From the NCBI RefSeq assembly GCF_000023705.1, contig NC_012968.1:1922001-1986000 (forward strand): DNA of 64,000 nt. Reading direction: 5' to 3'. The position numbers and the translations under genes are program-made. Below are positions 1 to 64,000 of this stretch, one piece after another (position 1 is the stretch's first letter; each line of letters begins with the position of its first letter). The DNA is from Methylotenera mobilis JLW8 (lineage in GTDB: Bacteria; Pseudomonadota; Gammaproteobacteria; Burkholderiales; Methylophilaceae). The notes under the pieces were generated by a model. It did no database searches. It was not told the origin of the DNA and saw only the letters and a list, made by a program, of their open reading frames with translations.

Positions 1-58
1 ACTTAAACTCTTGGAGTTTTGGACGAAGGCGACCACTCGCCCCACGCCAACACAGCAG

Positions 59-391
59 ATGATGATAAAAAAACTCAGCATTCTTGTATTACTTATTGCA
101 GTCTGCACACTGTTAGCAGGCATGATTGTTTTTACCAACAATTCAGCAAAGGCTGATATTAATCAGCAAACCGCGCGCCAGTTATTGAGTACAGGGCAAA
201 TCCTGCCTTTAGAAAAAATCACGAAACTAGCCAAATCTATCAAGCCAGGTGAGGTTTTAGAAGCTGAGTTGGAGCGAAAAAAAGGTATCTATGTTTATGA
301 GGTAGAACTGCTGGATGCACGTAGCCAAGTTTGGGAGATCAAACTGGATGCAAAAACTGGCAAACTGCTCAAAATGGAACGCGAGGATTAA
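59..391 (+). CDS. PepSY-domain membrane or exported protein
   Basis: Small protein (110 residues from the ATG at 59) with an N-terminal hydrophobic segment right after two lysines (IKKLSILVLLIAVCTLLAG), so it is anchored in the inner membrane or exported. The rest is a single PepSY-like unit ending in the typical W-E-I-K-L-D-A-K-T-G-K-L strand. PepSY modules are usually extracytoplasmic and have no catalytic role of their own. The frame is open back to position 11, but those 16 residues are polar and do not fit before a signal anchor; ATGs at 59 and 62 are adjacent and I cannot separate them. It lies 3 bp before a response regulator and probably belongs to that operon. A second PepSY gene lies convergently after the kinase, which suggests a shared periplasmic sensing role (inference). 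Confidence 0.75.
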   Translation: MMIKKLSILVLLIAVCTLLAGMIVFTNNSAKADINQQTARQLLSTGQILPLEKITKLAKSIKPGEVLEAELERKKGIYVYEVELLDARSQVWEIKLDAKTGKLLKMERED

Positions 392-394
392 GCC

Positions 395-1060
395 ATGCGC
401 CTGCTCTTGGTTGAAGACGATCCCATACTCGGCAAGCAGTTGCAAACCAGCCTGCAACGTGCGGGATATGCCACGGATTTAGCCACCGACGGTATAGAGG
501 CAGAAATACAAGGAAAATTAGAGCCTTATGATTTAGCCATACTGGACTTAGGCCTCCCCAAACGCAACGGGCTGGAGATACTGGCGCACTGGCGCAGCGC
601 ACAAATCAACACCCCGGTCATTATCCTGACCGCAAGAGGCGGATGGCAGGATAAAGTTGCTGGATTTAACAGCGGCGCCGATGACTATGTTAGCAAACCG
701 TTCCAAATTGAAGAGCTGCTGGCGCGAGTCGGGGCGGTACTCAAGCGCAGCATGCTCAACCGTGCCAGCGAACTGCAGTCAACCCAATTCAAGCTGAACG
801 AACACACGCAAAGCATTATATTTGACGATGGCAACCAGCAGCAGCTTACCAATGTTGAATTCAGGTTGTTGCGCTACTTTATGCTGCACCCTGGGCACAT
901 CTTGTCCAAATCAGTATTAACAGAGCATGTCTATGAGTATGATGAAGATAAAGACAGCAACGTGATTGAAGTGTATATCAACCGCCTGCGCCAAAAAATT
1001 GGCAGCCAACATATACAAACTAGGCGCGGCCAAGGCTATGTGTTTGGAGTTGCTCCCTAA
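395..1060 (+). CDS. OmpR/PhoP-family response regulator
   Basis: Two-component response regulator of 221 residues. The N-terminal receiver domain has the acidic pocket ED near residues 8-9, the phospho-acceptor Asp51 in AILDLGLPKRNG and the conserved Lys in SKPF. The C-terminal half is a winged-helix DNA-binding domain, with the typical recognition-helix stretch SNVIEVYINRLRQKI. It should bind DNA in the cytoplasm after phosphorylation by the kinase encoded next, whose start overlaps its stop codon by one base (TAATG), so the two are translationally coupled. The pairing with PepSY proteins resembles PhoP/QseB-type systems. The signal and targets cannot be read from the sequence; the neighbouring PepSY genes are the best target candidates. 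Confidence 0.92.
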   Translation: MRLLLVEDDPILGKQLQTSLQRAGYATDLATDGIEAEIQGKLEPYDLAILDLGLPKRNGLEILAHWRSAQINTPVIILTARGGWQDKVAGFNSGADDYVSKPFQIEELLARVGAVLKRSMLNRASELQSTQFKLNEHTQSIIFDDGNQQQLTNVEFRLLRYFMLHPGHILSKSVLTEHVYEYDEDKDSNVIEVYINRLRQKIGSQHIQTRRGQGYVFGVAP

Positions 1061-2391
1061 TGCGCTCACTCAAAGACCGGCTATCGTGGAGCATTACGCT
1101 TAGCCTGATACTGCTACTGTCGTTGCAATGGCTAGTGGTCAGTTATGCGATTAACAAGCTCAGCGAAGACCAACTCATTAAACGCTTACAGCATGAGGGG
1201 GAAAGCCTGCTTGCAAGCACCCAACTCAACACATCCAAGCAACTGGAAATTGACGCGCAACGCTTAAGCGCCATTTACCAGCGCCCATTTTCCGGCAACT
1301 ATTACGTGGTGATTGCAGGCCAGCAGCGCCTGATTTCCCGTTCATTGTGGGATACCGATATAGATATCAACCCTTTAGCGGCGGGCGCGCAGCAGTTACT
1401 TTATCGCCAAGGGCCAGAACAACAGTCCTTGCTGATTGTGGCGCATGGTTACCAAAAACAAGGGCTACCCATCACCATTGCCATCGCAGAAAACCTAGGC
1501 CCGTTACAAGCAAGTATCGCGCACTTTCAGCTGATTTATGCCGCAATCTCACTGTTTGGCCTTTTACTGTTGCTCGCCATACAACGGCTGATGATACAGC
1601 GCGCGCTACTGCCGTTAAAACAAATGCAAAGCGACATTGCCAAGCTGGAACGTGGTGAGGCCGATCAGCTTGCATCGAAGGGGCCAGAAGAGATTGCACC
1701 GCTCATTGCCGAGCTTAACCATCTACTGCATACCGTACAGCAAAAATCTAAACGCTCCAGAGAGTCTTTAGGCAACCTCGCGCACGCCCTGAAGACCAAG
1801 CTGACATTGCTGAACCAGACTGCAGAACGCGCAGAAATTGACAGCCTGCCTGAAATTCGTGCATCCATTTACGCAGCAACGGCATCACTAGACCAAATTA
1901 TTGAACGCGAACTCAAGCGGGCACGTTTAATGGGTAATACCAAGCCGATACAGCAGGTAAACTTAAAAACCGAGCTTGCCCAGTTAGCACATACGATGCG
2001 CATGATTTATAAAGCTAAAACAGTGAATATCACCTGGGAAGTTGCCGAAGGCACGCGTTTTCATGGTGATGGTGAAGATTTATTGGAAATACTGGGCAAC
2101 TTGCTGGATAACGCCTGTAAATGGTGTGCCCGCAATGTATCACTCACGGTCACAGGCAGCGAATCCGCCATTTTTGTGGTGGAAGACGACGGCCCCGGCT
2201 GCCCAGTACATGAATTAAACTCGCTCACGCAGCGTGGCTTTAAAGCAGATGAAACCGTTGCCGGCAGTGGCCTAGGACTGGCTATCGTTTACGATATTGC
2301 CAATAGCTACGGGGCCAACCTAAGTTTTAGCCGCTCAGCCGCACTAGGCGGCTTACGCGTTGAAATCAGGTTTAACCCACGTAGCACTTAA
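1060..2391 (+). CDS. PhoQ/QseC-like sensor histidine kinase
   Basis: Membrane histidine kinase of 443 residues and partner of the response regulator just upstream (1-bp overlap). A first membrane helix spans about residues 10-30 and a second about 155-175, bracketing a periplasmic sensor region of roughly 120 residues; a HAMP-like linker follows. The phospho-acceptor box NLAHALKTKLT puts His242 in the PhoQ-like H-x-L-K-T context, but the usual Pro after the Thr is replaced by Lys. The ATPase domain has the N box (LGNLLDNACKW), the G1 box (VEDDGPG) and the G2 box (GSGLGLAIVYDIA). The kinase should therefore be active. The stimulus is unknown; PhoQ relatives sense cations or membrane stress, but that is family knowledge only. 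Confidence 0.9.
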   Translation: MRSLKDRLSWSITLSLILLLSLQWLVVSYAINKLSEDQLIKRLQHEGESLLASTQLNTSKQLEIDAQRLSAIYQRPFSGNYYVVIAGQQRLISRSLWDTDIDINPLAAGAQQLLYRQGPEQQSLLIVAHGYQKQGLPITIAIAENLGPLQASIAHFQLIYAAISLFGLLLLLAIQRLMIQRALLPLKQMQSDIAKLERGEADQLASKGPEEIAPLIAELNHLLHTVQQKSKRSRESLGNLAHALKTKLTLLNQTAERAEIDSLPEIRASIYAATASLDQIIERELKRARLMGNTKPIQQVNLKTELAQLAHTMRMIYKAKTVNITWEVAEGTRFHGDGEDLLEILGNLLDNACKWCARNVSLTVTGSESAIFVVEDDGPGCPVHELNSLTQRGFKADETVAGSGLGLAIVYDIANSYGANLSFSRSAALGGLRVEIRFNPRST

Positions 2392-2405
2392 AACCAGCAG
2401 ATCGC

Positions 2406-2735
2406 TTAAAACCAGTCGCGGCTCACGTCGCGCACCGCTCCGGTTTTCGCGTCCACTAAAACCTCCCACTCACGCCCGTCGGCATCAACGATCTCAAACT
2501 CGTAATCCCAGCCTTTACCAAACTTTCGGTTTTCCAGCTCCACATCAGCCACTGCACCAGGTTTTGCCGCCAGCGCCTTTGTTTTGGCTTGTTCCAAGGT
2601 GATTAAGCCTAACTCTTTAGACACAGCTTCAATTTCATGGATATCGTCATCCGCAAAAGCCAACGGTGATAATAAACTCAGTGCAACCAGAGAGGCTGCT
2701 GTAATGGATGCTGATGTATATGATGATCTTTTCAT
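2406..2735 (-). CDS. Secreted PepSY-domain protein
   Basis: Protein of 109 residues with a clear cleavable signal peptide (KRSSYTSASITAASLVALSLLSPLAFA, then DDD) and one PepSY-like domain ending in WEVLVDAKTGAVRDV. It is convergent with the histidine kinase gene, with only 14 bp between the two stop codons, and has an A-rich, purine-rich leader just before the ATG. Together with the PepSY gene at 59 it brackets the two-component system, an arrangement in which the regulator commonly controls the periplasmic PepSY proteins (inference). No catalytic or metal-binding residues stand out. Confidence 0.85.
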   Translation of the reverse strand: MKRSSYTSASITAASLVALSLLSPLAFADDDIHEIEAVSKELGLITLEQAKTKALAAKPGAVADVELENRKFGKGWDYEFEIVDADGREWEVLVDAKTGAVRDVSRDWF

Positions 2736-3073
2736 GATGTAAACTCCTTTAATAAATGGTGAACATCACTTTAGGTGCTTAAGCTTAAATCAAGCTTAAA
2801 ACGCATCGTACATGCACTAAGCAGTTGTCCTTTACGAAAAATATAGGATCCAATCCATAAAGGCATTCTGCACACCTCAACGCTATAAGCACCTACTTAC
2901 CCATATACTCAATAGGGTCACTTTACCTGTACAGACAATTTTGCTAGAGTGGGATCAAGTACTGAACCTAACGCTTTCAACGCAAATGACGGACGCGTAA
3001 ACGCCTCCTCATTGACCTGAAAATTGGGCTGATAGTCAATTGTCATTCACAGTGACAAGAACTGAGAAAAGAC
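2736..3073. other. Intergenic region with a small inverted repeat
   Basis: This 338-bp gap separates two divergent genes and must hold both promoters, but I see no near-consensus hexamer pair. The only structure is an inverted repeat at 3040-3058 (TTGTCA, 7-nt spacer, TGACAA), 15 bp before the start of the diguanylate cyclase. It could be an operator or a hairpin over the ribosome-binding region. No further gene is visible. Confidence 0.4.
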
Positions 3074-4783
3074 TTGTTCACACCACTACATATCAAAGAT
3101 GACCTAGGCATCGCCCAATCGCTCACTTGGCGTTACGTGCTGGCACTCTCTCTCGTAGCAACACTATCAACCGCAGCCTGGTATAGCCTTGAGCTTGTTA
3201 TCTCAGAACAAAACGGCACAGCGGCGGTTGTCAACGTAAGCGGTCGGCAACGGATGTTAAGCCAGCGCACTGCGCTATTTGCAAATTTATTAGTCACCGC
3301 ACCCAATCACGAACGCGCAGCGATTCGCCAAAAACTAACAGAGTCGGTCGAGTTGATGGCGGTCTCGCATCACGGCTTGCTGCATGGCAACCCAGAGCTG
3401 GGGCTACCCAGCACCATGTCGCCTGCCATTAAAAAAATGTATTACGAGGGTGAGCAACCACTCAATCAACAAGTCAGAACTTACATCAACACGGTGCGTG
3501 CATTAATAGCCACGGATAATGACAAGCTAGCCATCGACAACCCAGCCTTGCGTTACATCACCCTGACCGCGCCAACCACTTTGGTTTCATCACTAGATAA
3601 AGCCGTACACCAGTACCAATTAGAAGGTGAAGCATCCATCAAGCGTCTGGAAGAAGCAGAAACTGCCTTATGGATAGTCACCCTGCTCCTGCTGGCGCTA
3701 GAAGCGATGCTGATTTTCCATCCATTCATCAAGCATATCAAAGTGGTGGTAGGCAAACTCCGGCGCGCTACCGACGAAATCTTGCAAAACCAAGAAACAC
3801 TGGAGGAAAGAATCAGACAACGTACCTCCGAGCTTGCCAACAGAAGCAAAGCGCTGGCAGAAAGCGAGCAAAAGTTATCGGTGCTGCTAAACAACACCAA
3901 TATTCATATGTGGGCGTTTGATGGCAAGGTATTTACCTATACCAATAGGCAATGGTTTGACTTTACCGGCCAAAATCCAGAAGATAGCCTAACCATAGAA
4001 AAATGGGGTTCAGTCGTGCACCCGGAGGATTTAGCCGAAGCACAGAAAATCTGGCAAGTGGATTTTGAAAAGAAATCTGGCCACGACCATTACTTTAGAT
4101 TGAAGCGGCATGATGGCGTGTATCGTGACTTCTATTGCCGCGTTACCCCGATTAAAGACGAGAATGGGGCACTGCTCTATCTGCAAGGACATAACCTAGA
4201 CATCACCGACCGCAAACAGCTGGAAGATGAGGTGCGCCAACTGGCGTTTTACGATGCACTCACCACCCTACCCAATCGGCGCTTACTCAAAGACCGCCTG
4301 AACCAAACCATGTCTTTAAGCAAGCGCAGTGGCCGCTACTGTGCGCTCATGTTCCTAGATTTAGATAACTTCAAGCCGATCAATGACACCTACGGCCATG
4401 CCTTTGGCGATGCACTGTTGCTTGAAGTAGCGGAGCGCATCAAAAGCTGTGTGCGTCAAACTGACACCGTTGCGCGCTTTGGTGGTGATGAGTTTGTAGT
4501 TCTGCTCGGCACGCTAACCACAGACAAAGAGAAATCCGTACAGCAGGCCAACCGCATTGCGGAAAAAATACGCAATGCACTATTAGCACCTTATCTACTG
4601 TCATTAAATACACATGATGCAAAATCTACCATTGAACATTTATGTTCTGCCAGCATAGGTGTAGTCGTCTTCGTAAACCACAACTCAAATGAAGAAGAAG
4701 TTTTAAAACGCGCAGATGATGCCATGTATGCCGCTAAAGCCGCGGGTCGCAACCAAATTAGACTTGACAGCGACTCCATTTAG
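3074..4783 (+). CDS. Membrane diguanylate cyclase (PilJ-type sensor, PAS, GGDEF)
   Basis: Protein of 569 residues that should make cyclic di-GMP. Order: membrane helix (about 18-42), a periplasmic PilJ/NarX-like sensor with the signature NVSGRQRMLSQRTA, a second helix (about 193-215), a short coiled coil, a PAS domain with PAC motif (about 265-380) and a GGDEF domain at the C terminus. The active site is RFGGDEF, and an inhibitory I-site (R-Q-T-D) lies five residues before it, so an active, product-inhibited enzyme is expected. The reading frame begins with TTG at 3074; the next Met is beyond the first membrane helix, so a non-ATG start is needed. It is monocistronic; the next genes are tRNAs. 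The ligand of the sensor domain is unknown. Confidence 0.9.
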   Translation: MFTPLHIKDDLGIAQSLTWRYVLALSLVATLSTAAWYSLELVISEQNGTAAVVNVSGRQRMLSQRTALFANLLVTAPNHERAAIRQKLTESVELMAVSHHGLLHGNPELGLPSTMSPAIKKMYYEGEQPLNQQVRTYINTVRALIATDNDKLAIDNPALRYITLTAPTTLVSSLDKAVHQYQLEGEASIKRLEEAETALWIVTLLLLALEAMLIFHPFIKHIKVVVGKLRRATDEILQNQETLEERIRQRTSELANRSKALAESEQKLSVLLNNTNIHMWAFDGKVFTYTNRQWFDFTGQNPEDSLTIEKWGSVVHPEDLAEAQKIWQVDFEKKSGHDHYFRLKRHDGVYRDFYCRVTPIKDENGALLYLQGHNLDITDRKQLEDEVRQLAFYDALTTLPNRRLLKDRLNQTMSLSKRSGRYCALMFLDLDNFKPINDTYGHAFGDALLLEVAERIKSCVRQTDTVARFGGDEFVVLLGTLTTDKEKSVQQANRIAEKIRNALLAPYLLSLNTHDAKSTIEHLCSASIGVVVFVNHNSNEEEVLKRADDAMYAAKAAGRNQIRLDSDSI

Positions 4784-4876
4784 TCTCTACAAAACCCAAA
4801 AAAATTAGAATCTAGGGACAAAAAATCGTCCCGATAAAAAAAATATCATTTTTATTTAAATTAAGTGAAAAAGGTG

Positions 4877-4905
4877 TTGATAACATGCCGCATTATCTGT
4901 AATAT
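4877..4905 (+). promoter_or_regulatory. Sigma-70 promoter of the tRNA operon
   Basis: TTGATA (4877-4882), a 17-bp spacer and TAATAT (4900-4905) make a strong sigma-70 promoter ending about 20 bp before tRNA-Val. It is followed by a GC-rich discriminator (GCGGCC), which is typical of stringently controlled stable-RNA promoters. The -10 region lies inside a 7-bp inverted repeat (GCCGCAT...ATGCGGC, 4887-4910). Confidence 0.7.
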
Positions 4906-4926
4906 GCGGCCTTCGTTAGTGCTGCA

Positions 4927-5002
4927 GGGTGCTTAGCTCAGTTGGTAGAGCGTCGCCCTTACAAGGCGAATGTCAGCGGTTCGACCCCGTTAGCACCCAC
5001 CA
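4927..5002 (+). tRNA. tRNA-Val (anticodon TAC)
   Basis: A 76-nt cloverleaf: the acceptor arm GGGTGCT pairs with AGCACCC, the D arm contains AGCTCAGTTGGTAGAGC, the anticodon loop is CTTACAA (TAC, reading GTA/GTG) and the T arm contains GGTTCGACC. The CCA end is encoded. It forms one transcription unit with the tRNA-Asp 69 bp downstream. Confidence 0.97.
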
Positions 5003-5071
5003 AAAATTTGCACTGACGACATTTGAGCTTTAACTGAATATGTATTGATTTTATCTCTACATAAAGTTCAA

Positions 5072-5148
5072 GGAGTGGTAGTTCAGTTGGTTAGAATACC
5101 GGCCTGTCACGCCGGGGGTCGCGGGTTCGAGTCCCGTCCACTCCGCCA
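5072..5148 (+). tRNA. tRNA-Asp (anticodon GTC)
   Basis: A 77-nt cloverleaf with acceptor GGAGTGG/CCACTCC, D arm AGTTCAGTTGGTTAGAAT, anticodon loop CTGTCAC (GTC) and T arm GGGTTCGAGTCCC; CCA is encoded. It directly follows tRNA-Val and precedes a strong terminator, so the pair is a two-tRNA operon. Confidence 0.97.
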
Positions 5149-5156
5149 ACATTTCA

Positions 5157-5191
5157 AAACCCTTATAAGTGAAAACTTGTAAGGGTTTTTT
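5157..5191 (+). terminator. Rho-independent terminator of the tRNA operon
   Basis: The 14-bp arms at 5157-5170 and 5175-5188 pair with one G-T-type mismatch around a GAAA tetraloop, and a run of six T ends at 5191. It starts 8 bp after tRNA-Asp. Confidence 0.92.
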
Positions 5192-5341
5192 CTTTTCTGC
5201 GAGCTCAATTGATTTGGCTCCAACCTAGTTAGCCAACTCCAGCCAGCGTGCATGCAGCCGAAAACACACCAACACCACAAGTCAGCGTGACCGATGGCCA
5301 GAGTACCCCCCAGCCCTCTAGCCTAGGCCTAGCAATAACCT

Positions 5342-5656
5342 TTATATAGATTGCGCCTCTGCAATTGGCAGCAAGATGTAATGGATTCCGGTATCGCTAA
5401 ACTTACCTTTTAGCTCTGTCACTAAATCCTGCAGTCCAGCAAAACTAGCGTGCATCATAAACTGCACGCGCCTTTGGCGCCCTGCTACCTGCTCAACCAA
5501 ACTGAGCTCAGCATGCTGCCTGCCGTGACCATTGACACTACTGCTAGTAAAACCTGATATCTCGTCTTTTTGTAATAACAAATCTACCAATGCCTCTTCC
5601 AAGCTCACCGGTGCCATGAGAATCAATAAGCCCTGCCCATTTAACTGCTGATTCAT
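5342..5656 (-). CDS. DUF3240 family small protein of the RND operon
   Basis: Cytoplasmic protein of 104 residues without signal peptide. Its fold-level pattern (alternating strand and helix, opening GLLILMAPVSLEEALVDLLL and a closing strand IHYILLPIAEAQSI) matches the DUF3240 family, small P-II-like proteins found after CusA/CzcA-type pumps. It is the last gene of the efflux operon; its ATG overlaps the pump's stop codon as ATGA. A role as a metal or nucleotide-responsive modulator of the pump is only inferred from context. There are His and Met residues (HGRQHAEL, FMMH) but no recognised metal site. Confidence 0.75.
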   Translation of the reverse strand: MNQQLNGQGLLILMAPVSLEEALVDLLLQKDEISGFTSSSVNGHGRQHAELSLVEQVAGRQRRVQFMMHASFAGLQDLVTELKGKFSDTGIHYILLPIAEAQSI

Positions 5657-8600
5657 TTTGTAACCCCATTAAAAAACCTGCGGTAAAGGATTGGTAGCAA
5701 TACCAATGTCAATGCGGTTGAACTTACCAACCCGCCAATCACGACAATCGCCAGAGGCCGCTGAATCTCAGACCCTGGTCCAGTGGCAAACAATAAGGGA
5801 ATCAAGCCAAAAGCAGCGATGCTTGCCGTCATCAACACTGGCCTTAACCTACGTTTAGCACCCTCCACCACGATAGTGGCCATTGCCATACCCTGTGCCT
5901 GCAGTTGATTAAAATAGCTGACCATCACCACCCCATTCAGCACAGCAATGCCCAGCAAGGCAATAAACCCTACAGAGGCAGGCACGGATAAATACTCCCC
6001 GGAAAGCCAAAGTGAGAACACGCCACCGATCATAGCAAACGGGATATTAGACAAGATCAGCATAGCCTGCTTAACTGAACCAAACGTTGCAAACAGCAGT
6101 AAAAATATCAGCCCGATAGCAACCGGTACCACAATAGCCAAGCGCGCAGAGGCTCTTTGCTGATTTTCAAATTGCCCGCCAAACTTTGCCGTATAACCTT
6201 CTCCAAACTTCACTTCAGCCTGCACGCGCTGCTTGGCTTCCTCCACAAAGCCCACCAAGTCACGACCTCGTACATTGGCAGTCACTACCACAAACCGTGC
6301 GCCGCGCTCCCTATCCACTTTCACGGGACCCTCTTCACGCTCAATTCTTGCCACAGCGGAAAGCGGTATATTCGTACCATTATCAAGTGTCAGCATCAAA
6401 TTACCGAAGTCTGCGGGAGACGCTCGTAAATCCTGACTGCCTCGAATCAGCACTGGAGTACGTTTCTGTCCCTCCTGCACCACGCCCAACTGCTTGCCTT
6501 CCAACTGCGCGAGCAATATCGTCTCGATCTCATTGACACTCAAGCCTAGACGCCCAGCCGCCATGCGATCAATTTTGATTTGTAAATATTGCACACCACT
6601 ATTTTGCGGCGTATAAACATCCTGGCTACCGGGAATGGCCGCCAAAATCTTAACAATCTGTTGTGCTTTTGCATTCAGCGTAGCTAAGTCTGGGCCAAAG
6701 ATTTTTATCGCCAAATCGCCACGCACGCCCAATATCATTTCATTGACGCGCATATCAATAGGCTGTGTAAAGCTATAAGCCAAACCGGGAAGCTGATCCA
6801 TCACTTTGCGTAGCTCATCAATCAACGCATCTTTTGTTGCCACACGCCACTCACGCATCGGCTTTAATATCAGAAAATTATCCGTCTGGTTCAAGCCCAT
6901 CGGGTCCAGTCCCAAGTCATCTGAGCCTACACGTGAATATACGCCCTTCACTTCCGGCACTTGGCTTAATATGGCGCGCTGCACATTCATATCCGTAGTA
7001 ATGGTTTGGTTGAGGTTAATTGACGGTAATTTCTCCACCCCGATAATAATGTCGCCTTCATCCATTACCGGCATAAAGGTTTTACCTATCTGGGTGTACA
7101 CCACAGCAGTAAGCGTAAGCATTATCAAGGCTGCACCGACAATCACCCGGGCATGCGCCAAGCACCATAACAATACAGGTTCATACAGTGCTAGCGCTTT
7201 ACGCACCAGCCAAGGATTATCATGACTGACTTCTTTTAGCAAAAATGAAGACAGCATAGGAATTACGGTTAATGACAACACAAGCGATCCGGCCAACGCA
7301 AACATGATGGTCAAGGCCACTGGGCTGAACAGCTTACCTTCTAGCCCCTGCAATGTGAGTAACGGTAAAAATACCGTAATAATAATCAGCACCCCGGCGG
7401 TGACCGGCACGCTGACCTCACGTACCGCACGGTAAATAATATGCATACGCGGCAAAGTGCCCGCCTGCTTTTTATCAGCTAAATGCGAAACTACATTTTC
7501 CACCACAACCACCGCCGCATCTACCAGCATACCAATGGCAATAGCAAGCCCACCCAAGCTCATTAAATTGGCAGACATGCCAAAACTGCGCATTAATAAA
7601 AAAGTAAACAAAGCTGACAGCGGCAGAATAAAAGCAATGGTCAGCGCTGCCCTAAAATTACCCAAAAACAACACCAGCAAAATCAGCACCAGCACAACCG
7701 CTTCCAGCAGCGCCTTGGTCACGGTATTCACCGCGCGCTCCACCAAGCCACCGCGATCATAAAACACGTTAATCTTGACGCCTTTAGGCAGCTGCGGCGC
7801 TATTTCCGCCAGCCTAGCTTTTACGCCCTCGACTACCTTTTGTGCATTGGCACCGCGTAAGCCCAACACCAGGCCTTGCACAGTTTCATTCTGGCCATTG
7901 CTAGTCACGGCACCATAGCGCGTAATTGAACCGATACGTACGGTGGCAACATCAGCCACTCTAACCGACATGCCATGATCGGTGCGCACCACGGTGTTCT
8001 CAACATCTGCTATGGTTTTAAAGCCGCCCTCTGAGCGCACTAACAAAGAGCCCTCTCCATCGTTCAACCGCCCAGCACCACCATTGCGATTATTGGTTTG
8101 CAATACCTGCTGCAATAGATCTATCGCCACGCCTCGTGCATACATACGCGCATTGTCTGGTACAACTTCAAAGCTACGCACTAGACCACCTAACACGTTC
8201 ACATCGGCCACTCCAGCCACAGTGCGCAATTGTGGACGAATCACCCAATCCAGCAGACTACGGCGCTCTTGCAAGCTAAGCTCATCACTCTCTACGGTAA
8301 ACATAAACATCTCGCCCAATGGCGTTGTCATCGGCGCCATGCCGCCTGAAACATTATCGGGCAGATTAGGCCAAACCGAATTTAAGCGCTCGGACAGTTG
8401 CTGCCGCGCCCAATAAATATCCGTACCATCCTCAAAATCAATGGTAATGTCAGTGAGTGCATACTTAGCCACAGAGCGCACGCCAACTTGATGTGGTATT
8501 CCTAACATTTCAACTTCTATCGGCGCAGTAATTCTGGCTTCCACCTCCTCTGGCGTCATGCCGGGCGCTTTAACCACAATCTTCACCTGCGTAGAAGACA

Positions 8601-8727
8601 CGTCAGGAAAGGCGTCTATCGGTAATGCCTGATAAGCAACCACACCAGCAAACGCCAAGCCCAGAGTCACAATTACCATTAACAACCGTTGCGTCAGCGC
8701 AAACTGAATCAGCTTAGCCAGCATCAC
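5653..8727 (-). CDS. CusA/CzcA-family heavy-metal RND efflux pump
   Basis: Inner-membrane RND transporter of 1024 residues, the usual length for heavy-metal efflux pumps. It shows the N-terminal helix, two large periplasmic loops and eleven further membrane helices; helix 4 carries GGLAIAIGMLVDAAVVVVEN with the conserved proton-relay Asp. The AIAIG form resembles CusA-like and poorly characterised HME pumps more than the DFG form of CzcA, whereas the periplasmic segment DPMG is closer to CzcA, so the metal (Cu/Ag versus Zn/Co/Cd) cannot be assigned. Starts and stops overlap as ATGA with the adaptor gene upstream and the DUF3240 gene downstream. No outer-membrane factor gene is present nearby; one must be supplied from elsewhere. 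Confidence 0.93.
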   Translation of the reverse strand: MMLAKLIQFALTQRLLMVIVTLGLAFAGVVAYQALPIDAFPDVSSTQVKIVVKAPGMTPEEVEARITAPIEVEMLGIPHQVGVRSVAKYALTDITIDFEDGTDIYWARQQLSERLNSVWPNLPDNVSGGMAPMTTPLGEMFMFTVESDELSLQERRSLLDWVIRPQLRTVAGVADVNVLGGLVRSFEVVPDNARMYARGVAIDLLQQVLQTNNRNGGAGRLNDGEGSLLVRSEGGFKTIADVENTVVRTDHGMSVRVADVATVRIGSITRYGAVTSNGQNETVQGLVLGLRGANAQKVVEGVKARLAEIAPQLPKGVKINVFYDRGGLVERAVNTVTKALLEAVVLVLILLVLFLGNFRAALTIAFILPLSALFTFLLMRSFGMSANLMSLGGLAIAIGMLVDAAVVVVENVVSHLADKKQAGTLPRMHIIYRAVREVSVPVTAGVLIIITVFLPLLTLQGLEGKLFSPVALTIMFALAGSLVLSLTVIPMLSSFLLKEVSHDNPWLVRKALALYEPVLLWCLAHARVIVGAALIMLTLTAVVYTQIGKTFMPVMDEGDIIIGVEKLPSINLNQTITTDMNVQRAILSQVPEVKGVYSRVGSDDLGLDPMGLNQTDNFLILKPMREWRVATKDALIDELRKVMDQLPGLAYSFTQPIDMRVNEMILGVRGDLAIKIFGPDLATLNAKAQQIVKILAAIPGSQDVYTPQNSGVQYLQIKIDRMAAGRLGLSVNEIETILLAQLEGKQLGVVQEGQKRTPVLIRGSQDLRASPADFGNLMLTLDNGTNIPLSAVARIEREEGPVKVDRERGARFVVVTANVRGRDLVGFVEEAKQRVQAEVKFGEGYTAKFGGQFENQQRASARLAIVVPVAIGLIFLLLFATFGSVKQAMLILSNIPFAMIGGVFSLWLSGEYLSVPASVGFIALLGIAVLNGVVMVSYFNQLQAQGMAMATIVVEGAKRRLRPVLMTASIAAFGLIPLLFATGPGSEIQRPLAIVVIGGLVSSTALTLVLLPILYRRFFNGVTK

Positions 8728-9812
8728 TCACCTCCCAAACCCAACCAAGTGCCCTTAATGGCAGAAATCCCAGTCACGGCAATGTTCTCTCCACCGGCAA
8801 ACGGGGCATCGATAACAGTCTCATCCCCTTGCTCAGAAATAACCGTCACTTTCGTCGGCTTAAAACCCGTTTTCGTCTGTACAAATATCAAAGCATTGTT
8901 ACCCTGCCTTGCGAGCGCAGATTTAGGCACACTAAAATACTGCGCCTGACCATCCAGCTTAATTTCAGCCTCTACAAACTGCCCTGGCGATAATTTTTCT
9001 GCACCATTGGTTACTTCAGCACGCAAATGCAGGGTCTGGTCGGCCTTATTCACACTGCGAATCACGGCGATTAGGCGCCCACTTGCATGTAGCTTAGGTA
9101 TCTGTACTTGCATGCCCTCTTTTACAAATGGCAAACCTTCAAGCGGCGCGTGAATTTCCAGCCACAGCGGAGACAATTTTGCAATTCGGTATAAGGGAGT
9201 TGCCATATCGACACGCTGACCGGTTGTCACCATTTGCTCTAACACCTGGCCGGAAATTGGCGCTACCAAACTGAGTCCGCTAGCCATACCGGCTGATGGA
9301 GTTAACTTGGCGATAGCACCATCACTCACGCCAGCCAGCTTTAACGCCTGCTTACGCTGCGCTAAATTGGCACTGGCTTCATCATGTGCACTTTCCGCCT
9401 CAAAATATCGGCGCTGAGCAATCACGCCGTGCTGCAACAACTCGGTATCTCGCGTTAAAGCCTTGGCAGCCAACTTCTCCTGCGTTAACGCCTGCAGATA
9501 GTCGCGTTGCAAACTTAGCAGATCTGGGCTGATTAAATGCGCAATCACTTGCCCTTGTTTAACAGTCTGCCCAGCCGCCACCTGCAACTGATCTATCAAA
9601 CCAGACTGCGGCGCACTGACAATCCGCTCCTGTCCGACCGGGATTACAATTTCCGCAGGGAAGCGACGGCTACTCAATAAAGTATTTTTACCAATTGGCG
9701 CCACTACCACGCCCAGACTTCTTTGCTGCGCTAGGCTCATCACCACATCCGCGGCCTGCGCATTACTGCTTAACAATAGCGCTCCGGTAATTAATATAAG
9801 GAAATAGTTCAT
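8724..9812 (-). CDS. RND efflux periplasmic adaptor (CusB/CzcB type)
   Basis: Membrane-fusion protein of 362 residues with a signal peptide (MNYFLILITGALLLSSNAQA). It has a barrel-sandwich lipoyl motif (SGLIDQLQVAAGQTVKQGQV), an alpha-helical hairpin about residues 110-160 that docks to an outer-membrane channel, and the second lipoyl half (APISGQVLEQMVTTGQRV). It joins the pump to an outer-membrane factor across the periplasm. It lacks the His-rich or Met-rich N-terminal extension of some CusB/CzcB proteins. Its ATG overlaps the stop of the preceding small gene as ATGA. Confidence 0.92.
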   Translation of the reverse strand: MNYFLILITGALLLSSNAQAADVVMSLAQQRSLGVVVAPIGKNTLLSSRRFPAEIVIPVGQERIVSAPQSGLIDQLQVAAGQTVKQGQVIAHLISPDLLSLQRDYLQALTQEKLAAKALTRDTELLQHGVIAQRRYFEAESAHDEASANLAQRKQALKLAGVSDGAIAKLTPSAGMASGLSLVAPISGQVLEQMVTTGQRVDMATPLYRIAKLSPLWLEIHAPLEGLPFVKEGMQVQIPKLHASGRLIAVIRSVNKADQTLHLRAEVTNGAEKLSPGQFVEAEIKLDGQAQYFSVPKSALARQGNNALIFVQTKTGFKPTKVTVISEQGDETVIDAPFAGGENIAVTGISAIKGTWLGLGGE

Positions 9813-10099
9813 GACAGCACTCCTACTATTGGGATGCAGCGGACACCACGCTGCGTTTTAGTTATTTGATGCGCAGAAAAATGCACAGCCCCGCAGACAA
9901 GTGACTGTGCAATTAGCAAGCTAGACAAATTGGTTGCATCAAAGCTAGCTGAACCAGAGTTGGCCAAGCTAGAACCGTCTTTAGCGGCAAGCGATGAAGG
10001 TAACATAGCACAGCATTGAGTCTTGGGCTCGGCATGTAGAAGATGGATACCGTTGACCAATAGCGCTATCACTAGCCAGAAGCGGCTGAATATAGACAT
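9809..10099 (-). CDS. Small secreted protein of the metal efflux operon
   Basis: Predicted protein of 96 residues, not recognised. It starts with a signal peptide (RFWLVIALLVNGIHLLHA) and a mature part with a vicinal Cys pair (TQCCAML), further Cys residues and His in the middle (SLVCGAVHFSAHQI). Its stop overlaps the adaptor's ATG (ATGA), which supports translation as part of the operon. Position and composition recall small periplasmic proteins that precede czc/cus operons, but no homology can be claimed by eye. It may be a metal-sensing or metal-buffering periplasmic peptide (inference). Confidence 0.55.
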   Translation of the reverse strand: MSIFSRFWLVIALLVNGIHLLHAEPKTQCCAMLPSSLAAKDGSSLANSGSASFDATNLSSLLIAQSLVCGAVHFSAHQITKTQRGVRCIPIVGVLS

Positions 10100-10161
10100 A
10101 TCACAATCCTAAAAAAGCAAAAAATCACCCGCGACCAGCACGAGTGTTCAATCTTGATTTT

Positions 10162-10554
10162 TTAGAAGTAGGGAGGAGCGCGCTGTCCCGCGACAGACTG
10201 GAGAAAAGGAGGAATGCTAATATGCGCTACAAACGCATATTTATATCGCCTGATAGAGATTGCCAGCAACGGAATAATAAACAGCATCAAAAACAGGGGC
10301 ACCGGCAATGCCTCTAGATTTTTGGTTTTAACTAGAGCTTTATCTACGCCAACCACTTGTACATCATTCACGTTCTTAAGCGTGTGTACGGTATCTAGCG
10401 GTTGAAACAAATCCGCCTCATGCATATGCAAGCCATGTCCATAGGCAGTGGTATCCGCCTGCACATGGGCGTGGATAAATGGCATAAAGGCTTGCAATAT
10501 TGCAAACCAAACCACAATTACCCACAACAGTTTTTTATTAAAACCTCTTTGCAT
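10162..10554 (-). CDS. Uncharacterised membrane protein with His-rich periplasmic segment
   Basis: Protein of 130 residues with two hydrophobic segments, about residues 9-27 and 85-101, and a periplasmic region between them rich in His (PFIHAHVQ, YGHGLHMHEADLF). The C-terminal tail is positively charged and should stay in the cytoplasm. It is 62 bp upstream of the metal efflux operon on the same strand and is probably its first gene. The His/Met cluster suggests metal contact (inference). I do not recognise the family. The start codon is the first ATG of the frame; no strong ribosome-binding site is visible. Confidence 0.6.
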   Translation of the reverse strand: MQRGFNKKLLWVIVVWFAILQAFMPFIHAHVQADTTAYGHGLHMHEADLFQPLDTVHTLKNVNDVQVVGVDKALVKTKNLEALPVPLFLMLFIIPLLAISIRRYKYAFVAHISIPPFLQSVAGQRAPPYF

Positions 10555-10611
10555 AGCGCCAATTTATCAGCTATTCAGAACAATGACAAACAATGTGCTT
10601 AATAAGCTTTT

Positions 10612-10869
10612 TTAATAAGTTCTTTTTCTAGGAGTAAAAGTATGCTGATTATCAATATGTCTAAATGTAATGCGACCATTGTTAACATCATAAGGTGATA
10701 GCTCCAGCGTAACCTTATCACCCGCTAAAATACGAATGTGATTCTTTTTCATTTTACCGCCGGTATATGCAATCAAGACATGTCCGTTATCCAGGGTTAC
10801 GCGATAGCGCGAATCCGGCAAAATTTCTGTTACTACGCCACTCATTTCGATCAACTCTTCTTTTGCCAT
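10612..10869 (-). CDS. infA: Translation initiation factor IF-1 (second type)
   Basis: IF-1 of 85 residues with the S1/OB fold: [39 protein letters not shown] is spread over the five-strand barrel, followed by [12 protein letters not shown] and a basic tail ending RKRTY. It binds the ribosomal A site during initiation. It is longer than the 72-residue IF-1 encoded in ribosomal protein operons; betaproteobacteria often carry such an extra infA standing alone next to a cold-shock gene, as here. The leader has GGAG eight bases before the ATG. Confidence 0.93.
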
Positions 10870-11100
10870 TGCTTTGCTCCAAAATAATGTAAAACCCGTG
10901 TTAAAGCAAAAAGCGAATCAAAAGTTGATGCAATCGTAAAACATTGGGGATATTTAAGTATAAAAATAGTTTACGCAAGCACTACCTAACGCACGCGCAC
11001 TATAGCCTCTGAAGCATAATTTAGCAAGCCAATCAGTTAAATAAGTATCTGATTTTAATCACTATCAAGTATAACCCTACAAAGATAATGTAAATTATGC

Positions 11101-11129
11101 TTGACAGCTTCTCAATTTGTCCGTAAAAA
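11101..11129 (+). promoter_or_regulatory. Probable promoter of the cold-shock gene with long leader
   Basis: A perfect -35 TTGACA (11101-11106), 17-bp spacing and a weaker -10 TAAAAA (11124-11129) would give a leader of about 100 nt before the cold-shock ATG at 11238. Long structured leaders are usual for cspA-type mRNAs; a GC-containing stretch (CCCGAACTTTCAGGGTG, 11190-11206) in it can fold back on itself. The rest of the 368-bp intergene toward infA shows nothing else I can name. Confidence 0.5.
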
Positions 11130-11237
11130 GCAATGTAGGCGTTTGAATTTTTAATTTTTTAGTCTTTCGTAGATTGATTGTATTTAAAAACCCGAACTTT
11201 CAGGGTGCCTCCCTTTTTAAAAAGTATGGAATAAGAT

Positions 11238-11441
11238 ATGGCAACAGGTTTAGTAAAATGGTTTAATGATTCTAAAGGTTTTGGTTTCATTACTCCTGAC
11301 GCAGGCGGTGACGATTTATTCGCACATTTCTCAGCTATCAATGATAGCGGTTACAAAAGTTTGAAAGAAAACGAACGCGTATCTTTCGACGTGACTGACG
11401 GACCAAAAGGTAAACAAGCTTCTAACATTCAGAAGATTTAG
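11238..11441 (+). CDS. Cold-shock protein, CspA family
   Basis: A 67-residue single cold-shock domain. RNP1 (KGFGFI) and RNP2 (DLFAHF) are intact, and the N terminus [18 protein letters not shown] is standard. It acts as a single-stranded nucleic-acid chaperone in the cytoplasm. The ribosome-binding site is GGAA, nine bases before ATG. It is monocistronic, with a long leader and its own terminator. Because paralogues are usual in this family, I cannot say whether this copy is cold-induced or constitutive. Confidence 0.96.
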
Positions 11442-11460
11442 TACTTAAAGAATCCATTTA

Positions 11461-11489
11461 AAATGACCCTTTATCGGGTCATTTTTTTT
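11461..11489 (+). terminator. Terminator of the cold-shock gene
   Basis: A 9-bp stem AAATGACCC/GGGTCATTT with a 6-nt loop, followed by T to 11489, 20 bp after the stop codon. Confidence 0.93.
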
Positions 11490-11585
11490 GTCTTTAGATT
11501 TAGTATTTGTACGACCAAGCGACGAACGTTTACTCTTTCACTTAATATAATTGTTGCTAAATTGACTCCAGAGTAAGATGGTGGC

Positions 11586-11613
11586 TTGTTACAAGCGTGA
11601 CATCATGTAACAA
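11586..11613. repeat. Inverted repeat before the diguanylate cyclase
   Basis: Perfect 8-bp arms TTGTTACA and TGTAACAA are separated by 12 bp, 30 bp before the ATG at 11644. It may be an operator (arm centres two helical turns apart) or a leader hairpin close to the ribosome-binding site AAAGGA. Confidence 0.55.
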
Positions 11614-11643
11614 TCACCCAAAAGGATTAATCAGTCGGATCTT

Positions 11644-13461
11644 ATGGAACAAAAACTTACACCACTTGAAATTGCTCGCCAAACTTTAATTCAGCTCTCA
11701 AAGAGCCAGAAACCGCCTACGCCTGAAAACTACAGTAGAGTTTACGATGAAATTGCAGGGGGTACCTCACCTAGCAGCAAAGCTTTACTAGATACCACTC
11801 TGAATAAAATACTGGCAGAAAAAAGCAAAGAGCATCCTAAATACGCAGCGATTGCAAAACGTATTCCGAATCTGATTGAAAAAAATGATGCGGTTAATCT
11901 GGATACACAGCTGCGCGCACTTATTCTTAACGATGCAGATAAAGATAGTGATATACAGTGGGGGCCGCTACTACGCTATTTACTCAAACAGCTAGAGCTT
12001 AACCATACCGAACTTACTATCTCAAACAAACGTGAGGGACTCAATCGCGTTATTTCGACATTTGGCAGCGATTCAGCCCAGCTGGCCGAAAAGATTCAGA
12101 CTCTCATCACCTCATGGGGTGAGGGCAAAGCAGCTGACATTGAAATATCTGCCAGTCACACACCATCACTTAACCATCATGATGTACAAGCAACTAAGCA
12201 CTCACCACCACCCGACAACGGCAGTTCGGCATATATAGATATTGCTGCTGCATGGCGCGACATATTGGTAAGAACCATTCGAATTATTGTCATGCCAAAA
12301 TTCGCGGACTCTCCTAGTGCAGCAAACCGAGTGGAAGAATTAATTAAAGAGGCTGAAGCAGCGCAAACCTTAGCGCAAATCGAAGATCTGAACAGCACAC
12401 TACGCTCAACTCTACTGCGAGCGGAAATGCAAACGGACGCACAGCGCAGAATGCAAGAGGCGCTGATTGAGATATTACGTTTACTAGTCTCCAGCATGGC
12501 TGAACTGACCATTGAGGACGAGTGGCTGCATGCACAAATTGCCATTGTTAAAGAGATTGTTTCTAAGCCATTAAAAATTGACACCGTCTATAACGCCGAA
12601 AGTAGCTTGAAAGAGCTTATCTTCAAACAAGCACAAATTAAACCAGGCCTGATTGAAGCTAAAGAAACACTTAAAAGCATGGTGAACACCTTTGTTAGCA
12701 GATTAGCTGACATCACCTCGTCTACAGGCACCTATCAGAACAAGATTCAGGAGTATCACAATCAAATTAATGCCGTTAACGACATTGGTGAGCTCAATAC
12801 GATACTAGAGCATTTAGTAGATGATATTGGTGAAATGAATACTGAAGCCAAGGCCAACCATGAGACGCTACTAGAATCACAGAAGAAAGCTGAAGCGGCT
12901 GAAAAGAAAATTAACGAGCTTACCCTCAAGTTAGATTACATTAGCGAGGCTGCGCACGAAGACTTCCTCACAGGCGCGCTCAACAGGCGCGGGATGGATG
13001 AAGCCTTAATTCGCGAATTTGAACGCTCAGACAGGCACGGCACATCGCTCTCACTGGCAATGCTGGACGTTGACCACTTTAAAAAAATCAATGACACCAT
13101 GGGCCACTCTACGGGTGACAAAGCACTGGCGCATTTATCTAAAGTAGTCAAAGGCATTTTACGCAGCACAGATGTATTGGCACGCTATGGTGGCGAGGAG
13201 TTTGTGATTCTATTACCGGGCTCCAACCAGAACGATGCCGTCACCGTTGTTTCCGGGCTGCAACGCGACCTCACCAAAAATTTCTTCCTGCACAATAATG
13301 AACGTGTACTCATTACGTTTAGTGCGGGCGTTGCCGAGCGTGTGCACGGGGAGTCTGTAGACAGCGTACTGCCACGCGCAGATGCCGCGCTATATTTAGC
13401 CAAGCAATCCGGGCGTAATCGCGTAGTAGGCGCAGAGCCGCCCAAATCACGTACCGATTAA
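11644..13461 (+). CDS. Cytoplasmic diguanylate cyclase with long helical N-terminal region
   Basis: Protein of 605 residues without membrane segments. The first 420 residues are largely helical and hydrophilic, with a coiled-coil-like stretch (about 400-435) that leads into the GGDEF domain. The catalytic motif is RYGGEEF and the I-site R-S-T-D lies five residues before it, so c-di-GMP synthesis with product inhibition is expected. The N-terminal half resembles that of cytosolic cyclases whose sensor is undefined; I cannot name a ligand. It is transcribed alone, with a bidirectional terminator after it. With the membrane cyclase at 3074 and the HD-GYP protein at 26114 the window codes for both making and breaking c-di-GMP. 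Confidence 0.92.
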   Translation: MEQKLTPLEIARQTLIQLSKSQKPPTPENYSRVYDEIAGGTSPSSKALLDTTLNKILAEKSKEHPKYAAIAKRIPNLIEKNDAVNLDTQLRALILNDADKDSDIQWGPLLRYLLKQLELNHTELTISNKREGLNRVISTFGSDSAQLAEKIQTLITSWGEGKAADIEISASHTPSLNHHDVQATKHSPPPDNGSSAYIDIAAAWRDILVRTIRIIVMPKFADSPSAANRVEELIKEAEAAQTLAQIEDLNSTLRSTLLRAEMQTDAQRRMQEALIEILRLLVSSMAELTIEDEWLHAQIAIVKEIVSKPLKIDTVYNAESSLKELIFKQAQIKPGLIEAKETLKSMVNTFVSRLADITSSTGTYQNKIQEYHNQINAVNDIGELNTILEHLVDDIGEMNTEAKANHETLLESQKKAEAAEKKINELTLKLDYISEAAHEDFLTGALNRRGMDEALIREFERSDRHGTSLSLAMLDVDHFKKINDTMGHSTGDKALAHLSKVVKGILRSTDVLARYGGEEFVILLPGSNQNDAVTVVSGLQRDLTKNFFLHNNERVLITFSAGVAERVHGESVDSVLPRADAALYLAKQSGRNRVVGAEPPKSRTD

Positions 13462-13565
13462 AGCATCTGATGCGCCAGGTCTTGTTCATCCGCATTTTTA
13501 TGAGACATGCCTAGCTTAGTAACAGTTTAGCTAGTCATACTATAAAAATAGCGAAGCTCACAAAA

Positions 13566-13595
13566 AAAAGGGTCAACCTCACGGTTGACCCTTTT
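13566..13595. terminator. Bidirectional terminator between convergent genes
   Basis: A perfect 13-bp stem AAAAGGGTCAACC/GGTTGACCCTTTT with a TCAC loop. A and T runs on either side let it serve both the diguanylate cyclase (+) and the cytochrome c gene (-). Confidence 0.93.
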
Positions 13596-13620
13596 CCCTT
13601 ATGATGGAGCACTCAAACAG

Positions 13621-13947
13621 CTAGGCCTGTTTCAGTATCCATTTCACAATCGTTTTAATGTCTTCATCTTTTACTTGTGGGCTGTTAGGTGGCATCGCCA
13701 TCTTGCCCCAAACACCTCCTCCACCCGCTTTGACTTTTGCAATCAAGCGCGCTTCTGCATCTGCATCACCTTTATATTTGGTGGCGACATCTTTATAAGC
13801 TGGGCCAAGAACGGCATTCTGTATACCATGACACATTAAACATCCGCTTTTTTGTGCAAGACTTTCTGCTGGGTCAGCAGCATGGGCTGCTTGCGCGCTC
13901 AAGAGCAATGCACTTAACAACACTGATTTCTTTAATAATTGATACAT
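13621..13947 (-). CDS. Class I cytochrome c (c551/c552 type), probable electron acceptor of XoxF
   Basis: Periplasmic monoheme cytochrome of 108 residues with a signal peptide (cleavage after AHA). The heme site is C36-L-M-C39-H40 and the distal ligand is most likely Met85 in the motif GKMAMPPN, which is typical of small c551/c552 cytochromes. It begins 26 bp after the xoxF stop with a good AAGGAAA leader, so it is almost certainly co-transcribed. The natural role would be to take electrons from the methanol dehydrogenase and pass them to the terminal oxidase. It is much smaller than known XoxG proteins, so I do not use that name. Confidence 0.9.
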   Translation of the reverse strand: MYQLLKKSVLLSALLLSAQAAHAADPAESLAQKSGCLMCHGIQNAVLGPAYKDVATKYKGDADAEARLIAKVKAGGGGVWGKMAMPPNSPQVKDEDIKTIVKWILKQA

Positions 13948-13973
13948 GTTTATTTCCTTATGGCTTAATTTAG

Positions 13974-15860
13974 TTACAGGCTAAATACGTTCATTGCGCC
14001 ACCGCCAGGTGCAGCGTTGTATTTCACTAGGTCTTTATAACCACCTGCAGCACCTAAGCCGTCTGTAGAATTAGTTAGGCCCAGGTTCATTGCAACACCA
14101 GCCCAGCCACCAATACCAGATAGCACGCCAACATATTGCTTACCCTTATTGCTGTAAGTGATTGCATTACCCACCACGCCTGAACCGACTTGGAACTTCC
14201 ACAACTCTTTACCGTTGTTAGCATCTACTGCTTTAAACCAACGGTCTAATGTACCGTAGAACACTAGGTTGGTAGAGGTCACAAGTGCACCGCCCCAAGC
14301 TGAGAACTGCTCTTTTTTGTACCAAGCTGATTTGCCTTTTAAGCCATCCCAAGCCATAAAGCCACCCATTACGCCATCTGGGCCTGGGAACATGGTTAAG
14401 GTTGAACCTACCCATGGCTGACCGGCAACGTATTTAGACTCTACCGGCTCATAAGTCATACATACATGGTTAAGCGGTACGTAGAACATGCCAGTTTTTG
14501 GTGAGAAAGCAGCAGGCTGTTGGTCTTTTACGCCAAGTGCAGAAGGACAAATGCCTTGTGCGTTGTAATCCTGGTGGGTTGAGAATTTAGGATCTTTATT
14601 CGGTATACCAGTTTTAAGATCTACATTAAATGCCCAGTTCACAAACGGATGCATTTTGTTTGCAACTAACAATGAACCATTGGTACGGTCAAATGTGTAG
14701 CCAAAACCGTTACGGTCAAAGTGGCTAGCCAATTTCTTACCTTTAGCTTCCCACAAGATGATTTCATTCATGCCGTCGTAATCCCACTCGTCATGCGGCG
14801 TCATTTGATAACCCCATTTAGCCTCACCGGTATCGACATCGCGTGCAAAAATAGTCATCGACCATTTGTTGTCACCTGGACGCACATCTGGGTTCCAAGT
14901 ACTTGGGTTACCAGTACCGTAGTACATCAGGTTTAATTTTGGATCATATGAGTACCAACCCCAAGTAGGGCCACCACCGTTTTGCCAGCCGTCTTTTTTA
15001 GCCTGAGGTTTCAACCAAGTTTTCACGCCCAAGTCTTTTTCAGGAAATTTCAATTGATCTTTAGGTAAAGCTTTAAATGAACCACCAATTTTATTGCCAC
15101 CGTTTACATCTTGGTAAAGTGATAATGCGCTGTAGTGCGGATTATCTTTATTGAAATCATTACCGATTAAAACGTCTTGATCTGAGCCTGTGCTGTAAGC
15201 ACGCCATACCAAAGCACCGTCTTTAATGTTATAAGCACTGATATAGCAGCGTACGCCGTACTCGCCACCTGAACAGCCTGTAATCACTTTATCTTTAATC
15301 ACGTGTGGCGCATTTGTGTTTGATGCACCTTCTTTAGGATTGGTTACTTGTGTATCCCATAGTTTTTTACCTGTTTTAGCATCCAGGGCTACTAACAAAC
15401 CATCATTCTGTTGCAGGAAAATCTTGCCTTCGCCATAGCCTAAACCACGGTTAACGTTATCACAGCACAGCAAAGCCTGTGTTGATGGGTCTTGTTTCGG
15501 GAAATAAGACCAAAGTATTTTCTGGTTGTCGTTCAGATCTAGTGCATAAACGTTGTTAGGGAATGCAGTATGCACATACATTACGCCGTTTACTACTAAC
15601 GGTGCGCCTTCATGGCCACGGTTAACGCCGGTGGCAAAAGACCAGGCTAGCTTCATGTTTTTCACATTGCCTTTGTTGATTTGGCTAAGGCGACTGTAGC
15701 CAGAATTACTAAAATCTTTACGTGGGTGCACCCACTGATTATCATCCTTCATTAGTGTTGATAATTCATCTTCAGCAAAAGCTGGAGTACTTAGCATGCC
15801 AAATAGGCCTGCACTTAAAGCTAGGCTAACGCCAAATTTACGTTTAAATAGATGATTCAT
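13974..15860 (-). CDS. xoxF: Lanthanide-type PQQ methanol dehydrogenase XoxF
   Basis: Periplasmic quinoprotein of 628 residues that oxidises methanol, and probably formaldehyde, and passes electrons to cytochrome c. Signal peptide residues 1-29 (cleaved after AFA). The eight-bladed propeller shows repeated W motifs, the vicinal disulfide Cys132-Cys133, metal ligands Glu200 (GGEYG) and Asn318 (TGNPSTWN), the catalytic Asp360 and, two residues on, Asp362 (HDEWDYDG). The Asp at +2 marks lanthanide-dependent XoxF; calcium MxaF has Ala there. I chose the ATG at 15860 (GGGGA leader, proper signal peptide); the frame is open to 15956 but those codons cover the promoter. A cytochrome c gene follows; no xoxJ/mxaJ or mxaI is nearby. 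The sequence type resembles the Methylophilaceae XoxF4 clade (inference). Confidence 0.95.
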   Translation of the reverse strand: MNHLFKRKFGVSLALSAGLFGMLSTPAFAEDELSTLMKDDNQWVHPRKDFSNSGYSRLSQINKGNVKNMKLAWSFATGVNRGHEGAPLVVNGVMYVHTAFPNNVYALDLNDNQKILWSYFPKQDPSTQALLCCDNVNRGLGYGEGKIFLQQNDGLLVALDAKTGKKLWDTQVTNPKEGASNTNAPHVIKDKVITGCSGGEYGVRCYISAYNIKDGALVWRAYSTGSDQDVLIGNDFNKDNPHYSALSLYQDVNGGNKIGGSFKALPKDQLKFPEKDLGVKTWLKPQAKKDGWQNGGGPTWGWYSYDPKLNLMYYGTGNPSTWNPDVRPGDNKWSMTIFARDVDTGEAKWGYQMTPHDEWDYDGMNEIILWEAKGKKLASHFDRNGFGYTFDRTNGSLLVANKMHPFVNWAFNVDLKTGIPNKDPKFSTHQDYNAQGICPSALGVKDQQPAAFSPKTGMFYVPLNHVCMTYEPVESKYVAGQPWVGSTLTMFPGPDGVMGGFMAWDGLKGKSAWYKKEQFSAWGGALVTSTNLVFYGTLDRWFKAVDANNGKELWKFQVGSGVVGNAITYSNKGKQYVGVLSGIGGWAGVAMNLGLTNSTDGLGAAGGYKDLVKYNAAPGGGAMNVFSL

Positions 15861-15944
15861 TTTGCATCCCCAAATTATAAAATTATTTAAGTTCTGTATT
15901 ACTAATCTCATGCATTGAAACGATATTGGTAACAGTGCTAATAT

Positions 15945-15960
15945 TGCAACAGGCATGCCA
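15945..15960 (-). promoter_or_regulatory. Sigma-54 (-24/-12) promoter of xoxF
   Basis: On the minus strand the sequence reads TGGCAT-GCCTG-TTGCA, which matches the sigma-54 consensus TGGCAC-N5-TTGCA at 10 of 11 defined positions and keeps the required GG-N10-GC spacing. Transcription would start near 15934 and give a leader of about 74 nt before the xoxF ATG. The divergent neighbour encodes a sigma-54 activator, which makes the assignment much stronger. Confidence 0.85.
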
Positions 15961-16091
15961 ACACAATAAAAAGCCGCAAACTTAAATAAAATTTCATTGG
16001 AAATTTATTTAAAATCAATCAACTAGAACTTTCGTGGAAATAAATACTCTTTTAACGTTGGGGGTATTTAACTTTTAATACTGTGTCAGAA

Positions 16092-16121
16092 TTGAACAGT
16101 TGTCACGTGACAGGTGTTCAA
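16092..16121. promoter_or_regulatory. 30-bp palindrome, probable activator-binding site
   Basis: TTGAACA-GT-TGTCACGTGACA-GG-TGTTCAA is a perfect palindrome except for the two-base steps between inner core and outer arms. It lies about 170 bp upstream of the predicted xoxF start, the usual distance for a sigma-54 enhancer, and 25 bp before the activator's own ATG, so it may serve both activation of xoxF and autoregulation. Confidence 0.75.
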
Positions 16122-16146
16122 TTAATTTAAGGTCATTAGCCAATAT

Positions 16147-18075
16147 ATGAGTAATGCTGCAACAGATAACACCCCCGCCATCCTGCAAGCCAGGCAAGAA
16201 TTTTTAAGCAATGGCAGCGTGGAGCAAGGGGCGATTGCAGAAGCGATTGAGCGCTCATGGCGACGCTGTCTGGCGAATGGTATTGATACAAACTCGCCGC
16301 AAAGTTTAGAAGTTGTCACAGCACAAGAACTAGCACTGAAACGTGAGAAAAACCAGCAACTACTCAAGCTCGCACAACCTGAGATGGAAACGCTCAACGA
16401 GCAAATTGCCCATACCCGTAATGTAGTAATTCTGACCGATGATGAAGGCGTGATTCTGCATAGCTTAGGCGGCCATCACTTTCTCAATGAAGAACAACGT
16501 ATTGCCTTATCTGCCGGCGCATCATGGAACGAGAACCATAGGGGCACCAACGCGATTGGCACGGTATTGATAGAGCAATCGGCACTCACGGTGCAAGGTG
16601 CTGAGCACTTCATGGCATATCACCATTCACTCAGTTGCTCTGCGGTACCAATTTTCGGAGCAGAGAATCAACTGATTGCCACGTTGGATGTTTCTAACGA
16701 CTTCAATATGTCGCAACAGCACACATTAGCATTGGTCAAGATGTCTGCGCAGATGATTGAGAACCGCTTGTTTATGGCAAGCCACAAAGGCGAGATTGCA
16801 TTGCATTTCCATGCGCGCCCAGAGTTTATCGGCACCCTGTGGGAAGGTGTAGCTATTTTTACAGACAGCGGCCAATTAGTGGCGACTAATCGCAGCGGGC
16901 AATTCCAACTCAGCCTAAACACCAGCAACACCGCATCGCAGCAGGCTATTAACTTCAACAATCTGTTTGACGTGCCATTTGCAAGCTTGCTTAGGCAGGT
17001 TGGAAGCACCGATAAACTCATCGTGCCATTAAGACTCAATAACGGCGCGCGCATTTATGTACAAATGGAGCCGCTGAATAAAAAGCCGCAGATTAGCACC
17101 ACGCCACCCGCTACAGTGAAAAGAACCAGCGCTGCCAATTTAGATTTACTGGATAGTGGCGATGCCAAAATCTCACGCGCGGTGCAACAAATCAAACAAG
17201 TACTGTCGCGCGATATTCCTATTCTGATTCAAGGGGAAACCGGGGTGGGCAAAGAGCTATTTGCACGTGCTATTCACGAAGCCAGTGCGCAGCACAAAGG
17301 CCCTTGGGTGGCAGTCAATTGTGCAGCTTTGCCAGAGGGGTTGATTGAAGCCGAGCTGTTTGGCTATGAAGAAGGTGCCTTTACCGGCGCACGCCGCAAA
17401 GGTAGCCCAGGTAAAATTGAACAGGCTAATGGCGGTACGTTGTTTTTAGATGAAATTGGCGACATGCCGCTTTCATTGCAGGCCAGGTTGCTGAGGGTAC
17501 TGCAAGAGCGCACCGTTACACCATTGGGCAGCACAAAAACCATCCCTGTAAACTTTTCGCTGATTAGTGCAACCAACCTGAAACTGAAAGAAAAAGTAGA
17601 GAGTGGTGAGTTCCGTAGCGACTTGTATTACCGACTCAACGGTCTAAGCGTTGCACTGCCACCCTTGCGCGAACGCTCCGATCTGCAAGCGCTAATTGAT
17701 GTCATTTTAAATATTGAGCAAGCGGGCGCTATAGAAATTACACCAGAAGTACGAGCCATATTCCAAGCGCATACGTGGCCTGGTAACATCCGTCAGCTAC
17801 ATAATGTACTCAGAACGGCTTTAGCATTGGCAGATGGTGCAGCCATTAGCACGCTACACCTCACACAAGACTTTATAGACGAAATGTCGTTAAGCAAACC
17901 AAGTTTGATTGCCAATGTCGCCACAGCCAACCCTGTGGATTTAGACGACCTGACCAATCAGGCCATCAGGCGAGCTATGCAGACAGAAGCCGGTAATGTT
18001 TCTGCTGTAGCACGCCAGCTTGGCATCAGCCGCAACACTCTTTATCGTAAACTGAAGACTATGGGTATCGCCTAG
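16147..18075 (+). CDS. Sigma-54-dependent AcoR-like transcriptional activator
   Basis: Enhancer-binding protein of 642 residues. The N-terminal 310 residues contain a GAF-type sensor (about 80-215). The AAA+ domain (about 335-560) has Walker A GETGVGKE, the sigma-54 contact loop GAFTGA, Walker B LFLDEIGD and the arginine-finger region. A Fis-type helix-turn-helix (GNVSAVARQLGISRNTLYRK) closes the protein. The layout is that of AcoR-type activators, which respond to small carbonyl compounds or alcohols. It has no receiver domain and so is controlled by a ligand. It is divergent from xoxF, which has a sigma-54 promoter and a palindrome between the two genes, so regulation of methanol oxidation is the likely job. 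The leader has only a weak Shine-Dalgarno sequence. Confidence 0.93.
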   Translation: MSNAATDNTPAILQARQEFLSNGSVEQGAIAEAIERSWRRCLANGIDTNSPQSLEVVTAQELALKREKNQQLLKLAQPEMETLNEQIAHTRNVVILTDDEGVILHSLGGHHFLNEEQRIALSAGASWNENHRGTNAIGTVLIEQSALTVQGAEHFMAYHHSLSCSAVPIFGAENQLIATLDVSNDFNMSQQHTLALVKMSAQMIENRLFMASHKGEIALHFHARPEFIGTLWEGVAIFTDSGQLVATNRSGQFQLSLNTSNTASQQAINFNNLFDVPFASLLRQVGSTDKLIVPLRLNNGARIYVQMEPLNKKPQISTTPPATVKRTSAANLDLLDSGDAKISRAVQQIKQVLSRDIPILIQGETGVGKELFARAIHEASAQHKGPWVAVNCAALPEGLIEAELFGYEEGAFTGARRKGSPGKIEQANGGTLFLDEIGDMPLSLQARLLRVLQERTVTPLGSTKTIPVNFSLISATNLKLKEKVESGEFRSDLYYRLNGLSVALPPLRERSDLQALIDVILNIEQAGAIEITPEVRAIFQAHTWPGNIRQLHNVLRTALALADGAAISTLHLTQDFIDEMSLSKPSLIANVATANPVDLDDLTNQAIRRAMQTEAGNVSAVARQLGISRNTLYRKLKTMGIA

Positions 18076-18181
18076 CCAAGGCTCACCTAGGATTTCACTT
18101 CTTGTAGTGAAGGGTTATGCCACAACTAACCCTAGCCAAGCTAGCCGTGTCCAAACTTAAGTAATTACACAGGGACTATTC

Positions 18182-18772
18182 ATGATAGGTATTTTACTGG
18201 CAGCTGGCTTCTCTCGACGCTTTGGCGCTAGCAACAAGCTGTTACAGCCCATGGCAGATGGCCGCCCTATTGCACTTGCTGCAGCAAAAAACCTGATGCA
18301 GGCCGTACCCGATTGTATCGCCGTAGTGCGGCCAGACAACACCGCGCTCGCTACGCTATTGCGACAGGCTGGTGTCAACGTGTTGGCATGCGAAGAAACT
18401 GAGTTGGAAATGGCCGATAGCTTATGCGCCGCCATCCGTCACTCAGCCAACTTTGAGGCCGCCCAACAGGGCTTTGTGATTGCGCTAGCCGATATGCCGT
18501 ATATTCAACCTACTACTATCCGCATGGTTGCGAATAAGTTAAATGATAGAGAGTCTATCGTGATACCTACTTATCATGGGCAACGCGGACACCCAGTTGC
18601 CTTTGCGGCACAATACCGCAGTGAGCTGGAAGCCTTGAAGGGAGATGAAGGCGCTCGCGCTATCGTCAAACGCCATACCAGCGCAATATGCCTGCTGCCA
18701 TGTGAGGATGCAGGCATACTGGCAGATATTGATACGTTACAAGATTTAGAGCGTGAGGAATTTAGAGTATAG
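18182..18772 (+). CDS. MocA-like molybdenum cofactor cytidylyltransferase
   Basis: Nucleotidyltransferase of 196 residues with the MobA/MocA signature LAAGFSRRFGASNK at the N terminus, the metal-binding ALADMPYI motif and the substrate loop GQRGHPVAF. Such enzymes convert molybdopterin-Mo to the cytosine dinucleotide (MCD) form needed by xanthine-oxidase-type enzymes. The gene stands between the sigma-54 regulator (same strand) and xdhC, and the molybdenum hydroxylase subunits follow, which fixes its function in context. AGGGA lies eight bases before the ATG. MobA (guanine form) is a less likely reading because of the neighbours. Confidence 0.88.
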   Translation: MIGILLAAGFSRRFGASNKLLQPMADGRPIALAAAKNLMQAVPDCIAVVRPDNTALATLLRQAGVNVLACEETELEMADSLCAAIRHSANFEAAQQGFVIALADMPYIQPTTIRMVANKLNDRESIVIPTYHGQRGHPVAFAAQYRSELEALKGDEGARAIVKRHTSAICLLPCEDAGILADIDTLQDLEREEFRV

Positions 18773-18840
18773 AGAATAACAACTTAGCAAATTAAAGCGT
18801 GTAGATTTATAAAGATCGAACACGCTAGAAATTTAAAACC

Positions 18841-19818
18841 CTAAGCCGCGCAGCTTACCTCGTTAGCTAATCCAACCGTGGTTTGCTGCGCCCGCACCTG
18901 AATCAACTCAGCCAGAATGGCAACAGCGATTTCTGCCGGTGTTCGACTACCGATACGCAAGCCCACCGGGCCGCGCATAGTGGCGATTTCCGCATCGCTT
19001 AGTTCAAACATACGCATACGCACCCGCCGTTTTTCCTGATTTTTGTGCGAGCCTAGCACACCCACATAAAACGCATCGGACTTGAGCGCTTCAAGCAGAG
19101 CCATATCGTCGAGCTTAGGGTCGTGCGTTACCGCCACTATGGCAGTGTGCGCATCTGGCGCCATATCCAGAACCACATCATCCGGCATGCCATACATCCA
19201 GGTCACGCCATCCACATGCCACTCGTCCCGAATCTCCTGACGCGGTTCACATACCAGCACCTCAAAATCTAAGGCTTGCGCCATACTGGCCAAGGTTGCG
19301 CCGAGCTGATTGGCACCAATAATCAGTAAGCGCCATTGCGGGCCAAAATAAGTGTGAAACCAATCCCCCTCGATGCGTGGTGCACCTTCTGGTAATACTT
19401 CTGTCAGTTTGATTTCGCCAGTACTAATACGGACTGAGCGTTTGGTGAGCTTACGGCCACGCAGGTTTTGTACGATAGGCAGCAACTGTGATGCATGGTT
19501 TAAGGGCTCCACAAAGATCTGCAAACTACCACCGCAGGGGATTCTAAAGCGTTGTGCGTCTTCTCTACTAATGCCGTACTCCATAACACTAGGCTGGTTA
19601 GGTAGCGCCTGGTTACGCGCTTTATCGGCTAAATCATCTTCAATGCAACCACCCGATACCGAGCCAATTAAATGCCCATCATCGCGCACCACTAGTACCG
19701 CACCGGGCAAACGCGGGGCAGAACCCCATGTTTGCACCACGGTAAACAAGTGTGCTTGATGGCCATCGTTTAGCCAATCAAGCGCGCGCTCTAATACTTC
19801 TAAATCAGCAGACTTCAC
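18841..19818 (-). CDS. XdhC-family molybdenum cofactor insertion protein
   Basis: Protein of 325 residues from the chosen start. The N-terminal XdhC domain has TVVQTWGSAPRLPGA and the SVSGGCIEDDL motif with the conserved Cys. The C-terminal Rossmann-like domain has IIGANQLGATLA, AIVAVTHDPKLDD and the closing GLRIGSRTPAEIAVAILAE. Family members bind sulfurated molybdenum cofactor and insert it into hydroxylase subunits. The frame is open to 19887, overlapping the preceding gene by 65 bp; a GTG at 19818, four bases after that gene's stop, gives the usual N terminus KSADLEVLERALDW, so I prefer it. It is the third gene of the molybdenum hydroxylase operon. Confidence 0.9.
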   Translation of the reverse strand: MKSADLEVLERALDWLNDGHQAHLFTVVQTWGSAPRLPGAVLVVRDDGHLIGSVSGGCIEDDLADKARNQALPNQPSVMEYGISREDAQRFRIPCGGSLQIFVEPLNHASQLLPIVQNLRGRKLTKRSVRISTGEIKLTEVLPEGAPRIEGDWFHTYFGPQWRLLIIGANQLGATLASMAQALDFEVLVCEPRQEIRDEWHVDGVTWMYGMPDDVVLDMAPDAHTAIVAVTHDPKLDDMALLEALKSDAFYVGVLGSHKNQEKRRVRMRMFELSDAEIATMRGPVGLRIGSRTPAEIAVAILAELIQVRAQQTTVGLANEVSCAA

Positions 19819-19822
19819 AACA

Positions 19823-22000
19823 CTAAGCCAGTTGGTTGCCAATCGGCAATTGGCGAATACGCTTACCCGTAGCCGCGAAAATAGCATTAGTCACTGCTGG
19901 TGCTACCGGCGGCAAGCCAGGCTCACCAACGCCTCCCATTTTCTCGGTACTTAGCACGATATGTACATCCACCTTAGGCATATCCTTCATGCGCAGCACT
20001 AAATAATCATGGAAGTTAGACTGCTGCACTTTACCTTCCTTAAAGGTAATTTCACTTTGCAGCGCAGCGCCCAAACCAAAAGAAATGGATGACTCCATTT
20101 GCGCTTTCAACGAGTCTGGGTTAACTGCCAAGCCGCAATCAATCGCACAGACCATACGGTGCACTTTTACCACCCCCTCGTTCACCGACACCTCGGCCAC
20201 TTGCGCGACAAAACTGCCAAATGACTCATGCACGGCAATGCCACGGAACATACCTTTAGGCAAAGGCTTACCCCAGTCAGCTTTTTCTGCGGCTAAATTC
20301 AGGGCAGCTAGATGACGTGGATGATCTTTTAACAGCTCGCGGCGATAGTCCAAGGGATCTTTCTTCGCATTATGTGCAAGCTCATCAATCAGGCTTTCCA
20401 TCACAAAAGCTGAATGGCTATGGCCTACAGAGCGCCACCACAGCACAGGGATCGTCGCTTTTACCGTATGCAAGCTCACATGATAGTTAGGGATGCTCTT
20501 GAGATACGGCGAATCGGCAATGCCTTCTACCGAAGTAGCATCCACGCCGTTTTTAATCATAAAGGCTTCAAACGGTGTGCCCAGCATAATAGACTGCCCC
20601 ACCGTCACTTGCTCCCAAGCCACAGGTGAGCCATCTGCATTCACCCCGATTTTAGCTTGATGCAAATACATAGGACGGTAATAACCGCCATGTACATCAT
20701 CCTCACGGCTCCACACTGTTTTCACCGGCACACCTGCAGCTTTGGCCACCTGTACCGCTTCCGACACAAAATCTGCAGCAGGATTAGCGCGACGCCCAAA
20801 ACCACCACCAAGGAACATCGTATGAATTTTGACCTGCTCTGGCTTTAAACCCAATATTTTTGCCGCGGCTTGCTGGTCTGTACTCTGCATCTGCGTACCT
20901 GTCCAAATTTCACAAGCATCTTTATCAATACGTACTGAACAGTTTAACGGTTCCATCGGCGAGTGCGCTAAGTATGGCAATGCGTATTCAGCCTCGATAG
21001 TTTTCGCCGCTTTAGGTAATTCTGCTTTGCTATCCCCTTGTTGCGCCGCGACTAAACCCGGCTTGGTAGCTAACGCTCTGTACTCAGTGAGCATCACGGC
21101 TGAATCTAAATTGGCATTAGCACCTAAGTCCCACTCAACCTTTAACGCATCACGCCCTTGTTTAGCCGCCCAGTAATGATCAGCAATCACTGCCACGCCA
21201 GTTGGCACTTGCACGACATCACGCACACCTTTCACTTGCTTAGCTGCACTGGCATCAAACGATTTAACCGTGCCACCAAATACTGGGGAGCGTGCCACCA
21301 TGGCAGTCATCAGTCCATCAAAATGAATATCCTGACCAAACACCGCAGTACCGTTGATTTTTTCTGGACCGTCTAAGCGCTTAGTCGCTTTACCAATCAC
21401 TTTCCAGTCTTTAGGGTCTTTCAGTACTACGGTTTTAGGTGTTTCTAATTTAGCGGCAATCTCGGTGAGCTCACCGTAGCTCACTTTGCTATCACCGTTA
21501 ATCACAAAACCATTTTCAGTTTTAAGGTTAGCGGCAGGCACGCCTAATTTTTCAGCTGCCGCAGCGATCAACAGCTGACGTGTCAATGCGCCAGCCTGAC
21601 GGTAGCGGTCAAACTCAGACCAAGTGGTAGAAGAACCGCCTGTGATTTGAATACCATACGCCGTATGTACGTAAGCAGGTGCAGCTTCTGCGTGTTCAAC
21701 TTTAATCTTGCTCCAGTCTGCATCCAACTCTTCTGCAATCAGCATAGGTAAGGTTGTCCATATGCTTTGCCCCATCTCGCTGTGGGCAAGCATGACGGTA
21801 ATGGTGTTATCGGTACCTATACGCAAAAAGGCATTAGGCGCTGGCAGTTTTGCCTCAGCGGTGCCTTCAGCCGCTTTTCCTGCGCCAGGCATTAAAAAGC
21901 GTTTAGCTGTAGGGATAGAGAATGCAATCACCAAACCGCCAACTGCAAGTGCAGAAGCTTTCAGGAAAGTGCGTCTTGAGATATTTAAAGGGGAGTTCAT
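19823..22000 (-). CDS. Tat-exported molybdenum hydroxylase large subunit (IorB/aldehyde dehydrogenase type)
   Basis: Molybdopterin-cytosine-dinucleotide-binding subunit of 725 residues from the ATG at 22000. A twin-arginine signal ([11 protein letters not shown]) followed by a hydrophobic stretch sends the folded complex to the periplasm or anchors it there. Motifs of the xanthine-oxidase family are seen: [39 protein letters not shown] and [13 protein letters not shown], whose Glu is the catalytic base. This subtype includes isoquinoline 1-oxidoreductase and membrane aldehyde dehydrogenases; aldehyde oxidation is the more likely role beside xoxF (inference). AAGGAG lies seven bases before ATG 22000. 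No cytochrome c subunit gene follows, unlike some relatives. Confidence 0.9.
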
Positions 22001-22011
22001 GTGATGGCTCC

Positions 22012-22470
22012 TTAAACTAGCTTGTTGGCAGCAGCATGAATCGCTGCACGGATACGCGGATAAGTGCCGCAACGACAGATATTACCGCTCATGGCTGCAT
22101 CAATATCGGCATCAGTGGGGGCGTGATTTGTAGTGAGTAAAGCTGTTGCCGCCATAATTTGGCCAGACTGACAATAACCACACTGCACAACATCAATTTC
22201 ACTCCATGCAGCCTGCACCGCTTGGCCCACTTTATCGTTCTGCACATCTTCAATCGTCACGATTTTTTTACCTACCGCCGCAGAGATAGGCGTAATACAT
22301 GAGCGTGTAGGCTGCCCATCTACATGCACAGTGCATGCACCGCACTGCGCCATGCCGCAACCAAATTTGGTACCAGTCATATGCAAAACATCTCTTAATG
22401 CCCATAAAATTGGCATATCATCAGACACGTCCAACTGCTGTTCTTTACCATTGATATTCAAAGTAATCAT
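22012..22470 (-). CDS. [2Fe-2S] small subunit of the molybdenum hydroxylase
   Basis: Electron-transfer subunit of 152 residues. The plant-type ferredoxin domain has Cys in the pattern [16 protein letters not shown] plus SC, and the helical domain holds the second cluster (CGYCQSGQ and [11 protein letters not shown]). It passes electrons from the molybdenum site outward. It has no signal of its own and would be co-exported with the Tat-bearing large subunit encoded 11 bp downstream. The frame opens with GTG at 22479, but ATG 22470 has the better leader (GAGGGTG). First gene of the operon with the large subunit and xdhC. Confidence 0.93.
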
Positions 22471-22594
22471 GATGGTCACCCTCTAATCTGTTGTTTTAAT
22501 ATTGATTTTTATAAACTGATGCAAAAACTACCGTTCTAACACTTATAACAATTTATGCAAAAATAGCACTATCGCATACTGTTCGCTATCATTA

Positions 22595-22628
22595 TATGGA
22601 ATAATCTGGAATTGATAATTCCAGATTA
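22595..22628. promoter_or_regulatory. LysR-type operator: 33-bp element with perfect 12-bp dyad
   Basis: TAATCTGGAATT and AATTCCAGATTA are perfect inverted arms around GAT (22602-22628), preceded by another half-site (TATGGAATAAT, from 22595). It ends 16 bp before the LysR ATG in the divergent intergene with the molybdenum hydroxylase. A 33-bp near-copy lies at 60250-60282. Confidence 0.8.
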
Positions 22629-22644
22629 ATGAATTACATAACCC

Positions 22645-23550
22645 ATGCAAAATCAATTAGAAATGCTACGCATATTTAAAGCCGTAGCTGAATCTTCAAA
22701 CTTTAAAGAAGCCTCTATTAGGCTAGGCATCTCACCACAATCTGTCACCCGCGCCATCAAAGAGCTTGAAGAGCGCCTAGGTGAACCATTGTTTTATAGA
22801 AGTACACGTAACACTACCATTACCGAATTTGGTAAGCAAATGGCGCTCAAAAGTGAAGAGGTGCTTGAGCAGGTGGATACATTATTTCAGCTTAATCAGC
22901 ATGCAGATACGCCGCAGGCAATAGAAGGCACGGTAAAGATTACTATGCCAAATACATTTGGCCAGCAATACCTTCTACCAGCACTCACCGCCTTCGCCAA
23001 AGAGTACCCCAACATTCAACTCGATTTAAGATTTTCCAATCTGATTGATAATGTCGTGGCAGACCAAATGGACATAGGCGTGCGTATCGGTTTTTTTAGC
23101 AATAATCGAAACGTTGCTCGGCGCGTGAATGAAATTAAATTTCACATCGTGGGCGCCCCTGCACTCATTGCAAAGACCGGTGCGCCCCAACAAGTGAACG
23201 ACCTATGCACCATGCCCTACACAGGGCTTATCGACCAAAACACAGGCAGAATGTGGTCTTGGACTTTTGCGGACGAACCTGATTGCTTTCCTAGCGCACC
23301 AGCGTTCATCACAGATGACATCAAGGCTGAACTTGCTGCGGTGCTAGCCGGCATCGGTTATGGACAACTCCCTAACTTTATATGTGAGCAATACATTAAA
23401 TCTGGTCAGCTGGTTACCGTGCTAGAAGATCAATCACCCGCCCCTTGGGGTGTTTATGTTTACCGCCCACAGCGTGGCCCGGTTGCAGAACGTGTCCGTG
23501 TGCTATTTGATTATTTGGCTAAAACACTGAGTGAAGTTAATTTCAGCTAG
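22645..23550 (+). CDS. LysR-family regulator divergent from the molybdenum hydroxylase
   Basis: Regulator of 301 residues with an N-terminal winged helix-turn-helix (FKEASIRLGISPQSVTRAIKELEERLGEPLFYR) and a periplasmic-binding-like effector domain (about 90-295). The classical layout, LysR divergent from its target operon with a dyad in between, suggests that it controls the molybdenum hydroxylase and itself. The same dyad element upstream of the alcohol dehydrogenase at 60445 makes it a candidate regulator there too. The effector is unknown; an aldehyde is plausible from the target genes (inference). Confidence 0.9.
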   Translation: MQNQLEMLRIFKAVAESSNFKEASIRLGISPQSVTRAIKELEERLGEPLFYRSTRNTTITEFGKQMALKSEEVLEQVDTLFQLNQHADTPQAIEGTVKITMPNTFGQQYLLPALTAFAKEYPNIQLDLRFSNLIDNVVADQMDIGVRIGFFSNNRNVARRVNEIKFHIVGAPALIAKTGAPQQVNDLCTMPYTGLIDQNTGRMWSWTFADEPDCFPSAPAFITDDIKAELAAVLAGIGYGQLPNFICEQYIKSGQLVTVLEDQSPAPWGVYVYRPQRGPVAERVRVLFDYLAKTLSEVNFS

Positions 23551-23573
23551 GCATATGCCCTCGTACAGTGCAA

Positions 23574-23607
23574 ATACAGTTGGCAGCCACAGTGACTGCC
23601 AACTGTA
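23574..23607. terminator. Hairpin between convergent genes
   Basis: A perfect 13-bp stem ATACAGTTGGCAG/CTGCCAACTGTAT with a 9-nt loop sits between the stop codons of the LysR gene (+) and the dehydrogenase (-). There is no T run, so it is a weak or attenuating bidirectional terminator. Confidence 0.6.
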
Positions 23608-23613
23608 TGCATC

Positions 23614-24213
23614 TTACCAAACGCGATAAGTTTCGCCTGATTGACGACCTTCTACGCTCTTACGGTATGCAAGCGCTACTTTAGCTGCTGGCACAGGGGT
23701 AGTACCAGGCACACCACCACCGTAAATAGCCCATGACTCCTCCAGCACATTCGGGCTCACCGAATTAATGCGACAATCACGACTAAGCTCGACGGCAACG
23801 CCACGAATAAAACCATCTACGGCAGAATTTACTGTTGTAAAGGCTGCACCACCCACATATGGGTCATGGCTCAAGCTACCACTGGTTAAGGTGATAGAGC
23901 CGCCATCGTTCAAAAAGTCTTGACCAACCAGCGTTAAATTCACTTGCCCCATTAACTTCTCATTTAAACCGACACGAAACTCATCCGCCGTCATCTCATT
24001 AAATGAACCCCAATGCACATTACCTGCGGCCGCGATAATGGCATCTACCTTGCCTACTTTGCTAAACAACGCACGCACACTATCTATATTGGTGATATCC
24101 ACTTGGTGCTGACCATGATTTTTACCTGCTTCAATAATTTCATGGCGAGGGGCGAACTCTTGGATGATAGCCTTGCCGATAGTGCCTGATGCGCCTACTA
24201 ATAATACTTTCAT
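23614..24213 (-). CDS. Short-chain dehydrogenase-like protein lacking the YxxxK pair
   Basis: Rossmann-fold protein of 199 residues. The cofactor loop is GASGTIGK, the NAG-like motif appears as AAAGNVH and the Ser-containing strand as LTSGSLS. Where classical enzymes have Tyr-x-x-x-Lys, the sequence reads AAFTTVNSAVDGF, so both catalytic residues are missing. This is a shared trait of a small SDR subgroup annotated as short-chain dehydrogenases with unknown activity. It is divergent from a LysR regulator at 24325, a pairing seen often with this subgroup. Reductase activity should not be assumed. Confidence 0.85.
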   Translation of the reverse strand: MKVLLVGASGTIGKAIIQEFAPRHEIIEAGKNHGQHQVDITNIDSVRALFSKVGKVDAIIAAAGNVHWGSFNEMTADEFRVGLNEKLMGQVNLTLVGQDFLNDGGSITLTSGSLSHDPYVGGAAFTTVNSAVDGFIRGVAVELSRDCRINSVSPNVLEESWAIYGGGVPGTTPVPAAKVALAYRKSVEGRQSGETYRVW

Positions 24214-24324
24214 GATGTCTCCTAATTTTGAAGTGAATCTACGTTACGGATGCCATTCTGAGCGCATTATTAATGACAATAAATACTATAATAGTCAAAA
24301 CATATTTAACCAGGAGTATCAAAT

Positions 24325-25209
24325 ATGGATAGGCTACTAGGCATGGAAGTCTTTGTATCAGCCGTAGAGTTAGGCAGTTTCTCTGCCGCTGCAGAAGTAT
24401 TTAAAATTACACCAGCCATGGTGAGCAAACACATCACTGCATTAGAACAGCGCTTGGGTGCAACTTTATTAGCTAGAACAACTCGTAAACAGAACCTCAC
24501 CGAAATCGGGAAAAACTATTACGATAACTGCAAAAAAATACTAGGCCAGATTAATGATGCAGAAGCAGGTGCCGAGGCGATGGGCAGCAATCCCAGAGGG
24601 CATCTCAAGGTGAATGCCTCTATATGGTTTGGCTCACTCACACTAACGCCGTTAGTTTGTGATTACCTAAATCAATACCCTGAGGTCAATATCTCCTTAT
24701 CACTCACCGACCGTTATGTAGACTTGGTAGAAGAAGGATTTGATGTAGCGATTCGTATTGGCGAACTGAAAGACTCTACGCTCATCGCCAGAAAGCTATC
24801 AATGTTTGAAGTAGCCATTTGTGCCTCTCCAAATTACCTAGCCAAGGCTGGAACGCCAACAACACCAGATGAGCTGATAAAACACCAATGTTTAGGCTTT
24901 ACCAACTGGCATCATCAAGGAGGCTGGCAGCTCATACAAAAACAATTGGGGGCTAAGTTTGAACAAGTGCCAAGATTTGAGTCTGATAACGGACAGGCAT
25001 TATTAACTGCCGCAGTAAAAGGGATAGGCATTATTATGATGCCCAAGGAACTGATGAGAAAAGATATTGAATCTGGCCACTTAGTTGAGCTGATGCACGA
25101 CTATCTACCACCGGCGCGCCCCATCCACGCGGTATATCCGAGCGAGCGGCAGTTAGCACCTAAACTGACGTCTTTTGTTGAGTTTTTACGCAACAATCTA
25201 CATTTGTAA
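24325..25209 (+). CDS. LysR-family regulator divergent from the SDR-like gene
   Basis: Regulator of 294 residues of the DsdC/CrgA-like branch. The winged helix is FSAAAEVFKITPAMVSKHITALEQRLGATLLAR, and the effector domain carries the usual DRYVDLVEEGFDVAIRIGEL motif. AGGAG lies nine bases before ATG, and a perfect -10 TATAAT is at 24287-24292. It probably controls the divergent dehydrogenase-like gene, and perhaps the dehydrogenase downstream at 25281. The inducer is unknown. Confidence 0.9.
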   Translation: MDRLLGMEVFVSAVELGSFSAAAEVFKITPAMVSKHITALEQRLGATLLARTTRKQNLTEIGKNYYDNCKKILGQINDAEAGAEAMGSNPRGHLKVNASIWFGSLTLTPLVCDYLNQYPEVNISLSLTDRYVDLVEEGFDVAIRIGELKDSTLIARKLSMFEVAICASPNYLAKAGTPTTPDELIKHQCLGFTNWHHQGGWQLIQKQLGAKFEQVPRFESDNGQALLTAAVKGIGIIMMPKELMRKDIESGHLVELMHDYLPPARPIHAVYPSERQLAPKLTSFVEFLRNNLHL

Positions 25210-25280
25210 ATGATGGAATCTAAAATCCAGAAAATCCATTAAATTACTTTACTCATCACATGAGTAAACAGGAGTTATTG

Positions 25281-25976
25281 ATGTCAGAAAATTATCAGGT
25301 ACTCATCACCGGCGCCAACCGTGGCTTAGGTTTAGAATTTACCAAGCAATATGCAAAAGATGGCTGGCGGGTACTGGCCTGTTGCCGTGTGCCAAAGCAG
25401 GCAAGCGCTTTACAAGAATTGGCAAACACATATAGCAACATCCAAATATTCACATTAGATGTTGCTGATTTTGCACAAGTTGATGCACTAGCCCAGCAGT
25501 TAAAAGATGAGAAAATTGACGTGCTGATTAATAACGCGGGCATTTACCCAGATAGCAGCACCCATCAGATCAATACCGATGACTGGCTGGATGCGTTCAC
25601 CGTGAACAGCATCTCACCATATAAAATAGCCACTGCTTTTACACCACATATTGCAAAAAGCAGTCTTAAAAAAATTGCCACCCTCACCAGCAAAATGGGC
25701 AGCATAGACGATAACACTAGCGGCGGCAGTTATATTTACAGAAGCTCCAAAGCGGCAGCTAATATGGTAATGAAAAGCCTAGCTACAGACCTGCAGCCGC
25801 AAGGAATCTCGGTGGTGATATTGCACCCAGGCTGGGTGCAAACCGATATGGGTGGCAGCAATGCGTTGATTGACACTAAAACCAGCGTTGCAGGCATGCG
25901 ACGCGTGATTGAGTATTTAAAGCTGAGCAACACCGGCTGCTTTATTGCCTATGATGGCCAGTCAATCAACTGGTAA
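25281..25976 (+). CDS. Short-chain dehydrogenase/reductase (CsgA/C-factor-like)
   Basis: NAD(P)-dependent oxidoreductase of 231 residues with an intact TGANRGLG cofactor loop, NNAG (INNAGIYPDS), catalytic Ser in TLTSKMGS and Tyr-x-x-x-Lys (YIYRSSKAA). It resembles the C-factor subgroup of cytosolic SDRs; the substrate is not predictable. I chose the ATG at 25281, with CAGGAG eight bases before it, over the ATG at 25260. It lies 71 bp after the LysR gene on the same strand, so co-transcription is possible. Confidence 0.88.
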   Translation: MSENYQVLITGANRGLGLEFTKQYAKDGWRVLACCRVPKQASALQELANTYSNIQIFTLDVADFAQVDALAQQLKDEKIDVLINNAGIYPDSSTHQINTDDWLDAFTVNSISPYKIATAFTPHIAKSSLKKIATLTSKMGSIDDNTSGGSYIYRSSKAAANMVMKSLATDLQPQGISVVILHPGWVQTDMGGSNALIDTKTSVAGMRRVIEYLKLSNTGCFIAYDGQSINW

Positions 25977-26113
25977 AACCGTAAACCCCAATAGACTAAC
26001 TCACCAACCATAGTGCTTTCTAACATTTGATTAGAATTAAGATTGATGTAAGGATTAACGGTTCTTGCAGACTAAATATCACCACCTAACAATTGTTAAC
26101 AGCGGAGCGCTAA

Positions 26114-27019
26114 ATGCAACTTTTAAAACCACTACTCTCTCACTTTAAGCCGCAATCACTGCAGCTAGATAATCACGAGAAAGTTCTTGCAAGCTTAATG
26201 GTAATGGCATGGGTAGTAGAAGCCAGAGACCCATATACCGGCGGCCATCTTTGGCGAGTTGCCCGCTTCGCGCAACTGCTTGCACACCAAGCTGGCATTT
26301 CTGCTATTGAAACCGCCAAAATCTCGATTGGCGGATTTCTTCATGATTTAGGTAAAGTGGGCATCCCCGATGCCATACTTAGCAAAAAAGATAAACTCAC
26401 AGATGAAGAATATGCGGTGATAAAAACGCATCCGGATATCGGCAGAAGAATGATAGCAGGCCATCCATTAGCATCTCTAGCTATCGATGCCATTTACATG
26501 CACCATGAAACACCTGATGGCCGAGGCTACCCTTCAGGCCTCCAGCGTACTCAAATCCCAGTTGTCGCAAAAATCATCGGCGTATGCGACGCATTTGATG
26601 CCATGACCAGCACCAGACCATATAGACAAGGCATGCCCATAGAAAAAGCACTTTCTATCATTAAAGCAAACATCGGCACGCAGTTTGACCCAGAATTTAG
26701 TGAATATCTATTACAGTTGGCCGATAGTGATCAATTAAGCCATATCGTAGGGCATTCTGATGAAGGTATACCTTTACATGATTGCTTAATGTGTGGCCCC
26801 ACCATTGTTGTGCAAAGCCACGCTAAAAAAGGTGACTTAACCTACTGCAGAGCTTGCCAAGGTGAATATAAACTTGAAGAAGTAACGGAAAAAAGTACGT
26901 TTAAAATCAGCCCTACCGGTGCAAAAGGGTCCGCTCAAGACTTAGTTTCCAAGCCTGACGAAACACTCATTTCCAAACTGATTAATGAGTCTGCCAAAGC
27001 GATTCAGCAAATTAAATGA
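26114..27019 (+). CDS. HD-GYP phosphodiesterase with C-terminal Cys4 motif
   Basis: Protein of 301 residues. The HD-GYP domain starts near residue 28 and has the metal pair His77-Asp78 (FLHDLGKVGIPD), the HHETPDGRGYP block at 130-140 and the later FDAMTSTRPYR motif; all residues needed to hydrolyse c-di-GMP are present. After it comes a short segment with two Cys pairs (CLMC and CRAC, about 24 residues apart), which looks like a zinc ribbon. There is no receiver or other sensor domain. GGAG lies six bases before ATG, and a 12-bp palindrome TAACAATTGTTA (26087-26098) is just upstream. It may counter the two cyclases in this window and so influence exopolysaccharide output (inference). Confidence 0.9.
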   Translation: MQLLKPLLSHFKPQSLQLDNHEKVLASLMVMAWVVEARDPYTGGHLWRVARFAQLLAHQAGISAIETAKISIGGFLHDLGKVGIPDAILSKKDKLTDEEYAVIKTHPDIGRRMIAGHPLASLAIDAIYMHHETPDGRGYPSGLQRTQIPVVAKIIGVCDAFDAMTSTRPYRQGMPIEKALSIIKANIGTQFDPEFSEYLLQLADSDQLSHIVGHSDEGIPLHDCLMCGPTIVVQSHAKKGDLTYCRACQGEYKLEEVTEKSTFKISPTGAKGSAQDLVSKPDETLISKLINESAKAIQQIK

Positions 27020-27153
27020 TGTGTTAAGCTTAGCGCCTTGCACTATGCTTACCGCAACGGATATTTAACGTAAAGTCTAGTGCACCACTCACTGAATACA
27101 AACGCCAAAACTCAAGCATTCTATTTGCGTATTACCGACTACCACAACGCCCG

Positions 27154-27199
27154 TTAGTCCAATCGACCTATTGTCCCATTACTTGATATCAGTTCTAAT
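27154..27199 (+). promoter_or_regulatory. Eps box and promoter of the first PEP-CTERM gene
   Basis: The box TTAGTC-CAATCG-ACCTAT (27154-27171) has an imperfect dyad. Its last T begins a -35 (TTGTCC, 27171-27176), followed by 17 bp and a -10 (TCTAAT, 27194-27199). The box is thus centred near -43, the position of a LuxR-type activator touching polymerase. The same layout is found at 51740. Confidence 0.7.
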
Positions 27200-27247
27200 C
27201 GTATCAACAGAAAATTTTACTTTTTAAGTTAAATAAAGGGAATAATA

Positions 27248-27736
27248 ATGAAACTTGTAAAACAACTACTTATCGGTGCTGCAATATTTGCTGCGGTTTC
27301 TAACGCACAAGCGGCTACCTACAACTTAGGTACATTATCAAGCGATTACACAGAGTTTGGCAGCTACTCTGTAGCTAAAGGTAGCTTCTCAGACACCATC
27401 AACTTCAGCTTAGCAGGCACTAGCGACACAGATTTCGGTGTTGGCTCTATTTTTGTTAAAGTTGGTAAAATTACTCGTCTTGATATTACTGGCTTAACTC
27501 TATCATTATTTAAAGGTACTACAGACCTAGGCCTAAGTGGCACTGATTTTAGCGCTACTGCATTAGGTGCTGGCGATTACCACTTATTAGTCACAGGTAA
27601 TGCGACCGGCACACTAGGCGGTTCATACGCTGGTGGCATTAACGTATCACCAGTACCTGAAGCAGACACGTATGCCATGATGTTAGCTGGTTTGGGCTTA
27701 ATGGGTTTTGTAGCACGTCGTCGTCGCTCACTGTAA
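27248..27736 (+). CDS. PEP-CTERM sorted protein (FxDxF-like)
   Basis: Exported protein of 162 residues with a signal peptide (cleavage after SNAQA). The mature part is a beta-rich, Gly/Thr/Ser-rich domain with GSFSDTINFSLAG, similar to the FxDxF group of PEP-CTERM proteins. The C-terminal tail has the sorting signal VPEADTYAMMLAGLGLMG, a membrane helix and RRRR, which is the substrate form for an exosortase. XrtB, encoded at 41688, should cleave at the PEP-like motif (here V-P-E-A) and release or attach the protein to the exopolysaccharide layer. An eps-type dyad box lies 76 bp before the ATG. Confidence 0.9.
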   Translation: MKLVKQLLIGAAIFAAVSNAQAATYNLGTLSSDYTEFGSYSVAKGSFSDTINFSLAGTSDTDFGVGSIFVKVGKITRLDITGLTLSLFKGTTDLGLSGTDFSATALGAGDYHLLVTGNATGTLGGSYAGGINVSPVPEADTYAMMLAGLGLMGFVARRRRSL

Positions 27737-27754
27737 TTCAGTAGTCTTCGCATA

Positions 27755-27782
27755 AAAAAGCCCCGAAAATTCGGGGCTTTTT
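27755..27782. terminator. Bidirectional terminator after the PEP-CTERM gene
   Basis: Stem AAAAAGCCCCGA/TCGGGGCTTTTT with a four-base A/T loop and A and T runs on both sides, between the PEP-CTERM gene (+) and galU (-). Confidence 0.92.
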
Positions 27783-27809
27783 CATTGTGCGCTAATCGTA
27801 ATAAAGTAA

Positions 27810-28712
27810 TTATGCACTCTTCGATTTAGTAGCAACGTGTTCTAATTGAAGAGACTCAATCAAAGCACGTAACTCGGCACCCACTTCAGGGTGTCTCAAA
27901 CCAAGCTTGATATTTGCCTCTAAATAACCAAACTTAGAGCCACAATCATAGCGCGTGCCTTCATAACGATAAGCCAGCACCTGCTCCTCGGTCAACAATG
28001 CTGAGATAGCATCCGTTAACTGTATTTCACCACCTTTACCAGCCTGCACGTTATCTAAGTGGTGGAAGATTCTAGGCGTTAAAATATAACGCCCGACCAC
28101 AGCTAATGTCGATGGCGCATCTTTAGGATCTGGTTTTTCAACAATCGCGGACACCTGCTCAATCCGTTCGTTAAGTGGTGTGGTCGCAACAATACCGTAG
28201 CTTTTAGTTTGATCACTTGGTACATTTTCTACGCCTAATAGTGAGCAACGATAATAGTCGTAAGCGTCTACCATTTGCTTCACGATGGAAACCTTACCAT
28301 CCAGCAAATCATCCGCCAGCAACACGGCAAAAGGCTCATTATTTACCACAGGCTTAGCTAAGCGTACTGCGTGCCCCAAACCCAACGCCTGAGTTTGACG
28401 GATATAAATACAATTAACATGGCTAGGCACAATGCTTTGCACAACTTTCAGCAATGCAGTCTTACCGGCACGCTCTAGCTCGCTTTCTAACTCATAAGCC
28501 ATATCAAAATGGTCTGATATAGAGCGCTTGTTACGACCGGTAATGAAAATAAGATCTGTAATTCCGGCGGCAATTGCCTCCTCTACCGCATATTGAATTA
28601 AAGGCTTATCAACAATGGGTAACATCTCTTTAGGGTTAGCCTTAGTCGCAGGCAAAAAGCGTGTACCCAAACCAGCAACAGGAAAGACAGCTTTTGTGAC
28701 TTTCTTTATCAT
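27810..28712 (-). CDS. galU: UTP-glucose-1-phosphate uridylyltransferase
   Basis: Enzyme of 300 residues making UDP-glucose from UTP and glucose-1-phosphate. Family motifs are complete: [17 protein letters not shown] at the N terminus, [24 protein letters not shown], and the C-terminal [13 protein letters not shown]-glucose feeds Ugd and the glucose-transferring EpsB of this locus. It is the last gene of the minus-strand exopolysaccharide block, but it has its own dyad box 131 bp upstream, so it is probably also transcribed independently. Confidence 0.96.
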
Positions 28713-28844
28713 TATTAAATCCTGACTATCATTTATCTAAAAAATTATATCTTTTAATCTTTGGCCACAAAAATTAGGTAAGTTAATTAATGGGGTATTT
28801 TAGCAGAATGGCACTAGGTAATAAGCCAGCTTTGCACTAAACCA

Positions 28845-28862
28845 TTAGTCCATACGGACTAA
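28845..28862. promoter_or_regulatory. Eps box upstream of galU
   Basis: TTAGTC-CATACG-GACTAA, extended to perfect 8-bp arms ATTAGTCC/GGACTAAT at 28844-28863. On the minus strand a weak -10 (TATTAC) follows at the expected distance. It belongs to the five-member box family described in the findings. Confidence 0.75.
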
Positions 28863-28881
28863 TTATCTACTTTTCATCTAC

Positions 28882-30303
28882 TCAAGAACGTCCGTAAGTA
28901 TCTTCATAACGTACAATATCATCCTCACCCAAATAGCTACCAGACTGTATTTCAATCAAATGTAATGGTAATTTCCCTGGATTTTCTAATCGATGAGTAA
29001 CGCCGATAGGAATATATGTAGACTGATTTTCAGACAGCATTTCAGTTTTACCATCGCGTGTAACTAAGGCCGTTCCGCTCACAACAACCCAATGCTCAGC
29101 GCGATGGTGATGCATTTGTAACGACAGTTTGGAGCCAGGATTTACGATAATACGTTTGACTTGAAAGCGTTCACCTATATCAACACCCTCATAGCTACCC
29201 CACGGCCGATAAACTCGTGCATGCACTTCATGCTCACTACGCCCATTACGTTTTAAATGATCTACAATCTTCTTAACATCCTGCGCACGATCTTTATGTG
29301 CGACTAACACCGCATCGGACGTTTCGATTATAACCAAATCCTCCACACCGATTGCTGCTACAATGCGGCCTTCAGCACGCACTAATGACCTTTTCACATC
29401 ATCCACATAGACATCGCCACGTAGTGCATTACCAGCCTCATCTTGTGATTGCACCTCCCACAATGCTGTCCAAGAACCCACATCATTCCAACCCATATCT
29501 ACTGGTACTAACGCAGCTAGATGAGTATTTTCCATCACAGCATAATCAATAGAGTCAGAAGGGCATTGCATAAATGACTTTTCTTCCAGACGACAAAAAT
29601 CCAGATCTCTATAACTACCTTCAAATGATTGTTTAGTTATGTCTGCAATATCTGGACGTAATCTGGCAAGCTCAGCTAAGTATGCCGATGGCTTGAATAA
29701 GAACATACCGCTATTCCAAAAATAATCCCCAGAGGCTACGTAACCCTCGGCCACGTCACGATTAGGTTTCTCTACAAACTTTTGAACTGTAAAACTTCCC
29801 TCCGCCACCCTGTCAGTATCACCTTTTTTAATATAGCCATACCCTGTTTCCGGGCTAGAGGGTTGAATGCCGAACGTTACCAATCGACCTTGAGCTGCTG
29901 CTTTTGCGGCAACTTGCACTGCAAGATGGAATGCTTTTACATCGCGAATCACGTGATCTGCTGGCAGCACCAGCATTAGCGCATCCTCAGCACCCTCTTC
30001 AACGCCATAAGCTGCAACTGCAATTGCAGGGGCCGTGTTACGCCCTACCGGCTCTAACATAATAGAGTGCGGTAAAACTTGTATCTCACGCAACTGCTCT
30101 GCCACTAAGAAACGATGATCATTACCACATACCACCATAGGCGCTAATACTTCTGGCCAATCAGCAAGACGTAATATAGTCTCTTGTAACATGGAGTGCT
30201 CAGACAATAAAGGTAATAACTGCTTAGGTAATGCAGCACGTGATAGTGGCCATAACCTCGTACCCGCCCCCCCAGAAAGAATTACTGGGATTATTTTTGT
30301 CAT
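28882..30303 (-). CDS. manC: Mannose-1-phosphate guanylyltransferase/mannose-6-phosphate isomerase
   Basis: Bifunctional type II enzyme of 473 residues. The N-terminal nucleotidyltransferase has ILSGGAGTRLWPLSR, the metal site LPADHVI and FVEKPN; the C-terminal cupin isomerase has KRIIVNPGSKLSLQMHHHR followed by EHW. It makes GDP-mannose, so the polymer should contain mannose or a sugar derived from GDP-mannose. I chose the ATG at 30303 (MTKIIPVILSGG), whose GGA leader overlaps the alternative upstream ATG at 30315. Located between phosphomannomutase and galU in the minus-strand block. Confidence 0.95.
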   Translation of the reverse strand: MTKIIPVILSGGAGTRLWPLSRAALPKQLLPLLSEHSMLQETILRLADWPEVLAPMVVCGNDHRFLVAEQLREIQVLPHSIMLEPVGRNTAPAIAVAAYGVEEGAEDALMLVLPADHVIRDVKAFHLAVQVAAKAAAQGRLVTFGIQPSSPETGYGYIKKGDTDRVAEGSFTVQKFVEKPNRDVAEGYVASGDYFWNSGMFLFKPSAYLAELARLRPDIADITKQSFEGSYRDLDFCRLEEKSFMQCPSDSIDYAVMENTHLAALVPVDMGWNDVGSWTALWEVQSQDEAGNALRGDVYVDDVKRSLVRAEGRIVAAIGVEDLVIIETSDAVLVAHKDRAQDVKKIVDHLKRNGRSEHEVHARVYRPWGSYEGVDIGERFQVKRIIVNPGSKLSLQMHHHRAEHWVVVSGTALVTRDGKTEMLSENQSTYIPIGVTHRLENPGKLPLHLIEIQSGSYLGEDDIVRYEDTYGRS

Positions 30304-30346
30304 ATTGAATTCCATTTAATATTTATCTTCAATTATCACTAAATCA

Positions 30347-31825
30347 CTATGCATCAAATGCATACGCTTTTAGTAACTGTAAACAGTGCTGCGACAAAAA
30401 GTCTGCCCGTTGTTGAAAGTTCGCCTCTGCATAGCAACGTAACTCGGGGGCATTACCAGATGCCCTAAAATGCACAATCTCATCATTCTGAAATATGATT
30501 CTTAATCCATCAGTTAGGTCTAAATCAGCCACTACGCCACAAAGCTCGCCTAACAAGTCCTCAACCACCACATTGGAATGTGCTAATTGCTGAATGATAT
30601 TCTTGCTGGTCTCTGATGGAAATGATTGTAAACGACCACTCCCTGTAAAACGAGCTGGTAGCTTACTTGCTAATTGCGATACTAGATTATTACTTTCTAT
30701 CGACATCGCCAATATAGTCAATATTGGCAGTACTGCATCTCGCGTCATCAAAGGTGAAAGTGCGCTAGTATCACGCCGAATCGTAGAACCCAGTAGGAAA
30801 CCACCGTTAGCTTCAAAACCCACAACTTGCGAAGGTACAGGTGGATTTCTTTCTACTCCATCAGCTATCAATGCCTCCATCCCGGCAATCACATAAGGTG
30901 AACCAATACGTGTACGTGTAATTTTTTGGAAAGCACAACTGAGTTCCAATGCAGTATTACTGCTAACAGGTGTAACTACCGCGGATGCATTAAGGTATTG
31001 TGCACAGAGAATACCGACAATATCGCCCCGTAGCCAGTTACCATACTCATCACCGATAAGAGGGCGGTCAGCATCACCATCTGTAGAAAAAATCGCATCA
31101 AATTTATACTCACTGGCCCAGTCACGGGCCTTTTGTATATCAATATCACTGACGGCTTCTGTATCAATCGGCACAAATTCATCTGTACGACCAAGTGAGA
31201 TTACTTCAGCCCCTAGTGCTTCAAGCAATGTGCGCAATATATCTCGTGCAACGCTGGAGTGTTCGTAAAAGCCTAAGCGTAAACCACTTAAGCAGTTTTG
31301 CGGAAAAAACTCAAGGTAGCGATTAAGATAAAGCGTCGCGGCTGCTGAGCTGACACTAGGTAAAGCGATTAACGGTAACTCAGCCGGCATGCCTACCTGT
31401 GCTCGACTGATATTAACTTCATCTGCTTTGGTAATTTCACCACATAATCCATAAAACTTAATACCATTACGGTCAAAGGGTATATGGCTCCCAGTAACCA
31501 TAATGGCAGGGACAGCGTTTACTTGAGCATAATATGCTAAAGCAGGCGTAGGTAGTGCCCCACAAAACTCAGCCTGATATCCGGCATGCTTAATAGCGCT
31601 AGCACAAGCACGTACAATATCAGAGCTACTCGGACGCAAATCCATACCAATAACAATGCGGCTACCTAACGGCAAATTTAGCGTTTGTACAAACGCTAAG
31701 GTATACGCAAAACAGAGCTCCGATGTCATCGCTGACACCAAACCACGTACCCCACTAGTGCCAAACTTAACGCCACTAGTTTCCATTAGATTCTGAATTG
31801 ATAAAGTTGTTTTAATACTATTCAC
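30347..31825 (-). CDS. Phosphomannomutase/phosphoglucomutase family enzyme
   Basis: Alpha-D-phosphohexomutase interconverting hexose 1- and 6-phosphates, here presumably mannose for ManC. Motifs: GVKFGTSGVRGLV near the start, the phosphoserine loop VTGSHIPFDRNGIKF, the metal loop STDGDADRPL and the sugar-binding FEANGGFLLGS. The phosphoserine loop has SHIP instead of the usual SHNP, a small change that keeps the Ser. The start is unclear: no ATG lies near the expected N terminus, and I use GTG at 31825; TTG 31879, GTG 31873 and ATG 31786 are alternatives. It follows ugd closely and is in the same transcription unit. Confidence 0.88.
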   Translation of the reverse strand: MNSIKTTLSIQNLMETSGVKFGTSGVRGLVSAMTSELCFAYTLAFVQTLNLPLGSRIVIGMDLRPSSSDIVRACASAIKHAGYQAEFCGALPTPALAYYAQVNAVPAIMVTGSHIPFDRNGIKFYGLCGEITKADEVNISRAQVGMPAELPLIALPSVSSAAATLYLNRYLEFFPQNCLSGLRLGFYEHSSVARDILRTLLEALGAEVISLGRTDEFVPIDTEAVSDIDIQKARDWASEYKFDAIFSTDGDADRPLIGDEYGNWLRGDIVGILCAQYLNASAVVTPVSSNTALELSCAFQKITRTRIGSPYVIAGMEALIADGVERNPPVPSQVVGFEANGGFLLGSTIRRDTSALSPLMTRDAVLPILTILAMSIESNNLVSQLASKLPARFTGSGRLQSFPSETSKNIIQQLAHSNVVVEDLLGELCGVVADLDLTDGLRIIFQNDEIVHFRASGNAPELRCYAEANFQQRADFLSQHCLQLLKAYAFDA

Positions 31826-31865
31826 TTCACCATACTTTATATGTCTTAGAGGTTTTAATGTCAAT

Positions 31866-33032
31866 TTAATCACTACCAAACAAATCGCGTGTATAAACTT
31901 TGTCTACAACATCCGCAAGCTCTTTAGCCATACGGTTAGAAACAATGACATCCGCTTTCAGTTTAAATTCGTTTAAATCTGTATAAACTTTTGAGTTAAA
32001 GAAATCTGGCTCATTTAACACAGGCTCATAAATAATGACCTCTATCCCCTTAGCCTTGATACGTTTCATAATGCCCTGGATACTAGAAGCCCTAAAATTA
32101 TCGGAGCCACTTTTCATAATGAGACGATAGATGCCCACTACTTTAGGTTTACGTTTAATAATGCTCGCAGCAACAAAATCTTTACGTGTTGTGTTAGATT
32201 CAACAATGGCATTAATAAGGTTTTGCGGCACATCACTATAGTTAGCAAGCAACTGCTTAGTATCCTTAGGTAAGCAATATCCACCATAACCAAATGATGG
32301 ATTGTTGTAATGACTACCAATACGTGGATCTAAAGCAACTCCATCTATGATCTGCTTGGTATCTAAACCATGCGTAGCGGCGTAAGTGTCTAACTCATTA
32401 AAATAAGCCACACGCATTGCAAGGTAAGTATTAGAAAATAACTTTATCGCCTCAGCCTCTGAACTGTTAGTTAACAGTACAGGAATATCTGCTTTAAGTG
32501 CACCCTCTGCCAGCAGGTTAGCAAAAACTTGCGCTCGCTCAGAGGTTTCACCAACCACAATGCGAGAAGGATATAAATTATCGTGTAATGCCTTTCCTTC
32601 GCGTAAAAATTCTGGTGAGAAAATCAAATTATCGCACTGATATTGTGCACGTGCTTTTGCGGTAAAGCCTACAGGAATAGTTGATTTGATGATCATTACC
32701 GCATTAGGTGCAACCACCATTACATCTTTAATCACAGCCTCTACTGACTTAGTATTGAAATAGTTTGTTTCAGAGTCATAATCAGTTGGGGTAGCAATAA
32801 TTACATAGTCTGCACCTTGATAAGCTTCACTCTTATCCAGCGTTGCTTTAAAGTCAAGTTGCTTGGTTTTAAGATACTCTTCAATTTCAGCATCCTCAAT
32901 CGGTGACTCTTTGCGGTTTAACATATCCACCTTTTCAGGCAAGATATCCAGCGCAACTACCGTGTGATGCTGCGCAAGTAAAACCGCCATAGAAAGGCCT
33001 ACATAACCGGTACCGGCAATTGCTATTTTCAT
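31866..33032 (-). CDS. ugd: UDP-glucose 6-dehydrogenase
   Basis: NAD-dependent enzyme of 388 residues making UDP-glucuronate. It has [15 protein letters not shown], the short-form signature [23 protein letters not shown], and the catalytic Cys in [15 protein letters not shown]. It is of the short bacterial type (Ugd of Klebsiella/E. coli length). It makes a uronic acid part of the exopolysaccharide likely. GGAG lies seven bases before the ATG. A cellulase-like gene precedes and phosphomannomutase follows. Confidence 0.95.
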
Positions 33033-33107
33033 CCATGACTCCTATTGATATTATGTTTTAAAGTGATAATGAGAAAGAGCACTCAACTCTGAATCCACAG
33101 CACGTGA

Positions 33108-34133
33108 TTAATTAGCAGGCTCTTTAATTAGCCTGTCTTTTAATTTCTGCAATAAGTGCTTCGGTTTTCCATCTAATGAATCGAGTGACAGAACATAGCT
33201 AGGTCTCATATAACCAGCCACCCAAACAAACCAATCTAAACACTCGGTATTTGTGATTGATAAAAAGGTCTCGGTTGCATCATCATAGGCAGGGTCATCA
33301 GTAGGTACGCCCCACTCACCAATAACGCCCTTTTGCTTATATTTTTTTAACCAGGAAACAAAAGGCAATAATCTGGCTTCTGTCCTAGCCTTTAAGTTTA
33401 CGTTACCAATAGGCTTTGCATACCGACCACTAAAGTCATCATCAAAATAAATGTGGGCTTCATAAACAATCTTATCACTAGGGTCAGTGACAAATGGTTG
33501 TGGATTAGATTTAGGCCATGATGACGCACTACTCCAATCGTCACCGGCAACATATATTAAATGTGATGTATCAACCTCACGAATAGCGTTTAGACCAAAT
33601 TGGGCCGTAATATGCCACAAACCCTGAGTGTGGTGTGGCTCATTCATTAGGCCATAAGCATATAACGCTGGATGCTTATGAAGTATAGTGGCCAATTTCT
33701 TCCACATATCAGCAAAAGCCTCCGAAGGGACTTGTGCGCTACCAATAAGCTCTTTTTTGTAACGTCCATAATTATGTACATCGACGATAACGACCTGATG
33801 GTTGAGATAAGCTTGATTTAAAAAAGACAAAAGTAAGTTGGCATACGTCTCATCAAGCGCACCATACAAATTGGGTTGTAAACTTTCCCATGATATTGGC
33901 AAGCGTATAGCATTAAATCCAGCATTATTAGCGCGTTGCAGATGTTCAATTTTAGGGAAAAAATAATTCTTACCCGCCATTGCCGGTAACTTGTCTCCGG
34001 CAAACTCAGCACCAGCTAAATTTACCCCACGTATAGCACTTGAACATTCTGTACTGGCATTAACATTTGTATGAAAACAACTAAGCAAAGAAAGTAATGT
34101 CATACAAATCAGTTTTCTTATTAATTTCTGCAT
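33108..34133 (-). CDS. Secreted glycoside hydrolase family 5 (endoglucanase-like)
   Basis: Exported hydrolase of about 341 residues with a signal peptide (QKLIRKLICMTLLSLLSCFHTNVNA). The TIM-barrel motifs of family 5 are there: RGVNLAGAEF, GFNAIRLPISWE, the acid/base Glu in YGLMNEPHH and the nucleophile Glu in GVIGEWGVP. It should cut beta-1,4-linked (or similar) glucan outside the cytoplasm. Within an exopolysaccharide block, such enzymes trim or edit the polymer, as cellulase BcsZ does for cellulose. The start is either ATG 34133 or ATG 34145. A 172-bp gap lies upstream without a clear terminator. Confidence 0.88.
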   Translation of the reverse strand: MQKLIRKLICMTLLSLLSCFHTNVNASTECSSAIRGVNLAGAEFAGDKLPAMAGKNYFFPKIEHLQRANNAGFNAIRLPISWESLQPNLYGALDETYANLLLSFLNQAYLNHQVVIVDVHNYGRYKKELIGSAQVPSEAFADMWKKLATILHKHPALYAYGLMNEPHHTQGLWHITAQFGLNAIREVDTSHLIYVAGDDWSSASSWPKSNPQPFVTDPSDKIVYEAHIYFDDDFSGRYAKPIGNVNLKARTEARLLPFVSWLKKYKQKGVIGEWGVPTDDPAYDDATETFLSITNTECLDWFVWVAGYMRPSYVLSLDSLDGKPKHLLQKLKDRLIKEPAN

Positions 34134-34305
34134 ATCAATGTACATTCACCAAACATTCTTACCACCGAGCCCTTATGAAAAACTGCTAATCAGCTGACCA
34201 CTAATCACCTTAAAATACGAGTGACATGCTAATTGCTTTTGAAAATGTACTTACTCTGTTCTTAATTGTATGAAACTGGCTGTCACCGATTCTGAAACAA
34301 AATCA

Positions 34306-35472
34306 TCAATGTGTACATACAAGAAACTTACGTATAAATTTGTTGTAAGTAGCAAGATATGACTCACGATCAAAACTAAACTGAATTACCTCATGGTTTT
34401 CTTTTAACCACTGACGATAGTTATACTGATTATCTAATATAGCTTCCAACCCATCAGCAACACTATCCACTGAAGTTGCATCAACCCCAACCTTAGCTGG
34501 AATCCAATCAACAAAACCATCAATTCCAGTATTTTGTGAATAGAGAATAGGAATCCCGCACAACAATGCCTCTACATATACCATGCCAAAGGTTTCGTTG
34601 TGGCTAGGTAGTGCCAACCCCGCATAACGAGGTATCAGTTTCAACAATTCGGTATTATCAAAAGTACCTTTAAGCACAACACTATCTTGCAGTTCAAGAT
34701 GTTTGATGATTGATTCAACTTCTGAAATCACCTGCACACTACCTCGGCCGATAACATCAAGCTTTGCATTTGGGTATCGCGTTAGAGCTCGCTTAAATGC
34801 AGGCAAAAGACGATCTAATCCTTTTTTTGGAAAAACATTAAGATCTAGAATTGTGACTAGATGATCTGGTTTATACTCGTCAGAATACGTAGCACCTTTT
34901 TCTTTAACAAAATTGGGAAGAAGAGATTGCTTATGCGGTGATATATCAAAATGTCGATTTAAGATTGGCTTAAACCAAGCAGAAACATATAGCACTTGAA
35001 CAGCATCCCGTAGCATCCGTTTAATCAGCCATTTATAATGTGGCTTGAAGCGCAAAATCTTTGACTCAGCCTCCCCTCGGACAGACAGAACCAAAGGCAC
35101 TGATAACCAGCGTGCTAAAAACCATGCAGCTAAGCCTTCGAAAGTAAGTTTGTGCGCGTGAATCACATCCACTCGGATGCCACGTTGTTTCAATTGCCAT
35201 CTAATCCTAACAGCCACGATCAGCATAGATAGTGCAAGTAGCACGCCATATGGCATCCCCCAATATCGCATGGAAATAACGCGCTTATCCCCTTTATCGT
35301 CCCCCTCAATACAATTACATTTCAAGGGATTTACAACCCGATTTAATGAAACGACAAAATAATCCAGCTCCTTATTGGAGGTTATAAAATTACGTACAGC
35401 ATGAGTAGTCTCGGCTCGATTTGCATCTGGATAATCCGCAGATATATGCAAGACTTTAGGCATCTGACTCAT
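34306..35472 (-). CDS. Glycosyltransferase family 4
   Basis: Cytoplasmic or membrane-associated GT-B glycosyltransferase of 388 residues. The N-terminal acceptor half contains the HAHKLTFEGLAAWFLAR segment and the donor half the motif VLDLNVFPKKGLDRLL, ending with ALPSHNETFGMVYVEALLCGIPIL, where the E-x7-E pair of retaining GT4 enzymes is found. Its ATG overlaps the preceding stop as ATGA (start 35472), so the longer frame to 35535 is not used. It adds one sugar to the lipid-linked repeat; which one cannot be told. Base composition here is richer in A+T than in the flanking eps genes. Confidence 0.88.
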   Translation of the reverse strand: MSQMPKVLHISADYPDANRAETTHAVRNFITSNKELDYFVVSLNRVVNPLKCNCIEGDDKGDKRVISMRYWGMPYGVLLALSMLIVAVRIRWQLKQRGIRVDVIHAHKLTFEGLAAWFLARWLSVPLVLSVRGEAESKILRFKPHYKWLIKRMLRDAVQVLYVSAWFKPILNRHFDISPHKQSLLPNFVKEKGATYSDEYKPDHLVTILDLNVFPKKGLDRLLPAFKRALTRYPNAKLDVIGRGSVQVISEVESIIKHLELQDSVVLKGTFDNTELLKLIPRYAGLALPSHNETFGMVYVEALLCGIPILYSQNTGIDGFVDWIPAKVGVDATSVDSVADGLEAILDNQYNYRQWLKENHEVIQFSFDRESYLATYNKFIRKFLVCTH

Positions 35473-37307
35473 CGCGAGCAGTTCCTCCAAGCAGCAATTA
35501 AAAATAAAAAATTTCCCACCATATATCTTCGCCACATACGTTTAGGCTCAATCGCTAAACGATATATCCACTCACAATGTATACGCCTAACCCAGCTTGG
35601 TGCACGCGTAACGCTACCTGCCATAAAGTCAAACAACGCCCCAACACCAATACACAGCTTTGCCCCTGTAGTTTCACCATATTGATGAATCCATTTCTCC
35701 TGCAGCGGATTACCCATCGCAACTAATAATAAATTAGCACCAGACTCATGTATACGCTCACAGACAGCAATATGCTCATTTGCGTCTATATACCCATTGT
35801 AAAAACCAACCCACTCATGCTGAGGAAACAAAGTTTTACAACGTTGGAAGCATGCACTAACAACCTGGTCAGTTGCACCAAGCAAAAATATCCTTAATTT
35901 TGTTTGGGATTGTGCGAGATACTTAGGAATCAAATCCGTACCATTCAAATTCTCAGCAAACCCCCTACCATACTTCCATTGACTAGCAATATTGACTCCA
36001 ATCCCATCATTCAGAACCAAGGTATCGCCTAACACTTTCAGGTACTGGCTATCGTTACGAGCTAGGTTTAGTGTGTGTGCATTAGCTATTGCAACTCTTA
36101 AGAAATGCTCTTGAGTTATTGACGCATCAAAAGCCTTAAAAACCTCGCTACTATCTCGCGTATCAAAACGGACGCCTTGTAACATACGATAACTGTCGCC
36201 CAATAGTTCGTCGTAAGCAGCCTGAAACCTTTCTGCCGTACCCACCCACCCATAGGATTGGGACGCCACCTTTGCTTGCTCTCGCAAAGAGGTATAGTTT
36301 AATTGGCAAAATTCAGTATATGCATGAATTGTTTGCGCTGCCACATGAGGCTCTGTGAAGTCAGCCAGCAACCCTAAACCACTTTGCGAGATGATGTTTT
36401 TAAAACTTATTATGGGACTAGCAATAGGAATAAGGCCCGCTGACATCCCCTCAACCAAGGTCATCCCAAAGCCCTCATATTCAGAGGCGCTAATAATAAA
36501 ACTTACTTCAGCAAACATCGCTTTAATCGAAGCGTCATCTAAACCATTATGTATTGCAACATTAGAACCAAGCCCAAGCGAATGAATCTGTTGAATAAGC
36601 CGTGCTTGATTATTATCCCAATCCTTACCAATGATTAACAACTTATAATCTAGATGTAGTTTGATGAGTTCTGAAAACACAGAAACCAACAAATCAATAC
36701 GCTTGTTATCTGAAAATCGACCGATGAACACGAATTTTCTAGTTGCTTGCTTTGCTGACGCATCAAAAAATTTATTTACATCAACACCATTTTCAATAAG
36801 CCTTAATTTACCCTTACAAATGGGCTCAAAAGATTGGTAATCTCCATTACTACAAGCATAAACTTGACTGTAATTACGCAACGAGAATCGCGTGATTGTG
36901 TTAAAGAATATTTTTTTAAGAGTGCTGGCATATTGCGTATGAAAAAACCCACCATGCGTGGATAGTACAAGCCGACTACCATGCAATAAGCGTGTAATAG
37001 AGAGGAAATCAATAAAAAAATCTACTGCATGTACATGAACAATGTCATACCCTTTTAAATGATTGAGGACTGTGGGGGCAAACGGATACTTATAGGATCC
37101 AGACCAATTAATACGCCTAACTTTAATAGGACCAACAAGCTCTTCATAAGGTAACCGGACAAACGGTCTCTGATGAAAAACTGAATCTAAGGTCAATACT
37201 TCAGCATCTATTCCAGTGCGTAGCTGTTCAAGCACAAGGCAGTAAACAAAATTTTCCAATCCTCCAATAGCAGGATGGAATTGACGAACGACATGCAATA
37301 CTCTCAA
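35469..37307 (-). CDS. Fused GT4-WecG/TagA glycosyltransferase
   Basis: Protein of 612 residues made of two transferases. Residues 1 to about 365 are a GT-B GT4 enzyme (VRQFHPAIGGLENFVYCL, RKFVFIGRFSDNKRIDLL, SASEYEGFGMTLVEGMSAGLIPI). From about 375 on there is a WecG/TagA/CpsF (GT26) domain with VAIANAHTLNLAR, DGIGVNIASQ, RIFLLGA and LLVAMGNPLQEKWI, and the closing RAPSWVRRIHCEWIYRL. GT26 enzymes transfer N-acetylmannosamine-type or related sugars to lipid-linked acceptors. Both domains look complete, so one polypeptide may add two successive sugars. It overlaps the next gene by 4 bp. Confidence 0.92.
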   Translation of the reverse strand: MRVLHVVRQFHPAIGGLENFVYCLVLEQLRTGIDAEVLTLDSVFHQRPFVRLPYEELVGPIKVRRINWSGSYKYPFAPTVLNHLKGYDIVHVHAVDFFIDFLSITRLLHGSRLVLSTHGGFFHTQYASTLKKIFFNTITRFSLRNYSQVYACSNGDYQSFEPICKGKLRLIENGVDVNKFFDASAKQATRKFVFIGRFSDNKRIDLLVSVFSELIKLHLDYKLLIIGKDWDNNQARLIQQIHSLGLGSNVAIHNGLDDASIKAMFAEVSFIISASEYEGFGMTLVEGMSAGLIPIASPIISFKNIISQSGLGLLADFTEPHVAAQTIHAYTEFCQLNYTSLREQAKVASQSYGWVGTAERFQAAYDELLGDSYRMLQGVRFDTRDSSEVFKAFDASITQEHFLRVAIANAHTLNLARNDSQYLKVLGDTLVLNDGIGVNIASQWKYGRGFAENLNGTDLIPKYLAQSQTKLRIFLLGATDQVVSACFQRCKTLFPQHEWVGFYNGYIDANEHIAVCERIHESGANLLLVAMGNPLQEKWIHQYGETTGAKLCIGVGALFDFMAGSVTRAPSWVRRIHCEWIYRLAIEPKRMWRRYMVGNFLFLIAAWRNCSR

Positions 37308-37311
37308 CTAA

Positions 37312-38217
37312 TCATCCTTTATAAAGTTCAATCGGATTTCGTTTCATCATGTGTAACAACTTACCTAAGTTTGCATAAGCTTTGATTTTATAGTGCATTG
37401 ATTTCTCCATACCTAAAGGGTGCAACATTAACGAAATCACACTTGCAACGAGTGTTTGTATACAGGCTCTAACAATATCTATAGTTTGTAGTGCTATACC
37501 TTTGGGCGAAATAAAGATTCGTGCATAGGTCTCTCCAACACGCCTTGCTTTACGTAATAAGAAATCCTCATTTAAGCGATGTGGCTCCACGGTTTCAGTC
37601 ACGCGTGCTTCCTGACAAGATACAATCCGATGTCCTGCCGATACCATCTGAGAAAACATCTCAGTGTCTTCTCCACCGGTAGTGTTAAATTCTAAACTGA
37701 AGGGACAAAGCTGATCTGGCAGTGCATCTTTTCGCACTAAAGCATTACAAGTTGCACCAGTTCCAAGCTGAGTGCCTGACGCAGGAACACGCTTTCCAAA
37801 AAAATCGCCATTAACAATCCAAGATGGCGCCTCAGATGGATAACAAGCAATTACTGGGCCAATAACGACCGACGCCTGATGAGCCTCAGCACACTTAAGT
37901 AACGCTTGCACCCAATCTACATCAGCCTCTTCATCATCATCTATAAATGCAAGCCACTCACCGCGCGCATTAGCCACTGAACAATTTCTAGCTGAGGCAA
38001 CACCTGGTTCATGAGCCACGACATAAGTAATGGGTAGTGATCCCTCTTTTGCATATGATTCAACAATCGGTCTACCTGACTCGTGCGGATCATTATCCGC
38101 AACCACGACATCCATCGTTACACCATCGGGAATTATCTGATTAACAAGGCTTTGCAACGCATTACTCAAAGCTGGACGCCGAAACGTACATAAACAGACA
38201 GTTACTCTTATCGTCAT
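37312..38217 (-). CDS. Glycosyltransferase family 2
   Basis: GT-A transferase of 301 residues: TVCLCTFRRPALSNALQSL at the start, VVADNDPHESG, the DxD-type acid patch WLAFIDDDEEAD, and TTGGEDTEMFSQM. A hydrophobic segment near the C terminus (about 250-275) suggests membrane contact. Such enzymes extend the lipid-linked repeat from the cytoplasmic side. I chose the ATG at 38217 (GGATTGGGAA leader) over the frame start at 38259. It lies 4 bp before the fused GT4-WecG gene, in one operon with it. Confidence 0.9.
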   Translation of the reverse strand: MTIRVTVCLCTFRRPALSNALQSLVNQIIPDGVTMDVVVADNDPHESGRPIVESYAKEGSLPITYVVAHEPGVASARNCSVANARGEWLAFIDDDEEADVDWVQALLKCAEAHQASVVIGPVIACYPSEAPSWIVNGDFFGKRVPASGTQLGTGATCNALVRKDALPDQLCPFSLEFNTTGGEDTEMFSQMVSAGHRIVSCQEARVTETVEPHRLNEDFLLRKARRVGETYARIFISPKGIALQTIDIVRACIQTLVASVISLMLHPLGMEKSMHYKIKAYANLGKLLHMMKRNPIELYKG

Positions 38218-38374
38218 TTCCCAATCCACACAACAAAATTTAAACATTGACCAATGCAACCTAGCAGAGCAAATGCACTGAATAAAAAGTTTTCACAAGC
38301 TAAGTTACTAAGCCACATATTTACCGAGCACCTAAAACTGGACAAGCAAAATGTAGAAACAAAACATCCCACTT

Positions 38375-39649
38375 TTATAATCTTTCTTGATCAATTTTTT
38401 CATACTCGGGACTAGCCAAGCCGACACAAAGTAAAACCACAATCCAAAGTGGTGCATACCCTCGAAATAGGCTCGACTCCATCGTATTGTTTAGCAATAC
38501 AAACAGTAGGCTGGAGAACAAAAGCATCCCAAGCATTTTGTGCTTTTTTGATGTTTTAAAAATATTATTAACCAATACTAGAATAAATAGTGTGGCCACA
38601 GCCAACCCTAAATAACCTAGCTCCAAAACGATATCAACATATCCATTATGAGCCTGCAACAGGCCATCAATAAAGCCTTGGCCAATAGCTTTTGAACTGG
38701 AACCGACTCCCCAAAACGAGCCATATCCAAAACCAACAACAGGTGATTGGTTAATATAATATCCAGAAAAATCCCAAATAGCAGTTCTGCCAGTAAAAGT
38801 TCGGTCGTGATACATCAAACTAGAAATATCGTATATATCAAAAGGAATCAGAATCGAAGCAGCATATATAAGATATGTTGTGATGATGATAAAAAACAAC
38901 CAAGCTATTCTTTTTAAGTTGTCTTCAATAGTTGCAAACTGAATCAGCACAAACGATAGAACTGGTACAGAGACTAGCAGGGCTAGAGATGTTTTGGAGT
39001 TGCTAATTAAGCACAAACCAACTGCCATTATTGAGATAGCAACATAGCCTTTTCTTAACACGCCCACTTTAGCTATTGCGGCATAACTGCAGAAGAAAAA
39101 AGCCACTGTTGAAATCTGACCTAATATATTCTTTTGCGGACAAATTCCTCGATACCCAAAATCAGCAATCCCGAACACTGGTATTAGTGCCACATTAATA
39201 AGTATAAATATGGCCAACACTTGGCATACTTTATCTAGGATTAACGTTCGATTCACACCGTGCAAAAAAGGTGTTAACAAACAAAATATCATCATAACCT
39301 GCTGCAGTGACCTCCTTAAACTGATGAGTGGCACATCACTCCAGAAAGCACTGAGTACGGCAAGCACCATATAAATAATTAATAAGTAAATATGCCAACT
39401 TAAATTATAGAGTTTATAAGTTTTGCGCATTTGCCACAAATATAGCGCATATATAAAAACTGAAATCCAGAATAGTTTATTGCTAAATGTGCCATCGGCA
39501 ACTTCGGCATTAATATTCTTATAAGCGCCTGATGTAAAAGACAATAAAAAATAAATGACCCATGTATAAAGGAGCACAAGCAACAAGACCCTAAGTGATG
39601 CCTCCTTAGGGGGTTGGGTTTTAAACTGTACATGTGAGCTTAACATCAT
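38375..39649 (-). CDS. O-antigen ligase/Wzy-like polymerase membrane protein
   Basis: Integral membrane protein of about 424 residues with roughly a dozen helices and one larger periplasmic loop (about 290-345) that includes DRTFTGRTAIWDFSGYYI and GFGYGSFWG, typical of the O-antigen ligase/Wzy family. In this cluster it is the likely polymerase of repeat units in the periplasm. The frame is open to a TTG at 39757 inside the flippase gene; the twin ATG at 39649 leaves the first helix intact and is preferred. Sequence conservation in this family is low, so the family is clear but the exact role less so. Confidence 0.85.
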   Translation of the reverse strand: MMLSSHVQFKTQPPKEASLRVLLLVLLYTWVIYFLLSFTSGAYKNINAEVADGTFSNKLFWISVFIYALYLWQMRKTYKLYNLSWHIYLLIIYMVLAVLSAFWSDVPLISLRRSLQQVMMIFCLLTPFLHGVNRTLILDKVCQVLAIFILINVALIPVFGIADFGYRGICPQKNILGQISTVAFFFCSYAAIAKVGVLRKGYVAISIMAVGLCLISNSKTSLALLVSVPVLSFVLIQFATIEDNLKRIAWLFFIIITTYLIYAASILIPFDIYDISSLMYHDRTFTGRTAIWDFSGYYINQSPVVGFGYGSFWGVGSSSKAIGQGFIDGLLQAHNGYVDIVLELGYLGLAVATLFILVLVNNIFKTSKKHKMLGMLLFSSLLFVLLNNTMESSLFRGYAPLWIVVLLCVGLASPEYEKIDQERL

Positions 39650-39728
39650 CGTAAGTATGTGGCCTCTAAGAGAACTAGATGCATTGGTTTTAACTACAAC
39701 TGGGACACCAACCGCTATTGAACTAAAA

Positions 39729-40976
39729 TTAAAATGTGAGCTTAGCTTTATAAACAACTAGCCACCCAGCTACCACAAAAATAGCGAGCACAATTAGCTT
39801 AGAAAAACTTGCGCCTAACATTCCAAATTGACTTAAAGATAAGTAAAGAATCGGCAAAGTAATCACTGATGAGGCAATCACAATAACAGTTCGTGCAAAC
39901 TGCTTACCTATAGTTCGGAGCAAATCCATACTAGTGCCAAACAAACCGAAAAGCAGTGGATATAAGCATAACTGCTGAACAATCACAACAGCTGCCTGAT
40001 ATTGATCACCAAGCAAAATTGGGATAGTCCATGCCAAGCAATAAATTAATACGGCTGCGATAAGTGAAACAACTGTGAGATATGGCAACACTTTTAATGA
40101 CAGTGCCACACTATCCTTTTTACTCACGTAACTTACCTTAAAATATTTAATATAAAGCGCATAAAGTATGCCTCTAACTGGGGCACTGGCAGCATCGACC
40201 AATCTGAAAGCAATTGCAAAATGACCGCCCTGCTCGGCACCTAACATGGCAACGATGATCGGCTTATCTAAATCCTTAAGAGATGCTAAGGAAGCCTGCT
40301 CAATAGAAAACTGAAAACCTAAAACAAACTCCGTAGTGCAGCCGCTAAATTTTGGCAGCCCTAAATGTTTGATGGTATATGACAATGCAAAAGAGGCTGA
40401 TAGCAGACCACTTATAAAATACCAGAATGCCCATTGGTTCAAATTAAAGCCGTCAGACACCTTGAGCGCTAATAGCAAGAAAAGTAACTTGGTCGATGTC
40501 GTCACCAGGTTAATGACTAGCTGATTTTTTGCGCGCTCAAACACAGCAAAGCTAGCTTTTGTGAGAAACAAAATCTTTGTAAATATTAAATCTACAGTAA
40601 TAAATAATACGATAGACAAGCTACTGACAACATTATTAGGAATTACCAAATAAGCAGCACCGTATAACACTGCTAACAATACTGGATAAGTAAGTAGAAT
40701 CAGCAATAAACCATGACCTAAGTTTTGTCTAAAACCATCGGGGTTAGCCGACACATTTTTAATCAGGGTTTGATCACAACCCCAGCCAGCAAACATACTG
40801 CCAATAATTGACAACGCAGCGATTGAAGCAAAAACTCCATAGCTAGCTGGCCCAAGCTCTCTAGAAATAAGGACGGCATAGGCAGCCAACACTACAATTT
40901 GCAGAATAAAATCACTGGTATAAATCAAGCTATTCTTTACCGTATGTGATTGGTGTAGTTTCTTAAGTTTTTTCAT
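39729..40976 (-). CDS. Wzx-like oligosaccharide flippase
   Basis: Polytopic membrane protein of 415 residues with about 12 helices and the MATE/MVF-like pattern of polysaccharide flippases (YTSDFILQIVVLAAYAVLIS, GPASYGVFASIAALSIIGS). It should move the lipid-linked repeat across the inner membrane for the polymerase encoded next. It starts 34 bp after epsI. A+T-rich like the following glycosyltransferase genes, which suggests that this sugar-specific block was exchanged more recently than the eps core (inference). Confidence 0.9.
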   Translation of the reverse strand: MKKLKKLHQSHTVKNSLIYTSDFILQIVVLAAYAVLISRELGPASYGVFASIAALSIIGSMFAGWGCDQTLIKNVSANPDGFRQNLGHGLLLILLTYPVLLAVLYGAAYLVIPNNVVSSLSIVLFITVDLIFTKILFLTKASFAVFERAKNQLVINLVTTSTKLLFLLLALKVSDGFNLNQWAFWYFISGLLSASFALSYTIKHLGLPKFSGCTTEFVLGFQFSIEQASLASLKDLDKPIIVAMLGAEQGGHFAIAFRLVDAASAPVRGILYALYIKYFKVSYVSKKDSVALSLKVLPYLTVVSLIAAVLIYCLAWTIPILLGDQYQAAVVIVQQLCLYPLLFGLFGTSMDLLRTIGKQFARTVIVIASSVITLPILYLSLSQFGMLGASFSKLIVLAIFVVAGWLVVYKAKLTF

Positions 40977-41010
40977 AAATATCTAAGTACAACTTTATTG
41001 ACACGCTGAT

Positions 41011-41691
41011 TTAATGCAATCCCGCAACTCTGGCTCGGTCCTCTGCTGACAAACTCTTCACCAAGGCGGACACAAATGACTTCTGTAACAAGAAGGCCTC
41101 CTCAGCACTGGACGATATTGACGACACTCTAAAAACAATTCCATCTGGCACGATGCCCTGAAACCCGTATTGCAATTGAGCCAGCTTAGCCTCCCTAGCA
41201 CCACGTACGACTTTATCACCCACAGTAGTCCAATAAATGAGCGGCTCAGACCTTGTGTTATTGGATGTAACCAACCTTTTAATTCTTATATCGCCAAAGT
41301 CTGTATCCAGTTTAGCTTGGGCTATAGACTCAACCTGGAAACCTTGTGCAGGATAACAAACTTCAGGGTAGTGCAATGCCGTAACGTCACTCTGATCAGG
41401 GCCGTAAGCAATTGAAAGCATGACACGCTGGTTTTTATTGTTCACGTATGTACGCGACAGCGTCTGGGTGTAGATTTTATCTAATGTTTCCTTAATCTGC
41501 GGGTTAATAATTTGAGCAGTCTTTGACTGTTCAACTTTCCAGTCGCCAAATTGGCTAGGTATCATTTCCTCGATGACGACCAATTCCCCATGATCGGCCA
41601 TACGATAGGTAGGCCGCATGACGACAGCAACTACCATTGCGATGATTAATGACAGTGCAATTAACGCATTTCTCCAGACGCGTTCACTCAT
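41011..41691 (-). CDS. epsI: Exosortase-associated protein EpsI
   Basis: Protein of 226 residues with one N-terminal membrane helix (ALIALSLIIAMVVAVVM) and a periplasmic EpsI domain. The motif ALHYPEVCYPAQGFQV contains the conserved Cys (H-x4-C-x2-A-x-G pattern) seen in EpsI proteins, which accompany exosortases. The function is not firmly known; it may help in processing or attaching PEP-CTERM proteins. I use ATG 41691, which overlaps the xrtB stop as ATGA; the frame upstream to 41703 is not needed. Confidence 0.92.
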   Translation of the reverse strand: MSERVWRNALIALSLIIAMVVAVVMRPTYRMADHGELVVIEEMIPSQFGDWKVEQSKTAQIINPQIKETLDKIYTQTLSRTYVNNKNQRVMLSIAYGPDQSDVTALHYPEVCYPAQGFQVESIAQAKLDTDFGDIRIKRLVTSNNTRSEPLIYWTTVGDKVVRGAREAKLAQLQYGFQGIVPDGIVFRVSSISSSAEEAFLLQKSFVSALVKSLSAEDRARVAGLH

Positions 41692-42599
41692 TGAGACATA
41701 CAACCTTTGCTACGCTCTAAATATGTAGAACCAAACCATTTAGATAAATACTGCAGCAGAGAGTCCACAAGCATAATTAACAATAAAGCTACAACGAATA
41801 ACAGCAAGCCTGCAAAACCATGCACAAAGCCTTGCCCCGCAGCGTCACCAAAATAATAAGTCACCAGCGTTAGCACAATTACTCGGGTAACGTTTGCCGC
41901 AAATGAAATCGGAATAATAAGCAATGCCAATGTGATATTGCGGAACAAAGAATCATGTTTTACAAGGCTAAGATACAATAAGCCAAGTGCTTCGAGTGAA
42001 ATCAACGTATGCATACCGGCACAAGCATCTGCCACTAACAATTGGTATTGCCCTATTTGCAACACCACCCCATTACGGGCAATTGGATAGTCAAACCAGT
42101 AAAGTACATGTTCAGCCACAATGGATACAGCGATTTTCATGGGCAATGTCACTGCATCAACAAAAAACCCCGGCAGCGGAATCATGAACAATATAAAAAA
42201 CAATGGAAACCATAGGGCCCTGAGCGTTGAAACACCTCGTGTAATTAATAAAATACCACTCAAGACAAATATCTGAGACCCAATATCAAGCATTAGGATA
42301 TCTTGCGAGCGCCCAATCACATAACAGATCAAACCAAACAACAAGAGTAGCCAACCGCATATCAAACTAATGCGGCTTGGGTGTGCTGTGTTTGTATAAA
42401 AAACCGCACGCTTTTGCCAAGTTAAAAACAACACGACAACTAATACTATTGGACCATGCGCTTGATCATCACTCTGCCAAACGCCATTGGCAAGCCCTAA
42501 AACAGTTGGAACCAACAATACAAACAATCCCAACAGCACTGGCCACCACTCCAGCATCTCGATTGAGATATAACGCCTAGCCAGTGCGTTAATTTGCAT
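41688..42599 (-). CDS. xrtB: Exosortase B
   Basis: Polytopic transpeptidase-like protease of 303 residues with about eight helices. The invariant residues are Cys193 (LVADACAGMHTL), Arg239 (NVTRVIVL) and His260 (GFVHGFAG). It cleaves proteins with a PEP-CTERM tail at the periplasmic face. Placement between epsG and epsI is the canonical order of the XrtB type (EpsH in the methanolan cluster). Two fitting substrates are encoded in this window, at 27248 and 51831; more are likely elsewhere in the genome. Confidence 0.95.
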   Translation of the reverse strand: MQINALARRYISIEMLEWWPVLLGLFVLLVPTVLGLANGVWQSDDQAHGPIVLVVVLFLTWQKRAVFYTNTAHPSRISLICGWLLLLFGLICYVIGRSQDILMLDIGSQIFVLSGILLITRGVSTLRALWFPLFFILFMIPLPGFFVDAVTLPMKIAVSIVAEHVLYWFDYPIARNGVVLQIGQYQLLVADACAGMHTLISLEALGLLYLSLVKHDSLFRNITLALLIIPISFAANVTRVIVLTLVTYYFGDAAGQGFVHGFAGLLLFVVALLLIMLVDSLLQYLSKWFGSTYLERSKGCMSQ

Positions 42600-42602
42600 T
42601 GA

Positions 42603-43490
42603 TTAATACTCGTTGAGCACAGCACCCACAACATGTGCACCTATGCTTTTAATTTGGTCTGTCAGATTTACTAAATCAGCCAATTTGGTTTTATGCTTAC
42701 GAGAAACCAATAAAGCACCGCCAGTGCGGGCCACAATAGCTTGAAAATCTGCGTTGTTATCTGCTGGCGGGGTATCGATAATGACAATATCGTATTCATT
42801 ACCCACTCCTGCGAGTAGCTCTCTAAACGTACTACGGCTTAACAGCTCCTGCGGATTGGGCGGCAACGTGCCAGCACCTAAGACTGAAAGCCCCATAAAA
42901 GACTCAATACGAACAATGACCTCTTCTTTAGTAGCACGGCCAGCTAGAATATCGGATAAACCACGATTTTCTTGCAGATTAAATAACTCACGCTGCCTTG
43001 GCTGGCGCATATTGGCATCAATCAGCAAGGTTTTTTCACCGAGTTGAGAAAAAACGACTGCCAGATTAGCTGCAGTATGACTACTGCCATCACCAGCTTG
43101 CGTGGCAACAATCGCGATCATCGTGCCATGTTCAGAAAACCAGCGTAACACTAGCTGACTACGCAAAGCTCGTAGTGCCTCCACCTGTGGAGAAAATGGC
43201 ATGTAAGCTGCAACCAACTTTGGACTGAAGTCGCCTTGACCAGCCTGTAAATAAGGATAATCAAACTGCTGCGCGAGCACCTGGCTAATATCCGCATCAG
43301 TAATTAAGCCTAACTTCAGTGCGGCATCACCAAAGCGAATGCCTTTATCTTTTTGTAAGCGCAGCACGCGCTCAGCATCTACTGGCGATATTTTGCCTTG
43401 CTCTAATAACAAGCGGCCAATACTTGTATCTCGCTTCAACATCGTAGGTGTTTCTTTGAGGCTAGTTGTTAGATTCAACGTTTCTGTCAT
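42603..43490 (-). CDS. epsG: Chain-length tyrosine-kinase-like protein EpsG
   Basis: Cytoplasmic P-loop protein of 295 residues of the BY-kinase/MinD fold. Residues 20-80 form a GspE-N-like segment (GRLLLEQGKISPVDAERVLRL). The nucleotide loop at 129-139 reads ATQAGDGSSHT, so the P-loop Lys is replaced by Ser; Walker A' (LLIDANMRQP) and Walker B (VIIDTPPA) are good. The C terminus has one Tyr (LNEY) rather than a Tyr cluster. It should work with the Wzz-like EpsF in length control, but kinase activity is doubtful because of the missing Lys. Confidence 0.92.
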   Translation of the reverse strand: MTETLNLTTSLKETPTMLKRDTSIGRLLLEQGKISPVDAERVLRLQKDKGIRFGDAALKLGLITDADISQVLAQQFDYPYLQAGQGDFSPKLVAAYMPFSPQVEALRALRSQLVLRWFSEHGTMIAIVATQAGDGSSHTAANLAVVFSQLGEKTLLIDANMRQPRQRELFNLQENRGLSDILAGRATKEEVIVRIESFMGLSVLGAGTLPPNPQELLSRSTFRELLAGVGNEYDIVIIDTPPADNNADFQAIVARTGGALLVSRKHKTKLADLVNLTDQIKSIGAHVVGAVLNEY

Positions 43491-43501
43491 AGCACCCTGC
43501 C

Positions 43502-44932
43502 TTAGTTCTTGAAGCTTAAATAATTGGAATTTTTGGTCTTGCTAGAGCGCAAGAGTGGGATAAAGCGTCGACGGCGTGGCTGCTCCAAGCTATCACTCAC
43601 AATAACACCAAGCACAGGTATCGCAACCCCCTCTTGAATATCATCTGCAGAGCGCACTCGACGATCCAGCAATTCGGCTAACAACGCAAAACCTACACCT
43701 AACAACGTCCCTAAAAATATAGCCAGAATTAGATTAACCAGCGTTTTAGGGCTTGAATGCTTAATAGGCGGTACAGCTGGATTCAAAATACCCACATCAG
43801 TTTGATTGCCCTGGCCTTCTAAGCTAGTTTGCGTAAAGCGCTGATTTACTGCCTCTAAAGCACGCTGGGCGTTATCTACGTCTTTTTGCAACAGCGCCAA
43901 TTGGTCGCGTGTGCGATTAAGTGCTAACACTTTTGTCTTTTGCGCAGCCACTTGTGCGCGCAGCTCACCTTCACGCTGCTGATGAATACGAGCTGTGCCG
44001 CCAACATTAGCCGTAGCGTTACGCAGAGCCTCTTGATACTCTGATTTAATTTTATCAGCCTCTGCCTTTGCAGACTGATACTGTGGGTGGTTCTGCCCCA
44101 AACGCTGTGCAATGTCGGCTAACTTCGCATCTGTACTGGAAATTTGCACCTTGAGGCTTTGCACTAAGGGATTTGCTGCAACATCTGGTGACTGCTCAGC
44201 ATTACCACGTGTACCATTCTGACGCGACGATGCTTCAATAGCGTTGCCTTGTGCAGCGACCAGTTGTGCAGTAAGCTCATTGAGCTTTGCACTTTCAGCA
44301 TCAAATTGTTCGATACCACTGGTGATACCATTCTCTTGTTGGTAAGCTGAGAGGTTAGTTTGTGCAACCTTTAAATTTTCACGCAGCACTTTGGTTTGCG
44401 TACCTAAATACGTAGATGCGATTTGTGCCGGAGCCGTTTTAAGCTGCAAGCTGGTTTCTTGATAAGCTACGGCAAATGCATTAGCGACAATTGCTGCGAA
44501 CTCTGGGTCTGCACCCGTAAAAGATAACTCAATCACACTGCTTTCACGTGAAGGCTGCACATCTAATTTTTTTAGTAACAAACCAGCAAACCAGTTACGA
44601 ATATCACCCCGACCTTGAGTCGCCTCTTGAAACTGCGCTTGTGCTTGCGTACTGTTGGTAAACTTTAACGCATCCACTACTTTTACCGCCACATTTTGGC
44701 TAGTAATAATATCTACCTGTGTAGCCATGTAGCCAGGCATCAATTGGGCCGGCAACGCAATCCCTGTAACAGGATCCATCCCCTTATAATTTAATATCAG
44801 CGAAGTGGTAGCAGTATAAGATTTAGGAATCAGCAGGCTAACCACCAATGTAATGGTCACAGTGGTAACGAATGTTAGTAAAATAATCTTAAAGCGCGCT
44901 TTAAGAATTAATAAAAACTGCGAGAAATTCAT
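43502..44932 (-). CDS. epsF: Wzz-type chain-length determinant EpsF
   Basis: Inner-membrane polysaccharide co-polymerase of 476 residues. Two membrane helices (about 14-36 and 410-432) flank a large periplasmic region with long coiled-coil helices (about 170-360). The Pro-rich segment before the second helix (NPAVPPIKHSSPK) is typical for Wzz proteins. It controls polymer length and connects to the export protein EpsE in the outer membrane. The cytoplasmic tail can contact EpsG, encoded 11 bp downstream. Confidence 0.93.
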   Translation of the reverse strand: MNFSQFLLILKARFKIILLTFVTTVTITLVVSLLIPKSYTATTSLILNYKGMDPVTGIALPAQLMPGYMATQVDIITSQNVAVKVVDALKFTNSTQAQAQFQEATQGRGDIRNWFAGLLLKKLDVQPSRESSVIELSFTGADPEFAAIVANAFAVAYQETSLQLKTAPAQIASTYLGTQTKVLRENLKVAQTNLSAYQQENGITSGIEQFDAESAKLNELTAQLVAAQGNAIEASSRQNGTRGNAEQSPDVAANPLVQSLKVQISSTDAKLADIAQRLGQNHPQYQSAKAEADKIKSEYQEALRNATANVGGTARIHQQREGELRAQVAAQKTKVLALNRTRDQLALLQKDVDNAQRALEAVNQRFTQTSLEGQGNQTDVGILNPAVPPIKHSSPKTLVNLILAIFLGTLLGVGFALLAELLDRRVRSADDIQEGVAIPVLGVIVSDSLEQPRRRRFIPLLRSSKTKNSNYLSFKN

Positions 44933-44966
44933 AATATAGAAGTAGATTCTTTCAATTAAGCAATAC

Positions 44967-45761
44967 CTAGAACAAGCTTTCTTTTACATATAGCACATCA
45001 TCTGGCTGCACTTTTTCAGTGAGGTCAGGGCTAAACTCCATCACATCCCCATCTAAGTTGCGGCGATGCAACTTAATACCTCTTTGCGTACCACGAATTG
45101 TTGGGCCGCCGCCTTGCGCTAGCGCTTGAATCACGGTCATATCACGCTCCATGCGAAAAGTACCTGGGCGTTGTACTTCACCATAAATGTAGATTAAAGG
45201 TACACGAGATACGTAAATCACATCACCGCTTAAAAGCACCACACTAGCTTCATCTGTGCCTTTACGTAAGGCTTTATCAATATCAACTTCAATATGCGCA
45301 GGCATGCCTTCACGCACAGTATTTAGCACTACAGTATCAGCGCCATTGGGGGCAATACCGCCAGCAATAGCTAAAATTTCTGTTAAGTTAGTGGAGCGCT
45401 CAAGTGCGTAACGCCCCGGCTTGTTCACGCCACCCAACACGGAAACCATAGCGCTCTGAAATTGCATCACCAAGATATTCACTTGCGGCTGCATGATAAA
45501 ACCGCCACTTGCTAACATTGATGCGATTTTCTTTTCAGCTTCATTGGTTGTTAAACCACCAACAGACACCTCGCCAATCAGTGGAAATGAAATCACACCA
45601 GCTTCAGAGACGCGGGTATCAAGTGATAAGTCAGGATTATTGTGCACGCCAATTTTGAGTACGTCACCCGCGCCTAATTGATAAGATGATTGCGCCGCCA
45701 TTACAGGTTGCAGCATCAAATTCAAGCATAACGCCATAATGCCAATAACTAGGTGTCGCAT
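44967..45761 (-). CDS. epsE: Polysaccharide export protein EpsE (Wza-like)
   Basis: Exported protein of 264 residues with a signal peptide (MRHLVIGIMALCLNLMLQPVMA). It has the poly-export domain (YQLGAGDVLKIGVHNNPDLS, FPLIGEVSVGGLT), then SLBB domains (VSVLGGVNKPGRYAL, IYGEVQRPGTFRM). No lipobox Cys is present, unlike Wza. It forms the periplasmic and outer-membrane part of the export channel. ATG 45761 has AAGGA six bases before it; the frame runs back to 45845, but that part has no signal-peptide character. Confidence 0.93.
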   Translation of the reverse strand: MRHLVIGIMALCLNLMLQPVMAAQSSYQLGAGDVLKIGVHNNPDLSLDTRVSEAGVISFPLIGEVSVGGLTTNEAEKKIASMLASGGFIMQPQVNILVMQFQSAMVSVLGGVNKPGRYALERSTNLTEILAIAGGIAPNGADTVVLNTVREGMPAHIEVDIDKALRKGTDEASVVLLSGDVIYVSRVPLIYIYGEVQRPGTFRMERDMTVIQALAQGGGPTIRGTQRGIKLHRRNLDGDVMEFSPDLTEKVQPDDVLYVKESLF

Positions 45762-45850
45762 CTTATTCCTTATATGTTCATGTAAAGCTATATTATCAAA
45801 ATAGGGGTTCATAGAGATAATATTGCCCATATTTAACTTTTGCATTGTGG

Positions 45851-46867
45851 CTAAAGCCCAGATAAGCCTTTTTCAATATTTGCAGCTGGCTTATTTGTTG
45901 CCGACTCTGACTTTGGCGTAGAAACCGCTTCAGCAGTTTCTATCTGAGGCTTTTTAAAGGCTGGTGGCTTATCACTTAACGCAGCTGGTTCAAACTTTCT
46001 ATCCAAGTAAATTACTTTAGCTGCCTCATGCAACCGCTTCATTTCAGCCTCAATGATAGCTTTGCGTTTTTCAGCAATGATTAATTGCTCGACTTGTTTT
46101 TTTGTATCATCGTCCGCTGCAGGCGCATTCTTAATCTGCAAAATCTGCGCAATAACATTACCTTGCCGAGCGCGGATAAAAATAATATCCTGTAATTTCA
46201 TTTTACTAAGCTCAGCTAGCAACGGTGACGGTAGCGTTTCAGAGGCATGTGCAACCTGCTGATGGTTGTATTTAACGCCATGCTCATCAAGCCACTGCAT
46301 AATTTCAGCCATAGATTTAGCCTTGTCCGCAACCGCATTGAGCTCAGCACTATACGCATCTAATGGTAGTGACAGCTCATCCATCAAGTACATTTTACGG
46401 TCTGCGAAAACATCCGCATGTGTGGTCTTATATTGCGCAATATCAGCAACGGTTACCTTAGCCACTTGAGATAATTTTTCATCTATATAAGCTTGAGCCA
46501 AAATTTGCGCTTTTGCGCTTTCTATGGCTTGCACAACACGCGGATTACGATCCATCTTTGCATCAATCGCGGCTTGCACAAGCACTTGACGATCAATTAA
46601 CGCTTGTACGATTTGTTTTGCTGCAGCCTCTTGCTGCTCTGGCTTGACATTCGCTCGTTGCAACTCATTATTGACCTGATGCACGGTAATTTCATCGCCA
46701 TTGACACGCGCAATGGTTTGGCTCGCTCTAGCAGCGCTATTGTCTTTTTTATTACAGGCAGTCATTTGCAGTGCCATTGCAACCAACACAACAAGCGCAA
46801 ACATTCGAATATTAGCACTTCCCATATTCGCTAACACCTGCTTTTTGGCCTCGATTAGTTCTTGCAT
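45851..46867 (-). CDS. epsD: EpsD-family peptidyl-prolyl isomerase-like lipoprotein
   Basis: Protein of 338 residues with an N-terminal membrane segment ending in a lipobox (ALQMTAC), so probably a lipoprotein. The SurA-like N domain (ARVNGDEITVHQVNNELQRA) is followed by a parvulin-like region and a charged C-terminal tail rich in Pro, Ala and Glu. EpsD proteins open exopolysaccharide/XrtB clusters and are thought to help folding of envelope parts. GAGGA lies eight bases before ATG 46867; ATG 46825 is an alternative. First gene of a long minus-strand unit; a dyad box is located 119 bp upstream. Confidence 0.9.
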   Translation of the reverse strand: MQELIEAKKQVLANMGSANIRMFALVVLVAMALQMTACNKKDNSAARASQTIARVNGDEITVHQVNNELQRANVKPEQQEAAAKQIVQALIDRQVLVQAAIDAKMDRNPRVVQAIESAKAQILAQAYIDEKLSQVAKVTVADIAQYKTTHADVFADRKMYLMDELSLPLDAYSAELNAVADKAKSMAEIMQWLDEHGVKYNHQQVAHASETLPSPLLAELSKMKLQDIIFIRARQGNVIAQILQIKNAPAADDDTKKQVEQLIIAEKRKAIIEAEMKRLHEAAKVIYLDRKFEPAALSDKPPAFKKPQIETAEAVSTPKSESATNKPAANIEKGLSGL

Positions 46868-46986
46868 CCGTTTTTCCTCATTTATAACGACAAGAAACTT
46901 TGAAGTGATGAAAATATTTCAGAAATCAAAATTTAAGTCTTGATTGCATGTCTCGGCTATTTTTACTTTATATCAACCCCATGCAT

Positions 46987-47004
46987 ATAGCCCAATTGGA
47001 CTAT
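46987..47004. promoter_or_regulatory. Eps box upstream of epsD
   Basis: On the minus strand ATAGTC-CAATTG-GGCTAT, one base from a perfect dyad, 119 bp before epsD. It would control the main eps operon. The -35/-10 match behind it is weaker than at the PEP-CTERM genes. Confidence 0.72.
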
Positions 47005-47040
47005 TGTTCATAAACTCAAACATAAAAACGCAACGATTCT

Positions 47041-48222
47041 CTAAAAAAACAACTGTGAGGAGATTGATGCGGCTGTGTCTTTATAGTCAAAATTTTGCAG
47101 AGATGAGTCACGCTTGCTATGCTGCAAGTTAGCACCTATAGTCACACTGCGTAACGGCGTCCAATTTACACCCAAACTTACAGACTTCTCTGTGTCTTCG
47201 CGATCAGTGTTGGCGACTACGCTTTGGCCGTCAAAACTACGCCTAGCAATGCCGGCGCTAGCCTGTATATTAATTTTGTTAGTAATCGCCCAAGTTGGAG
47301 ATAACATCAAGGTATCTCTTGTTGTATAACTACTGTAGTTAGTTTGAAAGCTAGCAACCTGACGAGAGGCATTAACGCTTACTTTTATTTTGCCAGTAGG
47401 GGTCCAAACAAAAATCACACTACCAGCCGGCCGTGCGTAATCACGCTGAGAAAAGTGGTCGTGATTGCGATCCACATACGATGCTTTAACATCCAGACGC
47501 GATTTGCCAGATAAAATCCAATTAAGACCAGCTTCAACCTCACGCTCATCAAAGCCAGTATCACTTAAGTTGGAAGCATTTAGTGCGCGATTATCGTAGA
47601 CACCTTTTTTATCATGCATAATCAGGCTAGTAGTCGTACCTGATCGGTAAACATACTTAACCCCAGCATCTACTGAGTTTTGCGTATAATCAGACTCGGC
47701 TTGAAATACTTGACCATTTTCTAATGTGTAATGCGTTAGGCCTGCCAATAAATGCCAATTGCCATATGGGGACCAATCTGCATCAAAGCGCCGTGTTTCC
47801 GTAGTGCGGATATTTTGCAGCTTCTGATTAGTGTAATCTGTAAAACTATTCAGAGACTGCGCGCGATTGGCAGATAAATTACCCGTTAAATAAGGCGTTA
47901 ACGCCCATAGCCAAGCAGCTTTGTATTCCGTTGCATCAAAATCAAGATAATCAGCTTTTTGGTAACGGTAGGCTGTTTGCGTAAGATCAAACTTAAAGCG
48001 CTGTAGCGAATAAGGTTTATCAACACGAATACCAGCAAAGCTCGTTGTTATCTGGTCTGATTGTTCTGATGCGGATGTGCGAAACAGGTTGTTATCATAT
48101 TGACGGTTAACCCCCGCAATCACGTTAAACACATCCTGCTCATCAGCGAAAACAAGAACAGGCGAGAAGAAAACAGCAAACAAGACAAGCTTTAGTTTGC
48201 TGCTAAGTAAATTTGTTATCAA
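47041..48222 (-). CDS. epsL: Outer-membrane beta-barrel protein EpsL
   Basis: Outer-membrane protein of 393 residues. The signal peptide is LLSSKLKLVLFAVFFSPVLVFA, then about 16-18 amphipathic strands with alternating aromatic residues, ending in SSQLFF with terminal Phe as expected for a barrel. EpsL is associated with XrtB loci and may be the outer-membrane exit for the polymer. The start is TTG at 48222, with TTGGAG five bases before it; the frame upstream overlaps the preceding gene and gives no better N terminus. The gene is separated from epsD by the eps box. Confidence 0.88.
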   Translation of the reverse strand: MITNLLSSKLKLVLFAVFFSPVLVFADEQDVFNVIAGVNRQYDNNLFRTSASEQSDQITTSFAGIRVDKPYSLQRFKFDLTQTAYRYQKADYLDFDATEYKAAWLWALTPYLTGNLSANRAQSLNSFTDYTNQKLQNIRTTETRRFDADWSPYGNWHLLAGLTHYTLENGQVFQAESDYTQNSVDAGVKYVYRSGTTTSLIMHDKKGVYDNRALNASNLSDTGFDEREVEAGLNWILSGKSRLDVKASYVDRNHDHFSQRDYARPAGSVIFVWTPTGKIKVSVNASRQVASFQTNYSSYTTRDTLMLSPTWAITNKINIQASAGIARRSFDGQSVVANTDREDTEKSVSLGVNWTPLRSVTIGANLQHSKRDSSLQNFDYKDTAASISSQLFF

Positions 48223-48235
48223 ATCAGCTCCAACA

Positions 48236-48763
48236 TCATTTTGTAACACCGAAGTGCTCGGGAATGAGACGTGTAACAGTCTCACGTATGCGAGCGCCCA
48301 TGACCTGAAGTAATTTCAAGAGCAACTTATTCGCCATACGCGGATGCTGAAGCAACAGGTCGTTCAAAGTAGCCCTAGTCATCACAGCAAAATCCGTGGG
48401 CATGGTGGTAACACAACTAGCAAATCGCACATTACTGTCAACAAACCCCATCTCTCCGACTACGCCTCCCGCTTTAACCTCAACCAGGTACTGGTTATCC
48501 ATACCATCCATATTCTTTCTCACCACAACCTCGCCACTCAGCACCAGTAGCATAAAGTCACCTTCATCACCCTCGTTCATTACCTTATAGCCTCTAGGAG
48601 CTGCATAACATTGCATATAACCACATAGAATCTTGGCTTCATCATAGTCAAACCCGCCAAAAATTTTATTTTGGTTAAACATGTCGCAGATTTCATCTAC
48701 GTACTGATCCGCTTTGCCTAAGCAAAGTAAATCCGGGTAATTATGTAAAAAATTTTTCGCCAT
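48236..48763 (-). CDS. Cyclic-nucleotide-binding protein without DNA-binding domain
   Basis: Cytoplasmic protein of 175 residues with a CRP-like beta-roll (about 45-160). The phosphate-binding cassette is GGVVGEMGFVDSNVRFAS, and its Glu and Arg, which contact cyclic nucleotide, are kept. The helix-turn-helix of CRP is absent: the protein ends soon after the dimer helix. So it is a signal-binding module rather than a transcription factor. It precedes epsL by 13 bp and is probably in a two-gene operon with it, which suggests control of export by a nucleotide signal (inference). Confidence 0.85.
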   Translation of the reverse strand: MAKNFLHNYPDLLCLGKADQYVDEICDMFNQNKIFGGFDYDEAKILCGYMQCYAAPRGYKVMNEGDEGDFMLLVLSGEVVVRKNMDGMDNQYLVEVKAGGVVGEMGFVDSNVRFASCVTTMPTDFAVMTRATLNDLLLQHPRMANKLLLKLLQVMGARIRETVTRLIPEHFGVTK

Positions 48764-49135
48764 TACATTCCATCAACTTTTCAATCAGCACACTGTCATC
48801 AACAGCTATTTACAGCTTTTTTACCCACCTATCACTACATTATGGGAGGTTACGCGTTTTGGATAAGAATTTACAATAGTCTAATTGGACTATTGCATCC
48901 ATTATAAATACATATACCATCTACACTGAGAGTTATTGAGTTATACAAAAATTAGAATTTTTAACCATGCTAAAGAAGCATTTATGGCCAATTTAAGTTA
49001 TTCATATAAATACAATGATCCAAACTTGTAATTACATTTTAACACTCATCAAATAATCAAAATTTGCATACCGTCCTGACAGGTAAGTTGGCAATCGTCC
49101 CAATCAAAGTTTATTAAAACAATACGGCAAAACTA
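48764..49135. promoter_or_regulatory. Divergent intergene with eps box (48876-48893)
   Basis: This 372-bp region separates the cNMP-binding gene (-) and epsA (+). The box ATAGTC-TAATTG-GACTAT (perfect 8-bp arms CAATAGTC/GACTATTG, 48874-48895) lies 112 bp before the former and 242 bp before the latter. Toward the minus strand a -35-like TTGTAA with a weak -10 follows; toward plus I see no fitting -10. No further gene is visible. Confidence 0.72.
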
Positions 49136-49927
49136 ATGGATACAGGTTTAATTTTGAGCGATCGTCGTCACGGCGACTTAAATACTTTGATGTACCAATG
49201 CCTGCATTTAAACTCTCACCTTGATTTGATGCTATGGCTACAAGGTGACTTATTTCAAAGATTCGTCAAACATGAAGTAATGATTGCAGCTTGGGGGGAT
49301 TTTACATTAGGGATTCTATACGTGGACATTGTCTCGTTATTGCCCGGCGTAAGAACAGGTAAGGTAACAAGTACGGACCTCACCAACCTGATGACGGACT
49401 TATTTCAATACTGGAAGCACCATTCAAAAGCCCCTATTACCATGAATGTAGATAAGGGAATTTTCCACGACCACCAAATTGCTCATCACGAAGCAAATAT
49501 TAACTTAAGTACCATGCAATCTGCGCATATTCACGGCATCAAAGATCTCAGGGGGGGGCATGATTGTTTATATGTTTTTTTAAGTAGCGAAACAAATAAC
49601 TCATCTAATTATAAGAAGTCCCTCACCATGCTACTACCGTTTATAGACAATTCGCTCAGGCAACTTGAGCACTTGCCTGAACAACTGCCAGAAGTAGAGC
49701 CAGAAAAAACTATCGATGACAATCAAGTTACCGGCATTTTATCGGAGAGAGAAATTAGTATTATGGAGTGGGTGAAAGCTGGAAAAACGAACCAGGAAAT
49801 CGGGATAATTCTTGACATCAGTTCCTTTACCGTGAAAAATCACATGCAGCGCATACTCAAAAAACTAGACGTACTTAATCGAGCGCAAGCTGTAACGCAA
49901 TTTAATCGGATGTACCAGACTCAATAA
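49136..49927 (+). CDS. epsA: LuxR-family transcriptional regulator EpsA
   Basis: Regulator of 263 residues. An N-terminal domain of about 190 residues shows no receiver or acyl-homoserine-lactone pattern that I recognise; the C-terminal GerE/LuxR helix-turn-helix is LSEREISIMEWVKAGKTNQEIG followed by SSFTVKNHMQRILKKLDV. This corresponds to the EpsA regulators of XrtB loci. It overlaps epsB by one base (TAATG). It is the best candidate to bind the five dyad boxes in this window, because LuxR-type proteins bind 18-20-bp dyads near -42. The signal is unknown. Confidence 0.9.
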   Translation: MDTGLILSDRRHGDLNTLMYQCLHLNSHLDLMLWLQGDLFQRFVKHEVMIAAWGDFTLGILYVDIVSLLPGVRTGKVTSTDLTNLMTDLFQYWKHHSKAPITMNVDKGIFHDHQIAHHEANINLSTMQSAHIHGIKDLRGGHDCLYVFLSSETNNSSNYKKSLTMLLPFIDNSLRQLEHLPEQLPEVEPEKTIDDNQVTGILSEREISIMEWVKAGKTNQEIGIILDISSFTVKNHMQRILKKLDVLNRAQAVTQFNRMYQTQ

Positions 49928-51339
49928 TGCCTGTAAAAACAAACTTCACAAATAACAAACTATCTGGCATCGCTTTATCAAGAGACAACATACTCCAAAT
50001 CATAGAGATTATGATGGACCCCGTGCTGGCAGCACTTACCTTGTGGTGCTCAGCTTTTATCATTGAGGGTCATCTACACCCAACCTACCTGATTTTATCA
50101 ATTATTGCCTTCTCGCTTACTTACCCAAGCAACCCAAAAATTGAACAATCAATGATGGAGTCCGCCAGAAAGCTGCTCTTTTCATGGTTTATATTAACGA
50201 CCATTTTGGTATCTCTAGGAATAGTCACCGGCTATATTGATGACTTTTACAGCAACACAATAATTGCATGGTTGACCATCACGCCAATTGTACAAATTAT
50301 TGGTGCAATCTTACTAAAAGCATTCGCCCCTACCATTGTTAAATTACAAGGTGAAACCAAACGTGCTGTGATTGTAGGTGTTAACACTAGAGGCATTCAT
50401 CTCGCCAAAAAGTTAGAAGAGAGCCAATATCACCTCACTGAGCTGATGGGCTTTTTTGAGGATCGCCAAATCGACAGGCATTCAACAGAGTTGAACTATC
50501 CTATTTTAGGCAACTTCAATGACTTACTTGCCTACATTAAAGAGAATCAAATTAATGTCATTTATTTATCGCTACCGATGGCAAGCCAGCCACGTATTAT
50601 CAAATTACTGGACGAACTAAAAGATACCACCGCCTCTATTTATTTTGTACCAGACATATTTCTAACGGACTTGATACAAAGCAAAATCGGCGAAATTAAT
50701 GGCATGCCGATAGTGGCAGTGCGTGAAACGCCGTTTACAGGAATCAATGGTTTAATCAAGCGGATTACAGACATACTACTTACTTCAATCATTATATTGC
50801 TCATTTCACCGCTATTACTAATAGTTGCTGTCGGGGTCAAACTAAGCTCACCTGGTCCGATTGTTTTTAAACAAAGACGCTATGGTCTAGATGGTGAAGA
50901 AATATTAGTCTACAAATTTCGCTCAATGACTACATGTGACAATGGCGAGCATGTTGCACAAGCCACAAGAAATGATCAACGTATTACTAAGTTTGGTAAT
51001 TTCATCAGAAAAACTTCATTAGATGAACTACCTCAGTTTGTAAATGTATTGCAAGGGCGCATGAGCATTGTGGGCCCACGTCCCCATGCGGTATCGCATA
51101 ACGAAATGTATCGGAAACTCATTACAGGTTACATGATTCGGCATAAAGTTAAACCCGGCATTACCGGCTGGGCACAAGTTAACGGATTGCGTGGCGAGAC
51201 CGAGACCTTGGACAAGATGCAAGCTCGCATTGACTATGACATTGAGTATCTACGCAACTGGAGTACGCGCTTAGATTTATACATTATTTTCAAAACTGTT
51301 TGGGTAGTATTTTTCAAAGGCCAAAAAAGTGCGTATTAA
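49927..51339 (+). CDS. epsB: Undecaprenyl-phosphate glucose phosphotransferase EpsB
   Basis: Initiating transferase of 470 residues. N-terminal membrane helices and a CoA-binding-like Rossmann domain (KRAVIVGVNTRGIHLAKKL) come first; from about residue 275 a membrane helix leads into the bacterial sugar transferase domain with VFKQRRYGLDGEEILVYKF, KTSLDELPQFVNVLQGRMS and VGPRPHA, ending in KPGITGWAQVNGLRGET. It puts glucose-1-phosphate (or galactose) on undecaprenyl phosphate and so starts the repeat unit. UDP-glucose from GalU would be its donor. Confidence 0.94.
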   Translation: MPVKTNFTNNKLSGIALSRDNILQIIEIMMDPVLAALTLWCSAFIIEGHLHPTYLILSIIAFSLTYPSNPKIEQSMMESARKLLFSWFILTTILVSLGIVTGYIDDFYSNTIIAWLTITPIVQIIGAILLKAFAPTIVKLQGETKRAVIVGVNTRGIHLAKKLEESQYHLTELMGFFEDRQIDRHSTELNYPILGNFNDLLAYIKENQINVIYLSLPMASQPRIIKLLDELKDTTASIYFVPDIFLTDLIQSKIGEINGMPIVAVRETPFTGINGLIKRITDILLTSIIILLISPLLLIVAVGVKLSSPGPIVFKQRRYGLDGEEILVYKFRSMTTCDNGEHVAQATRNDQRITKFGNFIRKTSLDELPQFVNVLQGRMSIVGPRPHAVSHNEMYRKLITGYMIRHKVKPGITGWAQVNGLRGETETLDKMQARIDYDIEYLRNWSTRLDLYIIFKTVWVVFFKGQKSAY

Positions 51340-51697
51340 CGCAAAGAGAGTCAGTACAGTAGCGCTGATTCTCCTAATAACATTGACCGCCGCACTATTC
51401 ATTGGTGGACATCAACCGGGATCTGGCAAACTATTCCCACCACCATGGGATAAAGTCGTGCATTTATTATTTTACGGCTCGACTGCAACTTTAGCTGGAT
51501 TGGCATTTACCAGACTATCTATCCCAATCATTATATTGGGCACAATAACACTAGGTATTGCGGATGAAATCCACCAGATATTCGTGCCTGGCCGCCACCC
51601 TGGATTTGATGATCTTATTGCGGATGCCGTCGGCATCTGTATTGCAGCACTGCTTATACCTATGTTTCGCAAAAGATTACTACCACCCCTTCAATAA
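51329..51697 (+). CDS. VanZ-like membrane protein
   Basis: Small membrane protein of 122 residues with four hydrophobic helices. The family motif PPPWDKVVHLLFYG and the closing ADEIHQIFVPGRHPGFDDLIADAVG identify VanZ/YpjA-type proteins. Such genes are common in exosortase and polysaccharide loci; the function is not known. It overlaps the end of epsB by 11 bp and ends the epsA-epsB unit. Confidence 0.88.
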   Translation: MRINAKRVSTVALILLITLTAALFIGGHQPGSGKLFPPPWDKVVHLLFYGSTATLAGLAFTRLSIPIIILGTITLGIADEIHQIFVPGRHPGFDDLIADAVGICIAALLIPMFRKRLLPPLQ

Positions 51698-51739
51698 CCA
51701 TCTAAAAGCACTCAAAATACATCCAACCACCCTATTGAG

Positions 51740-51785
51740 TTAGTCTCATCGGACTATTGGGACGAATCGCTCGCAATGCTAATAT
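51740..51785 (+). promoter_or_regulatory. Eps box and promoter of the second PEP-CTERM gene
   Basis: Box TTAGTC-TCATCG-GACTAT (51740-51757); its last T starts the -35 TTGGGA (51757-51762), then 17 bp and a -10 TAATAT (51780-51785). Spacing is identical to the promoter at 27154. Confidence 0.78.
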
Positions 51786-51830
51786 TTGCCCGTGAAATCT
51801 TGAATGATTTATTTTACGGGTGTAAAGAAT

Positions 51831-52457
51831 ATGAAAACTACTACGCTATTAGCCGCCATGTTTGCTTCAACAGTGGCTTTTTCAGCACAAGCCACGACAA
51901 CCAATCTAGTTGTTAATGGTAGCTTTGAAGACATTACTCCTCACAGCCCATTAACTAACAGTTGGGATATTCTTTCTAGCCTGCCGGGCTGGTCAGTAGC
52001 CAACAATGGCGTTGAAATACGCAACAACGTTGCTGGTGTGGCATTGGATGGTAACTACTATGTAGAGCTAGACACCACTAGAAATAGCTCTATCTGGCAA
52101 TATCTTAATACAACCGCAGGGCAAACATATAGCCTAAACTTTGCATACTCGCCAAGAGAAGGTGTTGGCACCGGCTCTAATGGTATTAGATTAAATGTAG
52201 GCAATATTGTTGGAGGTGTTGCAACGGGTAACGGCGCTGCCAACACAGGCAACGTTTGGGAAAACTACTCCTATACATTTACTGCAGTTAGCTCCAATAC
52301 TAAGTTGATGTTCACTGCTGTTGGTCAAAGTGATAGTTATGGTGGTTCATTGGACAATGTAAGCGTATCTGCCGTGCCAGAAGCTAACACCTATGCCATG
52401 ATGTTAGTCGGTATAGGTTTAATTGGTTTTGTAGCACGTCGTCGTCGCGCACTATAA
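51831..52457 (+). CDS. PEP-CTERM sorted protein (DUF642-like)
   Basis: Exported protein of 208 residues with a signal peptide (KTTTLLAAMFASTVAFSAQA). The mature domain begins NLVVNGSFEDI and continues with a W-x-V-x-N-N-G-V-E-I pattern and a closing GGSLDNVSVS, which resembles DUF642/carbohydrate-binding jelly-roll domains. The tail VPEANTYAMMLVGIGLIG plus RRRR is a PEP-CTERM signal, almost identical to that of the protein at 27248. XrtB should process it; a sugar-binding fold would allow contact with the secreted polymer. I chose ATG 51831 over the frame start at 51804. Confidence 0.9.
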   Translation: MKTTTLLAAMFASTVAFSAQATTTNLVVNGSFEDITPHSPLTNSWDILSSLPGWSVANNGVEIRNNVAGVALDGNYYVELDTTRNSSIWQYLNTTAGQTYSLNFAYSPREGVGTGSNGIRLNVGNIVGGVATGNGAANTGNVWENYSYTFTAVSSNTKLMFTAVGQSDSYGGSLDNVSVSAVPEANTYAMMLVGIGLIGFVARRRRAL

Positions 52458-52482
52458 CGCTACCGTCACCTGTCCCGCATAT

Positions 52483-52510
52483 AAAAAGCCCTAATTTTCA
52501 GGGCTTTTTT
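52483..52510 (+). terminator. Terminator of the second PEP-CTERM gene
   Basis: Stem AAAAAGCCCT/AGGGCTTTTT, 7-nt loop and T run to 52510, 25 bp after the stop. Confidence 0.92.
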
Positions 52511-52883
52511 ATTACATCTCACGCAAATACATTAATGACAACTCTTGGACTTCAGCATTTTTTGATAAACGCATCTTCATGACAAAATCAGAATAGAAAA
52601 AATGTAACGAAGGGTATCAGATGAACAACAGACTCGATGGTAAGTAACTAACCACGTGTAAATATAAAACTAGGTAATTAAGCAGCGGTCATCTAGCTCT
52701 TTAATGGGGGCTCCCTACTTTAATTATGGGTTATATCTGACAGCCCCTCCCACTGAGGATTTCATTTCACTTCATATGTAATTTTTCCCTATCACTTGCT
52801 TTTGAATTACAATTTATTGCGCTCAGCGCTGTCTCTAAAGTTATATATTTCGAATGAAGTAGTGTAAGTGAGGAGGTAATTCA
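52511..52883. other. Intergenic region without recognised features
   Basis: This stretch of 373 bp precedes the BNR-repeat gene. I find no gene, no repeat and no close promoter match; a strong ribosome-binding site (GAGGAGG, 52870-52876) precedes the next ATG. It is A+T-rich, as expected for a promoter region. Confidence 0.5.
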
Positions 52884-54068
52884 ATGTCTGATTTGATTTT
52901 ACTCGGCACTCGCAAGGGCACCATCATCTTTGACCGCATCAACGCTGACTGGCGACCACGCCCAATCGCCCATGCGGGCATTCCGGTCTGTTACGCAGCA
53001 CGAGACCCGCGCGATGGTACTTTATGGGCATCTTTAGATCATGGACACTGGGGGCCCAAGCTATCTCGCTCTCGCGACGACGGAGCAACATGGGCCGACC
53101 TAACCTCTCTCAAATATCCCCAAGGCGCGCGGTATATCGTGAAATACCTGCCCACCCCAGACTTCAACCCGGAGTCACCATCCTCGCAACCAGAATATGC
53201 CAACGCATCCCTGCTTAAAATCTGGAATATTGCATTTGGCAGCGCCAAGCAACCAGGCAGGCTATACGCAGGCACTATCCCCGGCGGTTTGTTTGTGAGC
53301 AATGATGACGGTGACAATTGGGAGCTCAATAAACCACTATGGAACCACCCTAGCCGCGGTGGTGACTTGTTCGCTGGTGATGCAACCTCTGAAAACCAAT
53401 GGAATGGCACGCCGGCGAGTATTGATTACGGCATATTCGAGCCTGGCATACACTCAATTATTGTTAACCCACACAATCAAAACCATCTCTATGTGGCAGT
53501 ATCCACTGCGGGCGTTATCGAAAGCACTAACAGCGGCCAAACCTGGCAAAGCAGGAGCCGTGGCATGCTGAATGACTATATGCCAGACCCTGAATCAGAG
53601 TGGGGGCATGACCCGCATTTCGTGACTAGTTGCAAAGAGCAGCCGGAACATCTATGGCAGCAAAATCACTGTGGGATTTTTTACAGCGATAACGGTGCAA
53701 AAAGCTGGAAAAAAGTCAGCATACCCGAGCTGGGAGTAAACTTTGGTTTCGCCATTGCCGCCGATGCGCATGACGGTCATACCGCATGGGTAGTACCGGC
53801 CAGTGCAGACTCAGCGCGTATGGCAATTGATGGCGGCATATTCGTCGCACGTACATCCGATGGCGGACAGACATGGCAAACGTTTAGAACAGGCCTGCCG
53901 CAACATAACGCCTACGACATCGTACTGCGACATGGGCTTGATGTATCTGGCGATTATCTATGCTTTGGCACCACCACGGGAAATGTTTATCTGTCAGAAG
54001 ACCGTGGTGAAACATGGCAATGCTTAGGCAGCAACTTTCCGCCCATATATTCAGTACGATTTGGCTAA
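52884..54068 (+). CDS. BNR/Asp-box beta-propeller protein (sialidase-like)
   Basis: Cytoplasmic protein of 394 residues without signal peptide. At least six Asp-boxes (S-x-D-x-G-x-T-W type) are visible: SRDDGATW, SNDDGDNW, STNSGQTW, YSDNGAKSW, RTSDGGQTW and SEDRGETW, which define a six-bladed propeller as in sialidases and WD40/YVTN-like proteins. The sialidase active-site Arg triad cannot be identified with certainty, so hydrolase activity is not claimed. A MoaD/ThiS-like protein gene follows 5 bp later; this pair recurs as a unit and probably acts together. Perfect GAGGAGG leader. Confidence 0.85.
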   Translation: MSDLILLGTRKGTIIFDRINADWRPRPIAHAGIPVCYAARDPRDGTLWASLDHGHWGPKLSRSRDDGATWADLTSLKYPQGARYIVKYLPTPDFNPESPSSQPEYANASLLKIWNIAFGSAKQPGRLYAGTIPGGLFVSNDDGDNWELNKPLWNHPSRGGDLFAGDATSENQWNGTPASIDYGIFEPGIHSIIVNPHNQNHLYVAVSTAGVIESTNSGQTWQSRSRGMLNDYMPDPESEWGHDPHFVTSCKEQPEHLWQQNHCGIFYSDNGAKSWKKVSIPELGVNFGFAIAADAHDGHTAWVVPASADSARMAIDGGIFVARTSDGGQTWQTFRTGLPQHNAYDIVLRHGLDVSGDYLCFGTTTGNVYLSEDRGETWQCLGSNFPPIYSVRFG

Positions 54069-54073
54069 ATATC

Positions 54074-54352
54074 ATGGCACGTGTTGAAATGACGCAGCAC
54101 CTTTACCGGTTCTTCCCGCACCTAAAGAACCAAGTGATTAACGTACCAGCCAGTTCTATTGCCGAAGTGTTGCAGAGAATCAACGAAATTGCTCCCGGCT
54201 TTAGCGATTACGTGCTGGATGATCATGGGGCCCTGCGCCGGCATGTGAACATTTCTATCAATCACAACATCGTGATTGATAAAGTAAATCTATCCGATCG
54301 CGTACCGGATGATGCAACTGTTTATATTTTTCAGGCGCTAAGCGGCGGCTGA
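54074..54352 (+). CDS. MoaD/ThiS-like ubiquitin-fold protein
   Basis: Beta-grasp protein of 92 residues ending in LSGG. The Gly-Gly terminus and the DDATVYIFQALSGG strand are typical of sulfur carriers MoaD and ThiS, which are adenylated and thiocarboxylated at the last Gly. No moaE, thiG or E1-like gene is nearby, so the partner enzymes are elsewhere or the protein serves another pathway. I use ATG 54074, five bases after the propeller gene's stop; the frame also runs upstream within that gene to 54014. Confidence 0.87.
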   Translation: MARVEMTQHLYRFFPHLKNQVINVPASSIAEVLQRINEIAPGFSDYVLDDHGALRRHVNISINHNIVIDKVNLSDRVPDDATVYIFQALSGG

Positions 54353-54544
54353 GAGCAACAAAAAACGCGCACATCACCCACTAGTCGGCTGAAGTCAAAA
54401 TATCTGATTAATTTACGGCACAAACTTTTCATAGCTGGCTGATTTGATAGCTAGTTGAATTAATCGTTGTCAATTAAACTTCATAAATCTGAAACAAATG
54501 CCAATTATTATGCCGCCTACAAAGCTTATCTCCACTCCTCCTCT

Positions 54545-54569
54545 GAGCGCGCATAGCGCTCTTTTTTTT
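54545..54569 (+). terminator. Terminator after the propeller-MoaD pair
   Basis: Stem GAGCGC/GCGCTC, loop GCATA and eight T. It lies 193 bp after the MoaD-like gene and 45 bp before the next gene. Confidence 0.85.
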
Positions 54570-54613
54570 GTGAGTGATTTATAAACCGCTAGTGAGTCAG
54601 CATACCAACGAAG

Positions 54614-55102
54614 ATGATTATTAAAACTTACAATGTGCTAGTTTTAGACAAAAATAACTCAGTGATGAGCATTATGGCTGAAGCCCTCTTCAACACGATG
54701 GGTGATGGCGTTTATAAGGCGTACAGTGCAGGCGCGCAGCCGTTGGGTGTTGTAAACCGTTACGCTCTAGAGCAAATAAACAACGTCAATTATCCTATCA
54801 GCAACCTGAGAAGTAAAAACCTGCATGAGTTTTCACACCACGATGCTCCTAAAATTAATTTTTTAATTACTTTGGGCGATGGCTCTATCAATCAGCATTT
54901 GCCGACATGGTTAGACGACGCACTAAAAGCGCATTGGGAGATTGACGACCCCACCTTACACAAGGGCTCATTCGAGGGTAAAAAAGAGGTTTTTAAAGCA
55001 GCATTTCTATCTATACAAAATAAGATAGACCGATTCACCCAATTACCGCTAGCCCATTTAAATCAAATTAAATTAGACATTGAAATGGATAAATGGCAAT
55101 AG
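54614..55102 (+). CDS. Catalytically dead ArsC/low-molecular-weight phosphatase paralogue
   Basis: Protein of 162 residues that aligns along its length with the active ArsC at 55720: SAGAQPLG against SAGSQPTG and AHWEIDDP against AHWGVDDP. The phosphate loop is destroyed: where ArsC has LCTGNSCRSIIAE, this protein has LDKNNSVMSIMAE, so both the nucleophilic Cys and the Arg are gone, and the later Cys residues of the redox cascade are missing too (LGDGSINQHLP in place of VCGNAAGETCP). The frame is intact, which argues for a kept, non-catalytic role rather than decay. It is on the opposite strand from the ars operon. Function unknown; binding or regulation of arsenate is a guess. Confidence 0.82.
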   Translation: MIIKTYNVLVLDKNNSVMSIMAEALFNTMGDGVYKAYSAGAQPLGVVNRYALEQINNVNYPISNLRSKNLHEFSHHDAPKINFLITLGDGSINQHLPTWLDDALKAHWEIDDPTLHKGSFEGKKEVFKAAFLSIQNKIDRFTQLPLAHLNQIKLDIEMDKWQ

Positions 55103-55263
55103 ATTACACGCCGGCACGCCCATATAACTGTTTGTTTAAAATAAATATTTACAGTTAAATCGGCCAGAAAAAGCCATCATCCAGCAACTGTGTTGGATGA
55201 GTCACTAAATGTTTTAACTCACGAAGTGAATGAAAAATTTAGGATTGGGCTAATGATTAGGGC

Positions 55264-55488
55264 TTATCTCTTCTTCGTATTGACTTGGTTGCCGATAATG
55301 CCGCCAACTGCTGCCCCACCAATTGTGCCTAAGGCGCTACCATTAGTAAGCACAGCACCGCCCAATGCACCTACACCAGCACCGATGGCAGTGTTTCTAT
55401 CTCGTGTAGACATACTGCTGCAACCGCCCATCCCCAGAAGGGCAATAGCCAATAATGAACACATAACGGTTTTTTTCATGGTTTTCAT
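55264..55488 (-). CDS. Glycine-zipper lipoprotein
   Basis: Small lipoprotein of 74 residues. Signal peptide with lipobox LLGMGGC, then a polar linker and a glycine-zipper segment (AIGAGVGALGGAVLTNG, GTIGGAAVGGIIGNQ) ending in basic residues. This is the OsmB/YMGG-like class, found in the outer or inner membrane leaflet and often linked to envelope stress. GGGG lies seven bases before ATG 55488; the frame upstream to 55548 has no signal-peptide character. Monocistronic; not obviously part of the arsenic operon. Confidence 0.88.
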   Translation of the reverse strand: MKTMKKTVMCSLLAIALLGMGGCSSMSTRDRNTAIGAGVGALGGAVLTNGSALGTIGGAAVGGIIGNQVNTKKR

Positions 55489-55719
55489 TTTGATACCCCA
55501 CTTTCTGTTTGTTTTACTCAACGACAGTAGTGTTGAATCATGCGTCAACTCAGGTTAGAGGGTGATAGGTGCGTTTAGTTGCCATAAAAACAGCAATACG
55601 AACGAGCGCCGCTGTAACCCAGAGGCTTAGCGCCAATAAGCCATGCCTAATCAGGCGGGAATACGACGATAAAATTTAAAGTGATAAAAGCAGTATAGCC
55701 TTTAAAAAAACATGATCAA

Positions 55720-56193
55720 TTAAACTATGCTTGCAATGCTATCCAACTCTGATTTCAGCACTTTGTGGTCTTTAATCGCTTCTGGGGCTAATGCTAGGAA
55801 CGCTTCAATTCTGGCTTTTAAGATTTGATACGCACTCTCGAAGCTAGCGTTTATTTGCTCCTCTGTGCCCGTTGCCTTTGCCGGATCATCCACGCCCCAA
55901 TGTGCTCTTAATACATTACCTAAATAGGCTGGACAGGTTTCCCCGGCAGCATTACCACATACCGTAATCACGATATCAGGCGTAACTGGTAAGTTATTCC
56001 ACGATTTACTTGAGTAGCCCTCTGTTGCAATACCTTTTGCCTTTAGCAGAGTGATTGATCGAGGATGAACCTCCCCGGTAGGCTGGCTACCTGCACTCAT
56101 GGCATGCATATCACTAGGTGCTAGGTGGTTGAAAGTTGCCTCAGCAATGATGGATCGGCAAGAGTTACCGGTGCAAAGAAATAGGATGTTCAT
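55720..56193 (-). CDS. arsC: Arsenate reductase (LMW-phosphatase fold)
   Basis: Cytoplasmic enzyme of 157 residues reducing arsenate to arsenite. The catalytic loop is CTGNSCRS (Cys7, Arg13), the DDPA motif supplies the general acid, and redox Cys candidates lie in VCGNAAGETCP. That gives the fold of thioredoxin- or glutaredoxin-coupled ArsC of the phosphatase superfamily. It is the last gene of an operon arsR-arsI-aqpS-arsC; its ATG overlaps the channel gene's stop as ATGA. Confidence 0.94.
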   Translation of the reverse strand: MNILFLCTGNSCRSIIAEATFNHLAPSDMHAMSAGSQPTGEVHPRSITLLKAKGIATEGYSSKSWNNLPVTPDIVITVCGNAAGETCPAYLGNVLRAHWGVDDPAKATGTEEQINASFESAYQILKARIEAFLALAPEAIKDHKVLKSELDSIASIV

Positions 56194-56843
56194 TTATTTT
56201 TTCCAATCAATAGCGACATAAGCAAGACCGCTGCGAGTTGCGCTGAAATAAATCCCGCGATATCAACAGGTGCAATCCCAACAAAAGTATCAGTCAAACT
56301 TCTAGCGACAGTCACTGCTGGATTAGCAAAGAAGGTGGAGGATGTGAACCAATAACCTGCGGTAACGGTGAGCGCAACGAGCATCGGAATTTTCTCAGGC
56401 GTATTTTTCACACCAATCTTGATGACGCTGAGCAGAACTAATGTAGAAACTAACTCACTTAGCATTTGATGTAGCCCACTTCTATCATGCGTAGACGTTT
56501 GTAGTACATCCATGCCAAATATCACATGCGTAAGCCAGACACCAACTACTGCCCCTGTTACTTGCATGCCAATATAAGAAAGGGTTTGAGTTAATGTCAG
56601 CTCACCGTGACGCCAACTCACTAAACTCACTGCAGGATTAAAGTGTGCGCCTGATATTGGCCCTAACAGGCTGATGAGAACATATAAACCGCAACCAGTG
56701 GCAATACTGTTACCTAACAAAGCTACAGCGGCGTTCCCTGCACTAAGCGTATCGCCCATAATGCCTGATCCTGTAATGATTGCCAGCAACAGGGCTGTGC
56801 CTATAAATTCGGCTACGACTCTTTGAGTAAACGTAATTTGCAT
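56190..56843 (-). CDS. aqpS: Aquaglyceroporin-like arsenite channel (AqpS type)
   Basis: Membrane channel of 217 residues with six helices and two NPA half-helices (AHFNPAVSL and FANPAVTVA). MIP proteins inside ars operons (AqpS in Sinorhizobium) let arsenite formed by ArsC flow out down its gradient in place of an ArsB or Acr3 pump; none of those pumps is encoded here. I use ATG 56843, five bases after the arsI stop; the frame runs back to 56927 within arsI but adds only polar residues. Confidence 0.9.
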   Translation of the reverse strand: MQITFTQRVVAEFIGTALLLAIITGSGIMGDTLSAGNAAVALLGNSIATGCGLYVLISLLGPISGAHFNPAVSLVSWRHGELTLTQTLSYIGMQVTGAVVGVWLTHVIFGMDVLQTSTHDRSGLHQMLSELVSTLVLLSVIKIGVKNTPEKIPMLVALTVTAGYWFTSSTFFANPAVTVARSLTDTFVGIAPVDIAGFISAQLAAVLLMSLLIGKNK

Positions 56844-56848
56844 TTTTA

Positions 56849-57334
56849 TTACTTTGCTAAATCTGAATTTTTTGATTTGTCTATACGACTTATAAATTGA
56901 ATACTCTGCGACGTTGGTGCACAACAAGCAGACTCAGATTCAATAGTTCCATCTGCATTGTTGTTAAAAGTAGGTGCGCTCTCGAGGGTGTGATAAGTTT
57001 CCCATGCAATACCTGAAGGATCTTGCACCCAGTGCTTGTCTGATTTTGTATAACAGCAAGTGGTGCCTTCCTGCGTTAGCATGTCCATGTCTGCTGTTTC
57101 TAATCTGTTTTTTATTTCGGCTAGCTCATCACTGTTTTCAGCTTGGATACCAATATGATCTAAACCTGTTTTTGCACCGCGTTGGCTAATTGCAAAGTTA
57201 ACTAATGGGTCATCTAACATCCATTTCGCATAGTCAATTTTTTCTACAGTTGGCGAAGCACCAAAAAGTGTGCTGTAAAAACTGATACTTTTAGCTAAGT
57301 TATCAACAGAGATATGTAGGTGTATACGTTTCAT
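56849..57334 (-). CDS. arsI: ArsI/CadI-type vicinal-oxygen-chelate protein
   Basis: Protein of 161 residues of the glyoxalase/extradiol-dioxygenase (VOC) fold, with strands starting RIHLHISVDNLAKSI and HIGIQAENSDEL. The vicinal Cys pair in GTTCCYTKSDKHWVQDP matches the trivalent-organoarsenical site of ArsI, a C-As lyase, and metal ligands His5 or His7, His62-like (DHIGI) and a Glu (WETYHT) are in place. A second Cys pair (ACCAP) lies in the C-terminal tail. Demethylation of methylarsenite is the expected role, with CadI-like metal resistance an alternative. It overlaps the arsR stop by one base. Confidence 0.88.
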   Translation of the reverse strand: MKRIHLHISVDNLAKSISFYSTLFGASPTVEKIDYAKWMLDDPLVNFAISQRGAKTGLDHIGIQAENSDELAEIKNRLETADMDMLTQEGTTCCYTKSDKHWVQDPSGIAWETYHTLESAPTFNNNADGTIESESACCAPTSQSIQFISRIDKSKNSDLAK

Positions 57335-57672
57335 TACTTAATCTCCTTTTGTGTAGTGTCGCAACTTGTGTCTGGGTAACATGCTTGCTCACCCACACAA
57401 CAATTTTCGGTTAAATAAGCCAATAAATTATTCATCATCTGATAGTTGGCTGAGTAGTAAATAAATCGGCTTTCTTGGCGTGAGTTAACTAACTCCGCAT
57501 AACTTAACTCTTTTAAGTGAAACGATAGCGTGCTGTTAGGAATGTTCAACTTGTCAGCAATACTACCCGCTGACAAACCAGCACTACCGGCTTGAACCAA
57601 AGTTCGGAAGATATCTAATCGTGCCTCTTGCGCTATAGATGAGAGAAGTATTACTGCAGATTTGTTATCCAT
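57334..57672 (-). CDS. arsR: ArsR-family repressor with C-terminal cysteines
   Basis: Repressor of 112 residues. Winged helix-turn-helix: IADKLNIPNSTLSFHLKELSYAELV. The Cys-rich site is at the C terminus (ENCCVGEQACYPDTSC) rather than in the DNA-binding helix, as in the Acidithiobacillus/Corynebacterium-type ArsR proteins with a moved arsenite site. A dyad directly before the ATG (57678-57703) should be its operator. First gene of the ars operon. Confidence 0.92.
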   Translation of the reverse strand: MDNKSAVILLSSIAQEARLDIFRTLVQAGSAGLSAGSIADKLNIPNSTLSFHLKELSYAELVNSRQESRFIYYSANYQMMNNLLAYLTENCCVGEQACYPDTSCDTTQKEIK

Positions 57673-57677
57673 CCATC

Positions 57678-57703
57678 TATATTTCCATAAATATAGAAAT
57701 ATA
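57678..57703. promoter_or_regulatory. Probable ArsR operator
   Basis: Perfect 8-bp arms TATATTTC and GAAATATA with 10 bp between, ending 5 bp before the arsR ATG. Size, position and AT-rich dyad are as expected for autoregulation by ArsR. Confidence 0.75.
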
Positions 57704-57765
57704 TCAAATACATTTATTGAGTAGATATTAAAACCAGATTTAATAAGTGTCCGCTTGGGGTGACT

Positions 57766-59976
57766 TTAAGGGCAGAGGTCGACCGTTGCCATCTTAGCTC
57801 GCGCCGTATGCAGCTTTGTGTAGCTGTCGATTAGGCGCTGATGTCTATCCAAGCCCTCCAGTTTCATACTGGTTGGCGTTAAGCCATAAAAGCGCACACT
57901 ACCGTCTACTGAGCCCAACACCGCGTCCATCCGCTCATCACCAAACATGCGGCGGAAGTTGACCTCGTAGTCATTAAGTTCCAACTCGTCGTCCAGCAAC
58001 ACCTCCAGCACCACATTCATGGCTTGGTAAAACAATCCGCGCTCAACCGTGTTGTCGTTGTACTGTAAGAAAGCACCTACCAGCTCATGCGCCTCCTCAA
58101 ATTGCTGCAAGGCGAGATGAGTCAACAGCTTCAACTCCAACACCGTGAGCTGACCCCAATCCGTATTCTCGTCAAACTCTATGCCAATTAAGGTGGCAAT
58201 ATCGCCGTAATCATCCAGCTCGTTAGTCTCTAAACGCTCCAGTAGCGCTTCCAAACTAGCATCGTCCAGCTTATGCAGATTCAAAATATCTTCACGGAAC
58301 AATAGCGCCTTGTTGGTGTTATCCCATACCAAGTCTTCTATCGGATAAACCTCCGAATAACCTGGCACCAAGATGCGACAAGCAGTCGCGCCTAGCTGGT
58401 CATATACCGCTACATAAGCTTCTTTGCCCATGTTTGCCAACATCCCAAACATAGTCGCGGCTTCTTCAGTGTTAGCATTTTCACCTTGGCCAGCAAAATC
58501 CCATTCCACAAACTCATAGTCCGACTGAGCACTAAAAAAGCGCCAAGACACAACGCCGCTGGAATCAATAAAGTGTTCGACAAAGTTATTCGGCTCCGTC
58601 ACCGCTTCGCTGGCAAAGGTAGGCTGTGGCAAATCATTAAGGCCCTCAAAACTGCGGCCTTGCAACAATTCAGTCAGGCTGCGTTCCAGCGCGACTTCCA
58701 AACTTGGGTGCGCGCCAAATGAAGCAAACACACCGCCGGTGCGTGGATTCATCAAAGTAACGCACATCACTGGATATTGCCCGCCTAGCGAGGCATCCTT
58801 GACCAGCACGGGGAAGCCTTGCTCCTCCAGACCTTTAATCCCAGCTACCACGCCAGGGTATTTCGTCAGCACTTCCTGCGGCACATCCGGCAAGGTGATT
58901 TCACCTTCGAGAATTTCGCGTTTGACTGCACGTTCGAAAATCTCAGACAGACATTGAACCTGCGCCTCCACCAGCGTGTTACCGGCACTCATGCCATTGC
59001 TGACGTAAAGGTTTTCAACTAGGTTAGTCGGGAAATAAACCGTCTCGCCGTCCGACTGCCGTACAAAGGGTAGCGAACAGATACCACGCTCCACATTGCC
59101 GGAATTAGTATCGATCAGGTGAGAGCCACGTAATTCGCCATCAGGATTGTAGATTTCCAACGTGTATTCATCGAGAATTTCCTTCGGCAACGCATCTTTA
59201 CGTCCAGGCTTAAACCAGCGCTCGTTCGGGTAATGCACAAACTCGGCATTGGCAATATCTTCGCCCCAGTACGATCCAGCATAGAAATGGTTATTGCTTA
59301 GGCGCTCGATATACTCGCCCAAGGCCGACGCCAACGCGCTTTCCTTGGTAGCCCCCTTGCCATTGGTAAAACACATCGGTGAATGTGCATCACGAATATG
59401 CAGCGACCACACATTAGGAATGATATTGCGCCAGGAAGCGATTTCAATCTTAATACCCAATGCAGCCAATACTCCCGACATATTGGCAATGGTTTGTTCT
59501 AATGGTAAGTCTTTGCCCGTGATATACGTCTGTGTGTCGGTCGTCGGGTTCACCGTCAGCAAGGCCTGCGCATCGGCATCTAAATTCGCAACCTCTTCAA
59601 TGATAAACTCGGGGCCGGCTTGCACCACTTTCTTCACTGTACAACGGTCGATGGAACGCAAAATACCGATACGGTCTTTTTCAGAAATATCGGTCGGCAG
59701 TTCAATCTGGATTTTGAAAATCTGCTGGTAGCGATTTTCCGGATCAACAATATTGTTATGCGATAGGCGGATATTCTCAGTCGGAATGTTGCGCGTGTTG
59801 CAGTACAACTTCACAAAATAAGCCGCACACAACGCTGACGAAGCCAAAAAGTAATCAAAGGGACCGGGTGCCGAGCCATCGCCCTTATAGCGGATAGGCT
59901 GATCGGCAATCACCGTAAAGTCATCGAACTTAGCTTCCAAACGTAGCTTATCGAGAAAATTGACCTTGATTTCCAT
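57766..59976 (-). CDS. OsmC domain-YcaO domain fusion protein
   Basis: Cytoplasmic protein of 736 residues. Residues 1 to about 140 are an OsmC-like peroxidase domain (YKGDGSAPGPFDYFLASSALCAAYFVKLYC and DRCTVKKV, with two Cys in the positions of OsmC). From about 165 to 590 comes a YcaO domain with ATKESALASALGEYIERLS, LVEAQVQCLSEIFERAVKR and LEVALERSLTELLQGR, the Glu-rich ATP-binding helices. The last 140 residues are helical, TPR-like, as in E. coli YcaO. The fusion is a known arrangement in several proteobacteria, of unknown substrate. No precursor peptide or dehydrogenase gene is next to it. The frame opens with TTG at 59991; ATG 59976 is used. Confidence 0.9.
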   Translation of the reverse strand: MEIKVNFLDKLRLEAKFDDFTVIADQPIRYKGDGSAPGPFDYFLASSALCAAYFVKLYCNTRNIPTENIRLSHNNIVDPENRYQQIFKIQIELPTDISEKDRIGILRSIDRCTVKKVVQAGPEFIIEEVANLDADAQALLTVNPTTDTQTYITGKDLPLEQTIANMSGVLAALGIKIEIASWRNIIPNVWSLHIRDAHSPMCFTNGKGATKESALASALGEYIERLSNNHFYAGSYWGEDIANAEFVHYPNERWFKPGRKDALPKEILDEYTLEIYNPDGELRGSHLIDTNSGNVERGICSLPFVRQSDGETVYFPTNLVENLYVSNGMSAGNTLVEAQVQCLSEIFERAVKREILEGEITLPDVPQEVLTKYPGVVAGIKGLEEQGFPVLVKDASLGGQYPVMCVTLMNPRTGGVFASFGAHPSLEVALERSLTELLQGRSFEGLNDLPQPTFASEAVTEPNNFVEHFIDSSGVVSWRFFSAQSDYEFVEWDFAGQGENANTEEAATMFGMLANMGKEAYVAVYDQLGATACRILVPGYSEVYPIEDLVWDNTNKALLFREDILNLHKLDDASLEALLERLETNELDDYGDIATLIGIEFDENTDWGQLTVLELKLLTHLALQQFEEAHELVGAFLQYNDNTVERGLFYQAMNVVLEVLLDDELELNDYEVNFRRMFGDERMDAVLGSVDGSVRFYGLTPTSMKLEGLDRHQRLIDSYTKLHTARAKMATVDLCP

Positions 59977-60249
59977 AGGGAATAATTCCAAAAATATTGC
60001 AAAAAATGATGTGGGCGCTATTATCCCTCACAACAGCTACGCTGTGTAATACATCGGTATTTTGCACAAAGTCTTTCGCATATACTAAGTTATCTAGAAT
60101 ATAACGACTGATTAGCGTCTACAAACTAGTGGCGATTCACTTGTATATTGAAGTCGTGGACAAGATGGTGAGCAATTCACAGTTTAGCTATGCCTAATAA
60201 TCACAGAGTTTAATGGTTAAAGCTTATTTTGCATGTTTCTTTAATCCAC
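59977..60249. other. Divergent intergene, first part
   Basis: Together with the following stretch this makes a 468-bp gap between the OsmC-YcaO gene (-) and the alcohol dehydrogenase (+). Apart from the palindromic element at 60250-60282 I see no gene, RNA or clear terminator. The region is A+T-rich and must hold two promoters, which I cannot place with confidence. Confidence 0.45.
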
Positions 60250-60282
60250 AATGGGGAATTATTAATTCCCCATTATTCCATA
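60250..60282. promoter_or_regulatory. Second copy of the LysR-type element
   Basis: AATGGGGAATTA and TAATTCCCCATT form perfect 12-bp arms around one T. Read on the minus strand, the 33-bp element matches 22595-22627 at 28 positions; four of the five differences are paired changes that keep the dyad. It is 162 bp before the alcohol dehydrogenase ATG and 273 bp before that of the OsmC-YcaO gene. Confidence 0.78.
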
Positions 60283-60444
60283 ATTTGACTACCAATCTTG
60301 CTGGATAATAGATTTATAAATATGAGCTTTACTCAATTTGATGAGTAGGCTGAATTTCATATCTGGATAGTCATTTCTGTTTGTTTTCGAATGTAAAAGC
60401 AATATAGCAATGATGGTTGATTAGTAAATTAAAAGGAGTAGTCA

Positions 60445-61494
60445 ATGACAAAAGCAATTAGTTATGCAGCGCATTCTGCTAAAGAGCCATTATCTTTTTT
60501 TCAGTTTGAAAGACGTGAAGTTGGTCCTAAAGATGTGCAGCTAGAGATCTTATTTTGTGGTGTTTGTCACTCAGATTTGCATACGGCAAGGAATGAATGG
60601 CAAAACTCTGTCTATCCTGTAGTTCCAGGACATGAAATCGTTGGTCGAGTAACGAGTGTAGGTACTGAGGTTAAAACTTTTAAAGTAGGAGACTTGGCTG
60701 GCGTAGGATGCCTAGTTGACTCATGTCGAGTCTGCGCGGATTGTGCAGATGGCCTAGAGCAATACTGCGATCATGAAGTTTTTACTTACAACAGCCCTGA
60801 CAAACATACTGGAAAAACAACTTATGGCGGCTACTCAAACCAAATAGTGGTTGATGAACACTTTGTTCTGCATATCTCAGATAAGCTGGATTTGGCTGCT
60901 GTAGCACCTTTGCTATGTGCAGGTATTACGACTTACTCTCCATTAAAACACTGGAAAGTAGGTGTTGGAAGTAAAGTGGGTATTGTTGGGTTAGGCGGTC
61001 TTGGTCATATGGCAGTAAAACTTGCCCATGCCATGGGTGCGCACGTTGTGTTATTTACAACTTCTAGTAATAAAGTTGAAGATGCAAAACGACTGGGCGC
61101 AGACGAAGTAGTGATTTCTAAAAACCCTGATGAGATGAAGGCGCATCTCAATAGTTTTGATTTCATATTAAACACAGTAGCTGCGGCACATAACTTAGAT
61201 GTATTTACCGAGTTATTAAAGCGTGACGGCACAATGTGCTTGAATGGTGTTCCAGAGCATGCACATCCTTCACCGAATATTGGCAGTTTAATCTTTAAAC
61301 GCAGACAAATTGCCGGCTCGTTAATTGGTGGCATTAAAGAAACCCAAGAAATGTTAGATTTTTGTGCTGAACACAACATCACTTCTGATATCGAAATCAT
61401 CGCAATTCAAGATATCAATGTGGCTTACGAGCGCATGCTCAAAGGCGACGTAAAGTATCGTTTTGTGATTGATATGGCAACATTGAAGGCTTAG
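60445..61494 (+). CDS. Zinc-dependent alcohol dehydrogenase (YahK/CAD-like)
   Basis: Cytoplasmic NADP(H)-dependent enzyme of 349 residues. Catalytic zinc ligands Cys38/Cys41-type (FCGVCHSDLHT), His63-Glu64 (PGHEIVG) and a later Cys (PLLCAGITTY); the structural zinc cluster is GCLVDSCRVCADCADGLEQYC; cofactor loop GLGGLGHMAVKLA. YahK-like enzymes reduce a broad set of aldehydes to alcohols. Perfect AAAAGGAG leader. The palindromic element shared with the molybdenum hydroxylase/LysR region suggests that it belongs to an aldehyde-responsive regulon (inference). Confidence 0.93.
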   Translation: MTKAISYAAHSAKEPLSFFQFERREVGPKDVQLEILFCGVCHSDLHTARNEWQNSVYPVVPGHEIVGRVTSVGTEVKTFKVGDLAGVGCLVDSCRVCADCADGLEQYCDHEVFTYNSPDKHTGKTTYGGYSNQIVVDEHFVLHISDKLDLAAVAPLLCAGITTYSPLKHWKVGVGSKVGIVGLGGLGHMAVKLAHAMGAHVVLFTTSSNKVEDAKRLGADEVVISKNPDEMKAHLNSFDFILNTVAAAHNLDVFTELLKRDGTMCLNGVPEHAHPSPNIGSLIFKRRQIAGSLIGGIKETQEMLDFCAEHNITSDIEIIAIQDINVAYERMLKGDVKYRFVIDMATLKA

Positions 61495-61557
61495 CATCTG
61501 CACAGATCTCGCCATAGTTGTTGGTAAGATAATTCTGAAAATTGAAACCCCCTAGCT

Positions 61558-61588
61558 AAAAACCCTCTATCAATAATGGAGGGTTTTT
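61558..61588 (+). terminator. Terminator of the alcohol dehydrogenase gene
   Basis: Stem AAAAACCCTC/GAGGGTTTTT with an 11-nt loop that can close further, and T run to 61588. Confidence 0.9.
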
Positions 61589-61714
61589 GGTTTTCACCAA
61601 CAGATCCACAGCCATCTTAATCAACTGAGCACGATGATGTTTGAGAAGTTACAAAGTTGAAGTTAGAAAACGTCTACTCAAGCGGGTGAAGTCCAGAATG
61701 CTTTGGCAATATTT

Positions 61715-61775
61715 GGTAAACAACTTCAATGCCAGGAAGTAACCAACTTCAATAAAATCGTTACCAACTTTAATG
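61715..61775 (+). repeat. Three direct repeats upstream of rpoH
   Basis: The decamer CAACTTCAAT occurs at 61721-61730 and 61745-61754 and as CAACTTTAAT at 61766-61775, each preceded by a similar GTAA/GTTA context. Steps of 24 and 21 bp put them on about the same face of the helix. They lie 36-90 bp before the CIRCE element in the 372-bp intergene and may bind a regulator. Confidence 0.6.
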
Positions 61776-61810
61776 TCACTAAACAGATATTCTGTTTGAA
61801 CTTTCCTACA

Positions 61811-61837
61811 CTAGCACTCTCGAACGTAGAGTGCTAA
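61811..61837. promoter_or_regulatory. CIRCE element (HrcA operator) of rpoH
   Basis: CTAGCACTC, 9 bp, GAGTGCTAA. It matches the CIRCE consensus (TTAGCACTC-N9-GAGTGCTAA) at 17 of 18 arm positions with the exact spacer. It lies 29 bp before the rpoH ATG and overlaps a -10-like TACACT, so HrcA should repress rpoH transcription. Confidence 0.93.
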
Positions 61838-61866
61838 AATGACTCATCAAGGAGAGGTAAGTACGA

Positions 61867-62724
61867 ATGACTAATGCTTTAACAGTACCTGTATTAACGG
61901 CAGCTGACAGTCTAGATCAATACACTAGAGCGATCAAAGCTTATCCTATTTTATCGGCTGAAGAGGAGCTTACGCTCGCTAACCGATTCAAAAAAGAAAA
62001 TGATCTTGAGGCTGCGCGCCAGTTGATTGTTTCACATCTACGTTTGGTAGCGAGTATCGCTCGCGGCTACATGGGCTATGGCTTGCCACAAGCCGACCTA
62101 ATCCAAGAAGGCAATATCGGCCTGATGAAGGCAGTAAAACGCTTTGACCCTGAACGTGGTGTGCGTTTGGTGTCATTTGCTATGCATTGGATTAAAGCAG
62201 AAATTCACGAATACATCGTACGTAACTGGCGCTTGGTTAAAATCGCTACGACCAAGGCTCAGCGCAAGTTATTTTTTAACTTACGTAGTATGAAAACTGG
62301 CATCAACACGATGCAGACCAGTGAGATTGACCATATTGCACGCGAGCTGAATGTAAAACCAGAAGAAGTACTGGAAATGGAGTCTCGCCTCAATGGTCAT
62401 GAGATTTCATTAGAAAGCAACATTGATGACGACAGCGAAGAGCATTACAGCCCAATTGCCTATCTGCAAGACGAGAGCTTAACGCCACCTGAAGCGCTGG
62501 AAGCCAAACAGTTTGAAATGGCTGAAACCACAGGCTTGGCCTCTGCACTTAACCATTTGGATGAGCGTAGCCGCCGTGTGGTAGAAGCACGCTGGTTGCA
62601 GGAAGATGCCAGCAAAACGCTGCACGAACTGGCAGATGAGTTTGGTGTATCGGCTGAGCGCATTCGACAAATTGAGCAAAAAGCGATGTTGAAGATGAAA
62701 ACATTGATGTTAGCGAGTCGTTAA
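61867..62724 (+). CDS. rpoH: Heat-shock sigma factor sigma-32
   Basis: Sigma factor of 285 residues, the normal length. Region 2 has HLRLVASIARGYMGYGLPQADLIQEGNIGLMKAVKRFDP, given here in parts: LRLVASIARGYMGYG and DLIQEGNIGLMKAV; the RpoH box is QRKLFFNLR; region 4 ends in LADEFGVSAERIRQIEQKA. It directs transcription of chaperone and protease genes. AAGGAGAGG leader. The CIRCE element just upstream links it to HrcA, an added level beyond the RNA thermosensor and DnaK control known in E. coli. Bidirectional terminator follows. Confidence 0.96.
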   Translation: MTNALTVPVLTAADSLDQYTRAIKAYPILSAEEELTLANRFKKENDLEAARQLIVSHLRLVASIARGYMGYGLPQADLIQEGNIGLMKAVKRFDPERGVRLVSFAMHWIKAEIHEYIVRNWRLVKIATTKAQRKLFFNLRSMKTGINTMQTSEIDHIARELNVKPEEVLEMESRLNGHEISLESNIDDDSEEHYSPIAYLQDESLTPPEALEAKQFEMAETTGLASALNHLDERSRRVVEARWLQEDASKTLHELADEFGVSAERIRQIEQKAMLKMKTLMLASR

Positions 62725-62795
62725 ATCGCTATTAAGACTAAATTGCGATATCTAACTTGCTATATCTAAAGTAAAACGACCCGGTTTCAAGCAAT

Positions 62796-62823
62796 AAAAA
62801 AGGCTGCTCACGCAGCCTTTTTT
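62796..62823. terminator. Bidirectional terminator between rpoH and the GTPase gene
   Basis: Perfect 12-bp stem AAAAAAGGCTGC/GCAGCCTTTTTT with a TCAC loop; serves rpoH (+) and the dynamin-like gene (-). Confidence 0.94.
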
Positions 62824-62836
62824 ATTAACTAACCGT

Positions 62837-64000
62837 CTAGGCAGCAGCCGCAGTCGCCAATGGCTCTGCTTCAAATGCCAGTGCATTACGCATATGCATA
62901 CGCAGTACATTCAAATCGTCTAGCTGCGCCTGAATACTACGCTCAATCGCCTCTAACTCGGCAATCCTGTCCTCTAAAGTATCTGTCGCCTTATAAATGC
63001 GCTTAATACTTTCTAAGCGCCTACGCAACTGCAACTGGTGTTCACGCACTTGAGACTCCATAGGCGCGATGACTGCTTTTAACCAGTTTTCAATATCACG
63101 ATTAGCTACCTCAAACACATGAATCACGCGGCTAGCCAAGGTTTCAAAGAACTTGCTGGTTAGCGTCATTTTTTCGTGTGCAATCATATTAAACGCGGTA
63201 TTAAACTGCTCTTTATATGCACGCTCTAATTTAGAAAGTTCTTTTTGATAGCGCAAAGTCGTAAATGCTGGCGGCTCAGATTTACGTAGACCGTGCTCTT
63301 TTGAGAACTTCTCGTACATCACGTCCATCATTTGTTTAATTTCATCAATTTGTACATCAGATGAAATTAAACGTGTTTTCAACTCACTGAAGAAGTTATC
63401 CATCGCCTGGCGTATGGTTTTGGTAAAGCTGGCATCCACCATCGTCTGGCGTGTGCTATGCACATGCGCTTTTAGTGACTCCATGCCCAACAAGGTAAAC
63501 AAGCGATTGGTATGCTGAGAGAAGATGCTGCGCAATGCCTGAAAGCGTTGTAAACCTTGCTCAAAGTTTTCTTTATCAACTTTGACCTTATTCATCATGT
63601 GTTCGACTACGTCTTCGTTTTTACCGCGTAATCCACGCAACTCAAGCAATTGGTCATTAACACCTGAGAACCTTGCATCCAAAATCACATGAGAGTTAGC
63701 AATCAGGTCTTCAATTTCATTTTGCGTGTTATCGCGCACAATCTCTTTTTTGGCTGGAATCAGCTCATTCGACAACGCTCTTTCCAACTCAAGCACACGG
63801 CTTTTTTCCAGTAACGCTTCATCGCTATTTACTTTAGCCAGCAAACCTTTTTGTGCAGATACTGGATAGATATGGTTCGTGTCCAAACCTAGCAAATCAG
63901 CACTGGTTTTAATTTGCTTCGTAAGCTCAGCTTGAATCTCGGCTTCGTCTTTTAATTCATCCCACAAACCGTCAATCTTATTCAATACCGCTAGGCGCCC
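62837..64000 (-). CDS. Dynamin-like GTPase, C-terminal part (cut by window end)
   Basis: The frame is open to the right edge (64000), so the N-terminal GTPase motifs G1 to G3 are outside. Visible are the G4 motif N-K-I-D (near 63971-63982), the end of the G domain and about 330 residues of long, charged helices (coiled coil, about 63,000-63,800) of the bacterial dynamin/BDLP type. The C terminus is Ala-rich (PLATAAAA). Bacterial dynamins bind and reshape membranes. An apparent start (TTG, 63985) is only an internal Leu codon. At least 387 residues are present. Confidence 0.85.
   Translation of the reverse strand, partial: GRLAVLNKIDGLWDELKDEAEIQAELTKQIKTSADLLGLDTNHIYPVSAQKGLLAKVNSDEALLEKSRVLELERALSNELIPAKKEIVRDNTQNEIEDLIANSHVILDARFSGVNDQLLELRGLRGKNEDVVEHMMNKVKVDKENFEQGLQRFQALRSIFSQHTNRLFTLLGMESLKAHVHSTRQTMVDASFTKTIRQAMDNFFSELKTRLISSDVQIDEIKQMMDVMYEKFSKEHGLRKSEPPAFTTLRYQKELSKLERAYKEQFNTAFNMIAHEKMTLTSKFFETLASRVIHVFEVANRDIENWLKAVIAPMESQVREHQLQLRRRLESIKRIYKATDTLEDRIAELEAIERSIQAQLDDLNVLRMHMRNALAFEAEPLATAAAA

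Follow-up and report, generated by a model that had tools for sequence, protein, structure and literature searches.

A mirrored box of the form TAGTCY-N4-RGACTA, often with TTG next to it, recurs in the eps/xrtB locus of Methylotenera mobilis JLW8. Sequence comparison makes it probable that this box is the operator of EpsA, that it would serve class II activation at PEP-CTERM promoters, and that one operator set ties together the regulon.

The box and its locus

An earlier note on this DNA had described five intergenic dyads of the shorter form WTAGTC-N6-GACTAW in the window (the whole 64-kb stretch analysed here). The mirrored box is real, and all five dyads are in place and outside ORFs of at least 80 aa, but only three fit that form exactly and the common element extends beyond it. 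The dyad at 27154 is the weakest of the five, yet it has the expected promoter downstream. As the note held, the sites precede genes of one process, standing ahead of the two PEP-CTERM genes and of the units in which the eps/xrtB locus is transcribed. They are listed below with the genes around them, mismatches being counted against the shorter form and bit scores marked R1 coming from a sequence-only model (A3/R1) trained on 55 of 59 nonredundant sites, all from other genomes (three sites of L223 and one of L285 were left out).

27154..27171, plus strand: putative EpsA box 1, TTAGTCCAATCGACCTAT, 2 mismatches, R1 9.3 bits, upstream of PEP-CTERM gene 1
27248..27736, plus strand: PEP-CTERM gene 1, FxDxF family (NF038126, 118.8 bits; PF07589)
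27810..28712, minus strand: galU-like gene, an ORF named in the earlier note
28845..28862, unstranded: putative EpsA box 2, TTAGTCCATACGGACTAA, 0 mismatches, between manC and galU, 132 bp upstream of the galU ATG
28882..46867, minus strand: co-directional set of epsD, epsG, xrtB (epsH), epsI, glycosyltransferase-like, GH5 and sugar-nucleotide genes, and manC
46987..47004, unstranded: putative EpsA box 3, ATAGCCCAATTGGACTAT, 1 mismatch, R1 17.2 bits on the epsD strand and 19.2 on the opposite strand, 119 bp upstream of epsD
47041..48285, minus strand: epsL (TIGR03014, 412 bits)
48236..48763, minus strand: cNMP-binding-domain protein (PF00027), overlapping epsL
48876..48893, unstranded: putative EpsA box 4, ATAGTCTAATTGGACTAT, 0 mismatches, in the divergent region that separates epsA from the cNMP-domain gene/epsL, R1 20.7 bits on the minus and 16.5 on the plus strand
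49136..49927, plus strand: epsA, proposed regulator (TIGR03020, 238.6 bits, curated cut-off 170; GerE HTH at residues 201-254)
49927..51339, plus strand: undecaprenyl-phosphate glucose phosphotransferase (TIGR03023)
51329..51697, plus strand: VanZ-like gene, from a profile search
51740..51757, plus strand: putative EpsA box 5, TTAGTCTCATCGGACTAT, 0 mismatches, R1 13.1 bits, before PEP-CTERM gene 2
51804..52457, plus strand: PEP-CTERM gene 2, DUF642 (the choice-of-anchor C model scores below its cut-off)

Within the co-directional set, epsD, epsG, xrtB (TIGR03113, 422.8 bits), epsI, a chain-length gene, GH5 and manC were identified by profile and the others by ORF reading. The whole genome holds two PEP-CTERM genes, both in the window behind boxes 1 and 5. 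A signal-peptide-like N-terminus suggests that PEP-CTERM gene 2 may start at the ATG at 51831.

Significance in the window and the genome

At two mismatches WTAGTC-N6-GACTAW has 11 matches in the window against 6.5 expected in 64 kb, so that the 27154 dyad taken alone is not significant. One mismatch leaves 4 matches against 0.28 expected, and the exact core TAGTC-N6-GACTA occurs three times against 0.01, these being the sole copies in the 2.55-Mb genome and all within the locus. Relaxed to at most one mismatch, the core was rejected as a genome-wide test, since it gives 35 mostly scattered copies and the backwards core used as control gives 151. The scan of the genome proposed in the earlier note was run with R1 and returned seven matches at E≤10 (150 of 207 first-look candidates scored), clustered at four of the five sites instead of scattered at random. 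Box 2 is the best match in the genome (21.3 and 19.4 bits on its two strands), and box 1 surfaced only in the R1 scan of the window with filters off (E 0.13 per 64 kb), where the best match away from the five sites reached 6.8 bits.

We give practically no credence to the idea that chance alone placed these five dyads in AT-rich intergenic DNA. The 35 relaxed cores could be cited for it, but they are fewer than the 151 of the control, all seven matches of a model built from other genomes fall at four of the five sites, the box recurs upstream of the same genes in relatives, and its spacing to the -10 hexamer is fixed. It was dropped on the independent-model scan and is in practice refuted for boxes 2-5.

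Recurrence in relatives

Six relatives were picked because they are rich in sites, and of their 67 sites 37 lie immediately upstream of a PEP-CTERM gene (one of the 37 precedes a gene just below the Pfam cut-off), where less than 1% would be expected per site; the gene list for this count comprised 138 of 139 profile matches, one below the cut-off having been dropped. A looser-pattern box is found at only 33 of 136 PEP-CTERM genes of the same six genomes. Across 74 EpsA loci, which overlap the family sample and come from relatives that are not independent of one another, there are 20 exact sites versus 0-1 for 24 permuted dyads, and at one mismatch or fewer 59 sites in 38 loci versus 0-20 in 0-17 loci. 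EpsA loci of other beta-proteobacterial families carry the box too, before PEP-CTERM genes (called outside the family, and in the 59-site promoter set, by our own sequence pattern and not by Pfam), the cNMP-domain gene and epsD; one misfit site stands before a SulP-type transporter gene (L231). This recurrence upstream of the same genes bears out the regulon reading of the earlier note. Genome-wide, the strict palindrome outnumbers the backwards pattern by 149 to 91 in genomes with an EpsA of at least 200 bits, and in the remaining genomes it is outnumbered by it, 6 to 61; measured against this demanding control, the genome-wide excess is modest.

Promoter geometry

Promoters adjoin three of the boxes in the window, good ones for both PEP-CTERM genes and a weaker one for epsD:

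27171..27199, plus strand: promoter of PEP-CTERM gene 1, -35 TTGTCC, 17 bp, -10 TCTAAT, spacing as in relatives
46959..46987, minus strand: possible epsD promoter, TATGCA, 17 bp, AAAAAT; the R1 match extends to 46959
51757..51785, plus strand: promoter of PEP-CTERM gene 2, -35 TTGGGA, 17 bp, -10 TAATAT

A -10 hexamer at the expected distance is poor for galU, cNMP/epsL and epsA. Among the 59 nonredundant sites, TTG follows directly 3' of the dyad in 27, and a TATAAT-like hexamer (at least 4 of 6 positions) stands at offset 23 in 25, versus 1-8 at the other 24 offsets and a top count of 14 at any offset in 2000 shuffles. Relative to the promoter so read, the dyad centre lies at about -43.5 and the box adjoins the -35 hexamer; this agrees with the class II layout (dyad near -42, adjoining -35, fixed -10), the -10 standing at offset 23 in the said 25 of 59 sites of relatives. 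One relative, G026, has five tandem pairs of boxes 33 bp apart, the second box lying farther upstream, and other tandem spacings are also present.

Class II activators usually bind in this position, near -43.5, and lux boxes, which differ from the EpsA box in sequence, are likewise dyads near -42 to -44 that overlap or abut the -35 hexamer. We infer that the LuxR-type protein EpsA, which has a GerE domain for DNA binding, reads TAGTCY-N4-RGACTA, and that at PEP-CTERM promoters an EpsA dimer would lie alongside the -35 box, the dyad being centred near -43.5, and recruit sigma-70 RNA polymerase by class II activation. The operator set would link galU (sugar-nucleotide supply) with the epsD-xrtB-manC set, with epsL and the cNMP-domain gene that partners it, with epsA itself and with the two cargo proteins, and some ligand may control EpsA. 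A protein bound against the -35 hexamer might also block polymerase, and the sites could then be repressor operators at which EpsA shuts promoters. We think this unlikely, as the position near -43.5 is, by analogy, that of an activator, and the 33-bp pairs of G026 would, on geometry, fit a second activator dimer.

EpsA and its family

The EpsA of the window matches TIGR03020 over residues 7-257, in a genome whose content fits that family (XrtB and two PEP-CTERM genes present), and its C-terminal GerE HTH scores 65 bits with PF00196. The predicted structure (pLDDT 86.7) has LuxR-type matches, and the modelled N-domain fold may resemble LuxR autoinducer-binding domains; by sequence, matches in the PDB lie within the HTH part, and the sole PADLOC match was a weak one, of the HTH to a CARF model. 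The earlier note took EpsA for the sole LuxR-type regulator of the locus. A LuxR-type gene is indeed seen in the locus, but a second EpsA-family gene lies elsewhere in the genome (C1:1131774-1132478, above the TIGR03020 cut-off), away from the locus, its neighbours being other polysaccharide genes and one that is RNase R-like.

Identities of TIGR03020 members to the window EpsA form three bands, roughly 43-62%, 34-41% and 25-32%, by which types A, B and C were assigned; G048 and G038 give partial matches to the third type (32% and 35%), G038 being aligned among the type-B rows, and G061, with a type-A fragment only, was counted as being without A/B EpsA. Treating all members as one group was abandoned, as the bands track the box differently. 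In the A and B proteins inspected the recognition helix reads [FL]TVK[NK]HxQ, and in C it reads NTVK[NS]HLK. A type-B outlier, G020, has NTVKNHVH, and none of the three type-B genomes of its genus has a box.

The second gene of the window's genome is of type C, and as a member of the same TIGRFAM above the cut-off it might itself bind the box. This is very unlikely: its recognition helix differs from that of A/B, it is distant from the locus, and boxes occur in only 2 of 13 C-only genomes, a control weakened because in the window's genus PEP-CTERM genes are likewise lacking from 7 of 8 C-only genomes.

Co-occurrence of the box with EpsA

In the nine genera having both states, the box is present in 33 of 37 genomes with A/B EpsA versus 4 of 37 without (CMH p=2e-8). 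For PEP-CTERM-bearing genomes the figures are 13 of 16 versus 3 of 9 (p=0.03), PEP-CTERM genes having been counted in 33 of 120 sampled genomes and found in 25 of these. Seven of 45 A/B genomes are without a strict site, and three of the seven (G047, G035 and G011) have a one-mismatch site before epsA.

The earlier note had expected enrichment before PEP-CTERM genes only in genomes with EpsA. The enrichment is there, but the restriction does not strictly hold because G005, G051 and G059, all with PEP-CTERM genes, have boxes and no detected A/B-type EpsA. G005 has four strict sites, and nine of its nine looser-pattern sites precede PEP-CTERM genes. It cannot decide the matter as a clean counterexample: no exosortase was detected in its assembly, from which the eps locus is perhaps therefore missing. 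The same excuse does not fully cover G051, which has two sites and keeps xrtB; G059 also has two sites. Searches by tblastn for an EpsA fragment in fetched stretches of G051, G059 and G101 gave no match.

These genomes, G005 with its nine sites and G051 and G059 with theirs, are what one would see if another regulator travelling with exosortase loci bound the box and EpsA were a mere neighbour. We hold this to be decidedly unlikely: within genera the box tracks A/B EpsA, some of the loci inspected have a box with at most one mismatch ahead of epsA, and G016 and G018, with 12 and 3 PEP-CTERM genes, have neither EpsA above the cut-off nor a strict box. LuxR-type proteins bind dyads of about this size, which by analogy also points to EpsA. 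Binding of the box by EpsA, as the earlier note proposed, is thus a prediction well supported, not proven, by the A/B co-occurrence, the differing C helix and the activator-like position of the box.

Relation to known control of PEP-CTERM genes

Haft et al. 2006 (PMC1569441) describe a sigma-54 PEP-CTERM box with PrsR/PrsK/PrsT. Like the box presented here, it is a cis element before PEP-CTERM genes that was found by comparison, with its regulator matched by co-occurrence; unlike it, it has a -24/-12 promoter and an NtrC-type regulator instead of a dyad beside -35/-10 and a LuxR-type protein. PrsR (TIGR02915) is not above cut-off in the window's genome (best 411.5 bits vs 502.6) and is above it in 1 of 15 genomes tested. 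Aquincola pepA (PMC9850573) is likewise a PEP-CTERM gene under dedicated control but RpoN-dependent (sigma-54), while the EPS genes, according to that paper, seem not to be controlled by RpoN1, and PMC3684757 concerns a different LuxR-type regulator of matrix genes. EpsA itself resembles LuxR-type class II activators in its GerE domain and perhaps in the modelled fold of its N-domain. In the literature searched, mostly non-subscription, we found no paper describing an EpsA/LuxR box before PEP-CTERM genes and no reported binding site for EpsA (TIGR03020, XrtB/PEP-CTERM-associated transcriptional regulator). We propose such a site here, along with the split of the TIGR03020 members encountered into types A, B and C.

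We lean towards the broader view that XrtB-branch beta-proteobacteria direct PEP-CTERM cargo by a second cis code, of sigma-70 type: an EpsA box that types A and B read and type C does not. It would replace the sigma-54 PrsR box, and through it a single LuxR-type sensor would govern sorted surface proteins along with polymer synthesis and export and a cNMP-domain protein. Control of exosortase cargo in the literature found belongs to the sigma-54 branch, and the box provides the XrtB/EpsA branch with a regulon open to testing and EpsA with a concrete putative target. With its fixed promoter geometry it allows a prediction of which PEP-CTERM genes share their expression with the polymer, and candidate members of the regulon are the cNMP-domain gene and, in some species, GGDEF/EAL and HD genes.

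Dyad Sites in the Window and in the Genome of M. mobilis

The earlier note had described five copies of a dyad of the form WTAGTC-N6-GACTAW preceding genes of one process, and in the window sequence all five are indeed present, each standing before a transcription unit of the locus:

27154, before PEP-CTERM gene 1
28845, before galU
46987, before the long epsD-xrtB-manC gene set
48876, before the cNMP gene and epsL and also before the divergently oriented epsA
51740, before PEP-CTERM gene 2

The form itself is exact at three sites, with one mismatch at 46987 and two at 27154. Exact TAGTC-N6-GACTA has three occurrences in the window (0.01 expected), all in this locus, and these are the sole ones in the 2.55-Mb genome. 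At up to one mismatch we counted 35 cores genome-wide against 151 for the core read backwards, which makes the loose core useless as a genome test. The PEP-CTERM genes detected in this genome by PF07589 are two, the same two that lie behind boxes.

A sequence-only model was built from an alignment of 55 of 59 nonredundant proximal sites located before PEP-CTERM genes in other genomes. Applied to the M. mobilis genome, it gave seven matches at E ≤ 10, all seven at 28845, 46987, 48876, and 51740. Site 27154 is the weakest of the five, with 9.3 bits in a window scan with filters off (next off-site match, 6.8 bits), and the promoter found behind it (TTGTCC, 17 bp, TCTAAT) speaks for it.

Distribution of the Box and Its Candidate Regulator

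We scanned a family sample of 120 genomes for the strict palindrome TAGTCYNNNNRGACTA, which was present in 39 of the 50 genomes with EpsA (TIGR03020) scoring at least 200 bits, in one of eight whose sole member scores 170–200 bits, and in 3 of 62 without EpsA. Total counts of palindrome versus backwards pattern were 149 vs. 91, 2 vs. 6, and 6 vs. 61, respectively. By chance alone the backwards pattern turns up more often, so genomes lacking EpsA are depleted of the box and genomes with EpsA carry it above control. Strict sites ranged from 0 to 19 per genome. The enrichment before PEP-CTERM genes anticipated for relatives was found in six of them, picked for their many sites, where 37 of 67 sites adjoin a PEP-CTERM gene on its upstream side; seen from the genes, 33 of the 136 PEP-CTERM genes in these genomes carry such a site.

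By identity to the window EpsA, TIGR03020 members fall into three types. The strict box appears in 8/12 genomes with type A without B, 9/9 with both, 21/24 with B without A, and 2/13 with C only. The aligned A and B proteins share the recognition helix [FL]TVK[NK]HxQ, while type C, including the second copy of M. mobilis, has NTVK[NS]HLK. One type-B protein (genome G020) deviates, with NTVKNHVH, and in its genus the box occurs in none of three type-B genomes. The M. mobilis paralogue, with flanks read from ORFs, is:

C1:1131723-1132553 (L278 4724-5554), type-C EpsA, polysaccharide-type genes on one side and an RNase R-like gene on the other

Given that EpsA travels with the exosortase, the comparison was also restricted to PEP-CTERM-bearing genomes, drawn from 33 searched for such genes; the box was found in 13/16 with type A/B EpsA vs. 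3/9 without (p = 0.03). The claim that the box occurs only in genomes with EpsA stands as a tendency, with 33/37 genomes with A/B EpsA vs. 4/37 without across nine genera having both states (CMH p = 2e-8), and fails as a strict rule in the three PEP-CTERM-bearing exceptions, G005, G051, and G059, which bear the box with no A/B EpsA detected. G005 has 16 PEP-CTERM genes over cut-off, and no exosortase was detected in its assembly. G016 and G018 (12 and 3 PEP-CTERM genes), without EpsA over cut-off, had no strict box, and in G016 PrsR was also not over its cut-off. EpsA remains the best candidate binder of the box, not a proven one.

Promoter Geometry

TTG lies directly 3′ of the dyad in 27 of 59 sites, and a TATAAT-like hexamer (at least 4/6 matches) begins 23 bp past it in 25, compared with 1–8 sites at the remaining 24 offsets and a top count of 14 at any offset in 2000 shuffles. 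Outside Methylophilaceae the hexamer has this offset in 7 of 13 sites. TTG-N3, 17 bp, and the −10 read as a sigma-70 promoter, with the dyad centered near −43.5. Among the window sites, those of both PEP-CTERM genes show good geometry, that of epsD fits less well, and those of galU, the cNMP gene, and epsA fit poorly. One relative, G026, has five tandem box pairs (L137, L138, L139, L141, and L142), with a spacing of exactly 33 bp in every pair, or roughly three turns of the helix; spacing differs in other genomes (e.g., 92–96 and 18 bp).

Relation to Known PEP-CTERM Control

For 99 of 167 proteobacterial PEP-CTERM genes, Haft et al. (2006) described an upstream sigma-54 element paired with PrsR/PrsK/PrsT; a word search of that text (PMC1569441) found neither LuxR nor palindrome. 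Of 15 genomes tested, G021 alone had PrsR over cut-off, and M. mobilis did not. No description of this box turned up in our literature searches; we call it new, and the whole a putative LuxR-type regulon with a predicted regulator, running parallel to the sigma-54 system.

EpsA Loci Across Families and Cyclic di-GMP

Scanning genome contigs with type-A EpsA yielded 74 loci, including Rhodoferax, Curvibacter, Rhodocyclaceae, and Nitrosospira. Exact sites number 20 across the 74 loci (0–1 for each of 24 permuted dyads), and at up to one mismatch there are 59 sites spread over 38 loci (0–20 for the permuted dyads). The genes scanned behind these boxes were PEP-CTERM genes, the same cNMP-domain gene, and epsD, with single cases of GGDEF, GGDEF-EAL, HD-type, and SulP-transporter genes. 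At locus L213 boxes precede both a PAS-GGDEF-EAL gene and one of HD type (12341-15765), and at L234 a box precedes a GGDEF gene (12983), hinting that c-di-GMP enzymes belong to the regulon in some species. Two window genes touch the same subject:

26114-27019, HD-domain (HD_5) protein directly upstream of PEP-CTERM gene 1, possibly a c-di-GMP phosphodiesterase
42603-43490, EpsG kinase with an N-terminal MshE-type cyclic di-GMP-binding motif (NF053729, 45 bits, cut-off 38), which may make export of the polymer responsive to c-di-GMP as well
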